DNA of 40,848 nucleotides from Clostridia bacterium. Its GTDB lineage: Bacteria; Bacillota; Clostridia; Christensenellales; Aristaeellaceae. Shown here piece after piece: positions 1 to 40,848 of the stretch. How positions within the stretch are numbered: the stretch's first letter is position 1; every line of letters begins with the position of its first letter. The notes beneath the pieces were generated by a model. That model searched no databases, was not told where the DNA came from, and saw nothing but the letters and a program-made list of their open reading frames with translations. Made by a program: the position numbers and the translations under genes. Location of the stretch: the NCBI GenBank assembly GCA_017469025.1, contig JAFUHD010000064.1, positions 1 to 40,848 on the forward strand. Direction: 5' to 3'.

Positions 1-94
1 AAAGGAGATGGCCCAGCATTTCATGCTGGTTTGTCAAATCATGACAACTGCTTATGATACGATGCCGAAAGCACGACTATGTCATTAAAGGAGG
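1..94 (+). repeat. 86-bp ribosome-site repeat, locus A (one unit plus the AAAGGAGG of the next)
   Basis: AAAGGAG occurs at position 1 and again at 87, exactly 86 bases apart. The unit carries a hairpin of CCAGCAT / ATGCTGG (loop TTC), a second TGTCA / TGACA hairpin, and a GAAA-containing segment between TGC and GCA. Its right end, AGGAGG at 89-94, is the ribosome site of the hydrolase that starts at 102. The left end coincides with the window edge, so further units may lie upstream. The same unit occurs near 14.2, 25.5 and 32.4 kb. Confidence 0.9.
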
Positions 95-101
95 ACGGAC
101 A

Positions 102-1022
102 GTGAAAAAGGTGGACTATACGTATCCATCAGCAACAGGTGTATGCGAGATTGCGGCATCATGTTATATGCCGGAAGATAGAAAATGGGATACAGTACTT
201 GTGATTCATCATGGTATGGCAGAGCACCAGGCCCGTTATCTGGGATTTATTGAATATCTGACAAAGAACGGAACTGCGGTTTATATGCATGATATGGCCA
301 ACCATGGCAGATCCAACAGGGACTTTGCACTGACAGGCTGGTTTGGCGAACAGAATGGGTATAAGGCACTGGTTAAAGATTTCAGGGAAAATGTGCTTCG
401 TGCCAAACGGGAGAATCCAGGGAAAAAGTTGATTGTCATGGGACATTCCATGGGTTCTTTCATCTGCCGGCTTTACACAGCGTGGTATCCGGACGATGGA
501 ATCAGCGGTGCTGTTTATATGGGGACAGGCGGACCGAATCCGGCAGCGGGTGCTGGAAAAACTGCAGCGAAGGCAATAGCCGCGGTTAAAGGAAAGAAAC
601 ACAAGAGCAGGACGCTGGATAAGCTTGCCTTTGGAACGTATAACAAGACATTTGAGGGACGTACCGCGTTTGACTGGCTGACCAGAGATAATGCCATCGT
701 TGACAGGTATATTGAGGATCAATACTGTGGTTTCCTCTTTACTGTACAGGGCATGCATGATCTGGTAGAGGCCAATGTGGAGTGCAATACGGACAAATGG
801 TTTAATGCAGTTCCTAAGGCGCTGCCGATACTGCTGGTCAGCGGCGCACAGGATCCGGTCGGATCATATTCTGCAGGGATTAAGGCAGTGGCTGCGAAAC
901 TGTCAGAGACGGGGCATATGAATGTGACGACAAAACTCTATCCGGACTGCAGACATGAGATTCTGAATGAACTGAACAAAGATGAGGTCATGGCAGATAT
1001 TGTACAGTGGATGAACCGGTAG
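102..1022 (+). CDS. alpha/beta hydrolase, monoacylglycerol lipase / serine aminopeptidase S33-like
   Basis: A 306-residue cytoplasmic alpha/beta hydrolase without a signal peptide. The nucleophile elbow GHSMGS puts the serine near residue 116. HHGMAEH near residues 36-42 fits the oxyanion-hole strand of the lysophospholipase/monoglyceride lipase group. The acid is probably the D of SGAQDPVG and the histidine that of CRHE near the C-terminus. I start at GTG 102, seven bases after AGGAGG; an upstream in-frame ATG at 54 lies inside the 86-bp repeat and would add a repeat-encoded tail (MIRCRKHDYVIKGG), so it is rejected. The substrate is probably an acyl ester but cannot be read from the sequence. 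The next gene follows after 54 bases and may be co-transcribed. Confidence 0.85.
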   Translation: MKKVDYTYPSATGVCEIAASCYMPEDRKWDTVLVIHHGMAEHQARYLGFIEYLTKNGTAVYMHDMANHGRSNRDFALTGWFGEQNGYKALVKDFRENVLRAKRENPGKKLIVMGHSMGSFICRLYTAWYPDDGISGAVYMGTGGPNPAAGAGKTAAKAIAAVKGKKHKSRTLDKLAFGTYNKTFEGRTAFDWLTRDNAIVDRYIEDQYCGFLFTVQGMHDLVEANVECNTDKWFNAVPKALPILLVSGAQDPVGSYSAGIKAVAAKLSETGHMNVTTKLYPDCRHEILNELNKDEVMADIVQWMNR

Positions 1023-1076
1023 AAGTGAGAAAAGGAATGAGCAGCACATGTGCATCAGTGAACAGGAGTGAGAAAT

Positions 1077-2453
1077 ATGCCGGTTATAGGGGCATATATG
1101 GTTCCGCACCCGCCAATGATTGTGCCTGCTGTCGGGCACGGAGGAGAGCGGAAAATAGAGGCAACGAAGCATGCATATGAAACGGTCGCGGAGGAAATTG
1201 CAGTTTTACAGCCTGATACGATTGTGATTACAAGTCCGCATGCCGTTATGTATGCCGACTATTTCCACATTTCTCCGGGATTCAGTGCTGCGGGAAACTT
1301 TGGCCGTTTCAATGCATCACAAATCTCTTTTCGTGAAAGGTATGATACGGCCCTTGTTGCAGAAATCTGCCGTCTGGCAGAGAATGCCGGTTTTCCGGCG
1401 GGAACGATGGGAGAACGTGAACCGGAACTGGACCACGGGACGATGGTGCCGCTGTATTTCATTCGACAGAAATGGAAAGGCGGTAAGATTGTCAGAATTG
1501 GGCTGTCGGGTTTGCCGCTCGCAGATCATTACCGTCTGGGGCAGCTGATCGCGGAAGCTGCAGAACGGACAAGCAGGCGCATTGTTTTTGTTGCCAGCGG
1601 TGACCTGTCTCATAAGCTGCTGGCATATGGTCCGTATGGTTTTGCGCCGGAGGGACCGGTATATGACCGCCGTGTCATGGAAAGCTGTGGAAATGGCCGA
1701 TTTGGCGAGCTGCTTGAATTTGAGGAAGGATTCTGCCAAAAGGCGGCGGAATGCGGGCATCGTTCCTTTGTCATTATGGCAGGCGCTTTGGATGGGTATG
1801 AAGTTACGGCAAAACAGCTTTCGCACGAAGATGTAACCGGTGTAGGCTATGGCATCTGCACATTTCATCCGGGGGAAAAGCACCCGGAACGCAGGTTTCT
1901 TGACGCGTTTCTGAAGAAAACAGAAGCAGACATGATTGCCCGGCGGAGCGGCGAAGATGAGTTTGTCCGGCTTGCCAGAGAAACCATAGAAGCGCATGTT
2001 CTTGGACGGCCGCATCGGGAAACTATCCCGGAAACACTTCGGCATGAGGCGGCAGGCGTATTTGTTTCGCTGCATAAGCAGGGAACGCTGCGGGGATGCA
2101 TAGGGACCATTCTGCCTGTGACAAAGTGCATCGGAGAGGAAATTGTGCGCAATGCCGTTAGTGCGGCTACAAGCGATCCAAGATTTGATCCGGTCCGGCC
2201 GGATGAACTCAAATGGCTTGAAATCCATGTAGATGTGCTCTCAAAGCCAGAACCAGTTCTGAGCAAGGGTCAGCTGGATACCAAACGGTATGGCGTCATC
2301 GTTACCAGCGGACAAAAGCGCGGACTGCTGCTGCCTGACCTGGAAGGGATAGATTCTGTGGATCAGCAGGTCGATATCGCGCGAAGAAAAGCAGGAATCA
2401 GCCAGAATGAACCAATACAGCTTCAGCGTTTTGAAGTGAAACGCCATTACTGA
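1077..2453 (+). CDS. Memo-like / AMMECR1 fusion protein (AmmeMemoRadiSam system protein A type)
   Basis: A 458-residue two-domain protein. Residues ~1-265 resemble the class III extradiol dioxygenase LigB/Memo fold (early VPHPP, then [17 protein letters not shown] and ECGHRSF, which carry the histidine and acidic positions of that fold). Residues ~290-455 are an AMMECR1 domain, recognised by LRGCIGT followed by [12 protein letters not shown]. In many anaerobes this fusion accompanies a radical-SAM partner (the AmmeMemoRadiSam set); none lies downstream here, as a terminator follows. The start is ATG 1077, eight bases after CAGGAG; the GTG at 1068 is within the ribosome site. Biochemical function is unknown in the family. 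Confidence 0.85.
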
Positions 2454-2580
2454 TAATGCATCGTAAATGATCACAGGTGAAACAATAATGGTAATTGTGC
2501 TCATTTACTGTGAATCTGCTGATACGGAAAAAATCGGTCGGGGGTATGTCTTGAAACCGGGATCCATGAGTATTAAAATG

Positions 2581-2612
2581 CCAGGCTCTTTTCGAGCCTG
2601 GTTGTCTTTTTT
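2581..2612 (+). terminator. Rho-independent terminator after the Memo/AMMECR1 gene
   Basis: CCAGGCTC and GAGCCTGG form a perfect 8-bp stem with loop TTTTC, followed by TTGTCTTTTTT. It lies about 130 bases after the stop codon and closes the first transcription unit. Confidence 0.9.
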
Positions 2613-2680
2613 GGATGGAATAATAGCAGAATGCTTAAAATTCTTCAAATAATTTGTACGCCTTGTATCCATGTTCACAG

Positions 2681-2709
2681 TTGACTTCATCGCGCTAAAG
2701 TAGTATCAT
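2681..2709 (+). promoter_or_regulatory. sigma-A type promoter of the amino-acid ABC operon
   Basis: TTGACT at 2681-2686 and TATCAT at 2704-2709 are 17 bases apart. They sit downstream of the preceding terminator and 67 bases before the binding-protein start codon. A small hairpin (CTGCCG / CGGCAG, 2740-2756) lies in the leader just before the GGAGGAG ribosome site. Confidence 0.7.
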
Positions 2710-2775
2710 GCTGATGTTTTCACTGAACAAACCATTTTGCTGCCGAAATGCGGCAGTATCTCAGGAGGAGTACAT

Positions 2776-3591
2776 ATGAAGAAGATTATTGCTGTTCTGA
2801 TTGCTGTTTGTCTGATGGGCATTGCCTGTGCTGCTTCCGCAGATAAGCTGGCCGAGATTAAGGAAAAGGGAAAACTTCTTGTTGGCGCCAATATTACATT
2901 CCCGCCATATGAGTTTTACTGGGCAAATCCGGAAACCGGAGCAGAAGAGATTGCAGGCTTTGACATGATGCTGGCAAAAGGCATTGGCGAGGCACTGGGA
3001 GTAGAGGTTGAAATTGCAGACCAGGCTTTTTCAGGACTGATCACCGCTCTGAGCGTGGGTGAACTGGACTGTGTTATTTCAGGTCTTGCAATCAAGCCGG
3101 AGCGTCTTGAGGTTGTTGATTTCTCAGATCCCTATTTCTCCGGTGAACAGATTCTGCTTGTCCGCAAGGAAGATTATGACAAGTATAAGACTGTCGAGGA
3201 TATGACAGGAAAGCGCATCGGTGCCCAGACCGGTTCACTGCAGGCGGGCATTCTGGCTGACCAGTTTGTCAATTCTGAAGAATACATCATTGAAAGCCCG
3301 GCCATTCTGGCACTCGATCTCGTTCAGGGCAATATTGACGGCTGGCTGATTACAGACCTGGTAGCCAAACAGTATATGGCTGCGTATCCGGATACCATGC
3401 AGATCTCTGAAGTTCCGGTTGATTATGACAGTTCTGCCGGCATCGGTGTTGCGGTACAGAAGGGCGATAATGCTTCCCTGCTGGAGGCAATCAATGCGTA
3501 TATTGCCCAGGTCAAGTCCGATGGGACTTTTGATGGATGGGTTAACGCAGCGGTTGACCAGTCGGCATCCCTGCTTGAAAAAGCTGAATAA
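2776..3591 (+). CDS. amino-acid ABC transporter substrate-binding protein (family 3)
   Basis: A 271-residue exported solute-binding protein. The signal peptide (MKKIIAVLIAVCLMG...) ends at a likely A-S-A cleavage before DKLAEIKEKG; a cysteine at IAC is only a poor lipobox. The mature N-terminus GKLLVGANITFPPYEF and the later GFDMMLAKGIGEALG and FSGLITALSVGELD are hallmarks of the SBP_bac_3 family, which binds polar amino acids. The start is ATG 2776 behind GGAGGAG; a 13-codon in-frame upstream extension has no ribosome site. It is first in an operon with permease, ATPase and an M20 peptidase, and an attenuator hairpin follows, consistent with higher expression of the binding protein. Confidence 0.92.
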   Translation: MKKIIAVLIAVCLMGIACAASADKLAEIKEKGKLLVGANITFPPYEFYWANPETGAEEIAGFDMMLAKGIGEALGVEVEIADQAFSGLITALSVGELDCVISGLAIKPERLEVVDFSDPYFSGEQILLVRKEDYDKYKTVEDMTGKRIGAQTGSLQAGILADQFVNSEEYIIESPAILALDLVQGNIDGWLITDLVAKQYMAAYPDTMQISEVPVDYDSSAGIGVAVQKGDNASLLEAINAYIAQVKSDGTFDGWVNAAVDQSASLLEKAE

Positions 3592-3599
3592 AGCGCAAC

Positions 3600-3633
3600 G
3601 GAGTCCTGCTTACGGGCGGGGCTCCCGATTTTT
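3600..3633 (+). terminator. intra-operon attenuator between binding protein and permease
   Basis: A 10-bp stem with two G-T pairs (GGAGTCCTGC with GCGGGGCTCC) is followed by CGATTTTT. Leaky terminators after the binding-protein gene are common in ABC operons and set a binding-protein excess. It could also simply stabilise the upstream message. Confidence 0.6.
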
Positions 3634-3656
3634 ACTGACAGAAAGGGAATAGTATC

Positions 3657-4334
3657 ATGCTCAGCTTCGCCAAGATATGGGAGATATTCACGACGAAGTT
3701 CCCCGTATTTATGCAGGGCGTCGGCGTTACGCTTCAGCTTGCATTTTTTACGGTCTTTCTGGGTTCACTCCTGGGACTGGTTGTGGCGATTCTCCGTCGT
3801 GTCCGGTTTCTGCCTCTCCGGATGCTTATGAACATGTATGTTGCGTTTATTCGCGGTACCCCGCTGCTGGTTCAGGTACTCATGATTGTCTACGGATTGC
3901 CGCAGCTGGGAATCCGGCTGCCGAGAATGACGCTGTGTGTTATTGCACTTGTGATCAATTCCGGTGCCTACATGGCAGAACTGATCCGGGCCGGCCTTCA
4001 GTCTGTTGATATTGGACAATCCGAGGCAGCCGATTCTCTCGGGATGTCTTCCTCCCAGAAGATGATGTATGTTATTCTGCCTCAGGCTGTCAAAGTGACG
4101 CTGCCGGCAGTCGGAAATGAGTTTATTGCCATTATCAAGGAATCATCCGTGCTTTATGCGGTCGGCGTGTATGAACTGACGTATCAGGCGAATAAGCTGG
4201 CATCGGTGAATTACCGGTATCTCGAAACGCTGATTGTAGCAGCTCTGATCTATTTTGTACTTACATACGCCATGAGCAAGCTCCTGGCGCTGCTGGAAGG
4301 GAGGATGCGCCGCAGTGAACGGGCCGTTGACTAA
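3657..4334 (+). CDS. amino-acid ABC transporter permease
   Basis: A 225-residue inner-membrane permease with about five hydrophobic segments. [10 protein letters not shown] near residues 62-71 and the [22 protein letters not shown] stretch (the EAA loop that contacts the ATPase) identify the HisM/GlnP family for polar amino acids. ATG 3657 follows AAAGGGA. The 3' end overlaps the ATPase start by 20 bases, indicating translational coupling. A single permease with one ATPase suggests a homodimeric channel. Confidence 0.92.
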
Positions 4335-5094
4335 ACAGCCGGTGGATTCCGGCTCACAGACGGAGATCCTCATGGAACTCCGGGATCTTCAAAAAAACTT
4401 TGGAAAGCTGGAAGTACTGAAGGGGATCAATCTCAATGTACATCGTGGGGATGTACTGGTGCTGATCGGACCAAGCGGCAGCGGAAAGTCTACGCTGCTG
4501 CGTTCTGTCAATCTCCTTGAACAGCCTACTGCCGGACAGGTGATTTTTGAGGGAAACGATCTGACCCGCGCCGGCAAAAAAGAACTCTGTCAGATGCGTC
4601 AGCGGATGGGCATGGTTTTCCAGCAGTTCAATCTGTTTCCGCATCTCCGGGTGGGTGAGAATATCACCATCAGCATGCGGAAAGTACGCGGGATGGATAA
4701 TGCGTCAGCAGAGAAAAAAGCCAAAGACCTGCTTTCACGGGTAGGGCTGCTCGATAAATGGAACGAGTATCCTGCACGTCTTTCAGGAGGACAGAAACAG
4801 CGTGTTGCCATTGTCCGTGCGCTGGCTATGGATCCGGATGTCATGCTGTTTGATGAACCGACAAGCGCACTGGATCCTGAGATGGTCGGGGAAGTGCTGG
4901 ATGTAATGAAACGTCTGGCAGCTGACGGTATGACAATGATGGTTGTGACGCATGAAATGCGATTTGCACGCCAGGTAGCGGATTATGTGCTCTTTATTGA
5001 CGAAGGACAGATTGTTGAGGCAGACCGTCCGGACCGTATTTTTGATGCCCCGCAGCAGAAGAGGACCCAGGATTTCCTTGAAAAGGTTTTGTAG
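4315..5094 (+). CDS. amino-acid ABC transporter ATP-binding protein (GlnQ/HisP type)
   Basis: A 259-residue cytoplasmic ATPase. Walker A GPSGSGKS is at residues 52-59, the Q-loop is in VFQQFNLFP, the signature LSGGQ is at 156-160, Walker B is [12 protein letters not shown], and the switch histidine is in VVTHEM near 213. The motif set matches polar amino-acid ABC ATPases. Start at GTG 4315 follows GGGAGG at normal distance and overlaps the permease gene; an internal ATG ([10 protein letters not shown]) is an alternative giving a more typical ~240-residue protein. Confidence 0.92.
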
Positions 5095-5126
5095 CCCCAA
5101 TTTGATAGAAAAGCAGGAGACGGGAT

Positions 5127-6233
5127 ATGCTTGAAACACCTTTAAAGTCACTGGAACGATATGTGAACCAGCCGAGCGGCACGTTTGATAAAGCGGATGT
5201 TCAGAAAGTCGCCGAAATGTTCGCGGACGATTTTCGTTCGCTGGGATTTGAAACATCACTCGTTCCCGGGGATAAATTTGGACCAAAGCTGAAAGCAGTG
5301 CTTGGGAACGGTCCAAAGCAGCTGATGCTTATGGGTCATATGGATACGGTATTTCCACATGATATTTATGTTCCGTTTAAGAATCTGGGAGACGGACGGG
5401 CAATGGGAAGCGGCATTATTGACATGAAGGGCGGCGACGTCGTCATGCTGTATGCGCTTAAAAATGCAATTCCGAAACTTGATTTCAATCGTTACCGCCT
5501 GTGTGTACTGCTGAATCCGGATGAAGAGATTGGCTCCCCGGAAAGCCATGATCTGATTTATGAGACAGCGAAAGAATCATTTGCAGCATTGTCCTTTGAA
5601 CCCTGCGGTGAAAATGGACGGCTGACATGTGCCCGCAAGGGCGTTACTTCAGTCCGGGTTACCTGCAAGGGCATCCCAGGCCATTCCGGAGCCAAATACC
5701 TTGAATGTGCCAGTGCAATTCAGGCACTCTGTGCCCATATCACCAATTTGTATACGATCAGGGATGATGCTAGAGAAATTTCGTTCAATGCCGGCGTGAT
5801 TTCTGGCGGAACCGCAGAAAATGTGGTTGCGGAGAACGCAACATGTGCGTGTGAATTCCGCTATTTCGATCAGTCCCTTCGTGAACCGCTGATGAATCAG
5901 ATCAGCGAAATCTGCTCAAAAGAACCGGTACCCGGTGTAACGACATCCATTGCCTTTGGTGCGAGCCATCCCGCAATTGATCTTAATGAGAAGAGCAAGG
6001 TTCTTCTGGATATTGCACTCAGGATATCGAAGGAGCAGGGAAGGTCCCTGTATCATGAGAAAACCGGAGGAGCAGGGGATATATCCATTGCCGGACAGGC
6101 CGGTATCGGTGTGCTGGACGGCCTTGGACTGATGGGAACCGGCATGCACAGAACGGACGAAACTGCGGTTCTTGAAAGTCTGACGCAGCAGATTGAATTG
6201 GCATCCAGACTGATCCCTGAAGTGTGTAAATAA
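5127..6233 (+). CDS. M20 family metallopeptidase (carboxypeptidase G2-like)
   Basis: A 368-residue cytoplasmic zinc hydrolase. The metal and catalytic positions are in GHMDTV (H71, D73), GSGIIDMKGG (D99), NPDEEIGS (general base E133 and zinc ligand E134), and a late GMHRTDE. HSGAKYLE and SGGTAENVVAE mark the M20 dimerisation region. Family members cleave small peptides, acyl-amino acids or glutamyl conjugates. It follows the ABC ATPase by 32 bases behind CAGGAG, so it probably processes an imported amino-acid conjugate or dipeptide. A strong hairpin closes the operon. Confidence 0.88.
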   Translation: MLETPLKSLERYVNQPSGTFDKADVQKVAEMFADDFRSLGFETSLVPGDKFGPKLKAVLGNGPKQLMLMGHMDTVFPHDIYVPFKNLGDGRAMGSGIIDMKGGDVVMLYALKNAIPKLDFNRYRLCVLLNPDEEIGSPESHDLIYETAKESFAALSFEPCGENGRLTCARKGVTSVRVTCKGIPGHSGAKYLECASAIQALCAHITNLYTIRDDAREISFNAGVISGGTAENVVAENATCACEFRYFDQSLREPLMNQISEICSKEPVPGVTTSIAFGASHPAIDLNEKSKVLLDIALRISKEQGRSLYHEKTGGAGDISIAGQAGIGVLDGLGLMGTGMHRTDETAVLESLTQQIELASRLIPEVCK

Positions 6234-6239
6234 GACATA

Positions 6240-6273
6240 AAACAACAGGCTCCCATGAGGGAGCCTGTTGTTT
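6240..6273. terminator. bidirectional hairpin terminator after the ABC/M20 operon
   Basis: AAACAACAGGCTCCC pairs perfectly with GGGAGCCTGTTGTTT around loop ATGA (15-bp stem). The terminal A-T pairs supply a short U-tract in both directions. It starts seven bases after the M20 stop codon. Confidence 0.8.
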
Positions 6274-6275
6274 GC

Positions 6276-6810
6276 ATGAATTCGAGAAAAATGAAAATGC
6301 TACGCACTGCGTAGCAAATTGTGTTTATTGGTCACAGGCGCAGAGGCTGGTTGGTTCCTTAACTTGTTTCTCTGAGAGAATAAGCTGGGACTAAGTTTGG
6401 GATGAAGTTGAAAACTCTAAAGAATGGAGTGCTAATCCAACGCTCCCTGGGACTCGGGAAGAGGGCGTAGGCGCGTCCGGGATGCTCGGGTGATAGAGTG
6501 TGAGGGTATGAGCTGGAAGCCGCCAGAGATGCCTTGGAGCGCTCCAGGACGCCATCCCCGATTTTTTAATGCGATTCAACTGCTTCATGGTGCGGCAGAG
6601 TGAAAGCCGCGAGAGCCGAGGGAGAGCTGGTGAACAGCAGTCGCATAGCACATTTGTGCTATAGGTGTAAATGGTGTAAGAGAATAAAGGTTAACACGCA
6701 TTTATGATGTGAGGGCATAAAGGTTAACCCTCATTTATACCAGTGCTAAAAAGCACCATCACATAGCTGTTATCTCGTAGAGACTATAATTAATTTGCCA
6801 CTGCATTCTG
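6276..6810. other. unassigned fold-rich gap between convergent genes
   Basis: No protein with a convincing family signature lies here. Visible structure includes a 19-bp palindrome centred at 6307 (TGCTACGCA / TGCGTAGCA), a G-rich stretch at ~6440-6560 ending in TGGAGCGCTCCA and a T-run (6564-6569), hairpins GCGGC / GCCGC near 6592-6610, ATAGCACA / TGTGCTAT at 6645-6662, and a pair of 22-bp direct repeats at 6684-6738. It could hold a structured RNA; I cannot name a family or the transcribed strand. Confidence 0.45.
6684..6738. repeat. pair of 22-bp direct repeats, 33-bp period
   Basis: The 12-mer ATAAAGGTTAAC begins at 6684 and again at 6717, and both copies continue to CATTTAT (22 bases with three differences). 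The second copy is itself near-palindromic around GGTTAACC. The arrangement looks like two binding sites on one face of the helix, but no gene start is nearby. Confidence 0.6.
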
Positions 6811-8616
6811 TTATTCCGTAAATTTGGCATCAAACATCTCATCCAGTATGCCATACAGTGGGAGATAGGGGGCATCTTTCAGCATAATATCACTGCCCCA
6901 TTCAAGGACTTTGTCTTTGCCGCTGCTTGCCGGCCATACAGGAAGGCCTTCGCTGTTGGGATCGCCGGTTCGAATGAAGTTCAGATAATACTGTTTCATT
7001 TGTGCACTGAGCGTGCGGTCATCCAAATCATACAGTCTGGATGCGGAGGGAATGTTCCCATACAGGTAGACTTCCTCACCGCTGTGCCAGGCACCAAGCC
7101 GTCCATTGTCTTTTACGAAATGATAGACATAGGAAGGGATGCCGCTTTGAAGTGCCTGACGTTCCCAGCAGAAATGTCCATATGAAAAGAAAATAACCGT
7201 ATAAATATCTGCCCAGTACCGCCTGGCTTCATCTTCTGTTGCTGCCGGATAAAGCGCAAGCACTCTGGAGGCATAAGGTTCCTTAAATATGGCCCGGACT
7301 TTGGATGCATAATTCTGAAGATCTGCCTGTTCAAACATAATAAACGGGGCAGATTCCTCCAAATTGTAGCCATGCATCTGAGCTTCTTCGTTATGGACGC
7401 CCATTGCATATGCTTCGTATGGCGTTTGAGGCAGTACATATCCGTCCACGGTCATGTGGTGGTGGACACTGAGCTCACTGACCAGCTGGTCCGCCGGAAT
7501 GGTCCGAAGGTCACTGACTGAGGCGGCATTCAGTTTGAGCCGGGTCTGTCTGCCGGCTGTAAGGGCATCTTCAAGCGAACGGAAGGAGTGGGCGGGCTTT
7601 GGCGCTGTGACGGTCGAACTTTCGCCAACTGCACGCCGGAAAAGACCTTTGGCCAGGGGAGAGGTACACAGCGCAGTGACACATCCAGAACCTGCAGATT
7701 CACCTGCCAGTGTTACATTTTCCGGATCACCACCGAATGAAGCAATGTTGTCATGCACCCACTGCAGTGCCATGATCTGGTCCAGAAGACCGTAGTTGCC
7801 TGTGGTGCCATGCTCTGATTCAGCAATCAGTGCTTCATCTGCATAGAAACCGAATACACCAAGACGATAGCCCATGTTGACGACGATGACACCATCCCTG
7901 GCCAGATTTTCGCCGCTGTAATCCTGATACCATGGCTGACCTGTCTGAAGGGATCCGCCGTGAATGTAAACCAGTACAGGCAGCTTCGATCCGGTACCCG
8001 CAGGTTTCCAGATGTTCAAATACAGAGAATCTTCACTGACAGGCGGACGGTAGTTGTCGGAGAGGGAAATCTCATAGTCGTGATACCCAATGATTCTTGT
8101 AAGAGAATTCAAAAGGGGGATCTGCGTTGTCTGCATGGACATGGGTGCAAAATGATCAGCTGCAAGAACGCCCTGCCATGGCTCTGCCGGCAGGGGTTCG
8201 CACCAGCGCAGTTCGCCAACCGGCGGTTTTGCATAGGGAATGCCGGTAAAAACCTCTACTTGTTTGTCACTAGTGTAAACGCCGGTGAGATCACCCTGCG
8301 CCACATGAATGATTTCTGTTGTGCCGCCTGTCTTACCGGATACCGCAGGAACTGCACGTACTGGAGGCCAGGAGATCCATAAGATACCGACAAACAGCAG
8401 GCACAGGCAGCACCATGACATAAGGCGGGCTGCCCTGCCGTGCTTATTCAGTTTTTTTGCACGCAGAACGGCAAAACAGACGAGAAGAAGACCGGTGAGT
8501 ATCCAGCCCATTATGGTGTGTTTTCCAAGTTCCAGGATAATAAACATCAGGAGTCCAAGCATGACCAGCATGATCGGGAAAAGGACTCCGTTTTTTCGTT
8601 GAACAGGCTTTTTCAT
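6811..8616 (-). CDS. membrane-anchored type-B carboxylesterase
   Basis: A 601-residue protein with three N-terminal membrane segments (about residues 11-29, 34-51 and 65-83), then a complete carboxylesterase domain. The nucleophile serine is in GESAGSG (S307), the oxyanion hole is HGGSL (usually HGGG), the catalytic acid is probably in HGYNLEES, and the histidine in WHSGEE. FTGIPYAKPPVGELRW is a clear family signature. Type-B esterases cleave carboxylic esters, including feruloyl or para-nitrobenzyl types; the membrane part suggests action at the cell surface. The start is ATG 8616, nine bases after GAGG; an ATG five codons upstream has no ribosome site. A decayed 86-bp repeat abuts its start. 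Confidence 0.88.
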   Translation of the reverse strand: MKKPVQRKNGVLFPIMLVMLGLLMFIILELGKHTIMGWILTGLLLVCFAVLRAKKLNKHGRAARLMSWCCLCLLFVGILWISWPPVRAVPAVSGKTGGTTEIIHVAQGDLTGVYTSDKQVEVFTGIPYAKPPVGELRWCEPLPAEPWQGVLAADHFAPMSMQTTQIPLLNSLTRIIGYHDYEISLSDNYRPPVSEDSLYLNIWKPAGTGSKLPVLVYIHGGSLQTGQPWYQDYSGENLARDGVIVVNMGYRLGVFGFYADEALIAESEHGTTGNYGLLDQIMALQWVHDNIASFGGDPENVTLAGESAGSGCVTALCTSPLAKGLFRRAVGESSTVTAPKPAHSFRSLEDALTAGRQTRLKLNAASVSDLRTIPADQLVSELSVHHHMTVDGYVLPQTPYEAYAMGVHNEEAQMHGYNLEESAPFIMFEQADLQNYASKVRAIFKEPYASRVLALYPAATEDEARRYWADIYTVIFFSYGHFCWERQALQSGIPSYVYHFVKDNGRLGAWHSGEEVYLYGNIPSASRLYDLDDRTLSAQMKQYYLNFIRTGDPNSEGLPVWPASSGKDKVLEWGSDIMLKDAPYLPLYGILDEMFDAKFTE

Positions 8617-8625
8617 GAACAAATA

Positions 8626-8711
8626 CCTCATTTGGATGACTGTTTTGACCTTACGCCATCATTCTTTCTGCTGCCCATATTTGACAGACTGACGCTACGT
8701 GCTGTGGCAAC
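8626..8711 (-). repeat. decayed 86-bp ribosome-site repeat, locus G
   Basis: Aligned without gaps to the canonical unit, this stretch keeps ATATTTGACAGAC at the same internal offset, then a CTACGTGCTG-like hairpin side, and its end supplies the GAGG used by the membrane esterase. The rest has diverged, so this is the weakest member of the family. Confidence 0.4.
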
Positions 8712-9017
8712 TCAAAATGGTGATTCCCGCACGGGCAGGATAAGGAAACAGATGGACGTAATGCTGCTGATTCCGGCGGCTGAAGTCTGGCTTATTCTAG
8801 CGCTATTCCGGGGTCTGGTAAAGGGTACCTGCCACACCTGTATAGCAGAGAAGCCCTAAGACCCGGCATGTATCTGCATAATGGCAGTACAGAGGTATTC
8901 GGAGGAAATGACAGCGTTACGCCCACTGATGAAGTGGCACCAAAGTCAAGTTCAAATTTTAAACAGTCAAGACCTTTTTTGGGCATAACCTGGACAGCAC
9001 TCAACAAACTTTCATAT
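8712..9017. other. intergenic stretch without a recognisable gene
   Basis: Two short open frames cross here in opposite directions, but neither has a ribosome site or a family signature. GGGTCT near 8813 and AGACCC near 8859 can pair across an inner AGGG / CCCT helix, so a folded leader or RNA is possible. I see nothing else. Confidence 0.4.
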
Positions 9018-9052
9018 GAAAAACAGCGCCTCCTCCGGAGAGGAGACGCTGT
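9018..9052 (-). terminator. terminator of the cytoplasmic carboxylesterase gene
   Basis: On the minus strand ACAGCG-T-CTCCTC and GAGGAG-G-CGCTGT pair around TCCG with one mismatch, and TTTTTC follows. It lies about 40 bases after the stop codon of the esterase at 9092-10693. Confidence 0.85.
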
Positions 9053-9091
9053 AGACTGAGGATGTCAGGCAAGTGGTATAGGGGAATATAA

Positions 9092-10693
9092 TTACCGGAC
9101 ATAGTACTTGGTCATGAAGTAGGTATTGTCCCAGTCAACGATGTTCATGGCAGACTCTTTCTCCGCGCGGATATCGAACTCGTCGAAGACCATCACGTAC
9201 TTATCCTTAAGGTCGTAGAGCGGCCACTCCTTGGCCTTGCCATCTGGGGAGATGTCTGCGGAAAGTGCGGGGTTGCCGGTCTTGGCAAACTGAACCCACA
9301 TCTTGCGCATGGTCTTGGAGAATGTCTTGTCGAACTCCCTGCCCGTGACCAGGGTCTCTTCCGCATGGTTAAAAAGTTCTGAGAGCTCAATCGCATGACC
9401 GCTCTTCATCAACGGAACGGAGGATTCTACCCTGAAGTAGTAAACGTAGGTCTTTCCACCGGCTTTGACCTGGTTTTCTGCTGTTCTGATGAGCGGCGCA
9501 TTGAACCAGTACTGATCAAGGAAGCGGCTGAGGATTTCATAGTCTTCGCCCTGTCCGTTCTCAAAGAAGCGTGCGATGAGCGCCTTCTCTTCGTCCGTGC
9601 ACTGTGCGATCTTCTCTGCCTTGCAGTTTTCGGCCCACGGAATGAAGACATCCGGTCCGCCAAGAGCCAGGAAGTAGGCTGTCTCGTCCTTGGTGCAGCC
9701 CTGCATGATGTCGAGGTCCTTTGCTGCGCCGCACGCGTAGGCGTCGAACGCTTCTTTGGGCAGGAACTTGCCGTCGCGTTCAGGGGTTGTGATGGGCATC
9801 ATGAGTACTGCCGAAGCCGTCTGACAGATCTTGTTGATGTCAGTCTTCATGAGGTCAGCGACGGTCTTGCAGCCAAGTGCTTCCATCAGCGCATTTGTGC
9901 AGGCGATGGACTGTTCCGTGGACCTGCAGAATGCGGGTGATCCACTCTGAGCGATGACACGCTTGAAATATTTGTGTGAGCCTTCCACAAGGGGAAGCAG
10001 GGAAACGGAGCCGCCACCGGCAGACTGCCCGAAGATGGTCACATTATCTGGATCGCCGCCGAAGCCCGCGATGTTTTCGTGAATCCACTTCAATGCAGCT
10101 ATCTGATCCATAAGGCCAAGGTTCTGTGAATCTGGGTAATCAGCACCGTCTGGCAGATGAGAAAGGCGGAGGAAACCAAGGGCGTTGAGCCTGTACTCGA
10201 TGCTAACCAGGATGATATCTGGGTTCTCATTGACGAAGTTGGTGCCCTCTTCGCGCGGCTCGGTCGTGCCTCCAATCTCGTAGGCACCGCCGTGGATCCA
10301 TACCATGACCGGCTTTTTCTGAGCGCCTTCCTCATTGGCCTTCCAAATGTTCAGGTTCAGGCAGTCTTCGCCCTGGGGATAAAGAGAGCCCATCTGGCCT
10401 GTACTGCCTACCTGACAGGGAACCTTGCCAAAGTAGTATGCTTCGTATACGCCATCATCCGGAACGACGTCCACAGGCGCCTTCCAACGCAGCTCCCCGA
10501 CCGGCTGCCTGCCGACAAAAGGAATGCCCTTGTAGGCGATGATGTTCTGCGTCTTTTTGCCGACAAAGGTGCCGTTGATGCACTTGACTGCCAGGGATTT
10601 GTCATAATTACCGTCCGTGATTTTCTGGTTCTCACCGTACAATGCCCGCATTCTTTCGGTAGCTTCCTGAAGGGCTGAATTCGTCGTGCTCAT
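9092..10693 (-). CDS. type-B carboxylesterase, cytoplasmic
   Basis: A 533-residue carboxylesterase without signal peptide. HGGAY (134-138) forms the oxyanion hole, GQSAGGG carries the nucleophile (S224), the acid is probably E in GCTKDETAYF, and the histidine is in SGHAIELSELF. YKGIPFVGRQPVGELRW is the family N-terminal motif. ATG 10693 follows AAGGAG. Its codon choice looks more G/C-ending than that of the membrane esterase next door, so the two are unlikely to be a recent duplication. The substrate is unknown; an ester, perhaps plant-derived, is an inference from family and neighbours. Confidence 0.9.
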   Translation of the reverse strand: MSTTNSALQEATERMRALYGENQKITDGNYDKSLAVKCINGTFVGKKTQNIIAYKGIPFVGRQPVGELRWKAPVDVVPDDGVYEAYYFGKVPCQVGSTGQMGSLYPQGEDCLNLNIWKANEEGAQKKPVMVWIHGGAYEIGGTTEPREEGTNFVNENPDIILVSIEYRLNALGFLRLSHLPDGADYPDSQNLGLMDQIAALKWIHENIAGFGGDPDNVTIFGQSAGGGSVSLLPLVEGSHKYFKRVIAQSGSPAFCRSTEQSIACTNALMEALGCKTVADLMKTDINKICQTASAVLMMPITTPERDGKFLPKEAFDAYACGAAKDLDIMQGCTKDETAYFLALGGPDVFIPWAENCKAEKIAQCTDEEKALIARFFENGQGEDYEILSRFLDQYWFNAPLIRTAENQVKAGGKTYVYYFRVESSVPLMKSGHAIELSELFNHAEETLVTGREFDKTFSKTMRKMWVQFAKTGNPALSADISPDGKAKEWPLYDLKDKYVMVFDEFDIRAEKESAMNIVDWDNTYFMTKYYVR

Positions 10694-11102
10694 TATGCTC
10701 GCTCTCCTTGCTGTTGAATGTTTTTATAAATAAACTGCCGGACATGACAGCGTATGTCAACTCAGTCATGTCTGACGATTATTCATCACGAATACGCTAT
10801 GCGATTTTCTTCAAAAGGAACAGCTGGTCTGTGCCCTAGTTCCTCATGGCTGCAGCATCTTCTGTGATATTCCGGCAGGTCTTTTTCATAGAGCCGTTTT
10901 CGTGGAGAGCTGCAACTGCCACATTTTTATCCTCCACAGAAAGAGACTGTTTCTTAAAAAAGATCGAAGTACCCATATTTGTTGCCAATAGTGTGATATG
11001 TGAGGGAGTATTGTTGATTCATGGCAACATATTATGCCCTGTTGGGGAGAAGCGTTTGTCCTTTCCCCTTCCAGAGCATACCGGTTTTCACAGCAGAGTC
11101 TG
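10694..11102. other. upstream region of the carboxylesterase, no gene seen
   Basis: Contains a dyad with arms GACATGAC and GTCATGTC (about 10740-10775) and, on the minus strand, a TTGACA without a well-spaced -10. A 46-codon minus-strand frame at 10836-10976 has plausible amino-acid composition but no ribosome site or recognisable family. Otherwise nothing is visible. Confidence 0.4.
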
Positions 11103-11315
11103 TCAATTCAGCTTATGTTCACGGGAATACACATCTTTCGGCTGATTGTGGCCGAAGCCCTGGTGCTTTGCAGTGAGCAGGTCGTTGTCGAACACAAGGA
11201 AGTCCGCGTCATTGCCAGAGCCGATGGAGCCCTTGCTTGCCTCGATGCCGAGCTGCCTGGCGCCATTGATGGTGTAGCCCAGAATTATTTCTTCGTTTGA
11301 AAATGTCATCATCAT
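11103..11315 (-). pseudogene. C-terminal relic of a YtcJ-like amidohydrolase
   Basis: The frame encodes SNEEIILGYTINGARQLGIE, then KGSIGSGNDADFLVFDNDLL and a short tail. This is the end of amidohydrolase family 3 (YtcJ-like) proteins, where the metal site lies several hundred residues upstream. Here only ~65 codons remain, an in-frame stop directly precedes the fragment, and no ribosome site is present. It is a deletion remnant in the hydrolase cluster, not a functional gene. Confidence 0.7.
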
Positions 11316-11725
11316 CTATTTTAGATAAAAAACCGTTAAAAGTCCGTTAAAATACGAAGAATAAAACTGCAAGTTTTTTGCTCGTAGTTTCTGTATGGTC
11401 ATACAGACGTCTTTATAAAAAAAGGAACCGACTCTTTTGTGAACCGGCTGCTTAGTAGTATGTATAAATAGGAATAGTAAAAAATGTTTCCAAGCATCTG
11501 GAATTTCAGGTGAGGTGCCACTCGTTTCAGATAAACGCATAAACCCGCCGGCTTCAACGTTTTGCTCACTAAAGGGGTTAGCAAAATCAGAAAGTTAAAA
11601 ACAACTTTAAGGGAAACAAGGAAATCAGTGGTATGGAAAGTATCCTTTGGGGAGGTTTAGCAGTCTGAAGCTTATTGGCTATAAATAATGTGGCTCAGAC
11701 AGTTACGGAAGGATCTTTCAAGGCA
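11316..11725. other. AT-rich gap without a gene
   Basis: Low-complexity sequence between the amidohydrolase relic and the DUF3237 terminator. It contains direct repeats CCGTTAAAA (two copies near 11334-11353) and an inverted repeat TTTTGCT / AGCAAAA near 11560-11587. No open frame has both a ribosome site and a family signature. It probably includes decayed coding sequence. Confidence 0.4.
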
Positions 11726-11726
11726 A

Positions 11727-11752
11727 TAAAAAAAACCGGCGCAGTGCGCCGG
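11727..11752 (-). terminator. terminator of the hydrolase / DUF3237 operon
   Basis: CCGGCGCA and TGCGCCGG form a perfect 8-bp stem with a one-base centre, and on the minus strand a run of eight to nine U follows. It lies a few bases after the DUF3237 stop codon. Confidence 0.92.
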
Positions 11753-11758
11753 GCTGAA

Positions 11759-12202
11759 TTATGCGTTTTCATCTTCAATTTCGTAGAAACGGATCCAAAG
11801 TCCGCGTTCATCCCGCAGGCCTTCTCCAACGAAGTGATTTCTGTGGAGAAGAGGAGCAAGTACTTTGGAATCGGTGATGAATGTGGGAACGGTCCTAAAC
11901 GGCTTTGGACGGTTTCCATCAGTGAACCAGGCATTGTTTTCCACATAAATATGGCACGGCTGGCCACTGTTGTCATGACCGGTAAGCATGTATCTGGCTG
12001 ACATGTGACGTACATCATTCTGATTGGTTACCTGAGTATCCACGCCGCAGGGCTCAACAATTCCCGTGAAAATGCTGCTGTTGACAGTTCCCTTAAAAGG
12101 AATCATTTTGACATGACCGATTTCACTTTCAAGTTCAACTGTTCCTTCCGGATCGGTTTCAACGAGAATTTCCAGAACCGGCTGTTCATTGTGCTTTTTC
12201 AT
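11759..12202 (-). CDS. DUF3237 family protein
   Basis: A 147-residue cytoplasmic protein. The core GIVEPCGVDTQ, then SARYMLTGHDNSGQPCHIYVEN and the end FVGEGLRDERGLWIRFYEI match the DUF3237 beta-barrel family, whose function is not established. It starts six bases after the stop codon of the preceding alpha/beta hydrolase and shares its ribosome site (TGAGG overlaps that stop), so the two are translationally linked. It may act on the same ester-derived compound; that is inference from position only. Confidence 0.75.
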   Translation of the reverse strand: MKKHNEQPVLEILVETDPEGTVELESEIGHVKMIPFKGTVNSSIFTGIVEPCGVDTQVTNQNDVRHMSARYMLTGHDNSGQPCHIYVENNAWFTDGNRPKPFRTVPTFITDSKVLAPLLHRNHFVGEGLRDERGLWIRFYEIEDENA

Positions 12203-12208
12203 AATGCC

Positions 12209-13132
12209 TCACTTATTTTTCAGATATTTGTCAAGAAAATCCAGAACAAGCTGCTTGCATTCCATCTGGAATAGCTCGCGTGTGCCGTGCCCGCCGTTCT
12301 TTACGATGTACAGTTCGCTCTGGTCGGCAAGACCGGCTTTTTCCAGACGATTGTAAAAATCTTCGCTCATGGATACAGGCACCAAAGGATCCTGATCTCC
12401 GTGAAGGATAATGATGGGTGCGGTCCGGTTGCTGATATGGAAAATGGGACTGGCAGCATCGCTGCGTTCCAGCATGGTTGCAGGATCGCCGCCCAGCAGG
12501 GCACCACCATGTGTTTCTTCGATCTTGTGCCACCTGTGGGTGGGATTTTTAAAATTTTCGATTTCAATCAGGTTGCAGGTTTTGATGTCGACCGGACCGA
12601 AAAAGTCAACTGCAGCCTGTACATTTGAGGAAACATCAGCCCATTCATCGCTGTCGTATCCATCGGTGTTCATAGCCATCCAGGCAGACAGATGGCCACC
12701 GGCAGACCGTCCCATGGTTGCGATACGGTCAGGATCAATGGAATAGTCTTTTGCATGGGTACGCAGAAAGCGAACGGCAGTTTTTACGTCAATCAGCTGA
12801 TCCGGAAAATGTCCAATGCCTGAATGACGGTATTCAATGCAGGCTACAGCGTAGCCGTTTTCAGCGAAGTACTGCATTTCGGCAGCCATCAGGTTTTTGT
12901 CGCATTTGCGCCAGCCTGCACCGTTGATCCAGACGATCAGCGGCTGAAGCCCAGTAGAGACTTCATCGTCTCTGCCAGAGGCAAGACGCATTTCGCTGTT
13001 TCCATTCTGCACCATCAGAGAGAGGCAAAGGTTTAATGGATTTCCATCCAGGTCTTTTACCTGCGAATAGCAGATATTATCAATAAAATTGATTGTCCGG
13101 CGCTCTTTGCCGGGATCGATCACAATACGCAT
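12209..13132 (-). CDS. alpha/beta hydrolase (BD-FAE / esterase-lipase type)
   Basis: A 307-residue cytoplasmic hydrolase. GRSAGGH carries the nucleophile (S143), the acid is in HGDQDPLVP, and the histidine in NGGHGT. The oxyanion segment is NGAGW (70-74), with alanine replacing the usual second glycine of HGGGW. The start is ATG 13132 behind AAAGGAAG; an upstream in-frame ATG at 13186 lacks a ribosome site. It lies between a second hydrolase (81 bases upstream) and the DUF3237 gene. Family members deacylate small esters or sugar acetates; the substrate is not readable. Confidence 0.86.
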   Translation of the reverse strand: MRIVIDPGKERRTINFIDNICYSQVKDLDGNPLNLCLSLMVQNGNSEMRLASGRDDEVSTGLQPLIVWINGAGWRKCDKNLMAAEMQYFAENGYAVACIEYRHSGIGHFPDQLIDVKTAVRFLRTHAKDYSIDPDRIATMGRSAGGHLSAWMAMNTDGYDSDEWADVSSNVQAAVDFFGPVDIKTCNLIEIENFKNPTHRWHKIEETHGGALLGGDPATMLERSDAASPIFHISNRTAPIIILHGDQDPLVPVSMSEDFYNRLEKAGLADQSELYIVKNGGHGTRELFQMECKQLVLDFLDKYLKNK

Positions 13133-13213
13133 GATACTTCCTTTCAGGGCGACTGCTCCAACAATTGTCCGGCGATTGAAGAACAAACCGGTGTTAAGAG
13201 CTGCGTTTTATTC

Positions 13214-14125
13214 TCAGAGGCTGGTGTTCATGATTGCATTTACGATCATGGTTCCTGCCTCACGCCAGTGAGGCATAAAGTGCGGAATGAATCCATGACT
13301 GGTGTCAGGGAAAACTTTCATGGTTACCTCTACACCCAGAGAAGCCAGGCGTTTCCCCTGCTCAAGGTTTTGGAAACGGAATACATCGTTGGCCGCACCA
13401 AGGATCATGGTGGGTGGCAGAGCGGCAAGTGCACTTTCCGGCGCCATCATGAAATCAATGGAAGGATCATCCATCATGGCAGGATTATCATCGCTCATCA
13501 GGACCGCGAAACCAGCACTGCGGTGTTCCTGCGTTTTCCAGAATTCGGGTACCTGTTTAATAACACTGTCATTATAACGCATTTCGTTAGGACCGTAACC
13601 ATTAACGAGCAGGCAGAAAGGAAGCGGATTTCCCTGCATGCGGGAAACAGCGGAGATGCTCATCGTCAGTTGTCCGCCTGCGGAATAACCACCGCAGGAA
13701 ACACGTTTGGGATCGCAGTCCCAGTCTGCGAGATGGTCAAAAGTGAAACGGGCGGCATCCATGCATTGTTCCATTGGAACAGGAAAAGAGGAATATTCTG
13801 TGGTTGTGTAATCAATATCAACAACAACACCGCCGATCTGGTCAGCCAGCCAGGCACTCCAGAGCGTATCGTTCGGCATATGGCCGATGAGCCAGCCGCC
13901 ACCATGAATATTGATGTGCAGTGGACTTGAAGGCTTTTTGTTTTTTGCCTTGAATATATACAGTTTGTAAGGCCAGCCGCAGACGGAGGGCCTTTCAATG
14001 GTTTCCATGTCTGCAAGATCAGTAAATGTGCGGCATTCTGAGGGAATATCAGTATCACCGTCAAATTTACGATTGCTTTGCATATCCCGTGCCATCTGGG
14101 CGCGAAGTTCAGGGGTGAGCGGCAT
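13214..14125 (-). CDS. alpha/beta hydrolase fold-3 (hormone-sensitive lipase-like) esterase
   Basis: A 303-residue cytoplasmic esterase. HGGGW at 74-78 is the classic oxyanion hole of the HSL family, GYSAGG holds S148, the acid is in GAANDVF, and the histidine in DTSHGF. The start is ATG 14125, eight bases after the AAAGGAGG that ends the 86-bp repeat; the frame is open eight codons further into the repeat, which I reject. It is the first gene of a three-gene unit (two hydrolases and DUF3237) that follows the tct operon terminator and a tandem repeat array. Confidence 0.88.
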   Translation of the reverse strand: MPLTPELRAQMARDMQSNRKFDGDTDIPSECRTFTDLADMETIERPSVCGWPYKLYIFKAKNKKPSSPLHINIHGGGWLIGHMPNDTLWSAWLADQIGGVVVDIDYTTTEYSSFPVPMEQCMDAARFTFDHLADWDCDPKRVSCGGYSAGGQLTMSISAVSRMQGNPLPFCLLVNGYGPNEMRYNDSVIKQVPEFWKTQEHRSAGFAVLMSDDNPAMMDDPSIDFMMAPESALAALPPTMILGAANDVFRFQNLEQGKRLASLGVEVTMKVFPDTSHGFIPHFMPHWREAGTMIVNAIMNTSL

Positions 14126-14135
14126 GATGGACTCC

Positions 14136-14352
14136 TCCTTTAATGACATAGTCGTGCTTTTGGCACCGTATCAATCGCAGTTGTCATTATTTGACAGACC
14201 AGCACGTAGTGCTGGGCCATCTCCTTTAATGACATAGTCGTGCTTTCGGCACCGTATCAATCGCAGTTGTCATTATTTGACAGACCAGCACGTAGTGCTG
14301 GGCCATCTCGTTTAATGACATAGTCGTGCTTTCGGTATCGTATCAATCGCAG
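14136..14352 (-). repeat. tandem array of the 86-bp ribosome-site repeat, locus B (2.5 units)
   Basis: TCCTTTAATGACATAG starts at 14136 and 14222, and a variant TCGTTTAATG at 14308, an exact 86-bp period. The first two units differ at a single base (14161, t versus c). The third stops after about 45 bases. All read on the minus strand toward the esterase gene and end in its ribosome site. The hairpin here is CCAGCAC / GTGCTGG with loop TAC. Confidence 0.95.
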
Positions 14353-14443
14353 GCGTTATTTTTTTAATCGACAGCAGTATAAGCTATCGGCCCCGGTGAA
14401 CCATGTCATGTCTGTTGATCTGATAAACCGGTGCAGAACTTTG

Positions 14444-14476
14444 AAAAAAGGCTGCGGCAAAGGGTTTGTCGCAGCC
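14444..14476 (-). terminator. terminator of the tct operon
   Basis: On the minus strand GGCTGCG and CGCAGCC form the stem, an inner CAAA / TTTG helix extends it, and six U follow. It lies about 25 bases after the tctA stop codon and separates the transporter from the hydrolase operon. Confidence 0.92.
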
Positions 14477-14500
14477 TGGAGTGGAAATGAACTGCTGCGC

Positions 14501-15994
14501 TTATTTGGCTGCGCGGCGGTTTTTGATGGCCTTGGTAATAATGGGACCCACCACGCTGTATACAGCAATCAGAATGAAGATCAAGGAGATAGGACGTGTG
14601 ATGAAACGAGTCAGATCTCCACGGGCGTAAGAACAGCCTGTACGGAAATACTCTTCAATCTTGGGTCCGAGAATAAAGGAAAGCATGAGTGGTGTCATGG
14701 GCATGCCGAACATATCCATGATAACGCCGAGAAGGCCGAAACCAATCATCAGGAATACGCTGAACATACTGGTGGTGGCACTGAAGGAACCCATGAAGCA
14801 GATCATCATGATAGCACTGAACAGGTAATGATACGGTGCTTTGAGCAGATAGGGGAACCAGCGCTTGGTGCCAAGTTCCGTGAAGAAGATCAGAATGGCA
14901 CTTACCAGAACGATCAGGAAGATCAGTGCGGCAAGAACGGGATTGGTCTTAATGAACATCGGACCAGCGGTTAGGCCCTTGATGGTCATGGCAGAAAGCA
15001 GCAGAACTGTTGTGCCGTCGCCAGGGATACCGAGGGAAATCATCGGAATCAGTGCACCGCCAACACCGGCGTTATTGGAAACTTCTGTTGCCCAGACACC
15101 GGGTTCGTATCCGGTACCGAACTTTTCAGGATGCTTATCCATCTTCTTGGCTTGACCATAGGCGATCAGGTTGCTGATGCCGCTGCCCATGCCAGGCAGG
15201 AATCCAATGAAAAGACCAATGACGAGAGAGACAATGATGGTTTTGGCATTGGAGATGAAATCCTTGATGGTGAGGCCGAAACCTTTGAGGCTGCTGGTGT
15301 CAACAGGCGGCATATCCTGCTGGCCTTTGGCATAAGCCGTGGCAACCTGCTGCAGGGCAAAAGTGCCCATCAGCAGACATACCATGTTAATACCGCCGTA
15401 AAGGTTGGTATTGCCAAAGGTGAAGCGCAGCTGATTGGTAACCTTGTCTGCACCGATCATGGCCAGGAAGAAGCCGATGAAGGCGGACAGGAGGCCTTTG
15501 AAAATGGAACCGTTGGACAGACCGACAACCATCGTGATGGCCATCAGGCAAAGAGAGAAATATTCCCACGGACCAAGTTTAAGTGCAATATCGGCGATGG
15601 CGCCGGAGCACAGCATGGCCACGATAATGGAAACAAAAGTACCGATAAAGGAACCGGTGATACCGATGGACAGTGCCTTGGCAGCCTGGCCCTTCTTTGT
15701 CATGGGATAGCCGTCATAGCACGTACCGATTGAGGAGGCAGAACCGGGGATACCAACAAGTACGGCAGCAATAAAGGAACCGCTTACACCGCCGACGTAC
15801 ATGCCGACCAGCATGGCAAAACTGATTTCAGTGCTCATAGCGAATGTCATGGGCAGGATCAGGGTAATGCCCAGACCGCCGGACAGACCAGGGATGGCGC
15901 CCAGCACACAGCCGACCAGTGCACAGACATACATTACCAGGAAGTTCGCGGGCTGCAGCAGGATACCCAGCGCCTGAATATAGGATTGTAACAT
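14501..15994 (-). CDS. tctA: tripartite tricarboxylate transporter, large permease TctA
   Basis: A 497-residue membrane protein with about 10-12 hydrophobic segments. GCVLGAIPGLSGGLG near the N-terminus and the matching LPGMGSGISNLIAYGQAKK half-way along are the conserved repeated motifs of TctA. PGDGTTVLLL is another family mark. It forms the sodium-coupled channel for citrate-like or other carboxylates. ATG 15994 follows AGGGAGG, 18 bases after tctB ends. It is the last gene of tctC-tctB-tctA and a terminator follows. Confidence 0.95.
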   Translation of the reverse strand: MLQSYIQALGILLQPANFLVMYVCALVGCVLGAIPGLSGGLGITLILPMTFAMSTEISFAMLVGMYVGGVSGSFIAAVLVGIPGSASSIGTCYDGYPMTKKGQAAKALSIGITGSFIGTFVSIIVAMLCSGAIADIALKLGPWEYFSLCLMAITMVVGLSNGSIFKGLLSAFIGFFLAMIGADKVTNQLRFTFGNTNLYGGINMVCLLMGTFALQQVATAYAKGQQDMPPVDTSSLKGFGLTIKDFISNAKTIIVSLVIGLFIGFLPGMGSGISNLIAYGQAKKMDKHPEKFGTGYEPGVWATEVSNNAGVGGALIPMISLGIPGDGTTVLLLSAMTIKGLTAGPMFIKTNPVLAALIFLIVLVSAILIFFTELGTKRWFPYLLKAPYHYLFSAIMMICFMGSFSATTSMFSVFLMIGFGLLGVIMDMFGMPMTPLMLSFILGPKIEEYFRTGCSYARGDLTRFITRPISLIFILIAVYSVVGPIITKAIKNRRAAK

Positions 15995-16012
15995 TTGTTG
16001 TGCCTCCCTTCC

Positions 16013-16507
16013 TTACGGCATGGCGATGCCAATGGCATCCCACAGTGTACCCTTGGGCAGCGGAATATGAAATCCGCGTGTGAAACCAAAGTAGCACAGT
16101 GACCCAAGACCTACGCAGAGGAGTACAGCGAATATGAGGTTGATCTTCTTCTGCCCTTTAAGGGTTATGATGAAGACGAACATGCCGATCATTGCAGTAA
16201 GCCAGAAACCAATAAACTGCATGCCCAGAGCAAAGAGGACAGCCTCAGCAATGATGACGACCAGACGGATCCAGCCGGCTTTGTCAAGATAAGGCTTGAC
16301 GCCCTTCTGGTTTTCCTTCGGGGCATCAAAGATCATGGAAAGAATAGCGAACACGGCGATGCCTGCCGCTGATACATAGGGGAAAAACCGGGGACCGGGC
16401 TCATTTGCCACCAGACGCTGAGGTACCTGGCTGGTCTGCCAGACGATCCAGGCAGCGAGTACCAGGCAGATCGCGCCCATCACATAGGTGCGATTGAATT
16501 TTTTCAT
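16013..16507 (-). CDS. tctB: tripartite tricarboxylate transporter, small permease TctB
   Basis: A 164-residue membrane protein with four hydrophobic segments. EPGPRFFPYVSAAGIAVFAI after the first helix matches the TctB consensus. The start is ATG 16507 behind GGGAGG; the frame is open 18 codons further upstream but has no ribosome site there. It pairs with TctA in the membrane. Sequence conservation of TctB is low in general, so the call leans on its position between tctC and tctA. Confidence 0.92.
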   Translation of the reverse strand: MKKFNRTYVMGAICLVLAAWIVWQTSQVPQRLVANEPGPRFFPYVSAAGIAVFAILSMIFDAPKENQKGVKPYLDKAGWIRLVVIIAEAVLFALGMQFIGFWLTAMIGMFVFIITLKGQKKINLIFAVLLCVGLGSLCYFGFTRGFHIPLPKGTLWDAIGIAMP

Positions 16508-16601
16508 TGGTGTTTTCCTCCCGTCAATATCGGTCAGGATTAGTCGAAAGCGGCCCGGCAACGAGGCCGTTGCCGGGCCGGAAAGGCGTATTCAGTCAGG
16601 A

Positions 16602-17609
16602 TTAACGGACCTTCAGTCCAAGATCGCCGACCAGCTGATCCAGGAAGTTCCACTCGGTTTCAAGAGCGGCCTGGGAATCTGCATAGTTGGTGGGTGCTAC
16701 GAAGGTAGCCATGGCCTTGTTGCCGTCGATAAAGGACTGTACTTCGCAGGCCTTCATCAGGGCTTCGTTGATGGCTTCGCAGAGCTCGTCAGGGGTATCC
16801 TTCGGAACGCAGACATAGTAGTTGCTGTCCCAGGTAGCGGATTCAACACCCTGTTCCGGGCCGGAGGCATACTGCTCACCCAGCTGGTTTCCAAGAAGCT
16901 CGCTCATGGAGGCGATTGTGGAGACCTTGGGTCCGATGGTGCCCAGGATGGTCAGACGGCCGTCTGCCTCATAGGACAGCGCGTTCGGGATGGAGCAGTT
17001 GGCAATGTCGATGGAACCGGCAGCAACGTTCGTCAGCTTGTCAGCTTCGGATGCGCACTGTACATACATGGCAAGGTTAGCGTCGCCGGCAATGGCGTTT
17101 ACGAAAGAAGTGAAGATCATCTGAGTGGTGCCGCCCAGGGAGCATCCGATCATGACCTGACCAGGATTGGCTTTGATGTACTCGGCAAGCTCGGTGAAAT
17201 TCTTGTAAGGGGCGTTCGGGCCGGCAATGATGGCCTGGGGTCCGCCAAGATTCATCAGGCCGACAACCTTGACATCGTCCTTGATGCTGACGTTGGTGGA
17301 ACCGGTGAACCACTGTACGATGGCACCGCCGTGGCAGGTGCCGAGGCTGAGTCCGTCAGGCTTGGCATTCTGCAGGGTAGCCATGCCGACTTCGCTGGTT
17401 TCATAGTTGTTGACAACAAAATTGACACCGGGGCATACTTCGGTGAGAGCCTGGGTCAGATAGCGGGTATACAGGTCAGTGCCGCCGCCTGCCTTTGCAG
17501 GAACATGAACATAAACGGTATCTCCGGATTTCCAGGCGTCAGCCATGGCACATGCTGCCAGGCCGAGGCACAGCAGGGAAACGAGCAGGATAGCAAGAAT
17601 CTTCTTCAT
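16602..17609 (-). CDS. tctC: tripartite tricarboxylate transporter receptor TctC (Bug family)
   Basis: A 335-residue exported binding protein. The signal peptide carries LAAC, a good lipobox, and also a possible A-M-A-D-A cleavage; a lipoprotein is likely. VHVPAKAGGGTDLYTRYL is the Bug-family ligand loop that binds carboxylates, followed by GGPQAIIAGP and DDVKVVGL. ATG 17609 follows AGGAAG. It is first in the tct operon, with its own promoter and a dyad between promoter and gene. The ligand is a carboxylate, identity unknown. Confidence 0.93.
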   Translation of the reverse strand: MKKILAILLVSLLCLGLAACAMADAWKSGDTVYVHVPAKAGGGTDLYTRYLTQALTEVCPGVNFVVNNYETSEVGMATLQNAKPDGLSLGTCHGGAIVQWFTGSTNVSIKDDVKVVGLMNLGGPQAIIAGPNAPYKNFTELAEYIKANPGQVMIGCSLGGTTQMIFTSFVNAIAGDANLAMYVQCASEADKLTNVAAGSIDIANCSIPNALSYEADGRLTILGTIGPKVSTIASMSELLGNQLGEQYASGPEQGVESATWDSNYYVCVPKDTPDELCEAINEALMKACEVQSFIDGNKAMATFVAPTNYADSQAALETEWNFLDQLVGDLGLKVR

Positions 17610-17636
17610 TGCGGGAACTTCCTTTCTATTATTGCT

Positions 17637-17656
17637 GATGTGAAGTCGCTCACATC
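17637..17656. promoter_or_regulatory. 20-bp dyad operator in the tctC leader
   Basis: GATGTGA and TCACATC are perfect arms around AGTCGC. The site lies about +6 to +25 relative to the predicted tctC start point, where a bound protein would block transcription. TGTGA-N6-TCACA is the CRP-type consensus; TGAAGTCGCTCACA (17641-17654) also fits a catabolite-response (CcpA cre) site with one mismatch. In a Bacillota genome the CcpA reading is preferred. Confidence 0.65.
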
Positions 17657-17668
17657 GATGACATGGTC

Positions 17669-17697
17669 AGTATACTTTTTCCATGCCGCATTGACAA
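17669..17697 (-). promoter_or_regulatory. sigma-A type promoter of tctC
   Basis: On the minus strand TTGTCA (17697-17692) and TATACT (17674-17669) are 17 bases apart. The -35 box overlaps that of the divergent LysR promoter by five bases, so the polymerases must compete. Confidence 0.75.
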
Positions 17698-17719
17698 CTT
17701 CAGTTTTTTTGTATATTGT
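17691..17719 (+). promoter_or_regulatory. sigma-A type promoter of the LysR pair
   Basis: TTGACA (17691-17696) and TATTGT (17714-17719) are 17 bases apart, with a 30-base leader to the ribosome site GGAAAGGAGG and ATG 17757. Confidence 0.75.
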
Positions 17720-17756
17720 ATGTCTAAAAGTTGTAGATCTGGAAAGGAGGAGTGTT

Positions 17757-18734
17757 ATGAACCTGGAGCAGCTGCCCTATTTTATTGCGATTGCATCGTA
17801 TGGAAGTCTTTCATCTGCGGCACGGCATCTCGATATTTCCCAGCAGGGACTCAGTTCCTATCTTTCTGAACTGGAGAAAAGCATTGGTATGCCATTGTTT
17901 TTCAGAAATAAGAAAAGATTATATCTGACTGATGCAGGCAGACGGTATCTGAAGGGTGCCCAGGATATTCTGAACGAGATTGAACGTGCAAGAAATACGA
18001 TTCAGATGCTGGGACGCAGGCCGGAACAGGAACTGCATGTCGGTATATCTGCTCATACCGGTGCTTTACTGCTGGCAGAGTGTGTACTGGAGTTCAGCCA
18101 ACGTTATCCAAATGTACAACTGGTGCCGCATGAAGGATATTCCTTTGATTTGCGCCGTATGGTACAGTCGGGAAAGGTATCCATCGCGGTTACAAGTCTT
18201 CCGGATGAGAAGGCTCCTGAGCTGCAGGTCATACCGATTTTCAGGGATGAATTCGTTCTGGCCATGCCCGCGTATCATCCGCTTGCAAAGGAGGCAGCTT
18301 CATTCGAAGAACTGCCGGTTGCGGAACTGTCTGAATTCAGGGATGAAGTGTTTGTTCGCTCCACACCGGATACGTCAACGTATCATGTATTTGAACCACT
18401 TTTTGAAAAGGCAGGATTTAGCCCTACTGTAGCGGTATCTTCTCCAAATATCAACATGCTTGCCATGCTGATCCGCACGGGGTGCGGCATTGGATTTCTT
18501 CGTTATCGGGATGATCCGGATTTTGCCTTTTACCGACTGATCAATCCGCCGTATTCCTATAATGTATTTATTGCAAAACCCATGCATGTATTCAGTGAGC
18601 CGGAGCGGTACCTGATTTATCTTTTTACGAGGCACCAGAAGACAGTTGGCGGCATCAGTGTCAGAACAGATGCACTTCTTGACATTATCAGAGAATTTGG
18701 CTCAGGTGATTATCCACCGGAGGAAATGCTGTGA
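17757..18734 (+). CDS. LysR family transcriptional regulator (first of a coupled pair)
   Basis: A 325-residue regulator. The winged helix-turn-helix is residues ~1-60 (AAARHLDISQQGLSSYLSEL with LFFRNKKRLYLTDAG as the wing), then a linker helix and a periplasmic-binding-like effector domain (~90-295). It is divergent from tctCBA and so probably controls carboxylate uptake. ATG 17757 follows AAAGGAGG; the frame is open for more than 400 codons upstream but that part is antisense to tctB/tctC. Its stop overlaps the start of a second LysR gene (GTGA). Confidence 0.92.
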   Translation: MNLEQLPYFIAIASYGSLSSAARHLDISQQGLSSYLSELEKSIGMPLFFRNKKRLYLTDAGRRYLKGAQDILNEIERARNTIQMLGRRPEQELHVGISAHTGALLLAECVLEFSQRYPNVQLVPHEGYSFDLRRMVQSGKVSIAVTSLPDEKAPELQVIPIFRDEFVLAMPAYHPLAKEAASFEELPVAELSEFRDEVFVRSTPDTSTYHVFEPLFEKAGFSPTVAVSSPNINMLAMLIRTGCGIGFLRYRDDPDFAFYRLINPPYSYNVFIAKPMHVFSEPERYLIYLFTRHQKTVGGISVRTDALLDIIREFGSGDYPPEEML

Positions 18735-19576
18735 ATACAAAAATACTTGAATATATCATCGGTATTGCCCAGGAACATTCGATTTCACGCGCTGCGGACA
18801 AATTTTACCTTACACAGCCTGTGCTGACCCGACATCTCAAAAAAGTGGAAGAAAAATATGGCACACCACTGTTTACCAGACAAAAAGACGGCATGATGCT
18901 TACGGAAGCAGGACGAATCTATATCAACAGTGCAAAGAATATTCTTCATCTGGAATCTGAACTTGATGCAGATCTTCAGGCCATGCTCGAAGCGGAGAAA
19001 TCATCCATTCACTTGTATGCTGATTATTATTATGCCAAAATGCTTTCTGAACATGTTATCCCGTTGTATCAGACGAAATATCCGGAGGTGCATATCAGAC
19101 TTTCACAGGCTTGGCCAGAGGAGATACAGATCTCCCTTTCCTCCGGAGAAACAGGAATTGGAATTCTGGTATTCAGAGGAAAGCGCTTTTCCGGACTTGA
19201 GTATGTAACGCTTCATTCGGACTCACTTGTTCTGTTGAAACCGGATACGGCGGAACATCTGGATACGGTATTTGTACAGCCGGAAGGGACGATAATGCGA
19301 AATACGGAAGAACGCTTTATGGAACAGAATGGAATCACCTTTAGAACAATACTGGAAGCGCCTTCTTTCCGCACAGGACTTGAAGGGGTAAAGACAGGTC
19401 AGGGATGCGCATTTATGCCCAGAGATATGGCGGAACAGGCGGGATTCTCTTCATTGGAAGACGTTCCGGCGTCTTCATTCCAGGTTTGTGTTGTTTATCC
19501 GAAAAACATGGTTTTCCGGCCGGCTTCCAGAGCCTTGCTGCAGTCTATTATCAGCTTGATACACGACCGGCAGTAA
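18731..19576 (+). CDS. LysR family transcriptional regulator (second of a coupled pair)
   Basis: A 281-residue regulator. The DNA-binding part is ISRAADKFYLTQPVLTRHLK with PLFTRQKDGMMLTEAG; the effector domain spans ~90-275 and is shorter than in its neighbour. The GTG start overlaps the preceding TGA, so translation is coupled. The two proteins differ too much in sequence to be a recent duplication. A heteromeric regulator, or separate effectors for the same transport system, is possible but unproven. No terminator is seen on this strand; the facing sigma/anti-sigma operon ends 125 bases on. Confidence 0.9.
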   Translation: MNTKILEYIIGIAQEHSISRAADKFYLTQPVLTRHLKKVEEKYGTPLFTRQKDGMMLTEAGRIYINSAKNILHLESELDADLQAMLEAEKSSIHLYADYYYAKMLSEHVIPLYQTKYPEVHIRLSQAWPEEIQISLSSGETGIGILVFRGKRFSGLEYVTLHSDSLVLLKPDTAEHLDTVFVQPEGTIMRNTEERFMEQNGITFRTILEAPSFRTGLEGVKTGQGCAFMPRDMAEQAGFSSLEDVPASSFQVCVVYPKNMVFRPASRALLQSIISLIHDRQ

Positions 19577-19661
19577 ACAGTCAGGGAATCTGTATTCGGC
19601 GGAATTGCAATCCGGATATTGTTGAGACTTTCATAGTATGTTTTATGCCCCAATGAAAGAC

Positions 19662-19693
19662 AAAAAGGTCTCCTGAACTTTGTTCAGAAGACC
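19662..19693 (-). terminator. terminator of the sigma / anti-sigma operon
   Basis: GGTCTCCTGAAC and GTTCAGAAGACC pair around TTT with one mismatch, and on the minus strand TTTTTGTC follows. It starts just after the anti-sigma stop codon. Confidence 0.88.
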
Positions 19694-19700
19694 CTGCGGT

Positions 19701-20645
19701 TTAAATGCGGTCTTTCCGGTATTCAAGGTATGCCTGCCAGGACAGCGTGAACAGAATATACAATGCAGTTGAAATAATCAGGATACTGCAAAAATCGGTA
19801 TCCATGAAAAATGTGCTGGCATTCAGTCCTTTTAACAGAGGGTGAGCAAGTATATAAGATAAAGGCGCAAAGCAGACCTGGCGAAGGCAGCCTGCAGCTT
19901 TTTTCTTACGAAAGAACAGCCAGAGCAGGCTGGATATGATGGTCAGAATGCAGGCAAACAGCCAGTAATACGACAGGGCCAGCCGTGGCAGTACTTCAAT
20001 TCCACCGTGAAGAGGCTCTCCCCATAACAGCATCTGTATTTCGCCAAAGCCATATATGACACGGTCCGGAACTGGAGAGATACTTAATTCTCCATATTCA
20101 TCGATGATATCCGGGAACCGGTTTTTTCTCACCATACCCTGAATGATATAGGTAGAGGACCCGTCATCTTCTGTTATGAGAGTGCCCCGTATGGCAGAAA
20201 GAGAACTGTCAGTTCTTAAAAGCAGTGCCTCACCTGATGGATTGTCTGTACCGAAACCTTCATCCGGCATAAGCCGGGAGGTTTCGCGAGAAACCTGCTC
20301 CGGACTCAGTTCTCTGATTCCTTCTACATATACAAGGCCATCTGTCCAGGGGGCCGGTATCATGCTGCCGGAACGGAAGAAATAAACAAAAACAGCAACA
20401 AAAATCAGCAGAGCTGCAATTGCAGCGGTTCGCCAACGGCGGCTTTGGATTTCCTTTTTCAGGTTTTGAAGCGGCAGCGATGTATCCATTTCGGGAACCG
20501 TATCTGAATTAAGACGGGACAGTGCCTGACTGCATGCTGTGCATTCAGACAGATGTTTCCGGATCAGCATCTGTGTTTCCGGTTCAACCATTTCCTCGAC
20601 GTAAAGAGGCAGCAGATCGCGTACAACAGCACAAGGCAGTTTCAT
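19701..20645 (-). CDS. zinc-finger membrane anti-sigma factor
   Basis: A 314-residue protein. The N-terminus has an anti-sigma zinc-finger pattern: an early cysteine (C5), then H-x3-C-x2-C in KHLSECTACSQ. A first membrane segment (~75-92) is followed by an extracytoplasmic part (~95-215) and several membrane segments at the C-terminus. Its start overlaps the sigma-factor stop (ATGA), the usual pairing. It would hold the ECF sigma factor inactive until an envelope signal releases it. The signal is unknown. Confidence 0.85.
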   Translation of the reverse strand: MKLPCAVVRDLLPLYVEEMVEPETQMLIRKHLSECTACSQALSRLNSDTVPEMDTSLPLQNLKKEIQSRRWRTAAIAALLIFVAVFVYFFRSGSMIPAPWTDGLVYVEGIRELSPEQVSRETSRLMPDEGFGTDNPSGEALLLRTDSSLSAIRGTLITEDDGSSTYIIQGMVRKNRFPDIIDEYGELSISPVPDRVIYGFGEIQMLLWGEPLHGGIEVLPRLALSYYWLFACILTIISSLLWLFFRKKKAAGCLRQVCFAPLSYILAHPLLKGLNASTFFMDTDFCSILIISTALYILFTLSWQAYLEYRKDRI

Positions 20646-21133
20646 TTGTATTCCTCCATCTCACTCCTGATTTTTGCTATCGCTCTGTGATAGACGACGC
20701 AGGCCCAGTTATCGGATTTGCCGAACAACTCTCCAATATCCCGAAAACTCAGCTGTCCCAGTGTTCTCAGCGTGAAGATTTCACGATATGGTTCATCCAG
20801 TGCATGCACCAGCCGGTGAATTTTCTGGCTTTCGTCGTGCATCAGTACAGATGCTTCAGGTCCGTACGACAGATCTTCAACGGCAGCATCAACGGCAAGC
20901 GTTTCCGGTTTTTTACGCCTCTGCTCGGAGATCCAGCAGTTTCTGGCGATGGCACACAGCCAGCTTTTGATACTGCTCTCTCCACGGAACTGTCGGAGAG
21001 AACGCATTGCCTTGAAAAATGTTTCCTGTGTGATATCCTCGGCAATATGCGGATTATGAGACAGGGAAAACACATACCGGTACACCGGATCAAAGTAGGT
21101 CTGGTAGATCTGATCAAAAGAATCATCTTTCAT
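20642..21133 (-). CDS. ECF-type RNA polymerase sigma factor
   Basis: A 163-residue sigma-70 family protein of the extracytoplasmic-function group. Region 2 covers ~10-75 (YFDPVYRYVFSLSHNPHIAE then DITQETFFKAMRSL), and region 4 covers ~105-158 (LDEPYREIFTLRTLGQLSFR then DIGELFGKSDNW). It overlaps its anti-sigma gene by four bases. ATG 21133 lies 13 bases after an AGGAGG at the edge of a decayed 86-bp repeat, a rather long distance, so weak translation is possible. Confidence 0.92.
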   Translation of the reverse strand: MKDDSFDQIYQTYFDPVYRYVFSLSHNPHIAEDITQETFFKAMRSLRQFRGESSIKSWLCAIARNCWISEQRRKKPETLAVDAAVEDLSYGPEASVLMHDESQKIHRLVHALDEPYREIFTLRTLGQLSFRDIGELFGKSDNWACVVYHRAIAKIRSEMEEYK

Positions 21134-21148
21134 CAGGTTCCGTTTTCC

Positions 21149-21234
21149 TCCTATAAAGACATAGTTTGGTACTCAGCACCGAATCAATCGCAAATGCCAT
21201 TTTCTGAAAAAGCACCGCGGAGCACTGGAGCATC
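21149..21234 (-). repeat. decayed 86-bp ribosome-site repeat, locus E
   Basis: The stretch keeps GACATAG, CAGCACCG-ATCAATCGCA and a late GCACTGGAGCATCTC at the same offsets as the canonical unit, and both ends are again 86 bases apart (21149 and 21235). It lies in front of the ECF sigma gene in the same orientation as the intact copies, its end supplying AGGAGG. Confidence 0.75.
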
Positions 21235-21541
21235 TCTTCTTCAGGCAGCGTCATGGACTTTCAGAGTCAATGTCTGTTTCCATTTTGGCAGGCCGGTGCA
21301 GAATGCATGCTTATCTTCTTTCATTTTGTTAGACGCAGAGTCCTTCAAAATATGACAAACATCTTTGATAAAACGTTGAGAATATTTCAGACATCCTTTT
21401 TATGGATCTTTTTGCTTTCTGACTGCATCACATGTTTTGCCGGAACACGGTGCCGGCTGATGTAAATGCTGCGACTGGAGAAAAGAAGAAAAGACCTTTC
21501 AGCAGTGCAACCATGGAGTAACTACAGAGTTTGAGGTACAA
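21235..21541. other. intergenic region upstream of the MerR gene
   Basis: No gene is recognisable. A GCCGG / CCGGC hairpin lies at 21439-21457, and AT-rich sequence around 21350-21420 may hold the MerR promoter, but no well-spaced -35/-10 pair stands out. Confidence 0.4.
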
Positions 21542-22357
21542 ATGAAAATCAGTGATGTTTCCAAAATGCTGGGCCTTCCGATCAAAACAATCCGGTTTTA
21601 TGAAAAGGAAGGGATTGTCAATCCACAGCGGAATGACAGCTCTGGATACAGAGAATATGATCTCTGGGATGTATTCAAGCTGGTTTCCTGCATAAAATAC
21701 CGAAATGCGGGAATGTCGGTCAAGGAGGTAGCTGGTTTCATCCGGAGTGGAACCCGGGAACAGTTAATTGACCACATGACCCGGGAATATGAAAGAATCC
21801 ATCAGGAAATTAAGGAAAAGATATACCTGCGTTCAGTGCTAGAACAGGATGTAAAAAGGCTGAGTTACCTTCCATACAACATCGGTAATTACTGGATTGT
21901 GAACAGAGATGCGTACAGCTATATTGCCGGTGTGATCAGAAAAGGCGCTGAATACTGCCAGCGTCCGGAATACTGGTGGCGGGAAGCAGGGTGGCTTCAG
22001 AAGATGCCAGCTGTAAAGAGCATTCAGCTTATTTCCGTTGAATCAATTGAAAAAGATGCTGAATATGATGAAGATCTCTGGTGCTGTGCCATACAGACAG
22101 ACCGCATGGAAAGACTCGGTCTGGAGAAGACGGAATATGTTGACCATCTGCCGGAAACGTTGTGTATGGTGACTGTGCTGGATGGAGGGAATATTGGAAA
22201 TCTGACTTCGGATATGTTCAGAAAGCTGCTGTTTGAGGTGCGCGGTAGAGGATACACACCCTTTGGAACGATTACATCTGAATTGCTGGTGCGATGCTGG
22301 GAAGGCAGACAGTACCACCGGTACTTTGAGGTAATGATCCCAGTAAAAATCAAATAA
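21542..22357 (+). CDS. MerR family transcriptional activator with GyrI-like effector domain
   Basis: A 271-residue regulator. Residues 1-70 form a MerR winged helix-turn-helix (ISDVSKMLGLPIKTIRFYEK then GYREYD), ~75-115 the dimerisation coiled coil (REYERIHQEIKEKIYLRSVL), and ~150-270 resembles the GyrI/SOUL-like ligand-binding domain of multidrug-sensing MerR proteins. ATG 21542 follows TTTGAGG. A promoter of MerR type lies nine bases after its stop, in front of the broken reductase gene, which is its likely target. Confidence 0.87.
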   Translation: MKISDVSKMLGLPIKTIRFYEKEGIVNPQRNDSSGYREYDLWDVFKLVSCIKYRNAGMSVKEVAGFIRSGTREQLIDHMTREYERIHQEIKEKIYLRSVLEQDVKRLSYLPYNIGNYWIVNRDAYSYIAGVIRKGAEYCQRPEYWWREAGWLQKMPAVKSIQLISVESIEKDAEYDEDLWCCAIQTDRMERLGLEKTEYVDHLPETLCMVTVLDGGNIGNLTSDMFRKLLFEVRGRGYTPFGTITSELLVRCWEGRQYHRYFEVMIPVKIK

Positions 22358-22365
22358 AAATATGC

Positions 22366-22396
22366 TTGACTCTGGAGTTTCTTCATGCCTTATCCT
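22366..22396 (+). promoter_or_regulatory. MerR-type promoter (19-bp spacer) of the reductase gene
   Basis: TTGACT (22366-22371) and TATCCT (22391-22396) are 19 bases apart, the over-long spacer that MerR proteins correct by twisting DNA. ACTC-TG-GAGT at the left matches the usual MerR left half-site; the right half (TTCTTCATGCC) is degenerate. Confidence 0.65.
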
Positions 22397-22428
22397 TTTT
22401 CTGTCAAAATCATGAAGGAGGATTCGTC

Positions 22429-24439
22429 ATGAGGAAATTTTCGGTATTTGCTCTGGTATTCGGACTGATCTTAAGCATTCAGTCTCTGGTACTGGCAGAA
22501 TCGTATACTGCTTCCGCTCAGGGATTCGGTGGAGAGGTTACGGTAACATTAACAATTACTGACGGAAAACTGACAAATGTGACAGCAACAGGCGATGGGG
22601 AAACAGATGGTGTAGGATCCCGGGCAATTGAAGATATGCCGGCCATGATGATGGAAACCAATTCTGTTGAGGTGGATGGCATCACTGGTGCAACCGTAAC
22701 CAGTACCGCAGTACTGGAAGCGGCAGGAGCAGCGCTTGCACAGTCCGGTGTTAAGCTGACTGCTGTTGAGCAGCAGGCGGCTTCTGCCATGACACCGGGG
22801 ACATACACGGCAACATCTACAGGCTTTCATGGACCGGTAACTGTCAGTGTGGAGGTTTCAGAGGACAGTATTGTATCGGTAAAGGTGACTGGGGAACAGG
22901 AAACGCCCATGGTTGGCGAAGCTGCATTGTCCATTCTGGCTGAGAGCATTGTAGAAAACCAGACGACAACGGATACAGTCAGTGGCGCGACATTCAGCAG
23001 CAACGGAATGAATGCAGCCGTTGAAGATGCGCTTCTTCAGGCAGGTGCCAACAGTGCCAGTATAGCTTCTTTCCGCAAGAATACCGTTCCTGCAGAGAAA
23101 TGTGAAGATACGGAGACGGATATTGTTGTCGTTGGTGCCGGCACTGCTGGTATGGTTGCTGCCATGAATGCCTGTGATCAGGGGGCAAAGGTTATTCTGC
23201 TGGAAAAGACGGGTATTACCGGCGGCTCTGCAAGTTTGTCTCATGGCACAATTTGGGCGCTCCATATTCCGGAAACAACGGCAGATGGAATGTATGATTA
23301 TAATGCAGATGATGTGTATGAGCTTTTCAACAAGCTGGCTTACCCGGTGTTGAACAAGGATGTTCTGTATACGATTGCTGGCAATACGACGCGCGGTATT
23401 GAGTATCTGCAGAAGAATGGCTACACAATTGGTATGCTGGACAAGAGCCAGGAGAAGTTTGCACCATATATCAATGCGATGACGCATGAAGATATGGGCT
23501 ATGGTTTTACAGCCATGCTGGATAAAAATATCCGCGAACGCAATATTGATCTCCGGCTTAACACCTCTGCCATCAGTCTCAAGATGAATGAAAACGGACA
23601 GGTAAGCGGTGTGGTTGCAGAAAACGAAGCAGGACAATATACAATCTCAGCCCAGAAAGTGATTTACGCATAATGAAGAGATGCTTGCCCGGTACGGTGG
23701 AGATCACTGGCAGAATAACATGAAGTGGTCAGCTGTTGGCGGTACAGGTGACGGACACAGAATGGGACTTGAGGCCGGCGGCAGTCTTGTCGGCGAGGGT
23801 GTGATGCATATCCATGCAGTGGCAGGCAGACAGGACTCCTTCTTTGACCGCATGGAAATGTTTGCCCTGCAGCTTGTCGTCGATGACAACGGCATGCAGA
23901 TGACGGCGGGGGATGAGCACTACAGTACTGCTGCACTGAAGATGACCACGATGAATGGTGGATACGGTAACTTCATTTTTGACGCAAACGCCTCTTTTGC
24001 GACTGCGGAGCTTGAGGAAATGGCGGCGGAAGGATATGCTGTCAAAGCGGATACACTGGAAGAACTCGCTGAAAAGGCAGGACTCCCTGTTGAAAACCTT
24101 TTGCTGACTGTGCGGCAGCACAACCGTCATATTGAGACAGGCACACCTGATGCATGGACGACAGCTCCTGGTGCAATGATTCCCGTTACGACAGCACCGT
24201 TCTATTGTCTGAAACGGCAGAGTGTGATTATGGGAACGATTGCCGGACTTAAAATCAATAACAACATGGAAGTTGTGAGGGACAATGGAGAGCCGGTTGG
24301 CAATCTTTATGCGACCGGTGAACTGATCTTCGGAAACCTGTTCAACAATGTGTATCCGATGAGCGGAACCGCGATTACTACCTGTATCAGTACGGGTCAG
24401 CTTGCGTCTGATCATGCAGTGGAAACCATGTCGAAATAA
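22429..24439 (+). pseudogene. exported FMN/FAD fumarate-reductase-like flavoprotein, frame broken at 23670
   Basis: The protein starts with a signal peptide (MRKFSVFALVFGLILS...), then two FMN_bind domains (~22-105 and ~125-205) with DGITGATVTS and DTVSGATFSS, the sites where ApbE attaches FMN. An FAD-binding reductase domain follows (DIVVVGAGTAGMVAA). Reading stops at TAA 23671 after KVIYA; the family continues through a TGGF-type glycine motif, but the sequence resumes one frame on at NEEMLARYGG and runs to 24439 (GGTGDGHRMGL, LYATGE, YPMSGTAI). About 17 bases seem deleted, removing the glycine motif. Intact relatives reduce fumarate, urocanate or acrylate-type acceptors outside the cell. 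Ribosome site AAGGAGG precedes ATG 22429. Two short proteins instead of one are unlikely to be functional. Confidence 0.85.
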
Positions 24440-24802
24440 TTATTTTATCCCATGGAAAGCAATATGATCCAGTTCTTTGGTACATTCTTCGTCTGAGAAT
24501 GATATGCGGATAGAAGGCTTATTGCAATTCAGGTGCTGCCGGGACTGTTTCATTCCTTTGTATACTGTGATATTTAAAAAACTTGAAGGCCCTGGGCTCG
24601 GTGAAGTGCCGAACCCAGGGCCTTTTTAAGCTGTTATGGATACCGACTCCGGAAACTGGGGTATTGGCCGGATAGTTTCAGTTATTCCTTGGAATGAAGG
24701 ACTGATCGAATCTTTCCACGTCTGTGCTGTCTGCATAATGATGTGCAGGCATTCATGCAGAAATAACTGGCAGACGGAAGATACATGTGTTTCCAAAGGC
24801 GT
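24440..24802. other. gap between reductase relic and XRE regulator; holds a terminator
   Basis: Apart from the terminator at 24586-24627 no gene is recognisable. Open frames here lack ribosome sites. Confidence 0.4.
24586..24627 (+). terminator. terminator downstream of the reductase gene
   Basis: AAGGCCCTGGG and CCCAGGGCCTT form a perfect 11-bp stem, extended inward by CTCGG / CCGAA, with TTT following. It is about 150 bases after the reductase stop codon. Confidence 0.88.
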
Positions 24803-25399
24803 TTATTTGTCTGGCGGAACAGGCATCTCAAATAATCCGTGCCTGTTGCAGTACGCATACAGTTTTCTTACGTGGCTGACATTAAATCTGGCCTCAGCAT
24901 TTCCTTCCGGATACAGTTTGACCAGCTGCATTCCCTGATCACTAATGGCTGCCAGAAATGAAATGTAGTGTGCTTTGGACATTGAATGTCGGACTGAAAC
25001 AAAGTACTCATCCTCTAAGAGTTCCACATGAATTCTGTGTTCATCGTCCATGGCTTCAGGTTCCTGCGGCACCAGTATTATCCCGCAGCAGCTGATTACT
25101 GCCTCACCGGTGGCGTGAATGATATTGCCGCAAGCCGGGCACACATAGAGCCTGTTTCTGAGCATGTTGAATGCCCGGTTTTTATTCTGAATGGCATTCC
25201 CGTTCAGCAGCTCGATCACGGATATTCCCAGAGCCTCTGCGAGAGGCTCGAGCAGACTGATATCCGGAAATCCTTTTCCGGTTTCCCATTTACTGACTGC
25301 TTTGGTGCTTACGTGGATTGCATCTGCCAGCTTTTCCTGAGTCATTCCTTTATTTTCACGCAGACTGCGAATGACGGATCCAGTTACATAATTGTTCAT
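24803..25399 (-). CDS. XRE regulator fused to a desulfoferrodoxin-type iron domain
   Basis: A 198-residue protein. Residues 7-61 are a Cro/CI helix-turn-helix (MTQEKLADAIHVSTKAVSKW). The rest resembles desulfoferrodoxin: CPACG (C87, C90) with a later CC (C104-C105), then the superoxide-reductase-like iron site with EHRIH (H121/H124), RHSMSKAHY (H138, H144) and YCNRHG (C184, H187). All ligand positions of the square-pyramidal Fe(His)4Cys centre appear present. A superoxide- or redox-responsive repressor is the natural inference. ATG 25399 lies seven bases after the repeat's AAAGGAGG; an upstream ATG within the repeat is rejected. Confidence 0.88.
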   Translation of the reverse strand: MNNYVTGSVIRSLRENKGMTQEKLADAIHVSTKAVSKWETGKGFPDISLLEPLAEALGISVIELLNGNAIQNKNRAFNMLRNRLYVCPACGNIIHATGEAVISCCGIILVPQEPEAMDDEHRIHVELLEDEYFVSVRHSMSKAHYISFLAAISDQGMQLVKLYPEGNAEARFNVSHVRKLYAYCNRHGLFEMPVPPDK

Positions 25400-25408
25400 G
25401 ATGTCTCC

Positions 25409-25590
25409 TCCTTTAATGACATTGTCGTGCTTTCGGCACCGTATCAATTGCAGTTGTCATGATTTGAAAAACCAGCATGAAATGCTGGGCCATCTCCTTT
25501 AATGACATTGTCGTGCTTTCGGCACCGTATCAATTGCAGTTGTCATGATTTGACAAACCAGCATGAAATGCTAGGCCATCTCCTGTAATG
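25409..25590 (-). repeat. tandem array of the 86-bp ribosome-site repeat, locus C (2 units plus a 10-base stub)
   Basis: TCCTTTAATGACATTG starts at 25409 and 25495, and TCCTGTAATG at 25581, an exact 86-bp period. The two full units differ at two bases. Hairpin type is CCAGCAT / ATGCTGG. The array reads on the minus strand into the XRE regulator and ends in its ribosome site. Confidence 0.95.
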
Positions 25591-25838
25591 GAAAGATGCC
25601 CGGTGGTTTTCCTGCCTGAATGGAAGGATTCCAAGGGTCATCTTTTATGAGGAAAGACTATCACATGTATCCAGAGAATGGTATCCACGCGTCGTAGAAC
25701 CGAAAATGGACAGGGAAGGCAGGTATTTGTCCGGGAAATGGGAAAGGCTGTATTCAGATTCCGGATCTGCCTGCAAGCTGTCTTGTCCGGTTTTTTCATT
25801 GATTTGTGTGGCAGTTTTGACATTGATGTCATGATCAG
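25591..25838. other. gap without a recognisable gene
   Basis: No gene seen. A short palindromic TGACAT / ATGTCA occurs near 25818-25832. The region is probably decayed sequence continuous with the DUF3021-like remnant that follows. Confidence 0.35.
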
Positions 25839-26126
25839 TCAGAAGCTACAGTACTTTTGCAGGCAGTATGAATCCGGCATAGATGTAGGGATCCGGTCCG
25901 CTTTTCCAGAAACCCCATGGTGAGCCAGGGATAGAAAAACGGCTTCCGGAAGGAGCATGTGCAGAAGCGTGTGCAGCCACCAGGCTTTTGCTGAAAGTTC
26001 TTCCCTGGAGTAGTACGCACAGAGGGAGACAAGGCCGATCAGCGTGGAAATCATAGTTCGTCCAAAGAAAGAGACAACCGGCAGTTCGGATGCAGGATTA
26101 AACAGGAGGCACATGAAAAAGTGCAA
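25839..26126 (-). pseudogene. possible remnant of a DUF3021-like membrane protein
   Basis: The minus-strand frame encodes RTMISTLIGLVSLCAYYSRE followed by ELSAKAWWLHTLLHMLLPEA, a pattern like the third and fourth membrane segments of DUF3021 proteins (often partnered with LytTR regulators). The family is ~140-150 residues; here the first two helices are missing or reduced, the C-terminus is unlike the family, and no good ribosome site precedes any ATG. A decayed gene is the best reading. Confidence 0.4.
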
Positions 26127-26299
26127 AGCATGATAATAGCCCTACCTATTGACGCTGGTATACCGGCGGACCCAATGCATAATCTGTTTCATAGAAGCCA
26201 AGATGCATTTGCGTAAAACACCTTTGCCTGTTTTTACAGAGAGACTGCCTTTATCGGACAGACACAGAAAAATGAATGCAAATGCCGGCTTTGAATGTA

Positions 26300-27073
26300 T
26301 TACCTGTGAATATAGACTCTTGTCATTTCGGGCTCGCCGTCTCCCTGTGCCATGCACAGGAATGTCCAACCATACCGTTCATAGAATCCGGTGTGATCCG
26401 TGACAAGATACAACGGCGAAATCCCCTTCTCCCGCATGTCCTCTACAACCATATTCAGCAGATGTCCCGCAATGCCGTGGCCGCGACAGGCTTTTTCTGT
26501 ATAAACAGCGCACACGTTTGGCGCAAGGTCTTTACGGTCATGAAAATCATTTTCAATGACGCCCAGTCCACCGATGATGCTGTTTCCGTCAAGGCACAGA
26601 TACCATCCATATTCCGTTTCCCCGTTCAGATAGGCCGTCATGCATGCAGTGTAAGCCTCCTGCGGGATGCCCCATTTTTCATGAAACCATGCTGAGGCGG
26701 ATGCCAGAAGATCCGGCCGGCTGCGCAGGGAAACAAAGGCATAGCCCTTCAGGTTTAAGGCTGCATCCTTATTGTTCTGCAGAAGTGCAGCAAGCTTTTC
26801 GCAGCTGTTCATTTCCGGGCAGCTTCCACATGTTTCGGCTTTTTTGGTGAGCGCGCATTGTCGTATTGGACAAAGTGAATCACAGTAAGGCGTTTTGAGA
26901 CCTTCCATCCTGCAGCCTTCACAATAGATCTGGTCCGGCGTGATTTGTGTATTGTTCAGCTCAGACCAGAGTGCTGCGACCTTTCTGCGCAAATTCTCAT
27001 CTTTATTGATGGTGGCAGTATGTGCATCACACTTATTGCAGTCCAGCCCGCAATAGGCAATGTTTTTATTCAT
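26300..27073 (-). CDS. DUF3795 - GNAT acetyltransferase fusion protein
   Basis: A 257-residue two-domain protein. Residues ~1-85 carry a cysteine-rich DUF3795 domain (CGLDCNKC at 8-15, then CEGC, CDSLCPIRQC and CGSCPEMNSC), probably a metal-binding module. Residues ~100-257 form a GNAT fold, with the acetyl-CoA loop in RGHGIAGHLL and the final beta strand in HTGFYERYGW. The acceptor substrate is unknown. ATG 27073 follows GAGG. It is 106 bases after the DUF998 gene on the same strand. Confidence 0.85.
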   Translation of the reverse strand: MNKNIAYCGLDCNKCDAHTATINKDENLRRKVAALWSELNNTQITPDQIYCEGCRMEGLKTPYCDSLCPIRQCALTKKAETCGSCPEMNSCEKLAALLQNNKDAALNLKGYAFVSLRSRPDLLASASAWFHEKWGIPQEAYTACMTAYLNGETEYGWYLCLDGNSIIGGLGVIENDFHDRKDLAPNVCAVYTEKACRGHGIAGHLLNMVVEDMREKGISPLYLVTDHTGFYERYGWTFLCMAQGDGEPEMTRVYIHR

Positions 27074-27179
27074 GATGGGTTCCTCACTTTCAGTTTCCTG
27101 TATGAGCAGATCCGAATGTCAGTAGAGAGGTGTTATTGGGACAGATGGTAAATCATTTTGAAAATTCCGGGCTTGTACA

Positions 27180-27851
27180 TTAAATGGATGAATCAGTGCC
27201 CTGCGGCATTCTGCAGAATGAAGGGAATCCCTGAAACAGGTATATGCCAAGGATTGCATTGAAGCCGACGGCAGCGAAAACGCTGAAACGTTCCACAATG
27301 CCAAAGTACTCTGGCGGAACAATGCCCTGGCCTATGGCACCGGTCAGCATCATAAGCAATGCGACAGATGCCCAGATTCCGATGCCTTTTGCGCGCTGCT
27401 CTCTGCATCCGGCAATAATCATGCAAATCAGTGAAGCAACAGACAGTAAAACGACAAAAGCCGTGACAAGGATGTGCATGATATCCTGAAAGGATACAGT
27501 TTCCATTTCTGTATCTGAAAGTGGGAACATGGCATACCCGACGCATGATACCCAGTTCATTATGGTGAACAGGTAAATGCCTGTCCGAAAAAGGCGGGGA
27601 AACCCTTTCTGCTCTGAGACATAAATTGCGGTACAGGTGGCACATACGATGCTGCCTGAATTGTAGAACGAAGACAGACGGTCCCACTGAGCCCGTGAAG
27701 GGGCATTGGATGCGGACAGGTCGCTGACTGCCTGTGCCATCCAGTTGTAACCCGGAAAAGCAGATGGAGCAAATATGACCGCTGAAGCATAGGAAACCAG
27801 GGCGAATATTCCCGTCAGGCCGAACCATTGAATGAGTTTTTTGTGCATCAT
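27180..27851 (-). CDS. DUF998 family membrane protein
   Basis: A 223-residue integral membrane protein with six hydrophobic segments. PGYNWMAQAVSDLSASNAPS in the first loop is the DUF998 signature, followed by helices with FNSGS-like (FYNSGSI) and FPLSDTE motifs. Function is not established in the family. The start is ATG 27851 behind AAAGGA; the frame runs 42 codons further upstream without a ribosome site and through a decayed 86-bp repeat. Confidence 0.82.
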   Translation of the reverse strand: MMHKKLIQWFGLTGIFALVSYASAVIFAPSAFPGYNWMAQAVSDLSASNAPSRAQWDRLSSFYNSGSIVCATCTAIYVSEQKGFPRLFRTGIYLFTIMNWVSCVGYAMFPLSDTEMETVSFQDIMHILVTAFVVLLSVASLICMIIAGCREQRAKGIGIWASVALLMMLTGAIGQGIVPPEYFGIVERFSVFAAVGFNAILGIYLFQGFPSFCRMPQGTDSSI

Positions 27852-27859
27852 TGTTTCAT

Positions 27860-27945
27860 TCCTTTGTGGCGCTGCTTTGGGGTTCAGCACCGTATCATTT
27901 GGATAAACCATTTCAGACAGAACTGTGCAGAGCCGGCGGTTTTTA
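27860..27945 (-). repeat. decayed 86-bp ribosome-site repeat, locus F
   Basis: TCCTTT at 27860 and CAGCACCGTATCA at the same internal offset as in the canonical unit (base 27 onward) identify a degenerate copy in front of the DUF998 gene, again supplying its AAAGGA. The distal half is poorly preserved. Confidence 0.6.
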
Positions 27946-28045
27946 TTTCTGGTAATGTTTCGGGCTTTCAGCGCCATTCCTGACTGTCAGTATTTGTCAA
28001 AATGGCGTGTGCCTGGATGCCTTCTGGCTCTGAGAGGGTCAATGC

Positions 28046-28561
28046 TCAAAAGAAGATGTTTTTTTTAAGCTCCATTTCCAGACACTTCCATGTATCCTTT
28101 CCAATATGGAAAAAGGAAGGTGGTGTTTCGACTGTTTCCGTGAAGCCTGCCGCCAGATAGCATCTGTGTGCTGCCGGGTTGTTTTCAAATACACCCAGTG
28201 TGATTCTTTCAGGTCCCAGAAATTCGAAAGCATACTGGATTGCCATGGAAAGCATTTTCCGTCCATAGCCTTTGCCGCGCTTGTTTGGATCGACAATGAC
28301 AAATCCGAAGCGGAGGGTATGTTTTTCTTTGTCAGTGAAGCGCATGATCAGATGTCCGACAATGCCTGTTTCATCAAAGGCTGTGAACTCGTAGAAACTG
28401 TCGGAATCTGCCATTGCCTCATAGTGCCGGTTCAGATCTTCGGCCGTGATGGGATAAGCAGGAAAGCGGTCCGCGCTCCATTTACGGAAAGATATTTCAT
28501 CGCCTGACCATGAAACGATCGCGGAAGCATCACAGGACTTGTATGGTCTTAATCGAAGCAT
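28046..28561 (-). CDS. GNAT family N-acetyltransferase (RimL-like)
   Basis: A 171-residue acetyltransferase. RLRPYKSCDA at the start, VDPNKRGKGYGRKML as the acetyl-CoA binding loop, and ENNPAAHRCYLAAGF as the last motif place it with RimJ/RimL-type enzymes. It starts 12 bases after the MATE gene and is probably the last gene of the ABC-MATE unit. The target could be a protein amino-terminus, an antibiotic or a small amine; not determinable. Confidence 0.88.
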   Translation of the reverse strand: MLRLRPYKSCDASAIVSWSGDEISFRKWSADRFPAYPITAEDLNRHYEAMADSDSFYEFTAFDETGIVGHLIMRFTDKEKHTLRFGFVIVDPNKRGKGYGRKMLSMAIQYAFEFLGPERITLGVFENNPAAHRCYLAAGFTETVETPPSFFHIGKDTWKCLEMELKKNIFF

Positions 28562-28573
28562 CTTATCCCTCCG

Positions 28574-29959
28574 TCATTTGTTTTGTACCGTCAGATTGTT
28601 GAGCCAGCCTTCTTTTTTGAGCCAGAAATGGAAAATGACCATTTTGATTACATCAATCAGTTTCACACCGCAGTACAGGACTACTGGCCCCGCGTCCGTG
28701 AACCTGGCAAGAAGGAAGACCATGGGGAGCATGACGAAAACTGTCAGTCCTGCATCGGTAATTGCACCCATCCGGGTATCGCCGCCAGATCGTGCGACAG
28801 CCTGTTGTGTGTTCATATAGACCCAGGCAGGCATGAACAGCGCCATGGTGCTGACCATTCGTCTGCAGATGTCGAGCGCGCTGGCACTGAGACGGCTGAA
28901 TACGACAGGGACGAGCAGGGTTGTAGCAAGACCGAACACGGTCATGCCAAGACCGAATACCGCAGAACCGGACAGCAGCCATCTTTTCTCGCGTCTGGCC
29001 TGCTCGAGGCGGCCTGCGCCAAGAGATTTCCCCAGTATGACACCAGTGGCTGAGTAGACACCACCGAATGCCACGAAATACAGATTGGCAATTGCAAAGC
29101 TGGATGCCATGCCGGATACAACGTCTGCGCCGCCCCTGCCGTTGTAAAGTGCAGTGGTAATGGTTTCAGAAAGTACCCAGACCATCTCACAGAACAGGAC
29201 CAGTGCACTCTTTTTCAGAATATCCTTAAAAAGCGCAGTGTCTATTTTCAGAATGCCAGAAATGCGAATGGCAAAATCGGGCTTTGTACGGATATACACC
29301 GCCAGAAAAAGCAGCAGTTCAAGCATTCTTGCGATGACGGTTGCAAGGGCAGCACCACGGACGCCAAGTCTTGGAAAGCCAAGGTTTCCATAGATCAGGA
29401 GCCAGTTGAACAGTGTATTTGCAAGTGTTGCAATAATGGTCACAACAAGTGGTATTTTGACCTCTCCCAAATCTCTGAGTGAGCTGGCAATGCAGACAGA
29501 TAATGTCATGGGAATACCGATCAGGACCATAATCCGGATATATGGTACGGCTTCATCCAGAATCTGAGCAGCCTGTGTATTGCCAATCAGCATAAGTGAT
29601 AAAGTCTGTCTTGGAATGACCATACAGACAATGAAGTAAGGAATGAACGCTGCAAGGCTTGCAATCAGCTTGAAGCGGAAAGCCTGCTGCATTCCGGCCT
29701 GGTTCCCAGCCCCAAAGAACTGTGTCATGAAAATGCCGCCTGACATGCATATGGCATTGTCAAACACCAGAAAGATAAATAAGATTTGTCCGGCTACATT
29801 GACGCCGGACATGCTGACGTCACCCAGTCCGGATACCATGAAGTTGTCAACCAGGGATACAAGGCTCTGGATCAGCTGCTGAAGCATGATCGGTACAGCG
29901 ATGGCCAGAGCCCTTTTATAGAACGTTCCCGGGCCGAAGAGCCCGCTTTTGAGCTGCAT
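28574..29959 (-). CDS. MATE family efflux transporter
   Basis: A 461-residue membrane protein with about 12 helices in two similar halves (ALAIAVPIMLQQLIQSLVSL near the start; QARREKRWLLSGSAVFGLGM beginning the second). Length and the early VDNFMVSGLGDVSMSGVNVA motif fit MATE antiporters, which expel drugs or metabolites with Na+ or H+. ATG 29959 follows TGGAGA and is 23 bases after the ABC permease gene. Confidence 0.92.
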   Translation of the reverse strand: MQLKSGLFGPGTFYKRALAIAVPIMLQQLIQSLVSLVDNFMVSGLGDVSMSGVNVAGQILFIFLVFDNAICMSGGIFMTQFFGAGNQAGMQQAFRFKLIASLAAFIPYFIVCMVIPRQTLSLMLIGNTQAAQILDEAVPYIRIMVLIGIPMTLSVCIASSLRDLGEVKIPLVVTIIATLANTLFNWLLIYGNLGFPRLGVRGAALATVIARMLELLLFLAVYIRTKPDFAIRISGILKIDTALFKDILKKSALVLFCEMVWVLSETITTALYNGRGGADVVSGMASSFAIANLYFVAFGGVYSATGVILGKSLGAGRLEQARREKRWLLSGSAVFGLGMTVFGLATTLLVPVVFSRLSASALDICRRMVSTMALFMPAWVYMNTQQAVARSGGDTRMGAITDAGLTVFVMLPMVFLLARFTDAGPVVLYCGVKLIDVIKMVIFHFWLKKEGWLNNLTVQNK

Positions 29960-29982
29960 AATCTGTTCTCCAAATGAAATCG

Positions 29983-31587
29983 TTAAGGTGATTTACGCTT
30001 TGCCAGCCTCATTACGGTCAGATAACTGAGAAGAGCAAGCAGTGCTGCGGTCAGAGTAAAGGCGGCGGCAAGCAGAATGTGACTGATTCTGAGTCCGAGG
30101 AAAACGACGAGCACGGTCAGTCCCATGACAATAAACATATTGGGGAGCATATAGATGGCAACTGCTGAGCTCTGCTTGATTACTTCAATTTCGTTTTCCC
30201 AGTCAAGCCGCATATGGCGGATTCCGCATACACAGCCCCATGAAGTTGAAAATGCGCAAAGAGCGAATCCGAGAACAAGATACATGAAGGTATTTACCGC
30301 CGGAACCTTCGCTGAAATGCACAGGCATAATGTTGAGAAAGCCATAAATGGGACTGACAGGACCATGTTGAACAGCATCTTGCCCTGATATACGGTTTTC
30401 ATTTCAATGGGCAGGCTCCTGATGATCCAGTAGTTCTTTCCTTCCAGAGAAGGAGAGCATACGGTTGTGGCAATCATACCGATAAAGAAGTATATGATAA
30501 ATGGAATTGCCGGCTGGAGCATGGATGTATCCAGCGGCGCACCATTTGTGACCACTGCAATGATCCTGTCAAAACCGATGAGAATCGTTGCAATGCCCAG
30601 AATGGCAGACAGAATTTCTCCCAGCGCGCAATTGACCAAATATGAAGTGGAACCGGACATACGTTTCCATTCTTTTAAGGCAATTGCGACAACGGGGCTG
30701 TGCTGTCTTTGGCTGGATAACGTGTATTCTTTGGCGGCGGCATGGGCATTGAGTGCAGAGTTAATACCCCGGTAGAAAATGCCAATCACATAAAAGATGC
30801 CGGCAAAAAGGAATACACTCGCAAGGATGAGCAGGCAGGCTGACAAAATATCATGCCGGGTTACAGCAGCAGCAAACCACGCGGCAGGCAGATATATGCC
30901 TGCGGCTTTGGACGTGATTTCGGATGATGATTCAAGTGTTGCCTGTATTTTTTCATTTCTGAACAAATCATCAATGATGAAACGGAGAGAGAAGCAGAAG
31001 ATGACAAACAGAAATGTCAGTATGGTCTGGATGAGGGTTGTCTTTCTGAAACCTGAACTGATTTTTGCAATCAGAAAGCCTGCAAATGCTGCAGCCAGCA
31101 TGGGAATGACCGGCAGAAAAAGTGACAGAATAAGCCACAGTGGATAGACGGATACTGGAGGATGGGCATAAAGTCCGTATCCGATTAACATGGCAATGCT
31201 GATACAGCCATACCAGGGCAGGCTTTCGATGTACATGTACAGGAATTTGCAGCCTGCTATTGTCCGTGCCTCGAAAGGAAGCGACATCAGCATGTCATAT
31301 TCCCTGAAATGAAAGAGATAACCGTTTGTTTTGAAAAATGTAAACAGAAATGCCAGAATGCTGATAGTCAGTGCACATGTTGCAGGTATCGCTTCGATCA
31401 TGCCGTATGTTCCATATCCGGCACACATTGCGATACAGTAAACCACGAGCATTAAGTACAGGCAGAGCATTCCGATGGTATTGCTGATAATCTTCCTGCG
31501 CTTCTTTCTGTCCGTGGTATGCCGGTATATGTTTTTCCGGCTGGTAGACAGCAGCAGGGCTTTCAAAAGAATGACGCTATTTTTCAT
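29983..31587 (-). CDS. ABC transporter permease, ABC-2 / multidrug type
   Basis: A 534-residue membrane protein with about 12 hydrophobic segments in two groups and a soluble loop near the middle (ALKEWKRMSG). Large two-unit permeases of this kind pair with a single CcmA-like ATPase. The start is ATG 31587, inside the end of the ATPase gene (11-base overlap) behind GGAGG; an upstream in-frame extension is antisense-free but unneeded. Substrate unknown; drug, peptide or lipid export is the family range. Confidence 0.85.
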   Translation of the reverse strand: MKNSVILLKALLLSTSRKNIYRHTTDRKKRRKIISNTIGMLCLYLMLVVYCIAMCAGYGTYGMIEAIPATCALTISILAFLFTFFKTNGYLFHFREYDMLMSLPFEARTIAGCKFLYMYIESLPWYGCISIAMLIGYGLYAHPPVSVYPLWLILSLFLPVIPMLAAAFAGFLIAKISSGFRKTTLIQTILTFLFVIFCFSLRFIIDDLFRNEKIQATLESSSEITSKAAGIYLPAAWFAAAVTRHDILSACLLILASVFLFAGIFYVIGIFYRGINSALNAHAAAKEYTLSSQRQHSPVVAIALKEWKRMSGSTSYLVNCALGEILSAILGIATILIGFDRIIAVVTNGAPLDTSMLQPAIPFIIYFFIGMIATTVCSPSLEGKNYWIIRSLPIEMKTVYQGKMLFNMVLSVPFMAFSTLCLCISAKVPAVNTFMYLVLGFALCAFSTSWGCVCGIRHMRLDWENEIEVIKQSSAVAIYMLPNMFIVMGLTVLVVFLGLRISHILLAAAFTLTAALLALLSYLTVMRLAKRKSP

Positions 31588-32308
31588 CAGTGTCTGCCTC
31601 CAGGAAAGTTTCCTCCAGTGAATGGCCTTCCGTGAGTTCCTCCATTGTGCCGGCGGCAATAATTCGGCCATGCCGGATGATTGCTATTTTGTTGCACAGT
31701 TTTTCTGCAACATCCAGCACATGCGTTGAAAAGAATATGGCGGTACCGCTTCTGCACATTTCGTGCATGATCTCCTTCAGTGCAAAGGATGCCTTCGGAT
31801 CGAGTCCGACAAATGGTTCATCCAGGACCAGAAGCTTTGGATAATGTATCAGGGCTGAAACGATGGCAAGCTTCTGTTTCATGCCATGCGAATACGAACC
31901 GATAAGATCACCCAGGGCATCCGTGATTTCAAAAATGTCAGCATATTTCCTTATGTCGGCTTCCCGCTGCGGGGCACTTATGCCGAATACATCAGCTATG
32001 AAATTCAGATACTGGATGCCCGTCAGATTATCATAAAGGTCCGGATTGTCCGGAATGTAGGCTGTAACCTGCTTGCAAGCGAGAGGCTCATCCTTCACGG
32101 AATGTCCGTCAATGATAATCTCACCTTCAGAAAAATCCAGAACACCTGCCACTGCGCGAATTGTTGTTGATTTGCCTGCACCGTTATGCCCGATAAAGCC
32201 GTAAATATCACCTTCCATAACGTTCAGGGTTACATGGTCTACGGCCATTTTATCGGTGCCATAGGATTTTGAGTAATTTTTGATTTCAAGGACAGCTTTT
32301 GTATTCAT
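31577..32308 (-). CDS. ABC transporter ATP-binding protein (CcmA type)
   Basis: A 243-residue ATPase. Walker A is GHNGAGKST, the signature is YSHGMKQK (SHGM instead of SGGQ, common in ABC-2 exporters), Walker B is LLVLDEPFVGLD, and the switch histidine is in FFSTHVLD. It is first in the unit and starts ten bases after the repeat-borne AAAGGAG. It forms a transporter with the overlapping permease gene. Confidence 0.93.
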   Translation of the reverse strand: MNTKAVLEIKNYSKSYGTDKMAVDHVTLNVMEGDIYGFIGHNGAGKSTTIRAVAGVLDFSEGEIIIDGHSVKDEPLACKQVTAYIPDNPDLYDNLTGIQYLNFIADVFGISAPQREADIRKYADIFEITDALGDLIGSYSHGMKQKLAIVSALIHYPKLLVLDEPFVGLDPKASFALKEIMHEMCRSGTAIFFSTHVLDVAEKLCNKIAIIRHGRIIAAGTMEELTEGHSLEETFLEADTDEK

Positions 32309-32319
32309 TGTTCCAAGTC

Positions 32320-32491
32320 TCCTTTAATGACATAGTCGTGCTTTCGGCACCGTATCAATTGCAGTTGTCATGATTAGACAAACCAGCATGAAATGCTGGG
32401 CCATCTCCTTCAGTGACATAGTTGTGCTTTCGGCACCGTATCAATTGCAGCTGTCATTATTTGACAAACCAGCACATAGTGCAGGGCTATC
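32320..32491 (-). repeat. tandem array of the 86-bp ribosome-site repeat, locus D (2 units of different subtype)
   Basis: TCCTTTAATGACATAG starts at 32320 and TCCTTCAGTGACATAG at 32406, then TTCCCTAA near 32492 marks the outer edge. The first unit has the CAT-GAA-ATG hairpin of locus C; the second has CAC-ATA-GTG, close to the type at locus B. The array leads into the ABC ATPase gene and supplies its ribosome site. Confidence 0.93.
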
Positions 32492-32589
32492 TTCCCTAAC
32501 AGCATGCAGAGTTTCCAGACCAAATCCGTTTTCGACTGACCGGCGATGAGAGCGGGCCGGTTTTATGGGAACATACACTCAGTCAAAGG

Positions 32590-33198
32590 TTACATGGGAG
32601 ACACCTGTTGGATGCCATAGGTTTTGATAAAATGTCTGCTGAAGGCTTCAATCTGTGCCATGGCGGTCTGCTGTTTTTCAGGCTCTCTGTCGCACAGATG
32701 GATCAGGGCTGAGATGGGCGCTGTATATGCGAAAGCAAGGATTTTCGGGTCGTCTTCCCGCAGGAGAGACTTCTCCATCATTCCTGCAAAGATGTGTGAA
32801 AACATATCCGTAAGTCCGGTCAGAAAATGTTTTGTGGCAAGGTCTCTTGCACGCTCATCCCGAAACTGCTCTATGCTAAGCAGTTTTCTGGTCTTGATTA
32901 TTTTTTCGTCATGAACCGTAAAACTGACCATACGCATTGTGAGAGAAAGCAGTTCATCAGTAGAATCGGGTATTGGAGGCAGATGATCCGGTGATCCAAA
33001 TCGCAGGGCATAATAGGCAATCATCTTATCCAGTAGTGCATTCCATATATCTTCTTTGCTTTTGAAATGTTTGTACATGGATGATTTGGCCAGACCCTGG
33101 GATGCTGTAAGTTCTCTGATGTTTGTGCCTGCATAACCTTTTTGTGAAAACTGGTCCAGTGCTGCCGCCAGGATTCTTTCTTTTGTATCGTTTGCCAT
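32590..33198 (-). CDS. TetR family transcriptional regulator
   Basis: A 202-residue repressor. Residues ~5-60 hold the TetR helix-turn-helix (KERILAAALDQFSQKGYAGT then TNIRELTASQGLAKSSMYKH with FKSKEDIW). The C-terminal part (~80-200) is the ligand and dimer domain. The start is ATG 33198 behind GGAGG; an upstream in-frame extension covers the operators and is rejected. Two near-identical 17-bp operators overlap its promoter, so it is autoregulated and may also control the ABC-MATE genes downstream. Confidence 0.92.
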   Translation of the reverse strand: MANDTKERILAAALDQFSQKGYAGTNIRELTASQGLAKSSMYKHFKSKEDIWNALLDKMIAYYALRFGSPDHLPPIPDSTDELLSLTMRMVSFTVHDEKIIKTRKLLSIEQFRDERARDLATKHFLTGLTDMFSHIFAGMMEKSLLREDDPKILAFAYTAPISALIHLCDREPEKQQTAMAQIEAFSRHFIKTYGIQQVSPM

Positions 33199-33220
33199 AA
33201 CTACCTCCACAGATAATTGA

Positions 33221-33237
33221 GTGACCGAACGTTCGCC
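33221..33237 (-). promoter_or_regulatory. TetR operator 2 (at the start point)
   Basis: GTGACCGAACGTTCGCC, a 17-mer with palindromic core CGAACGTTCG. It lies just downstream of the -10 box, and 14 of 17 bases match operator 1. Confidence 0.8.
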
Positions 33238-33241
33238 AAAC

Positions 33242-33270
33242 AGTATAGTGACCGGTCGGTCGCCTGTCAA
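33242..33270 (-). promoter_or_regulatory. consensus promoter of the TetR gene with operator 1 as its spacer
   Basis: On the minus strand TTGACA (33270-33265) and TATACT (33247-33242) are 17 bases apart, and the spacer (33264-33248) is exactly the 17-mer operator GGCGACCGACCGGTCAC. A bound repressor would occupy the whole promoter. Confidence 0.85.
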
Positions 33271-33450
33271 GATACAAAAGATGTGGAATATATGCTGCAC
33301 AATGACCTCCGCTGACGCAAAGCGCCGGTCTGTTAATAACGGCCGGTCGAAAAATACTTTGTTTCAAGCCGCGAATATATGTGAGACCAGGCGATGGTCT
33401 GTATTTGCCCAATGCTGAAAAGGAAAAATCATTGCTGTATTGGGATACAA
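33271..33450. other. gap between TetR promoter and the luxS terminator
   Basis: No gene seen. The region contains an imperfect GGCCG-rich dyad around 33335-33352 and nothing else recognisable. Confidence 0.35.
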
Positions 33451-33480
33451 AAAAAGCCTGACTTGGAAGTCAGGCTTTTT
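33451..33480. terminator. bidirectional terminator downstream of luxS
   Basis: AAAAAGCCTGACTT pairs with AAGTCAGGCTTTTT around GG (14-bp stem), with T-runs on both strands; the minus-strand run is longer, fitting termination of luxS. Confidence 0.92.
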
Positions 33481-33569
33481 GAGTTGATTATTGCACCGGA
33501 ATGGACTGGTGGAAAGTGACTTTTCTGGTTGTGAGGTATATCCAGAGAATTCTGAAAGCATACACTTTT

Positions 33570-34094
33570 TCAGGAATCGAAAAAATGCTGTCCGTCTTCA
33601 GTTACAAGACGCTCTGTTTTGGGATATTCAAATATTTCGGATTTTTCAGAATTTGCTGCAAGGTAATCTGCAAATCTGGCTGCATACCACTTTGCCATGC
33701 CAAGATTGTGCATGAGATAATGGCCGCAGTTCTTTGGCGTGGCACCAGGGACATCCTGTGCATTTTCAACGGATCTGAATGCATTCAGCAGCAGGTCGCA
33801 AATATCCTGTGGACGGCGATTGCCTTTGAGAATGAGATAAAAACCGGTCAGGCATCCCATAGGCCCCCAATAAATAATCTCATCTTTCCATTCGGGGTCA
33901 TTGCGCAGAAACGTAGCGATTATGTGTTCGAGAGAGTGCATGGCTGCAACGTCAATGGCCGGTTCTTTGTTCGGTCTGGTAAGTCGTACGTCATAGGTTG
34001 TGACCAGGCTGTTTCCTACGGTGTCCACCCGGCTTGTAAATATACCCGGGATAATGGCAGTATGGTCAACGGAAAAACTTGGAATAAGATCCAT
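33570..34094 (-). CDS. luxS: S-ribosylhomocysteine lyase LuxS
   Basis: A 174-residue cytoplasmic metalloenzyme that splits S-ribosylhomocysteine into homocysteine and the AI-2 precursor DPD. The metal ligands are H53 and H57 in HSLEH and C123 in KNCGH, with the catalytic cysteine C81 in GPMGC. VDHTAIIPGIFTSRVD and the FNMDLIP start fit the family; length is slightly above the usual ~157-160. The start is ATG 34094 behind AAAGGAG. No pfs (nucleosidase) gene is adjacent. It is divergent from a 5'-nucleotidase gene. Confidence 0.95.
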   Translation of the reverse strand: MDLIPSFSVDHTAIIPGIFTSRVDTVGNSLVTTYDVRLTRPNKEPAIDVAAMHSLEHIIATFLRNDPEWKDEIIYWGPMGCLTGFYLILKGNRRPQDICDLLLNAFRSVENAQDVPGATPKNCGHYLMHNLGMAKWYAARFADYLAANSEKSEIFEYPKTERLVTEDGQHFFDS

Positions 34095-34246
34095 GTTAAA
34101 AATCTCCTTTGATGGTAGATGATGATGTTCCCGTAAATAGAAATACCACAAAACAGCTGAAAATTCAATGCTTTTGAACTGCCAGAATGCGACATCATCT
34201 CGAAGTCTGAATCTTTAACAGCAGCGCAGCCAATTTTCATAAAGTA

Positions 34247-34276
34247 CTTGAATCAGTCTTTCATTTCCATTAAAAT
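34247..34276 (+). promoter_or_regulatory. promoter of the exported 5'-nucleotidase
   Basis: TTGAAT (34247-34252) and TAAAAT (34271-34276) with an 18-base spacer, about 60 bases before the start codon; the ribosome site is GAGGAGG. Confidence 0.55.
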
Positions 34277-34335
34277 TAATGTCGGGTTAAACAGGAAATA
34301 ACCGTTCATAAGAACGGAAGAGGAGGTTAAATTAT

Positions 34336-36009
34336 ATGAAGAAAATCTTATACCTGATGCTTTCGCTGATGCTGCTGATGGGATGCGTTGCTGCATTTGC
34401 AGAAGAAGCTGCATCCGGTCTGCAGAAGGATCTGGTGGTTTTATTTACCAGTGATGTTCATTGCGGAATTGACCAGGGATGGGGCTATGCCGGTCTCTAT
34501 GCTGTCAAGGAAGGCCTGTCTGCCAAGTACAACGTGCTTCTGGTGGATGACGGCGATTCAATTCAGGGTGAACCGATTGGCACAATGACAAGAGGCGAGT
34601 CCCTGATCAAAATCATGAACACCGTGGGTTACGATGTAGCGATCCCCGGCAACCATGAATTCGATTATGGAATGGACCGTTTCTTCGAGCTGGTGGAAAT
34701 GGCTAATTTCCCGTACATCAGCTGCAACTTCAACAAGGAAGGCGAAATGATCTTCCCACCGTATCTGATTAAAGAGGTGGATGGCGTTAAAATTGCATTT
34801 GTTGGTGTAACAACGCCTACAACACTCCGTTCCTCGACGCCAACATACTTCATGAATGAAAAGGGCGAATTCATCTATGGCTTCCTGCAGGATGACAGCA
34901 CTGGAGAAAAGCTGTACGAAGCGCTCCAGAAATCTGTAGACGATGCCCGTGCTGAGGGTGCTACTTATGTTATCGTGATTGCACATCTGGGCGATGAGGC
35001 AGAATGCATTCCGTGGACTTATGCTGATGTGATCTCTCATACCAACGGTATTGATGCGTTGCTTGATGGTCATGCCCATGACACAGAGCAGGTAGTCATG
35101 AAGAACAAGGACGGCGAAGATGTCGTTCGTTCTGCCTGCGGTACCAAGTTTGCTCATATCGGTGCGCTGACCATAACCACTAAAGGTGAGATTTCTTCCA
35201 AACTGTACTCCTGGAATCAGGACATTCCTGCTCCGGAAATGTTGAACCTGCAGAATCCTGCTGCTGATGCAGTCCGCGAGGAATCTGAGGTATTGTCCGC
35301 GAAACTGAAGGAAGTCGTTGCTGCCAGCACGGTTGACCTGATTATCAATGATCCGGTTGCCAAGATGGATGACGGCAGAGCAGTCCGGATCGTCCGGAAT
35401 ACCGAAACCAATCTGGGCGACCTTTGTGCAGACGCGTATCTTGATCAGTCCGGCGATGCGGACATCGCCTTCGTTAACGGCGGTGGCATCCGGGTAGCGA
35501 TTCCCAAGGGTGACATCACTTTGAATGACATTTTGAAGGTTCATCCTTTCGGCAACAGCCTGACAGTGATCAAGGTAACCGGTCAGCAGGTACTGGATGC
35601 TCTCGAATGGTCCGTACACGCAATGCCGGGCGAGTTTGGCGGCTTTAACCACGTTGCCGGCCTCACCTATGAGGTTGACACCACCATTCCTACCCCCTGT
35701 GTGGAAAAGGATTCCATGTTTGACCATATCGATGAGACGATGGAACGCCGTATCCGCAACGTACTCGTTGCCGGTCAGCCTATCGATCCCAATGCTTCCT
35801 ACAAGCTGGCTTCTCATGACTATCAGCTGCTGAACAAGGGCGACGGCTACACAATGTATGATGGATGCGAAGTGCTTCAGGAATCTGTAAAACTGGATAA
35901 CCAGGTACTGATCGATTACATCACCGGTACCCTGAATGGCGTAATTGGTGAAGAGTACGAAAATCCGTATGGCCAGGGACGCTTTGTTACCGTAAATTCT
36001 GCTCAATAA
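34336..36009 (+). CDS. exported 5'-nucleotidase / metallophosphatase (UshA-like)
   Basis: A 557-residue exported enzyme. The signal peptide ends near AFA before EEAASG; LMGC could also be a lipobox. The metallophosphatase domain (~32-270) has DVH (D40, H42), a DDGD block, GNHEFDYG (N106, H107), HLGDEAE and GHAHD. The 5'-nucleotidase C-terminal domain follows (~330-520; NLGDLCADAY, NGGGIR and KVHPFGN). It hydrolyses nucleotides or related phosphate esters outside the membrane, for nucleoside and phosphate salvage. No cell-wall anchor motif is seen at the C-terminus. Confidence 0.93.
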   Translation: MKKILYLMLSLMLLMGCVAAFAEEAASGLQKDLVVLFTSDVHCGIDQGWGYAGLYAVKEGLSAKYNVLLVDDGDSIQGEPIGTMTRGESLIKIMNTVGYDVAIPGNHEFDYGMDRFFELVEMANFPYISCNFNKEGEMIFPPYLIKEVDGVKIAFVGVTTPTTLRSSTPTYFMNEKGEFIYGFLQDDSTGEKLYEALQKSVDDARAEGATYVIVIAHLGDEAECIPWTYADVISHTNGIDALLDGHAHDTEQVVMKNKDGEDVVRSACGTKFAHIGALTITTKGEISSKLYSWNQDIPAPEMLNLQNPAADAVREESEVLSAKLKEVVAASTVDLIINDPVAKMDDGRAVRIVRNTETNLGDLCADAYLDQSGDADIAFVNGGGIRVAIPKGDITLNDILKVHPFGNSLTVIKVTGQQVLDALEWSVHAMPGEFGGFNHVAGLTYEVDTTIPTPCVEKDSMFDHIDETMERRIRNVLVAGQPIDPNASYKLASHDYQLLNKGDGYTMYDGCEVLQESVKLDNQVLIDYITGTLNGVIGEEYENPYGQGRFVTVNSAQ

Positions 36010-36024
36010 TTCCCATTGATTTTT

Positions 36025-36055
36025 GCCCGGCAGGCATAGCCTGCCGGGCTTTTTT
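36025..36055 (+). terminator. terminator of the 5'-nucleotidase gene
   Basis: GCCCGGCAGGC and GCCTGCCGGGC form an 11-bp stem around ATA, followed by six T. Confidence 0.95.
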
Positions 36056-36720
36056 GATATTGTCTGACTGGTGCAGACAGCCGCGATGATGAAATGTCCT
36101 TTGTGCAGCAGAGTGTTGAGGTCAGTGGCACTCAGGAAGGGAGTCGGCACTTCGATTTTCGTGCCGAAAACAGACGAACTGCATCCGTTCCCGGCAGGTT
36201 TCGTGCGGGAGCGAAATGACTGCCATGTATACGGACAAAGCACTGCCCAATGCTCGATGAAGATTGATTCCTTACGATCCACGACCCTGCAGAGCCGGAA
36301 CGGATAAACAAGACTGCGCCGTATCTGGTCGTTTACAGGGAATAGGCACGCTGATCCCGGCAGGTCTGCCGCCAGCTGGTGAAAGATCTGCCGGGATGCT
36401 GAGCGAATGATTACGGGATACCATTCTCCGGCAGGAAAACTGCATACGGGTGGCCATCTGCAGCTCAGTCTGCAAAGGTATTCCATTTCGAAAATGAGCT
36501 CTTCTGGTTTTTGAGTGCATACAGATTGCCAGTGAGAAAATGGGAAAGTTTCAAAATGACAGAATTGTACAGTCCATTGAAATAATTCTGCATTCTGTAT
36601 CGTCTATAGTAGTGAATGTATATTCTTCAATGCCTGCATCTGATTTCAGATGTTCTTCGGCTGCCTCAATGAAACAGCATTGACCTTAACGTAAGGAAGG
36701 TATCTTGGAGGTGTTTTCTG
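36056..36720. other. 650-bp gap without a recognisable gene, with several hairpins
   Basis: Features are TGTCTG / CAGACA (36061-36079), an 11-mer TCCCGGCAGGT that occurs twice (near 36197 and 36356) and resembles the preceding terminator stem, and a perfect 10-bp inverted repeat ATCCCGGCAG / CTGCCGGGAT (36354-36397). A short plus-strand frame at 36071-36307 has no family signature. The last 120 bases are AT-rich and should hold the promoter of the next gene, but no clear -35/-10 pair is seen. Confidence 0.45.
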
Positions 36721-38253
36721 GTGAAAAAGTGCTTTGGGCTGGTCTTTCTGGTTATTGCCTTGATTACCACTTTGTTGTTCAGCAGTACTGCATCCGCCAA
36801 CAGCTGGAACCTGAAAGGAAAACTGCTAAGTGCAGTGATCAAAACGCATGACTGGGATGACTATACCCTGCTGGGCAATCAGGCGGATCCGTTCGCGGTG
36901 ATGAAAGCCCGTTATCATCAAGCAATGTTTTTTGTGGATAATCGGGATAAACTGCATGTTTATACGACTGCAGTTTATCAGCCGGACGATAAACGCGAAG
37001 CACCATCACTTATGATGATGGATCAGAATCTGTATCTGAGCTATGGCAATGATGAACAATATGTTTTCCGGCCCGGGACAGAGGATGGGGAATATCTGCT
37101 ATACAGTGCGACAATTCGCAATTTCCAGCTTCTCTCAAATTGGGAAAATGAAGCTGATGGACCTTTTTCCTACTGGGCGAATGAAAGAGGCAGCACAGCT
37201 CTATGGCAGTCAAAGATACGTCTGTCCGATTTCAATATTAAGCTGCTTCCGCATTCTGTTGCTGAAGTTCATGCCATGAACCTGATGCACGCACAGTTTG
37301 ACAGCAGCCTGCAGTGTCTGGGGTTCGTGGAAGGCAGCGGGGATATCTACAATGTGGACCATCCAGGGAAACTGTTGAAGGTTGGTAAGAAAAAAACAGC
37401 TCCCGTCTACAGTGCGCCGTATGGCAAATCTGCCTGGCGTGCCGGAAATGGCAAGGCAGCAGTGGGATTGAACGGGGACATCTGGATGCTGTCCCAGTAC
37501 CGTAATGAAGAAGGCCAGTCCTATGCCTGCATCCGGTATAATGTGAGTGAACGGACGCAGCGGATAGGGTATGCATTGTGCAAGGATCTGGGGCTGCCGG
37601 AGATTACAGACTGGCATCCGGATGAACCGATCACCGGGTTTGCCCATGTGGATGTGGAAGCAACTGCGGATACCTGGCTGACGGATGATCCGGATGTAAG
37701 TCAATATTCGCAGTTTCAGGTTCCAAAGGGTACACAGTTTTCCTGCATGGGACTGTATAACGATTATTACGCATATGTCGGTGCGGAAGTAAAGAATGAC
37801 AGGTTTGTGTATGGCGGGGCCATCATCTGGGGCTTTGTGCCGGTCCGGAATCTCAAACCGATAGAACAGGAAAAACAACCGGAAGCCATGAGCAGGCTGG
37901 TCGGCAAATGGAAAATGGAGGCCGGTGGTTCCATGGCAGATGATTATCTGGTTTTCAACAGTGACGGTACCTTCACTGCCGGAATGTGGAACTGGGATCT
38001 GGATACGCTAGAACGGGTGAAAATTGCTGCAAGAGATTCAGGAACGTGGTATGTGACGAAATACAATCCATTCATGAACCTGTATTGGAATAAACCGCCT
38101 TTCCAGCTGACTCTGATATACGACAATGGCCAGGTAAAAATCCGGGGATTGAATTTTGTTGATGAAGGGTTCAGTCTGACGAATGCTGAAGGCGGCGGAG
38201 GCTATATTCCTGCTGCGGAAGACGACGTACAGCTGACAGAAGATCAGGGTTAG
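36721..38253 (+). CDS. exported protein of unknown function with SH3-like segments
   Basis: A 510-residue exported protein. A signal peptide of ~26 residues ends at A-S-A before NSWNLKG. The middle holds two short segments that look like SH3-type beta barrels (KKKTAPVYSAPYGKSAWRAG and EATADTWLTDDPDVSQYSQF), and the end starts LVGKWKM, a lipocalin-like strand pattern with VFNSDGTFTAG. I recognise no family with certainty. GTG 36721 follows GGAGGTG. It is one base from the next gene, which also encodes an exported SH3-like protein; the pair probably acts together at the cell envelope. Confidence 0.75.
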   Translation: MKKCFGLVFLVIALITTLLFSSTASANSWNLKGKLLSAVIKTHDWDDYTLLGNQADPFAVMKARYHQAMFFVDNRDKLHVYTTAVYQPDDKREAPSLMMMDQNLYLSYGNDEQYVFRPGTEDGEYLLYSATIRNFQLLSNWENEADGPFSYWANERGSTALWQSKIRLSDFNIKLLPHSVAEVHAMNLMHAQFDSSLQCLGFVEGSGDIYNVDHPGKLLKVGKKKTAPVYSAPYGKSAWRAGNGKAAVGLNGDIWMLSQYRNEEGQSYACIRYNVSERTQRIGYALCKDLGLPEITDWHPDEPITGFAHVDVEATADTWLTDDPDVSQYSQFQVPKGTQFSCMGLYNDYYAYVGAEVKNDRFVYGGAIIWGFVPVRNLKPIEQEKQPEAMSRLVGKWKMEAGGSMADDYLVFNSDGTFTAGMWNWDLDTLERVKIAARDSGTWYVTKYNPFMNLYWNKPPFQLTLIYDNGQVKIRGLNFVDEGFSLTNAEGGGGYIPAAEDDVQLTEDQG

Positions 38254-38266
38254 AATGGGAGCATAC

Positions 38267-39550
38267 ATGATGAATCGAGAAATAAGATCCAGATGCAGGG
38301 CAATATTTCTGCTTATGGTGATCCTCTCATTACTGGTGGGAATTGGTGCGGCTCAGGCCCGTTCCATCACAGAGGGAATTGTTTCTGTGCCCGGTAAGGA
38401 CATTGATGCCAGGGTGAAGCTGCGCGAAACACCCAAAGGGAAAATCATCGGCCAGTATTATAACGGTTCACACTATACCGCCGATGAAGAAAAGGATGGC
38501 TGGGTACATGTGACAATCGGCGGCCGATCAGGCTGGATGATGAAATCATATTTGCAGGAAGGTGATTTTCCTGCATACTATGCCCAATATGGAACCATTG
38601 CCTATCCAGAACCGGATGGATGTATCGCGCTAAATGATCTGGAAGGAAAAGAGCATCGGATTCCTGAGAACACCCTTTTGTATGTGCTTGGAACGATTGG
38701 GGAAACATACGTTCATGTAGAGGCACACCTTCAGAATGATGAAATCCTGTACGGCGACTGCGTTATGGAGAGTATTTCATGGACAGATAACCTTAGACAG
38801 GCAAGAATCCGTTCTGACCGGGCAGACCCGCCTGTTAATGTTCGTGCAGACACAGATATCAAATCTGCGTCTGTATGCAAACTCTATCCGGGTGCAGTTG
38901 TAGATCTGATTTTTGACTATCATAATTCCGCAGATGGGTGGCACAGGGTACGAAATGCGAGCGTGAGCGGATATGTCCGGGATGATTATCTTGACTTTTC
39001 AACTGGCGGAGAACCGTTATTCATCCCGCAATGGGGAATGCTTAAGCAGCCTAGCGCTATCGTGTCCGGCAGCAGCGTCGGTGAGGTGAATCAGGCAGAT
39101 CCGCTGTTTATCCTCGGAACAACAGGGAACCCCAAAATGCCCCTGTATTTCTGCGAGGGAAGAACATGGATAGATGACCAAACGTATAAGACAATTCATT
39201 TTTACATCCAGCAGACTTATGTGGAAGAAAGCGGAAAAGGGAGCATTTCAACCCTGGCCCATGTGACCAAGAGCGGAGGAACCCAGGCTTATTGCTTTGA
39301 TGAAAACGGAAATATCGTTCCGGACAATGAGCTCGGACTAATACCGGAAGGAACAGAAGTGCAGATACTGACCAGCCTTGACCAGGATGGTCAGAGAACC
39401 GGCTGGAATCAGTATCTGACAGATGGCACCTTCTGGGTATCATGCGAAATTCCCAAGGGAGACCAGTCGTATTATGGCTGGCTCATATCCGTGGATGACT
39501 TGTCTTTTGATCCACGGCTAAAACTTCCGTCATCATGGACGGAAGGATAA
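38267..39550 (+). CDS. exported SH3-domain protein of unknown function
   Basis: A 427-residue exported protein. The signal peptide is about 30 residues ending A-Q-A before RSITEG. Bacterial SH3-like modules occur near residues 40-85 (VKLRETPKGKIIGQYYNGSH then DGWVHVTIGGRSGWM) and ~190-245 (PPVNVRADTDIKSASVCKLY then ADGWHRV...GYVRDDYL). Such modules bind peptidoglycan or other wall polymers. No catalytic domain is apparent. The start is ATG 38267 or 38270 behind GGGAG; an ATG at 38255 lies in the ribosome site. A terminator follows. Confidence 0.75.
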   Translation: MMNREIRSRCRAIFLLMVILSLLVGIGAAQARSITEGIVSVPGKDIDARVKLRETPKGKIIGQYYNGSHYTADEEKDGWVHVTIGGRSGWMMKSYLQEGDFPAYYAQYGTIAYPEPDGCIALNDLEGKEHRIPENTLLYVLGTIGETYVHVEAHLQNDEILYGDCVMESISWTDNLRQARIRSDRADPPVNVRADTDIKSASVCKLYPGAVVDLIFDYHNSADGWHRVRNASVSGYVRDDYLDFSTGGEPLFIPQWGMLKQPSAIVSGSSVGEVNQADPLFILGTTGNPKMPLYFCEGRTWIDDQTYKTIHFYIQQTYVEESGKGSISTLAHVTKSGGTQAYCFDENGNIVPDNELGLIPEGTEVQILTSLDQDGQRTGWNQYLTDGTFWVSCEIPKGDQSYYGWLISVDDLSFDPRLKLPSSWTEG

Positions 39551-39559
39551 TCAATTCAT

Positions 39560-39587
39560 GCCTCACTGCGTAAACAGTGGGGCTTTT
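39560..39587 (+). terminator. terminator of the SH3-protein operon
   Basis: GCCTCACTG and CAGTGGGGC pair (one G-T) around CGTAAA, followed by TTTT, ten bases after the stop codon. Confidence 0.85.
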
Positions 39588-39972
39588 GTAAAAAGAGTTG
39601 ATTATCCTGGATACTGCTTTATGCCGTTTCTCCAATTCAGGAATACCATAGCCAATGTATGACGGGGAGAAAAAGAAGAAAGTCCTGGTTTCAAGGACTT
39701 TCAATGTCTGGTAGTCGCAACCGGCAATTTCCTTGTAAGGAGCCGTCTGAAGGGAGGAAATCCGGGACGACGTAGAAGTTTCATCTAATCACAGGCAGAG
39801 TGCATGCTTTTTTGTCTGGAAACGGTGTCTTCACTTTTGTTCTCGGGTATATCCATTTTGGATTTAAAGACAGTTTTCACGGGTGTATTCATTTGATTTG
39901 AATCTGTCTTCATACTGCTTTGGTGTCTTCATTTTGGATTCATTTCAAAAGCCGGGTATATAGAAAAGCAAC
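39588..39972. other. AT-rich gap upstream of the toxin-antitoxin locus
   Basis: No gene recognised. A perfect 9-bp hairpin GAAAGTCCT / AGGACTTTC lies at 39678-39702 and is followed on the minus strand by a T-rich run. A loosely repeated motif GGTGTCTTCA(C/T)TTT occurs near 39825 and 39921, with a related copy near 39881, and AAGACAG / CTGTCTT form distant arms (39867-39910). Possible regulatory DNA of the TA locus. Confidence 0.4.
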
Positions 39973-40001
39973 TTGACAAATCAGATCGTCTTGAATAAAT
40001 G
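39973..40001 (+). promoter_or_regulatory. promoter of the toxin-antitoxin operon
   Basis: TTGACA at 39973-39978 is a full -35 match; 17 bases on lies TAAATG, a weak -10. The adjacent palindrome supports a regulated promoter here. Confidence 0.5.
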
Positions 40002-40016
40002 GTATCAGTTGATACC
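40001..40016. promoter_or_regulatory. palindromic operator of the toxin-antitoxin operon
   Basis: GGTATCA and TGATACC are perfect arms around GT, overlapping the expected transcription start. Autoregulation by the antitoxin's helix-turn-helix is the usual arrangement in such loci. Confidence 0.7.
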
Positions 40017-40036
40017 GAATCGACAGGAGGTAAGCA

Positions 40037-40475
40037 GTGGTGGTCGAAACGAAGTCACGAATCGAAAGTGAACTGGAGGTTCGTTCTTATTTGCAGGATT
40101 TGCGTTATGCTCTTGAGCATGGTGCCAAGCTGACCTTTCAGGAGGAACGCCAGGTTGATCAGAATAGGGATCAACGGTATACAAATAAGTTTACCATCGC
40201 AGAATTATTCCCGGATGAGAATCCGGTAACCGCGCGGAAGAGAGCTTCAACGGCTGACGGTTGAAGAATATATGCAGACAGTAAAAGACTTACGGTTTCC
40301 AAAAAGAAGCGAAATGCGGGAATTTGGCAAAGTGTACAACGGGAAGGGCGACGTCTACATCAAGATCCGTGTGGAGTTGCTCTCTGAATACGGGAATCAC
40401 ACAACTTTCGTTATGTCCTTTCACTATGCGACAATTCCCTTCACGCCGGAAATGTTCCCCTATCGAAAATCATGA
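40037..40475 (+). pseudogene. MqsR-like toxin gene, reading frame broken at an AG run
   Basis: Two short frames join into one sensible ~145-residue protein. The first (GTG 40037 or 40040 after AGGAGG) reads VVETKSRIESELEVRSYLQD up to ELFPDENPVTARKR and then stops at 40264. If one more AG were present in the run at 40239-40244, reading would continue RELQRLTVEEYMQTVKDL to a C-terminus with GKGDVYIKIRVELL and FVMSFHYA, a strand pattern reminiscent of the MqsR/RelE-type toxin fold. Toxin-before-antitoxin order also fits mqsRA. As written the toxin is inactive; toxin family is tentative. Confidence 0.6.
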
Positions 40476-40488
40476 GGAGGTGTAGAGC

Positions 40489-40848
40489 ATGAAAATCATG
40501 AATGCAGAACGAAAGCTATGCACTTGCTGCATGGAGGAGCATGAGGTCAAAACGGCTTTGATTCAGGAAAGCAACATCTTTAAGGGTGTACCTGTGAAGT
40601 ATGATGCCGAATATTTCTATTGCGACCGTGCGGATGAGACATATGCGGATGAACAACAGATTTCTCAAAACGATATCGCTATGAAAAACGCATACCGTGT
40701 CCATGAAGGATTGCTGACCTCGTATCAGATCATTGCAATTCGGGCACGGTATGGAATCAGCCAGAGTGATCTATGCTTGCTCCTGGGATGGGGGGCAAAG
40801 ACCATCACGCGGTATGAGAGCCATCAGGTACAGGACATTGCACACGAT
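40489..40848 (+). CDS. zinc-finger / helix-turn-helix antitoxin (MqsA- or SocA-like), truncated by window end
   Basis: The first 120 codons are present and the frame is open to the window edge. The N-terminal part has CTCC (C-x2-C pattern near residues 11-14) and a later YCDRADE, as in YgiT/MqsA-type zinc fingers (though fewer cysteines than in MqsA). Residues ~80-117 are an XRE helix-turn-helix (YQIIAIRARYGISQSDLCLL then GWGAKTITRYESHQ). ATG 40489 lies eight bases after AGGAGG, 13 bases after the toxin stop. A downstream Panacea/DUF4065 domain is possible beyond the edge. It should neutralise the toxin and repress the operon. Confidence 0.8.
   Translation, partial: MKIMNAERKLCTCCMEEHEVKTALIQESNIFKGVPVKYDAEYFYCDRADETYADEQQISQNDIAMKNAYRVHEGLLTSYQIIAIRARYGISQSDLCLLLGWGAKTITRYESHQVQDIAHD

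What the first reader, a model, noticed from the sequence alone, without database searches (positions are those of the whole stretch)
1..32491. A family of 86-bp intergenic elements that always ends in the ribosome-binding site of the next gene
Well-preserved units occur at 1-94, 14136-14352, 25409-25590 and 32320-32491, and decayed ones at 8626-8711, 21149-21234 and 27860-27945. In every case the unit is oriented so that its terminal AAAGGAG(G) lies about 7-13 bases before a start codon. The downstream genes are unrelated (lipase, esterase, redox regulator, ABC ATPase, ECF sigma factor, DUF998, membrane esterase). AAAGGAG is present at both ends of each unit, so an element inserting at, and regenerating, a Shine-Dalgarno target would give this picture and keep the gene translatable. 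A shared 5'-UTR regulator is the other reading. I know of no named repeat family of this form.
Basis: partly seen in the sequence, partly recalled or inferred. Interest (0 to 1): 0.9.

Follow-up and report, generated by a model that had tools for sequence, protein, structure and literature searches.

The report
Mobile DNA that lands on ribosome-binding sites
A gut bacterium carries hundreds of copies of an 86-letter mobile DNA that inserts right behind the short sequence ribosomes use to find genes and brings its own copy of that sequence, which should let the gene next door keep working.

Summary
The 86-bp unit has 255 hits with up to 3 mismatches in the 4.25-Mb genome, 0 in the control. It ends in AAAGGAG 5-11 nt before the start of an ORF in 54 of 83 arrays, against 3 of 83 at the other end. 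It is best read as a mobile element, not a shared 5'-UTR regulator. In 53 well-preserved arrays it sits directly 3' of (A)AAGGAG; left-flank variants are not copied at the right end, so it seems to carry its own AAAGGAG without target duplication. Related species have empty sites at parB and a PF04463 gene. One copy interrupts a transposase gene, whose flanks joined without the 86 bp read as one open frame. It was found in 6 of 300 genomes sampled from the family, all in one genus; the four with most copies have their own diverged families with the same position before genes. The architecture resembles IS200/IS605-derived 'PATE' elements, but no mobilising enzyme could be tied to it. Mycobacterial MIRUs are the functional precedent. 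Novelty: a mobile element whose target and own end are a Shine-Dalgarno sequence.

The parts
8..93 (+). 86-bp unit (ATGG...TTAAAGGAG) preceded by the AAAGGAG at 1-7; ends 8 nt before a GTG start at 102 (alpha/beta hydrolase)
14135..14220 (-). unit nearest the gene of a 3-unit array; ends 9 nt before ATG at 14125 (Abhydrolase_3 protein)
14221..14306 (-). second unit of the array
14307..14392 (-). third, decayed unit, furthest from the gene (aligned part 14307-14385)
25408..25493 (-). unit nearest the gene; ends 8 nt before ATG at 25399 (HTH plus desulfoferrodoxin-like protein)
25494..25579 (-). second unit of the array
32319..32404 (-). unit nearest the gene; ends 10 nt before ATG at 32308 (ABC transporter ATPase)
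32405..32490 (-). second, more diverged unit of the array
21148..21240 (-). decayed unit before a sigma-70-type (ECF-like) sigma-factor gene (ORF start 21133)
27859..27948 (-). decayed unit before a DUF998 gene
8628..8717 (-). possible very decayed unit before a carboxylesterase gene; not significant (E 0.22)

Best explanation
The unit is a non-autonomous mobile DNA element of 86 bp, ATGGCCCAG...CATTAAAGGAG. It inserts, in one orientation, directly 3' of the sequence (A)AAGGAG, makes no detectable target duplication, and carries the same AAAGGAG as its own 3' end. When the target is the Shine-Dalgarno sequence of a gene, the old one is left upstream and the element supplies an equal one at about the original distance from the start codon, so the insertion should be close to neutral for translation. 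The new end is again a target, so further copies insert there and build 86-bp arrays whose older units tend to lie further from the gene. Insertions elsewhere (terminators, genes) occur but seem mostly lost by selection. Shown: target motif, absence of a copied target, empty sites, decay with distance, diverged families in related species. Inferred: neutrality for translation, selection against other sites, and mobilisation as single-stranded DNA by an HUH-type (Y1 or Y2) transposase acting in trans on the conserved hairpins, as for IS200/IS605-derived PATEs. That enzyme is not identified.
For: 255 core hits in one genome; the same pattern in 1 of 59 relatives. Left flank of 53 well-preserved arrays: A38 A45 A51 G50 G50 A53 G51 of 53. 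24 of 54 left flanks differ from AAAGGAG; of 33 differing letters 1 recurs at the right end. Empty sites: parA-parB junction TAAAGGAG in G016 against 3 units in G000; stop-AGGAG-start in G015 against one unit in G000 for a PF04463 gene. A Y2-transposase gene is split at an internal AAAGGAG, and its flanks joined without 86 bp give a 413-codon open frame. A terminator stem in L019 contains the target (13 bp when joined). Start codon 5-11 nt after the right end in 54 of 83 arrays, 3 of 83 at the left end, 38 of 242 at shifted positions; G015 28 of 41 against 1 of 40 at the left end and 22 of 123 shifted. Identity to consensus falls from 0.939 to 0.890 to 0.749 with distance from the gene. 19 of 142 units are identical. 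Terminal letters do not match as inverted repeats, 4 of 20. Left hairpin: 7 of 7 pairs change on both sides between species, 94.9% of cells paired; right-hand helix arms co-vary between G000, G004 and G002.
Against: No enzyme is tied to it. The 4 Y1 matches in G000 are short fragments (open frames 41-100 aa), several at contig ends; 2 of the 4 have a unit within about 350 bp, one of them a unit split by the IS, which I read as chance and insertion but which could hint at a link. Y1 occurs in 12 of 23 element-free genus members. Y2 genes share no ends with the unit. A duplication of only GGAG cannot be fully excluded, since nearly all targets have GGAG. Adjacent units within arrays are slightly more alike than permuted ones (0.875 against 0.859, p 0.0004), so some arrays grew by local duplication. 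In adjacent pairs the gene-proximal unit is closer to consensus in 28, equal in 4 and further in 16 of 48. In G002 the shifted control is high, 14 of 39. In the hairpin test the number of further pair types is not above shuffles (12 against 12.9, 430 of 500). The right-hand helix is weak in G015. No guide sequence complementary to the target was seen by eye at the hairpin foot.
Confidence: 0.85

Rival explanations
1. A cis-acting RNA regulator (riboswitch, thermometer or protein-binding leader) shared by a regulon, conserved because it controls translation from the adjacent SD.
For: Structured, with conserved stretches outside the left hairpin (TTTGTCAAAT, GGTGCCGAAAG) and a helix within 3 nt of the SD; 54 of 83 arrays before ORFs.
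Against: Downstream genes are of unrelated families in the window and look so elsewhere (not family-searched); 29 of 83 arrays are not before an ORF; copies in a terminator and inside a gene; no Rfam match above chance; absent from some orthologous sites in relatives; 19 of 142 units identical points to recent spread.
Confidence: 0.06
2. A MIRU-like element whose small open frame (26 codons, ATG...TAA overlapping the SD) couples translation to the next gene.
For: In G000 81 of 105 distinct units keep a frame from near the left end to a stop at the SD; third codon positions carry more substitutions, 316 against 205 and 193.
Against: Such a frame is present in 7 of 51 units in G015, 1 of 21 in G004 and 0 of 14 in G002; open frames in G000, 119 of 130, are near the 88% expected under random substitution; the ATG lies 0 nt from GGAG, too close for normal initiation (established knowledge).
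Confidence: 0.08
3. A conventional MITE with a 4-5 bp target duplication (GGAG or AGGAG), moved by a DDE transposase.
For: GGAG stands on both sides in nearly all well-preserved copies.
Against: Terminal letters do not form an inverted repeat; deviating left flanks (ACGGAG, AATAG, AGAAG, AAGAG) face an intact right end, and right ends GGAC, GGGG and ATGGAG are not matched at the left.
Confidence: 0.1
4. Mobilisation by an IS91-type Y2 (rolling-circle) transposase rather than a Y1 enzyme; tandem arrays would be a by-product of rolling-circle transfer. A variant of the best explanation, not an alternative to mobility.
For: PF04986 is found in G000 (4), G002 (4) and G004 (1) and in none of the other 26 genus genomes: 3 of 6 element-bearing, 0 of 23 others, p 0.0055 without correction for shared ancestry. 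No duplication and tandem arrays fit (features of IS91 recalled).
Against: Not found in G015, which has the largest other family (that genome is 75% complete), nor in G016 and G023; element-bearing genomes are among the larger ones; searches of 6 Y2 loci with both models show no shared ends and the flanks of L282 read by eye show none; within-array similarity is little above background.
Confidence: 0.2

Closest known systems
PATEs (palindrome-associated transposable elements) derived from IS200/IS605 (PMC3119063, PMC7290912; passages read)
   Same: No terminal inverted repeats, palindromes near the ends, no target duplication, too short for a transposase, a short target directly 5' of the element, fixed orientation to it.
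   Different: No parent IS sharing its ends was found; the target is AAGGAG, a Shine-Dalgarno sequence, and the 3' end repeats it, which allows arrays and restores the site.
MIRU of mycobacteria (PMC12548453, one passage; PMC2734929, passages)
   Same: Short repeat, often in tandem, apparently mobile, inserted at the boundary before a gene so that expression is little disturbed.
   Different: MIRUs are described as inserting at start codons and coupling an internal ORF to the gene; here the insertion is at the SD and the ORF is not conserved. Sequence similarity was not tested.
REP/REPIN sequences and RAYT (TnpA-REP) (PMC8266576 passages, PMC3733652 abstract and outline, PMC3116915 search listing)
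   Same: High-copy, extragenic, hairpin-bearing, probably moved as single strands.
   Different: No GTAG or CGTC tag at the hairpin foot, no RAYT found in G000, lies before genes rather than mainly downstream of them, 86 bp rather than 20-40.
BOX and RUP repeats of pneumococcus (PMC3049150; search listing only)
   Same: Small interspersed repeats in a Firmicute.
   Different: Modular or inverted-repeat elements not tied to the SD (recalled).

Membership tests
IS200/IS605-derived PATE | No terminal inverted repeats | tested here: met
   4 of 20 terminal letters match, chance 5
IS200/IS605-derived PATE | No target duplication | tested here: met
   1 of 33 deviating left letters recurs at right; exact 86-bp insertion in L283; 4-bp GGAG not fully excluded
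IS200/IS605-derived PATE | Fixed short target directly 5' of the element | tested here: met
   (A)AAGGAG in 53 arrays
IS200/IS605-derived PATE | Palindromes near both ends | tested here: met
   left hairpin covaries; right-hand helix covaries in 3 species, weak in G015
IS200/IS605-derived PATE | Palindromes shared with a parent IS carrying Y1 TnpA | tested here: not met
   Model matches near 13 Y1 loci are separate or split units or weak, none at both ends of a Y1 element; G000 is 93.7% complete and several of its Y1 loci are cut by contig ends
IS200/IS605-derived PATE | Guide tetranucleotide at hairpin foot pairing with target | tested here: inconclusive
   No canonical complement of GGAG seen at the foot by eye (consensus); non-canonical pairing was not modelled
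REP (GTAG or CGTC tagged) | GTAG or CGTC next to the palindrome | tested here: not met
   by eye, hairpin foot reads ATGGC or GGGC
REP (GTAG or CGTC tagged) | RAYT gene flanked by the repeats | tested here: not met
   none found with PF01797
MIRU | Insertion at start codon with coupled internal ORF | tested here: not met
   ORF not conserved across species; insertion is at the SD
MITE | Terminal inverted repeats and target duplication | tested here: not met
Known Rfam RNA | Match above gathering score | tested here: not met
   0 matches in the window; only matches far below gathering scores for two unit regions
IS91/Y2 rolling-circle element | Ends shared with a Y2 transposon | tested here: not met
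   6 Y2 loci searched with both models: only the unit inside L283 and one weak match (E 0.05) in it; L282 flanks read by eye

The most novel reading that the evidence does not exclude
A class of mobile DNA specialised on the Shine-Dalgarno sequence, in which target specificity and the element's own 3' end change together between species. In G000 both read AAAGGAG. In G002 the target has G at -6 in 10 of 13 copies and the element mostly ends in AGAGGAG, against G at -6 in 4 of 53 in G000. Such an element can install the same structured leader and ribosome-binding site in front of many genes at little cost, and so could rewire translation genome-wide.
Probability: 0.55. Interest if true: 0.85.

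Novelty: new variant of a known kind. Interest (0 to 1): 0.72.

Why it matters
Repeats in bacterial genomes are usually tolerated where they do least harm. This one appears to solve the problem by taking the ribosome-binding site as target and handing an equal one back, so it can sit in the 5' leader of many genes. It offers a natural test of how neutral a 5'-UTR insertion can be, points to a strand-specific enzyme with an AAGGAG target, and is a possible source of translation variation between strains. Several species with separately diverged families make the question testable by comparison.

Tried and rejected
Coding hypothesis: a 26-codon frame fills the G000 unit, but it is rare or absent in three other species. 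Riboswitch or known RNA: no Rfam hit above chance. RAYT or Y1 partner: only fragments in G000; one of them (L107) sits inside a unit, another (L105) has a unit about 270 bp away; presence of Y1 does not follow presence of the element. Y2 partner: suggestive distribution but no shared ends. Phage or plasmid carriage: none in viral contigs for two exact patterns, none in plasmid or phage records for the 86-bp consensus. Intragenic insertions: joined flanks give an ORF across the junction in 18 of 69 arrays against 22 of 69 with mismatched flanks, so no excess. Upstream regions of 13 genes were sought in three relatives and placed for 11 of 13; I saw a clean stop-SD-start empty site only for the PF04463 gene, the other intergenic regions being too diverged to align by eye. 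The first control for the right-hand helix shuffled the wrong stretch and is replaced. Literature: none of the listings of the nine searches shows a repeat described as inserting at Shine-Dalgarno sequences; the library holds open-licence papers only.
Full report
Observation. Four well-preserved arrays lie in the window; the covariance model built later recovers two of the three decayed units with E 5e-18 and 1e-8, while the one at 8.6 kb has E 0.22 and stays unproven. The genes behind the arrays belong to unrelated families.

Genome-wide. A 36-nt core of the unit has 255 hits with at most 3 mismatches in the 4.25-Mb, 373-contig genome G000, 140 on one strand and 115 on the other, 0 for the reversed control. 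Only about 100 of the 255 are listed there; I fetched the surroundings of most of those, giving 142 units in 97 arrays: 56 single, 29 double and 12 triple. The other hits were not examined. Several contigs end in or next to a unit, so the assembly may undercount them. Of 83 arrays with enough sequence, 54 have the start codon of an ORF of at least 50 codons 5-11 nt after the right end; the left end shows this in 3 of 83, and points shifted by 40-120 nt in 38 of 242. So 'always' should read 'in about two thirds'. In the window, outside the units, AAGGAG occurs 16 times: 3 as SD, 12 inside rough gene calls, 1 elsewhere. The position before genes is thus not explained by AAGGAG being found only there; either insertions in genes are lost or SDs are preferred.

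Mobility. Among 53 arrays whose outermost unit is at least 90% like the consensus, the bases before the unit are A38 A45 A51 G50 G50 A53 G51. In the same test with a slightly looser flank limit (54 arrays), 24 left flanks differ from AAAGGAG; of 33 differing letters 1 recurs at the right end, and right-end variants are not mirrored at the left (one right end, L082, is out of register). The simplest reading is insertion 3' of (A)AAGGAG by an element that carries its own AAAGGAG as 3' end. A duplication of GGAG alone cannot be ruled out. Empty sites agree. Upstream of parB (ParB domains; the gene before it is called parA by its motif, recalled), G016 reads TAAAGGAG-gacaact-ATG where G000 has TAAAGGAG, three units, gatcccg-ATG; G015 has a unit of its own family there (65.8 bits), and G004 a hairpin-bearing remnant that I see by eye but the model does not report. 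Before a PF04463 gene G015 has stop-AGGAG-start where G000 has one unit; G004 and G016 have no unit there either. In L019 the unit lies in a terminator stem whose halves join into 13 bp; with the unit in place the new AAAGGAG still forms 11 bp. In L283 one unit splits an IS91-type transposase gene at an internal AAAGGAG, and the flanks joined without 86 bp form one open frame of 413 codons, running from the contig end. The last two cases show that the target is the sequence, not its role in translation.

Arrays. Identity to the consensus falls with distance from the gene: 0.939, 0.890, 0.749 (37, 37 and 11 units), as expected if new copies land on the AAAGGAG next to the gene, although stronger selection on the gene-proximal unit would look similar; pair by pair the trend is 28 for, 16 against, 4 equal. 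Adjacent units are only slightly more alike than permuted pairs (0.875 against 0.859, p 0.0004, 37 arrays), with 7 of 37 pairs at 0.98 or more. Most arrays thus look like repeated insertion and a few like local duplication.

Relatives. With 3 mismatches only G015 of 59 relatives has a hit, but a covariance model finds diverged families in the same genus: 147 hits in G000, 148 in G015, 63 in G004, 40 in G002, 5 in G023, 3 in G016 and 1 doubtful in G021, of 29 genomes (only 147 candidates per genome were scored, so the first two are lower bounds). In 300 genomes sampled from the family, with stricter filters, 6 of 300 and 1 of 50 genera have it, G000 included. Of the 102 model hits in loci of the other species I tested 86, leaving out repeats of a place, inner units and a cut one. 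Terminal units precede a start codon in 28 of 41 (G015), 9 of 13 (G002), 7 of 14 (G004), 1 of 3 (G023) and 1 of 3 (G016); left-end controls are 1 of 40, 1 of 13, 1 of 14, 0 of 3 and 0 of 3; shifted controls are 22 of 123, 14 of 39, 4 of 39, 1 of 9 and 0 of 9. In G002 both target and right end have shifted towards GAGGAG (G at -6 in 10 of 13 left flanks). No copy was found in viral contigs, plasmids or phages; outside this genome a 23-nt exact pattern hits two MAG contigs in genome contigs.

Structure. The left hairpin changes completely between species while 94.9% of cells stay paired; all 7 pairs show changes on both sides and 0 of 500 shuffles reach its covariation score, though the number of pair types is not above shuffles (23 sequences). 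The right-hand helix, whose 3' strand ends within 3 nt of the SD, reads ATGACA:TGTCAT in G000, ATGAGC:GCTCAT in G004 and ACGAGC:GCTCGT in G002; at least 5 of 6 pairs form in 98 of 100, 12 of 15 and 11 of 14 units, against 13.9, 1.7 and 1.7 expected; G015 is weak (8 of 41, expected 4.8); 5 (G000), 6 (G004), 0 (G002) and 10 (G015) units were dropped because an arm could not be placed. A 26-codon frame in G000 is not conserved.

Mechanism. No inverted repeats, no duplication, a fixed 5' target and palindromes near both ends are the marks of IS200/IS605-type elements and of their transposase-free PATEs (PMC7290912 and PMC3119063, passages read). That makes an HUH single-strand transposase the likeliest mover. 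It remains inference: Y1 matches in G000 are fragments, two of the four with a unit nearby, and Y2 genes occur in 3 of 6 element-bearing and 0 of 23 other genus members (p 0.0055, uncorrected) but share no ends with the unit.

Known or new. The nearest precedent for the logic is the MIRU, described as apparently mobile and inserting at start codons with minimal effect on the gene (PMC12548453, one passage read). The nearest precedent for the architecture is the PATE. Neither is tied to Shine-Dalgarno sequences in the passages I read, and the searches named above listed no such report. I file it as a new variant of a known kind.

Noticed in passing
L283 (G000:C64) 1-1328: An IS91-type (PF04986) transposase gene is interrupted by one 86-bp unit; a related gene in L282 (426 aa) has no unit in it.
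   Followed up: yes
L107 1339-1607: An IS200-like element sits inside a unit, splitting it after the left hairpin.
   Followed up: partly
contig ends of G000 (for example C1, C97, C110, C271, C292): Several contigs end inside or next to units, so the repeat may break the assembly and copy number is probably a lower bound.
   Followed up: no
L061/L062 (G015:C43) and L063/L108 (G060:C56): Units nearly identical to G000's in other MAGs, each on one short contig; possibly misbinned contigs of the G000 species.
   Followed up: no
window 24803-25399: A protein joining a helix-turn-helix domain to a desulfoferrodoxin-like domain.
   Followed up: no
window 6671-6736: A two-copy 33-bp tandem repeat with ATAAAGGTTAAC, apparently unrelated to the unit.
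   Followed up: no
parA-parB junction in G000, G015 and perhaps G004: Two species, and by eye a third, carry units of their own families at the same site, so some SDs may be hit repeatedly.
   Followed up: partly
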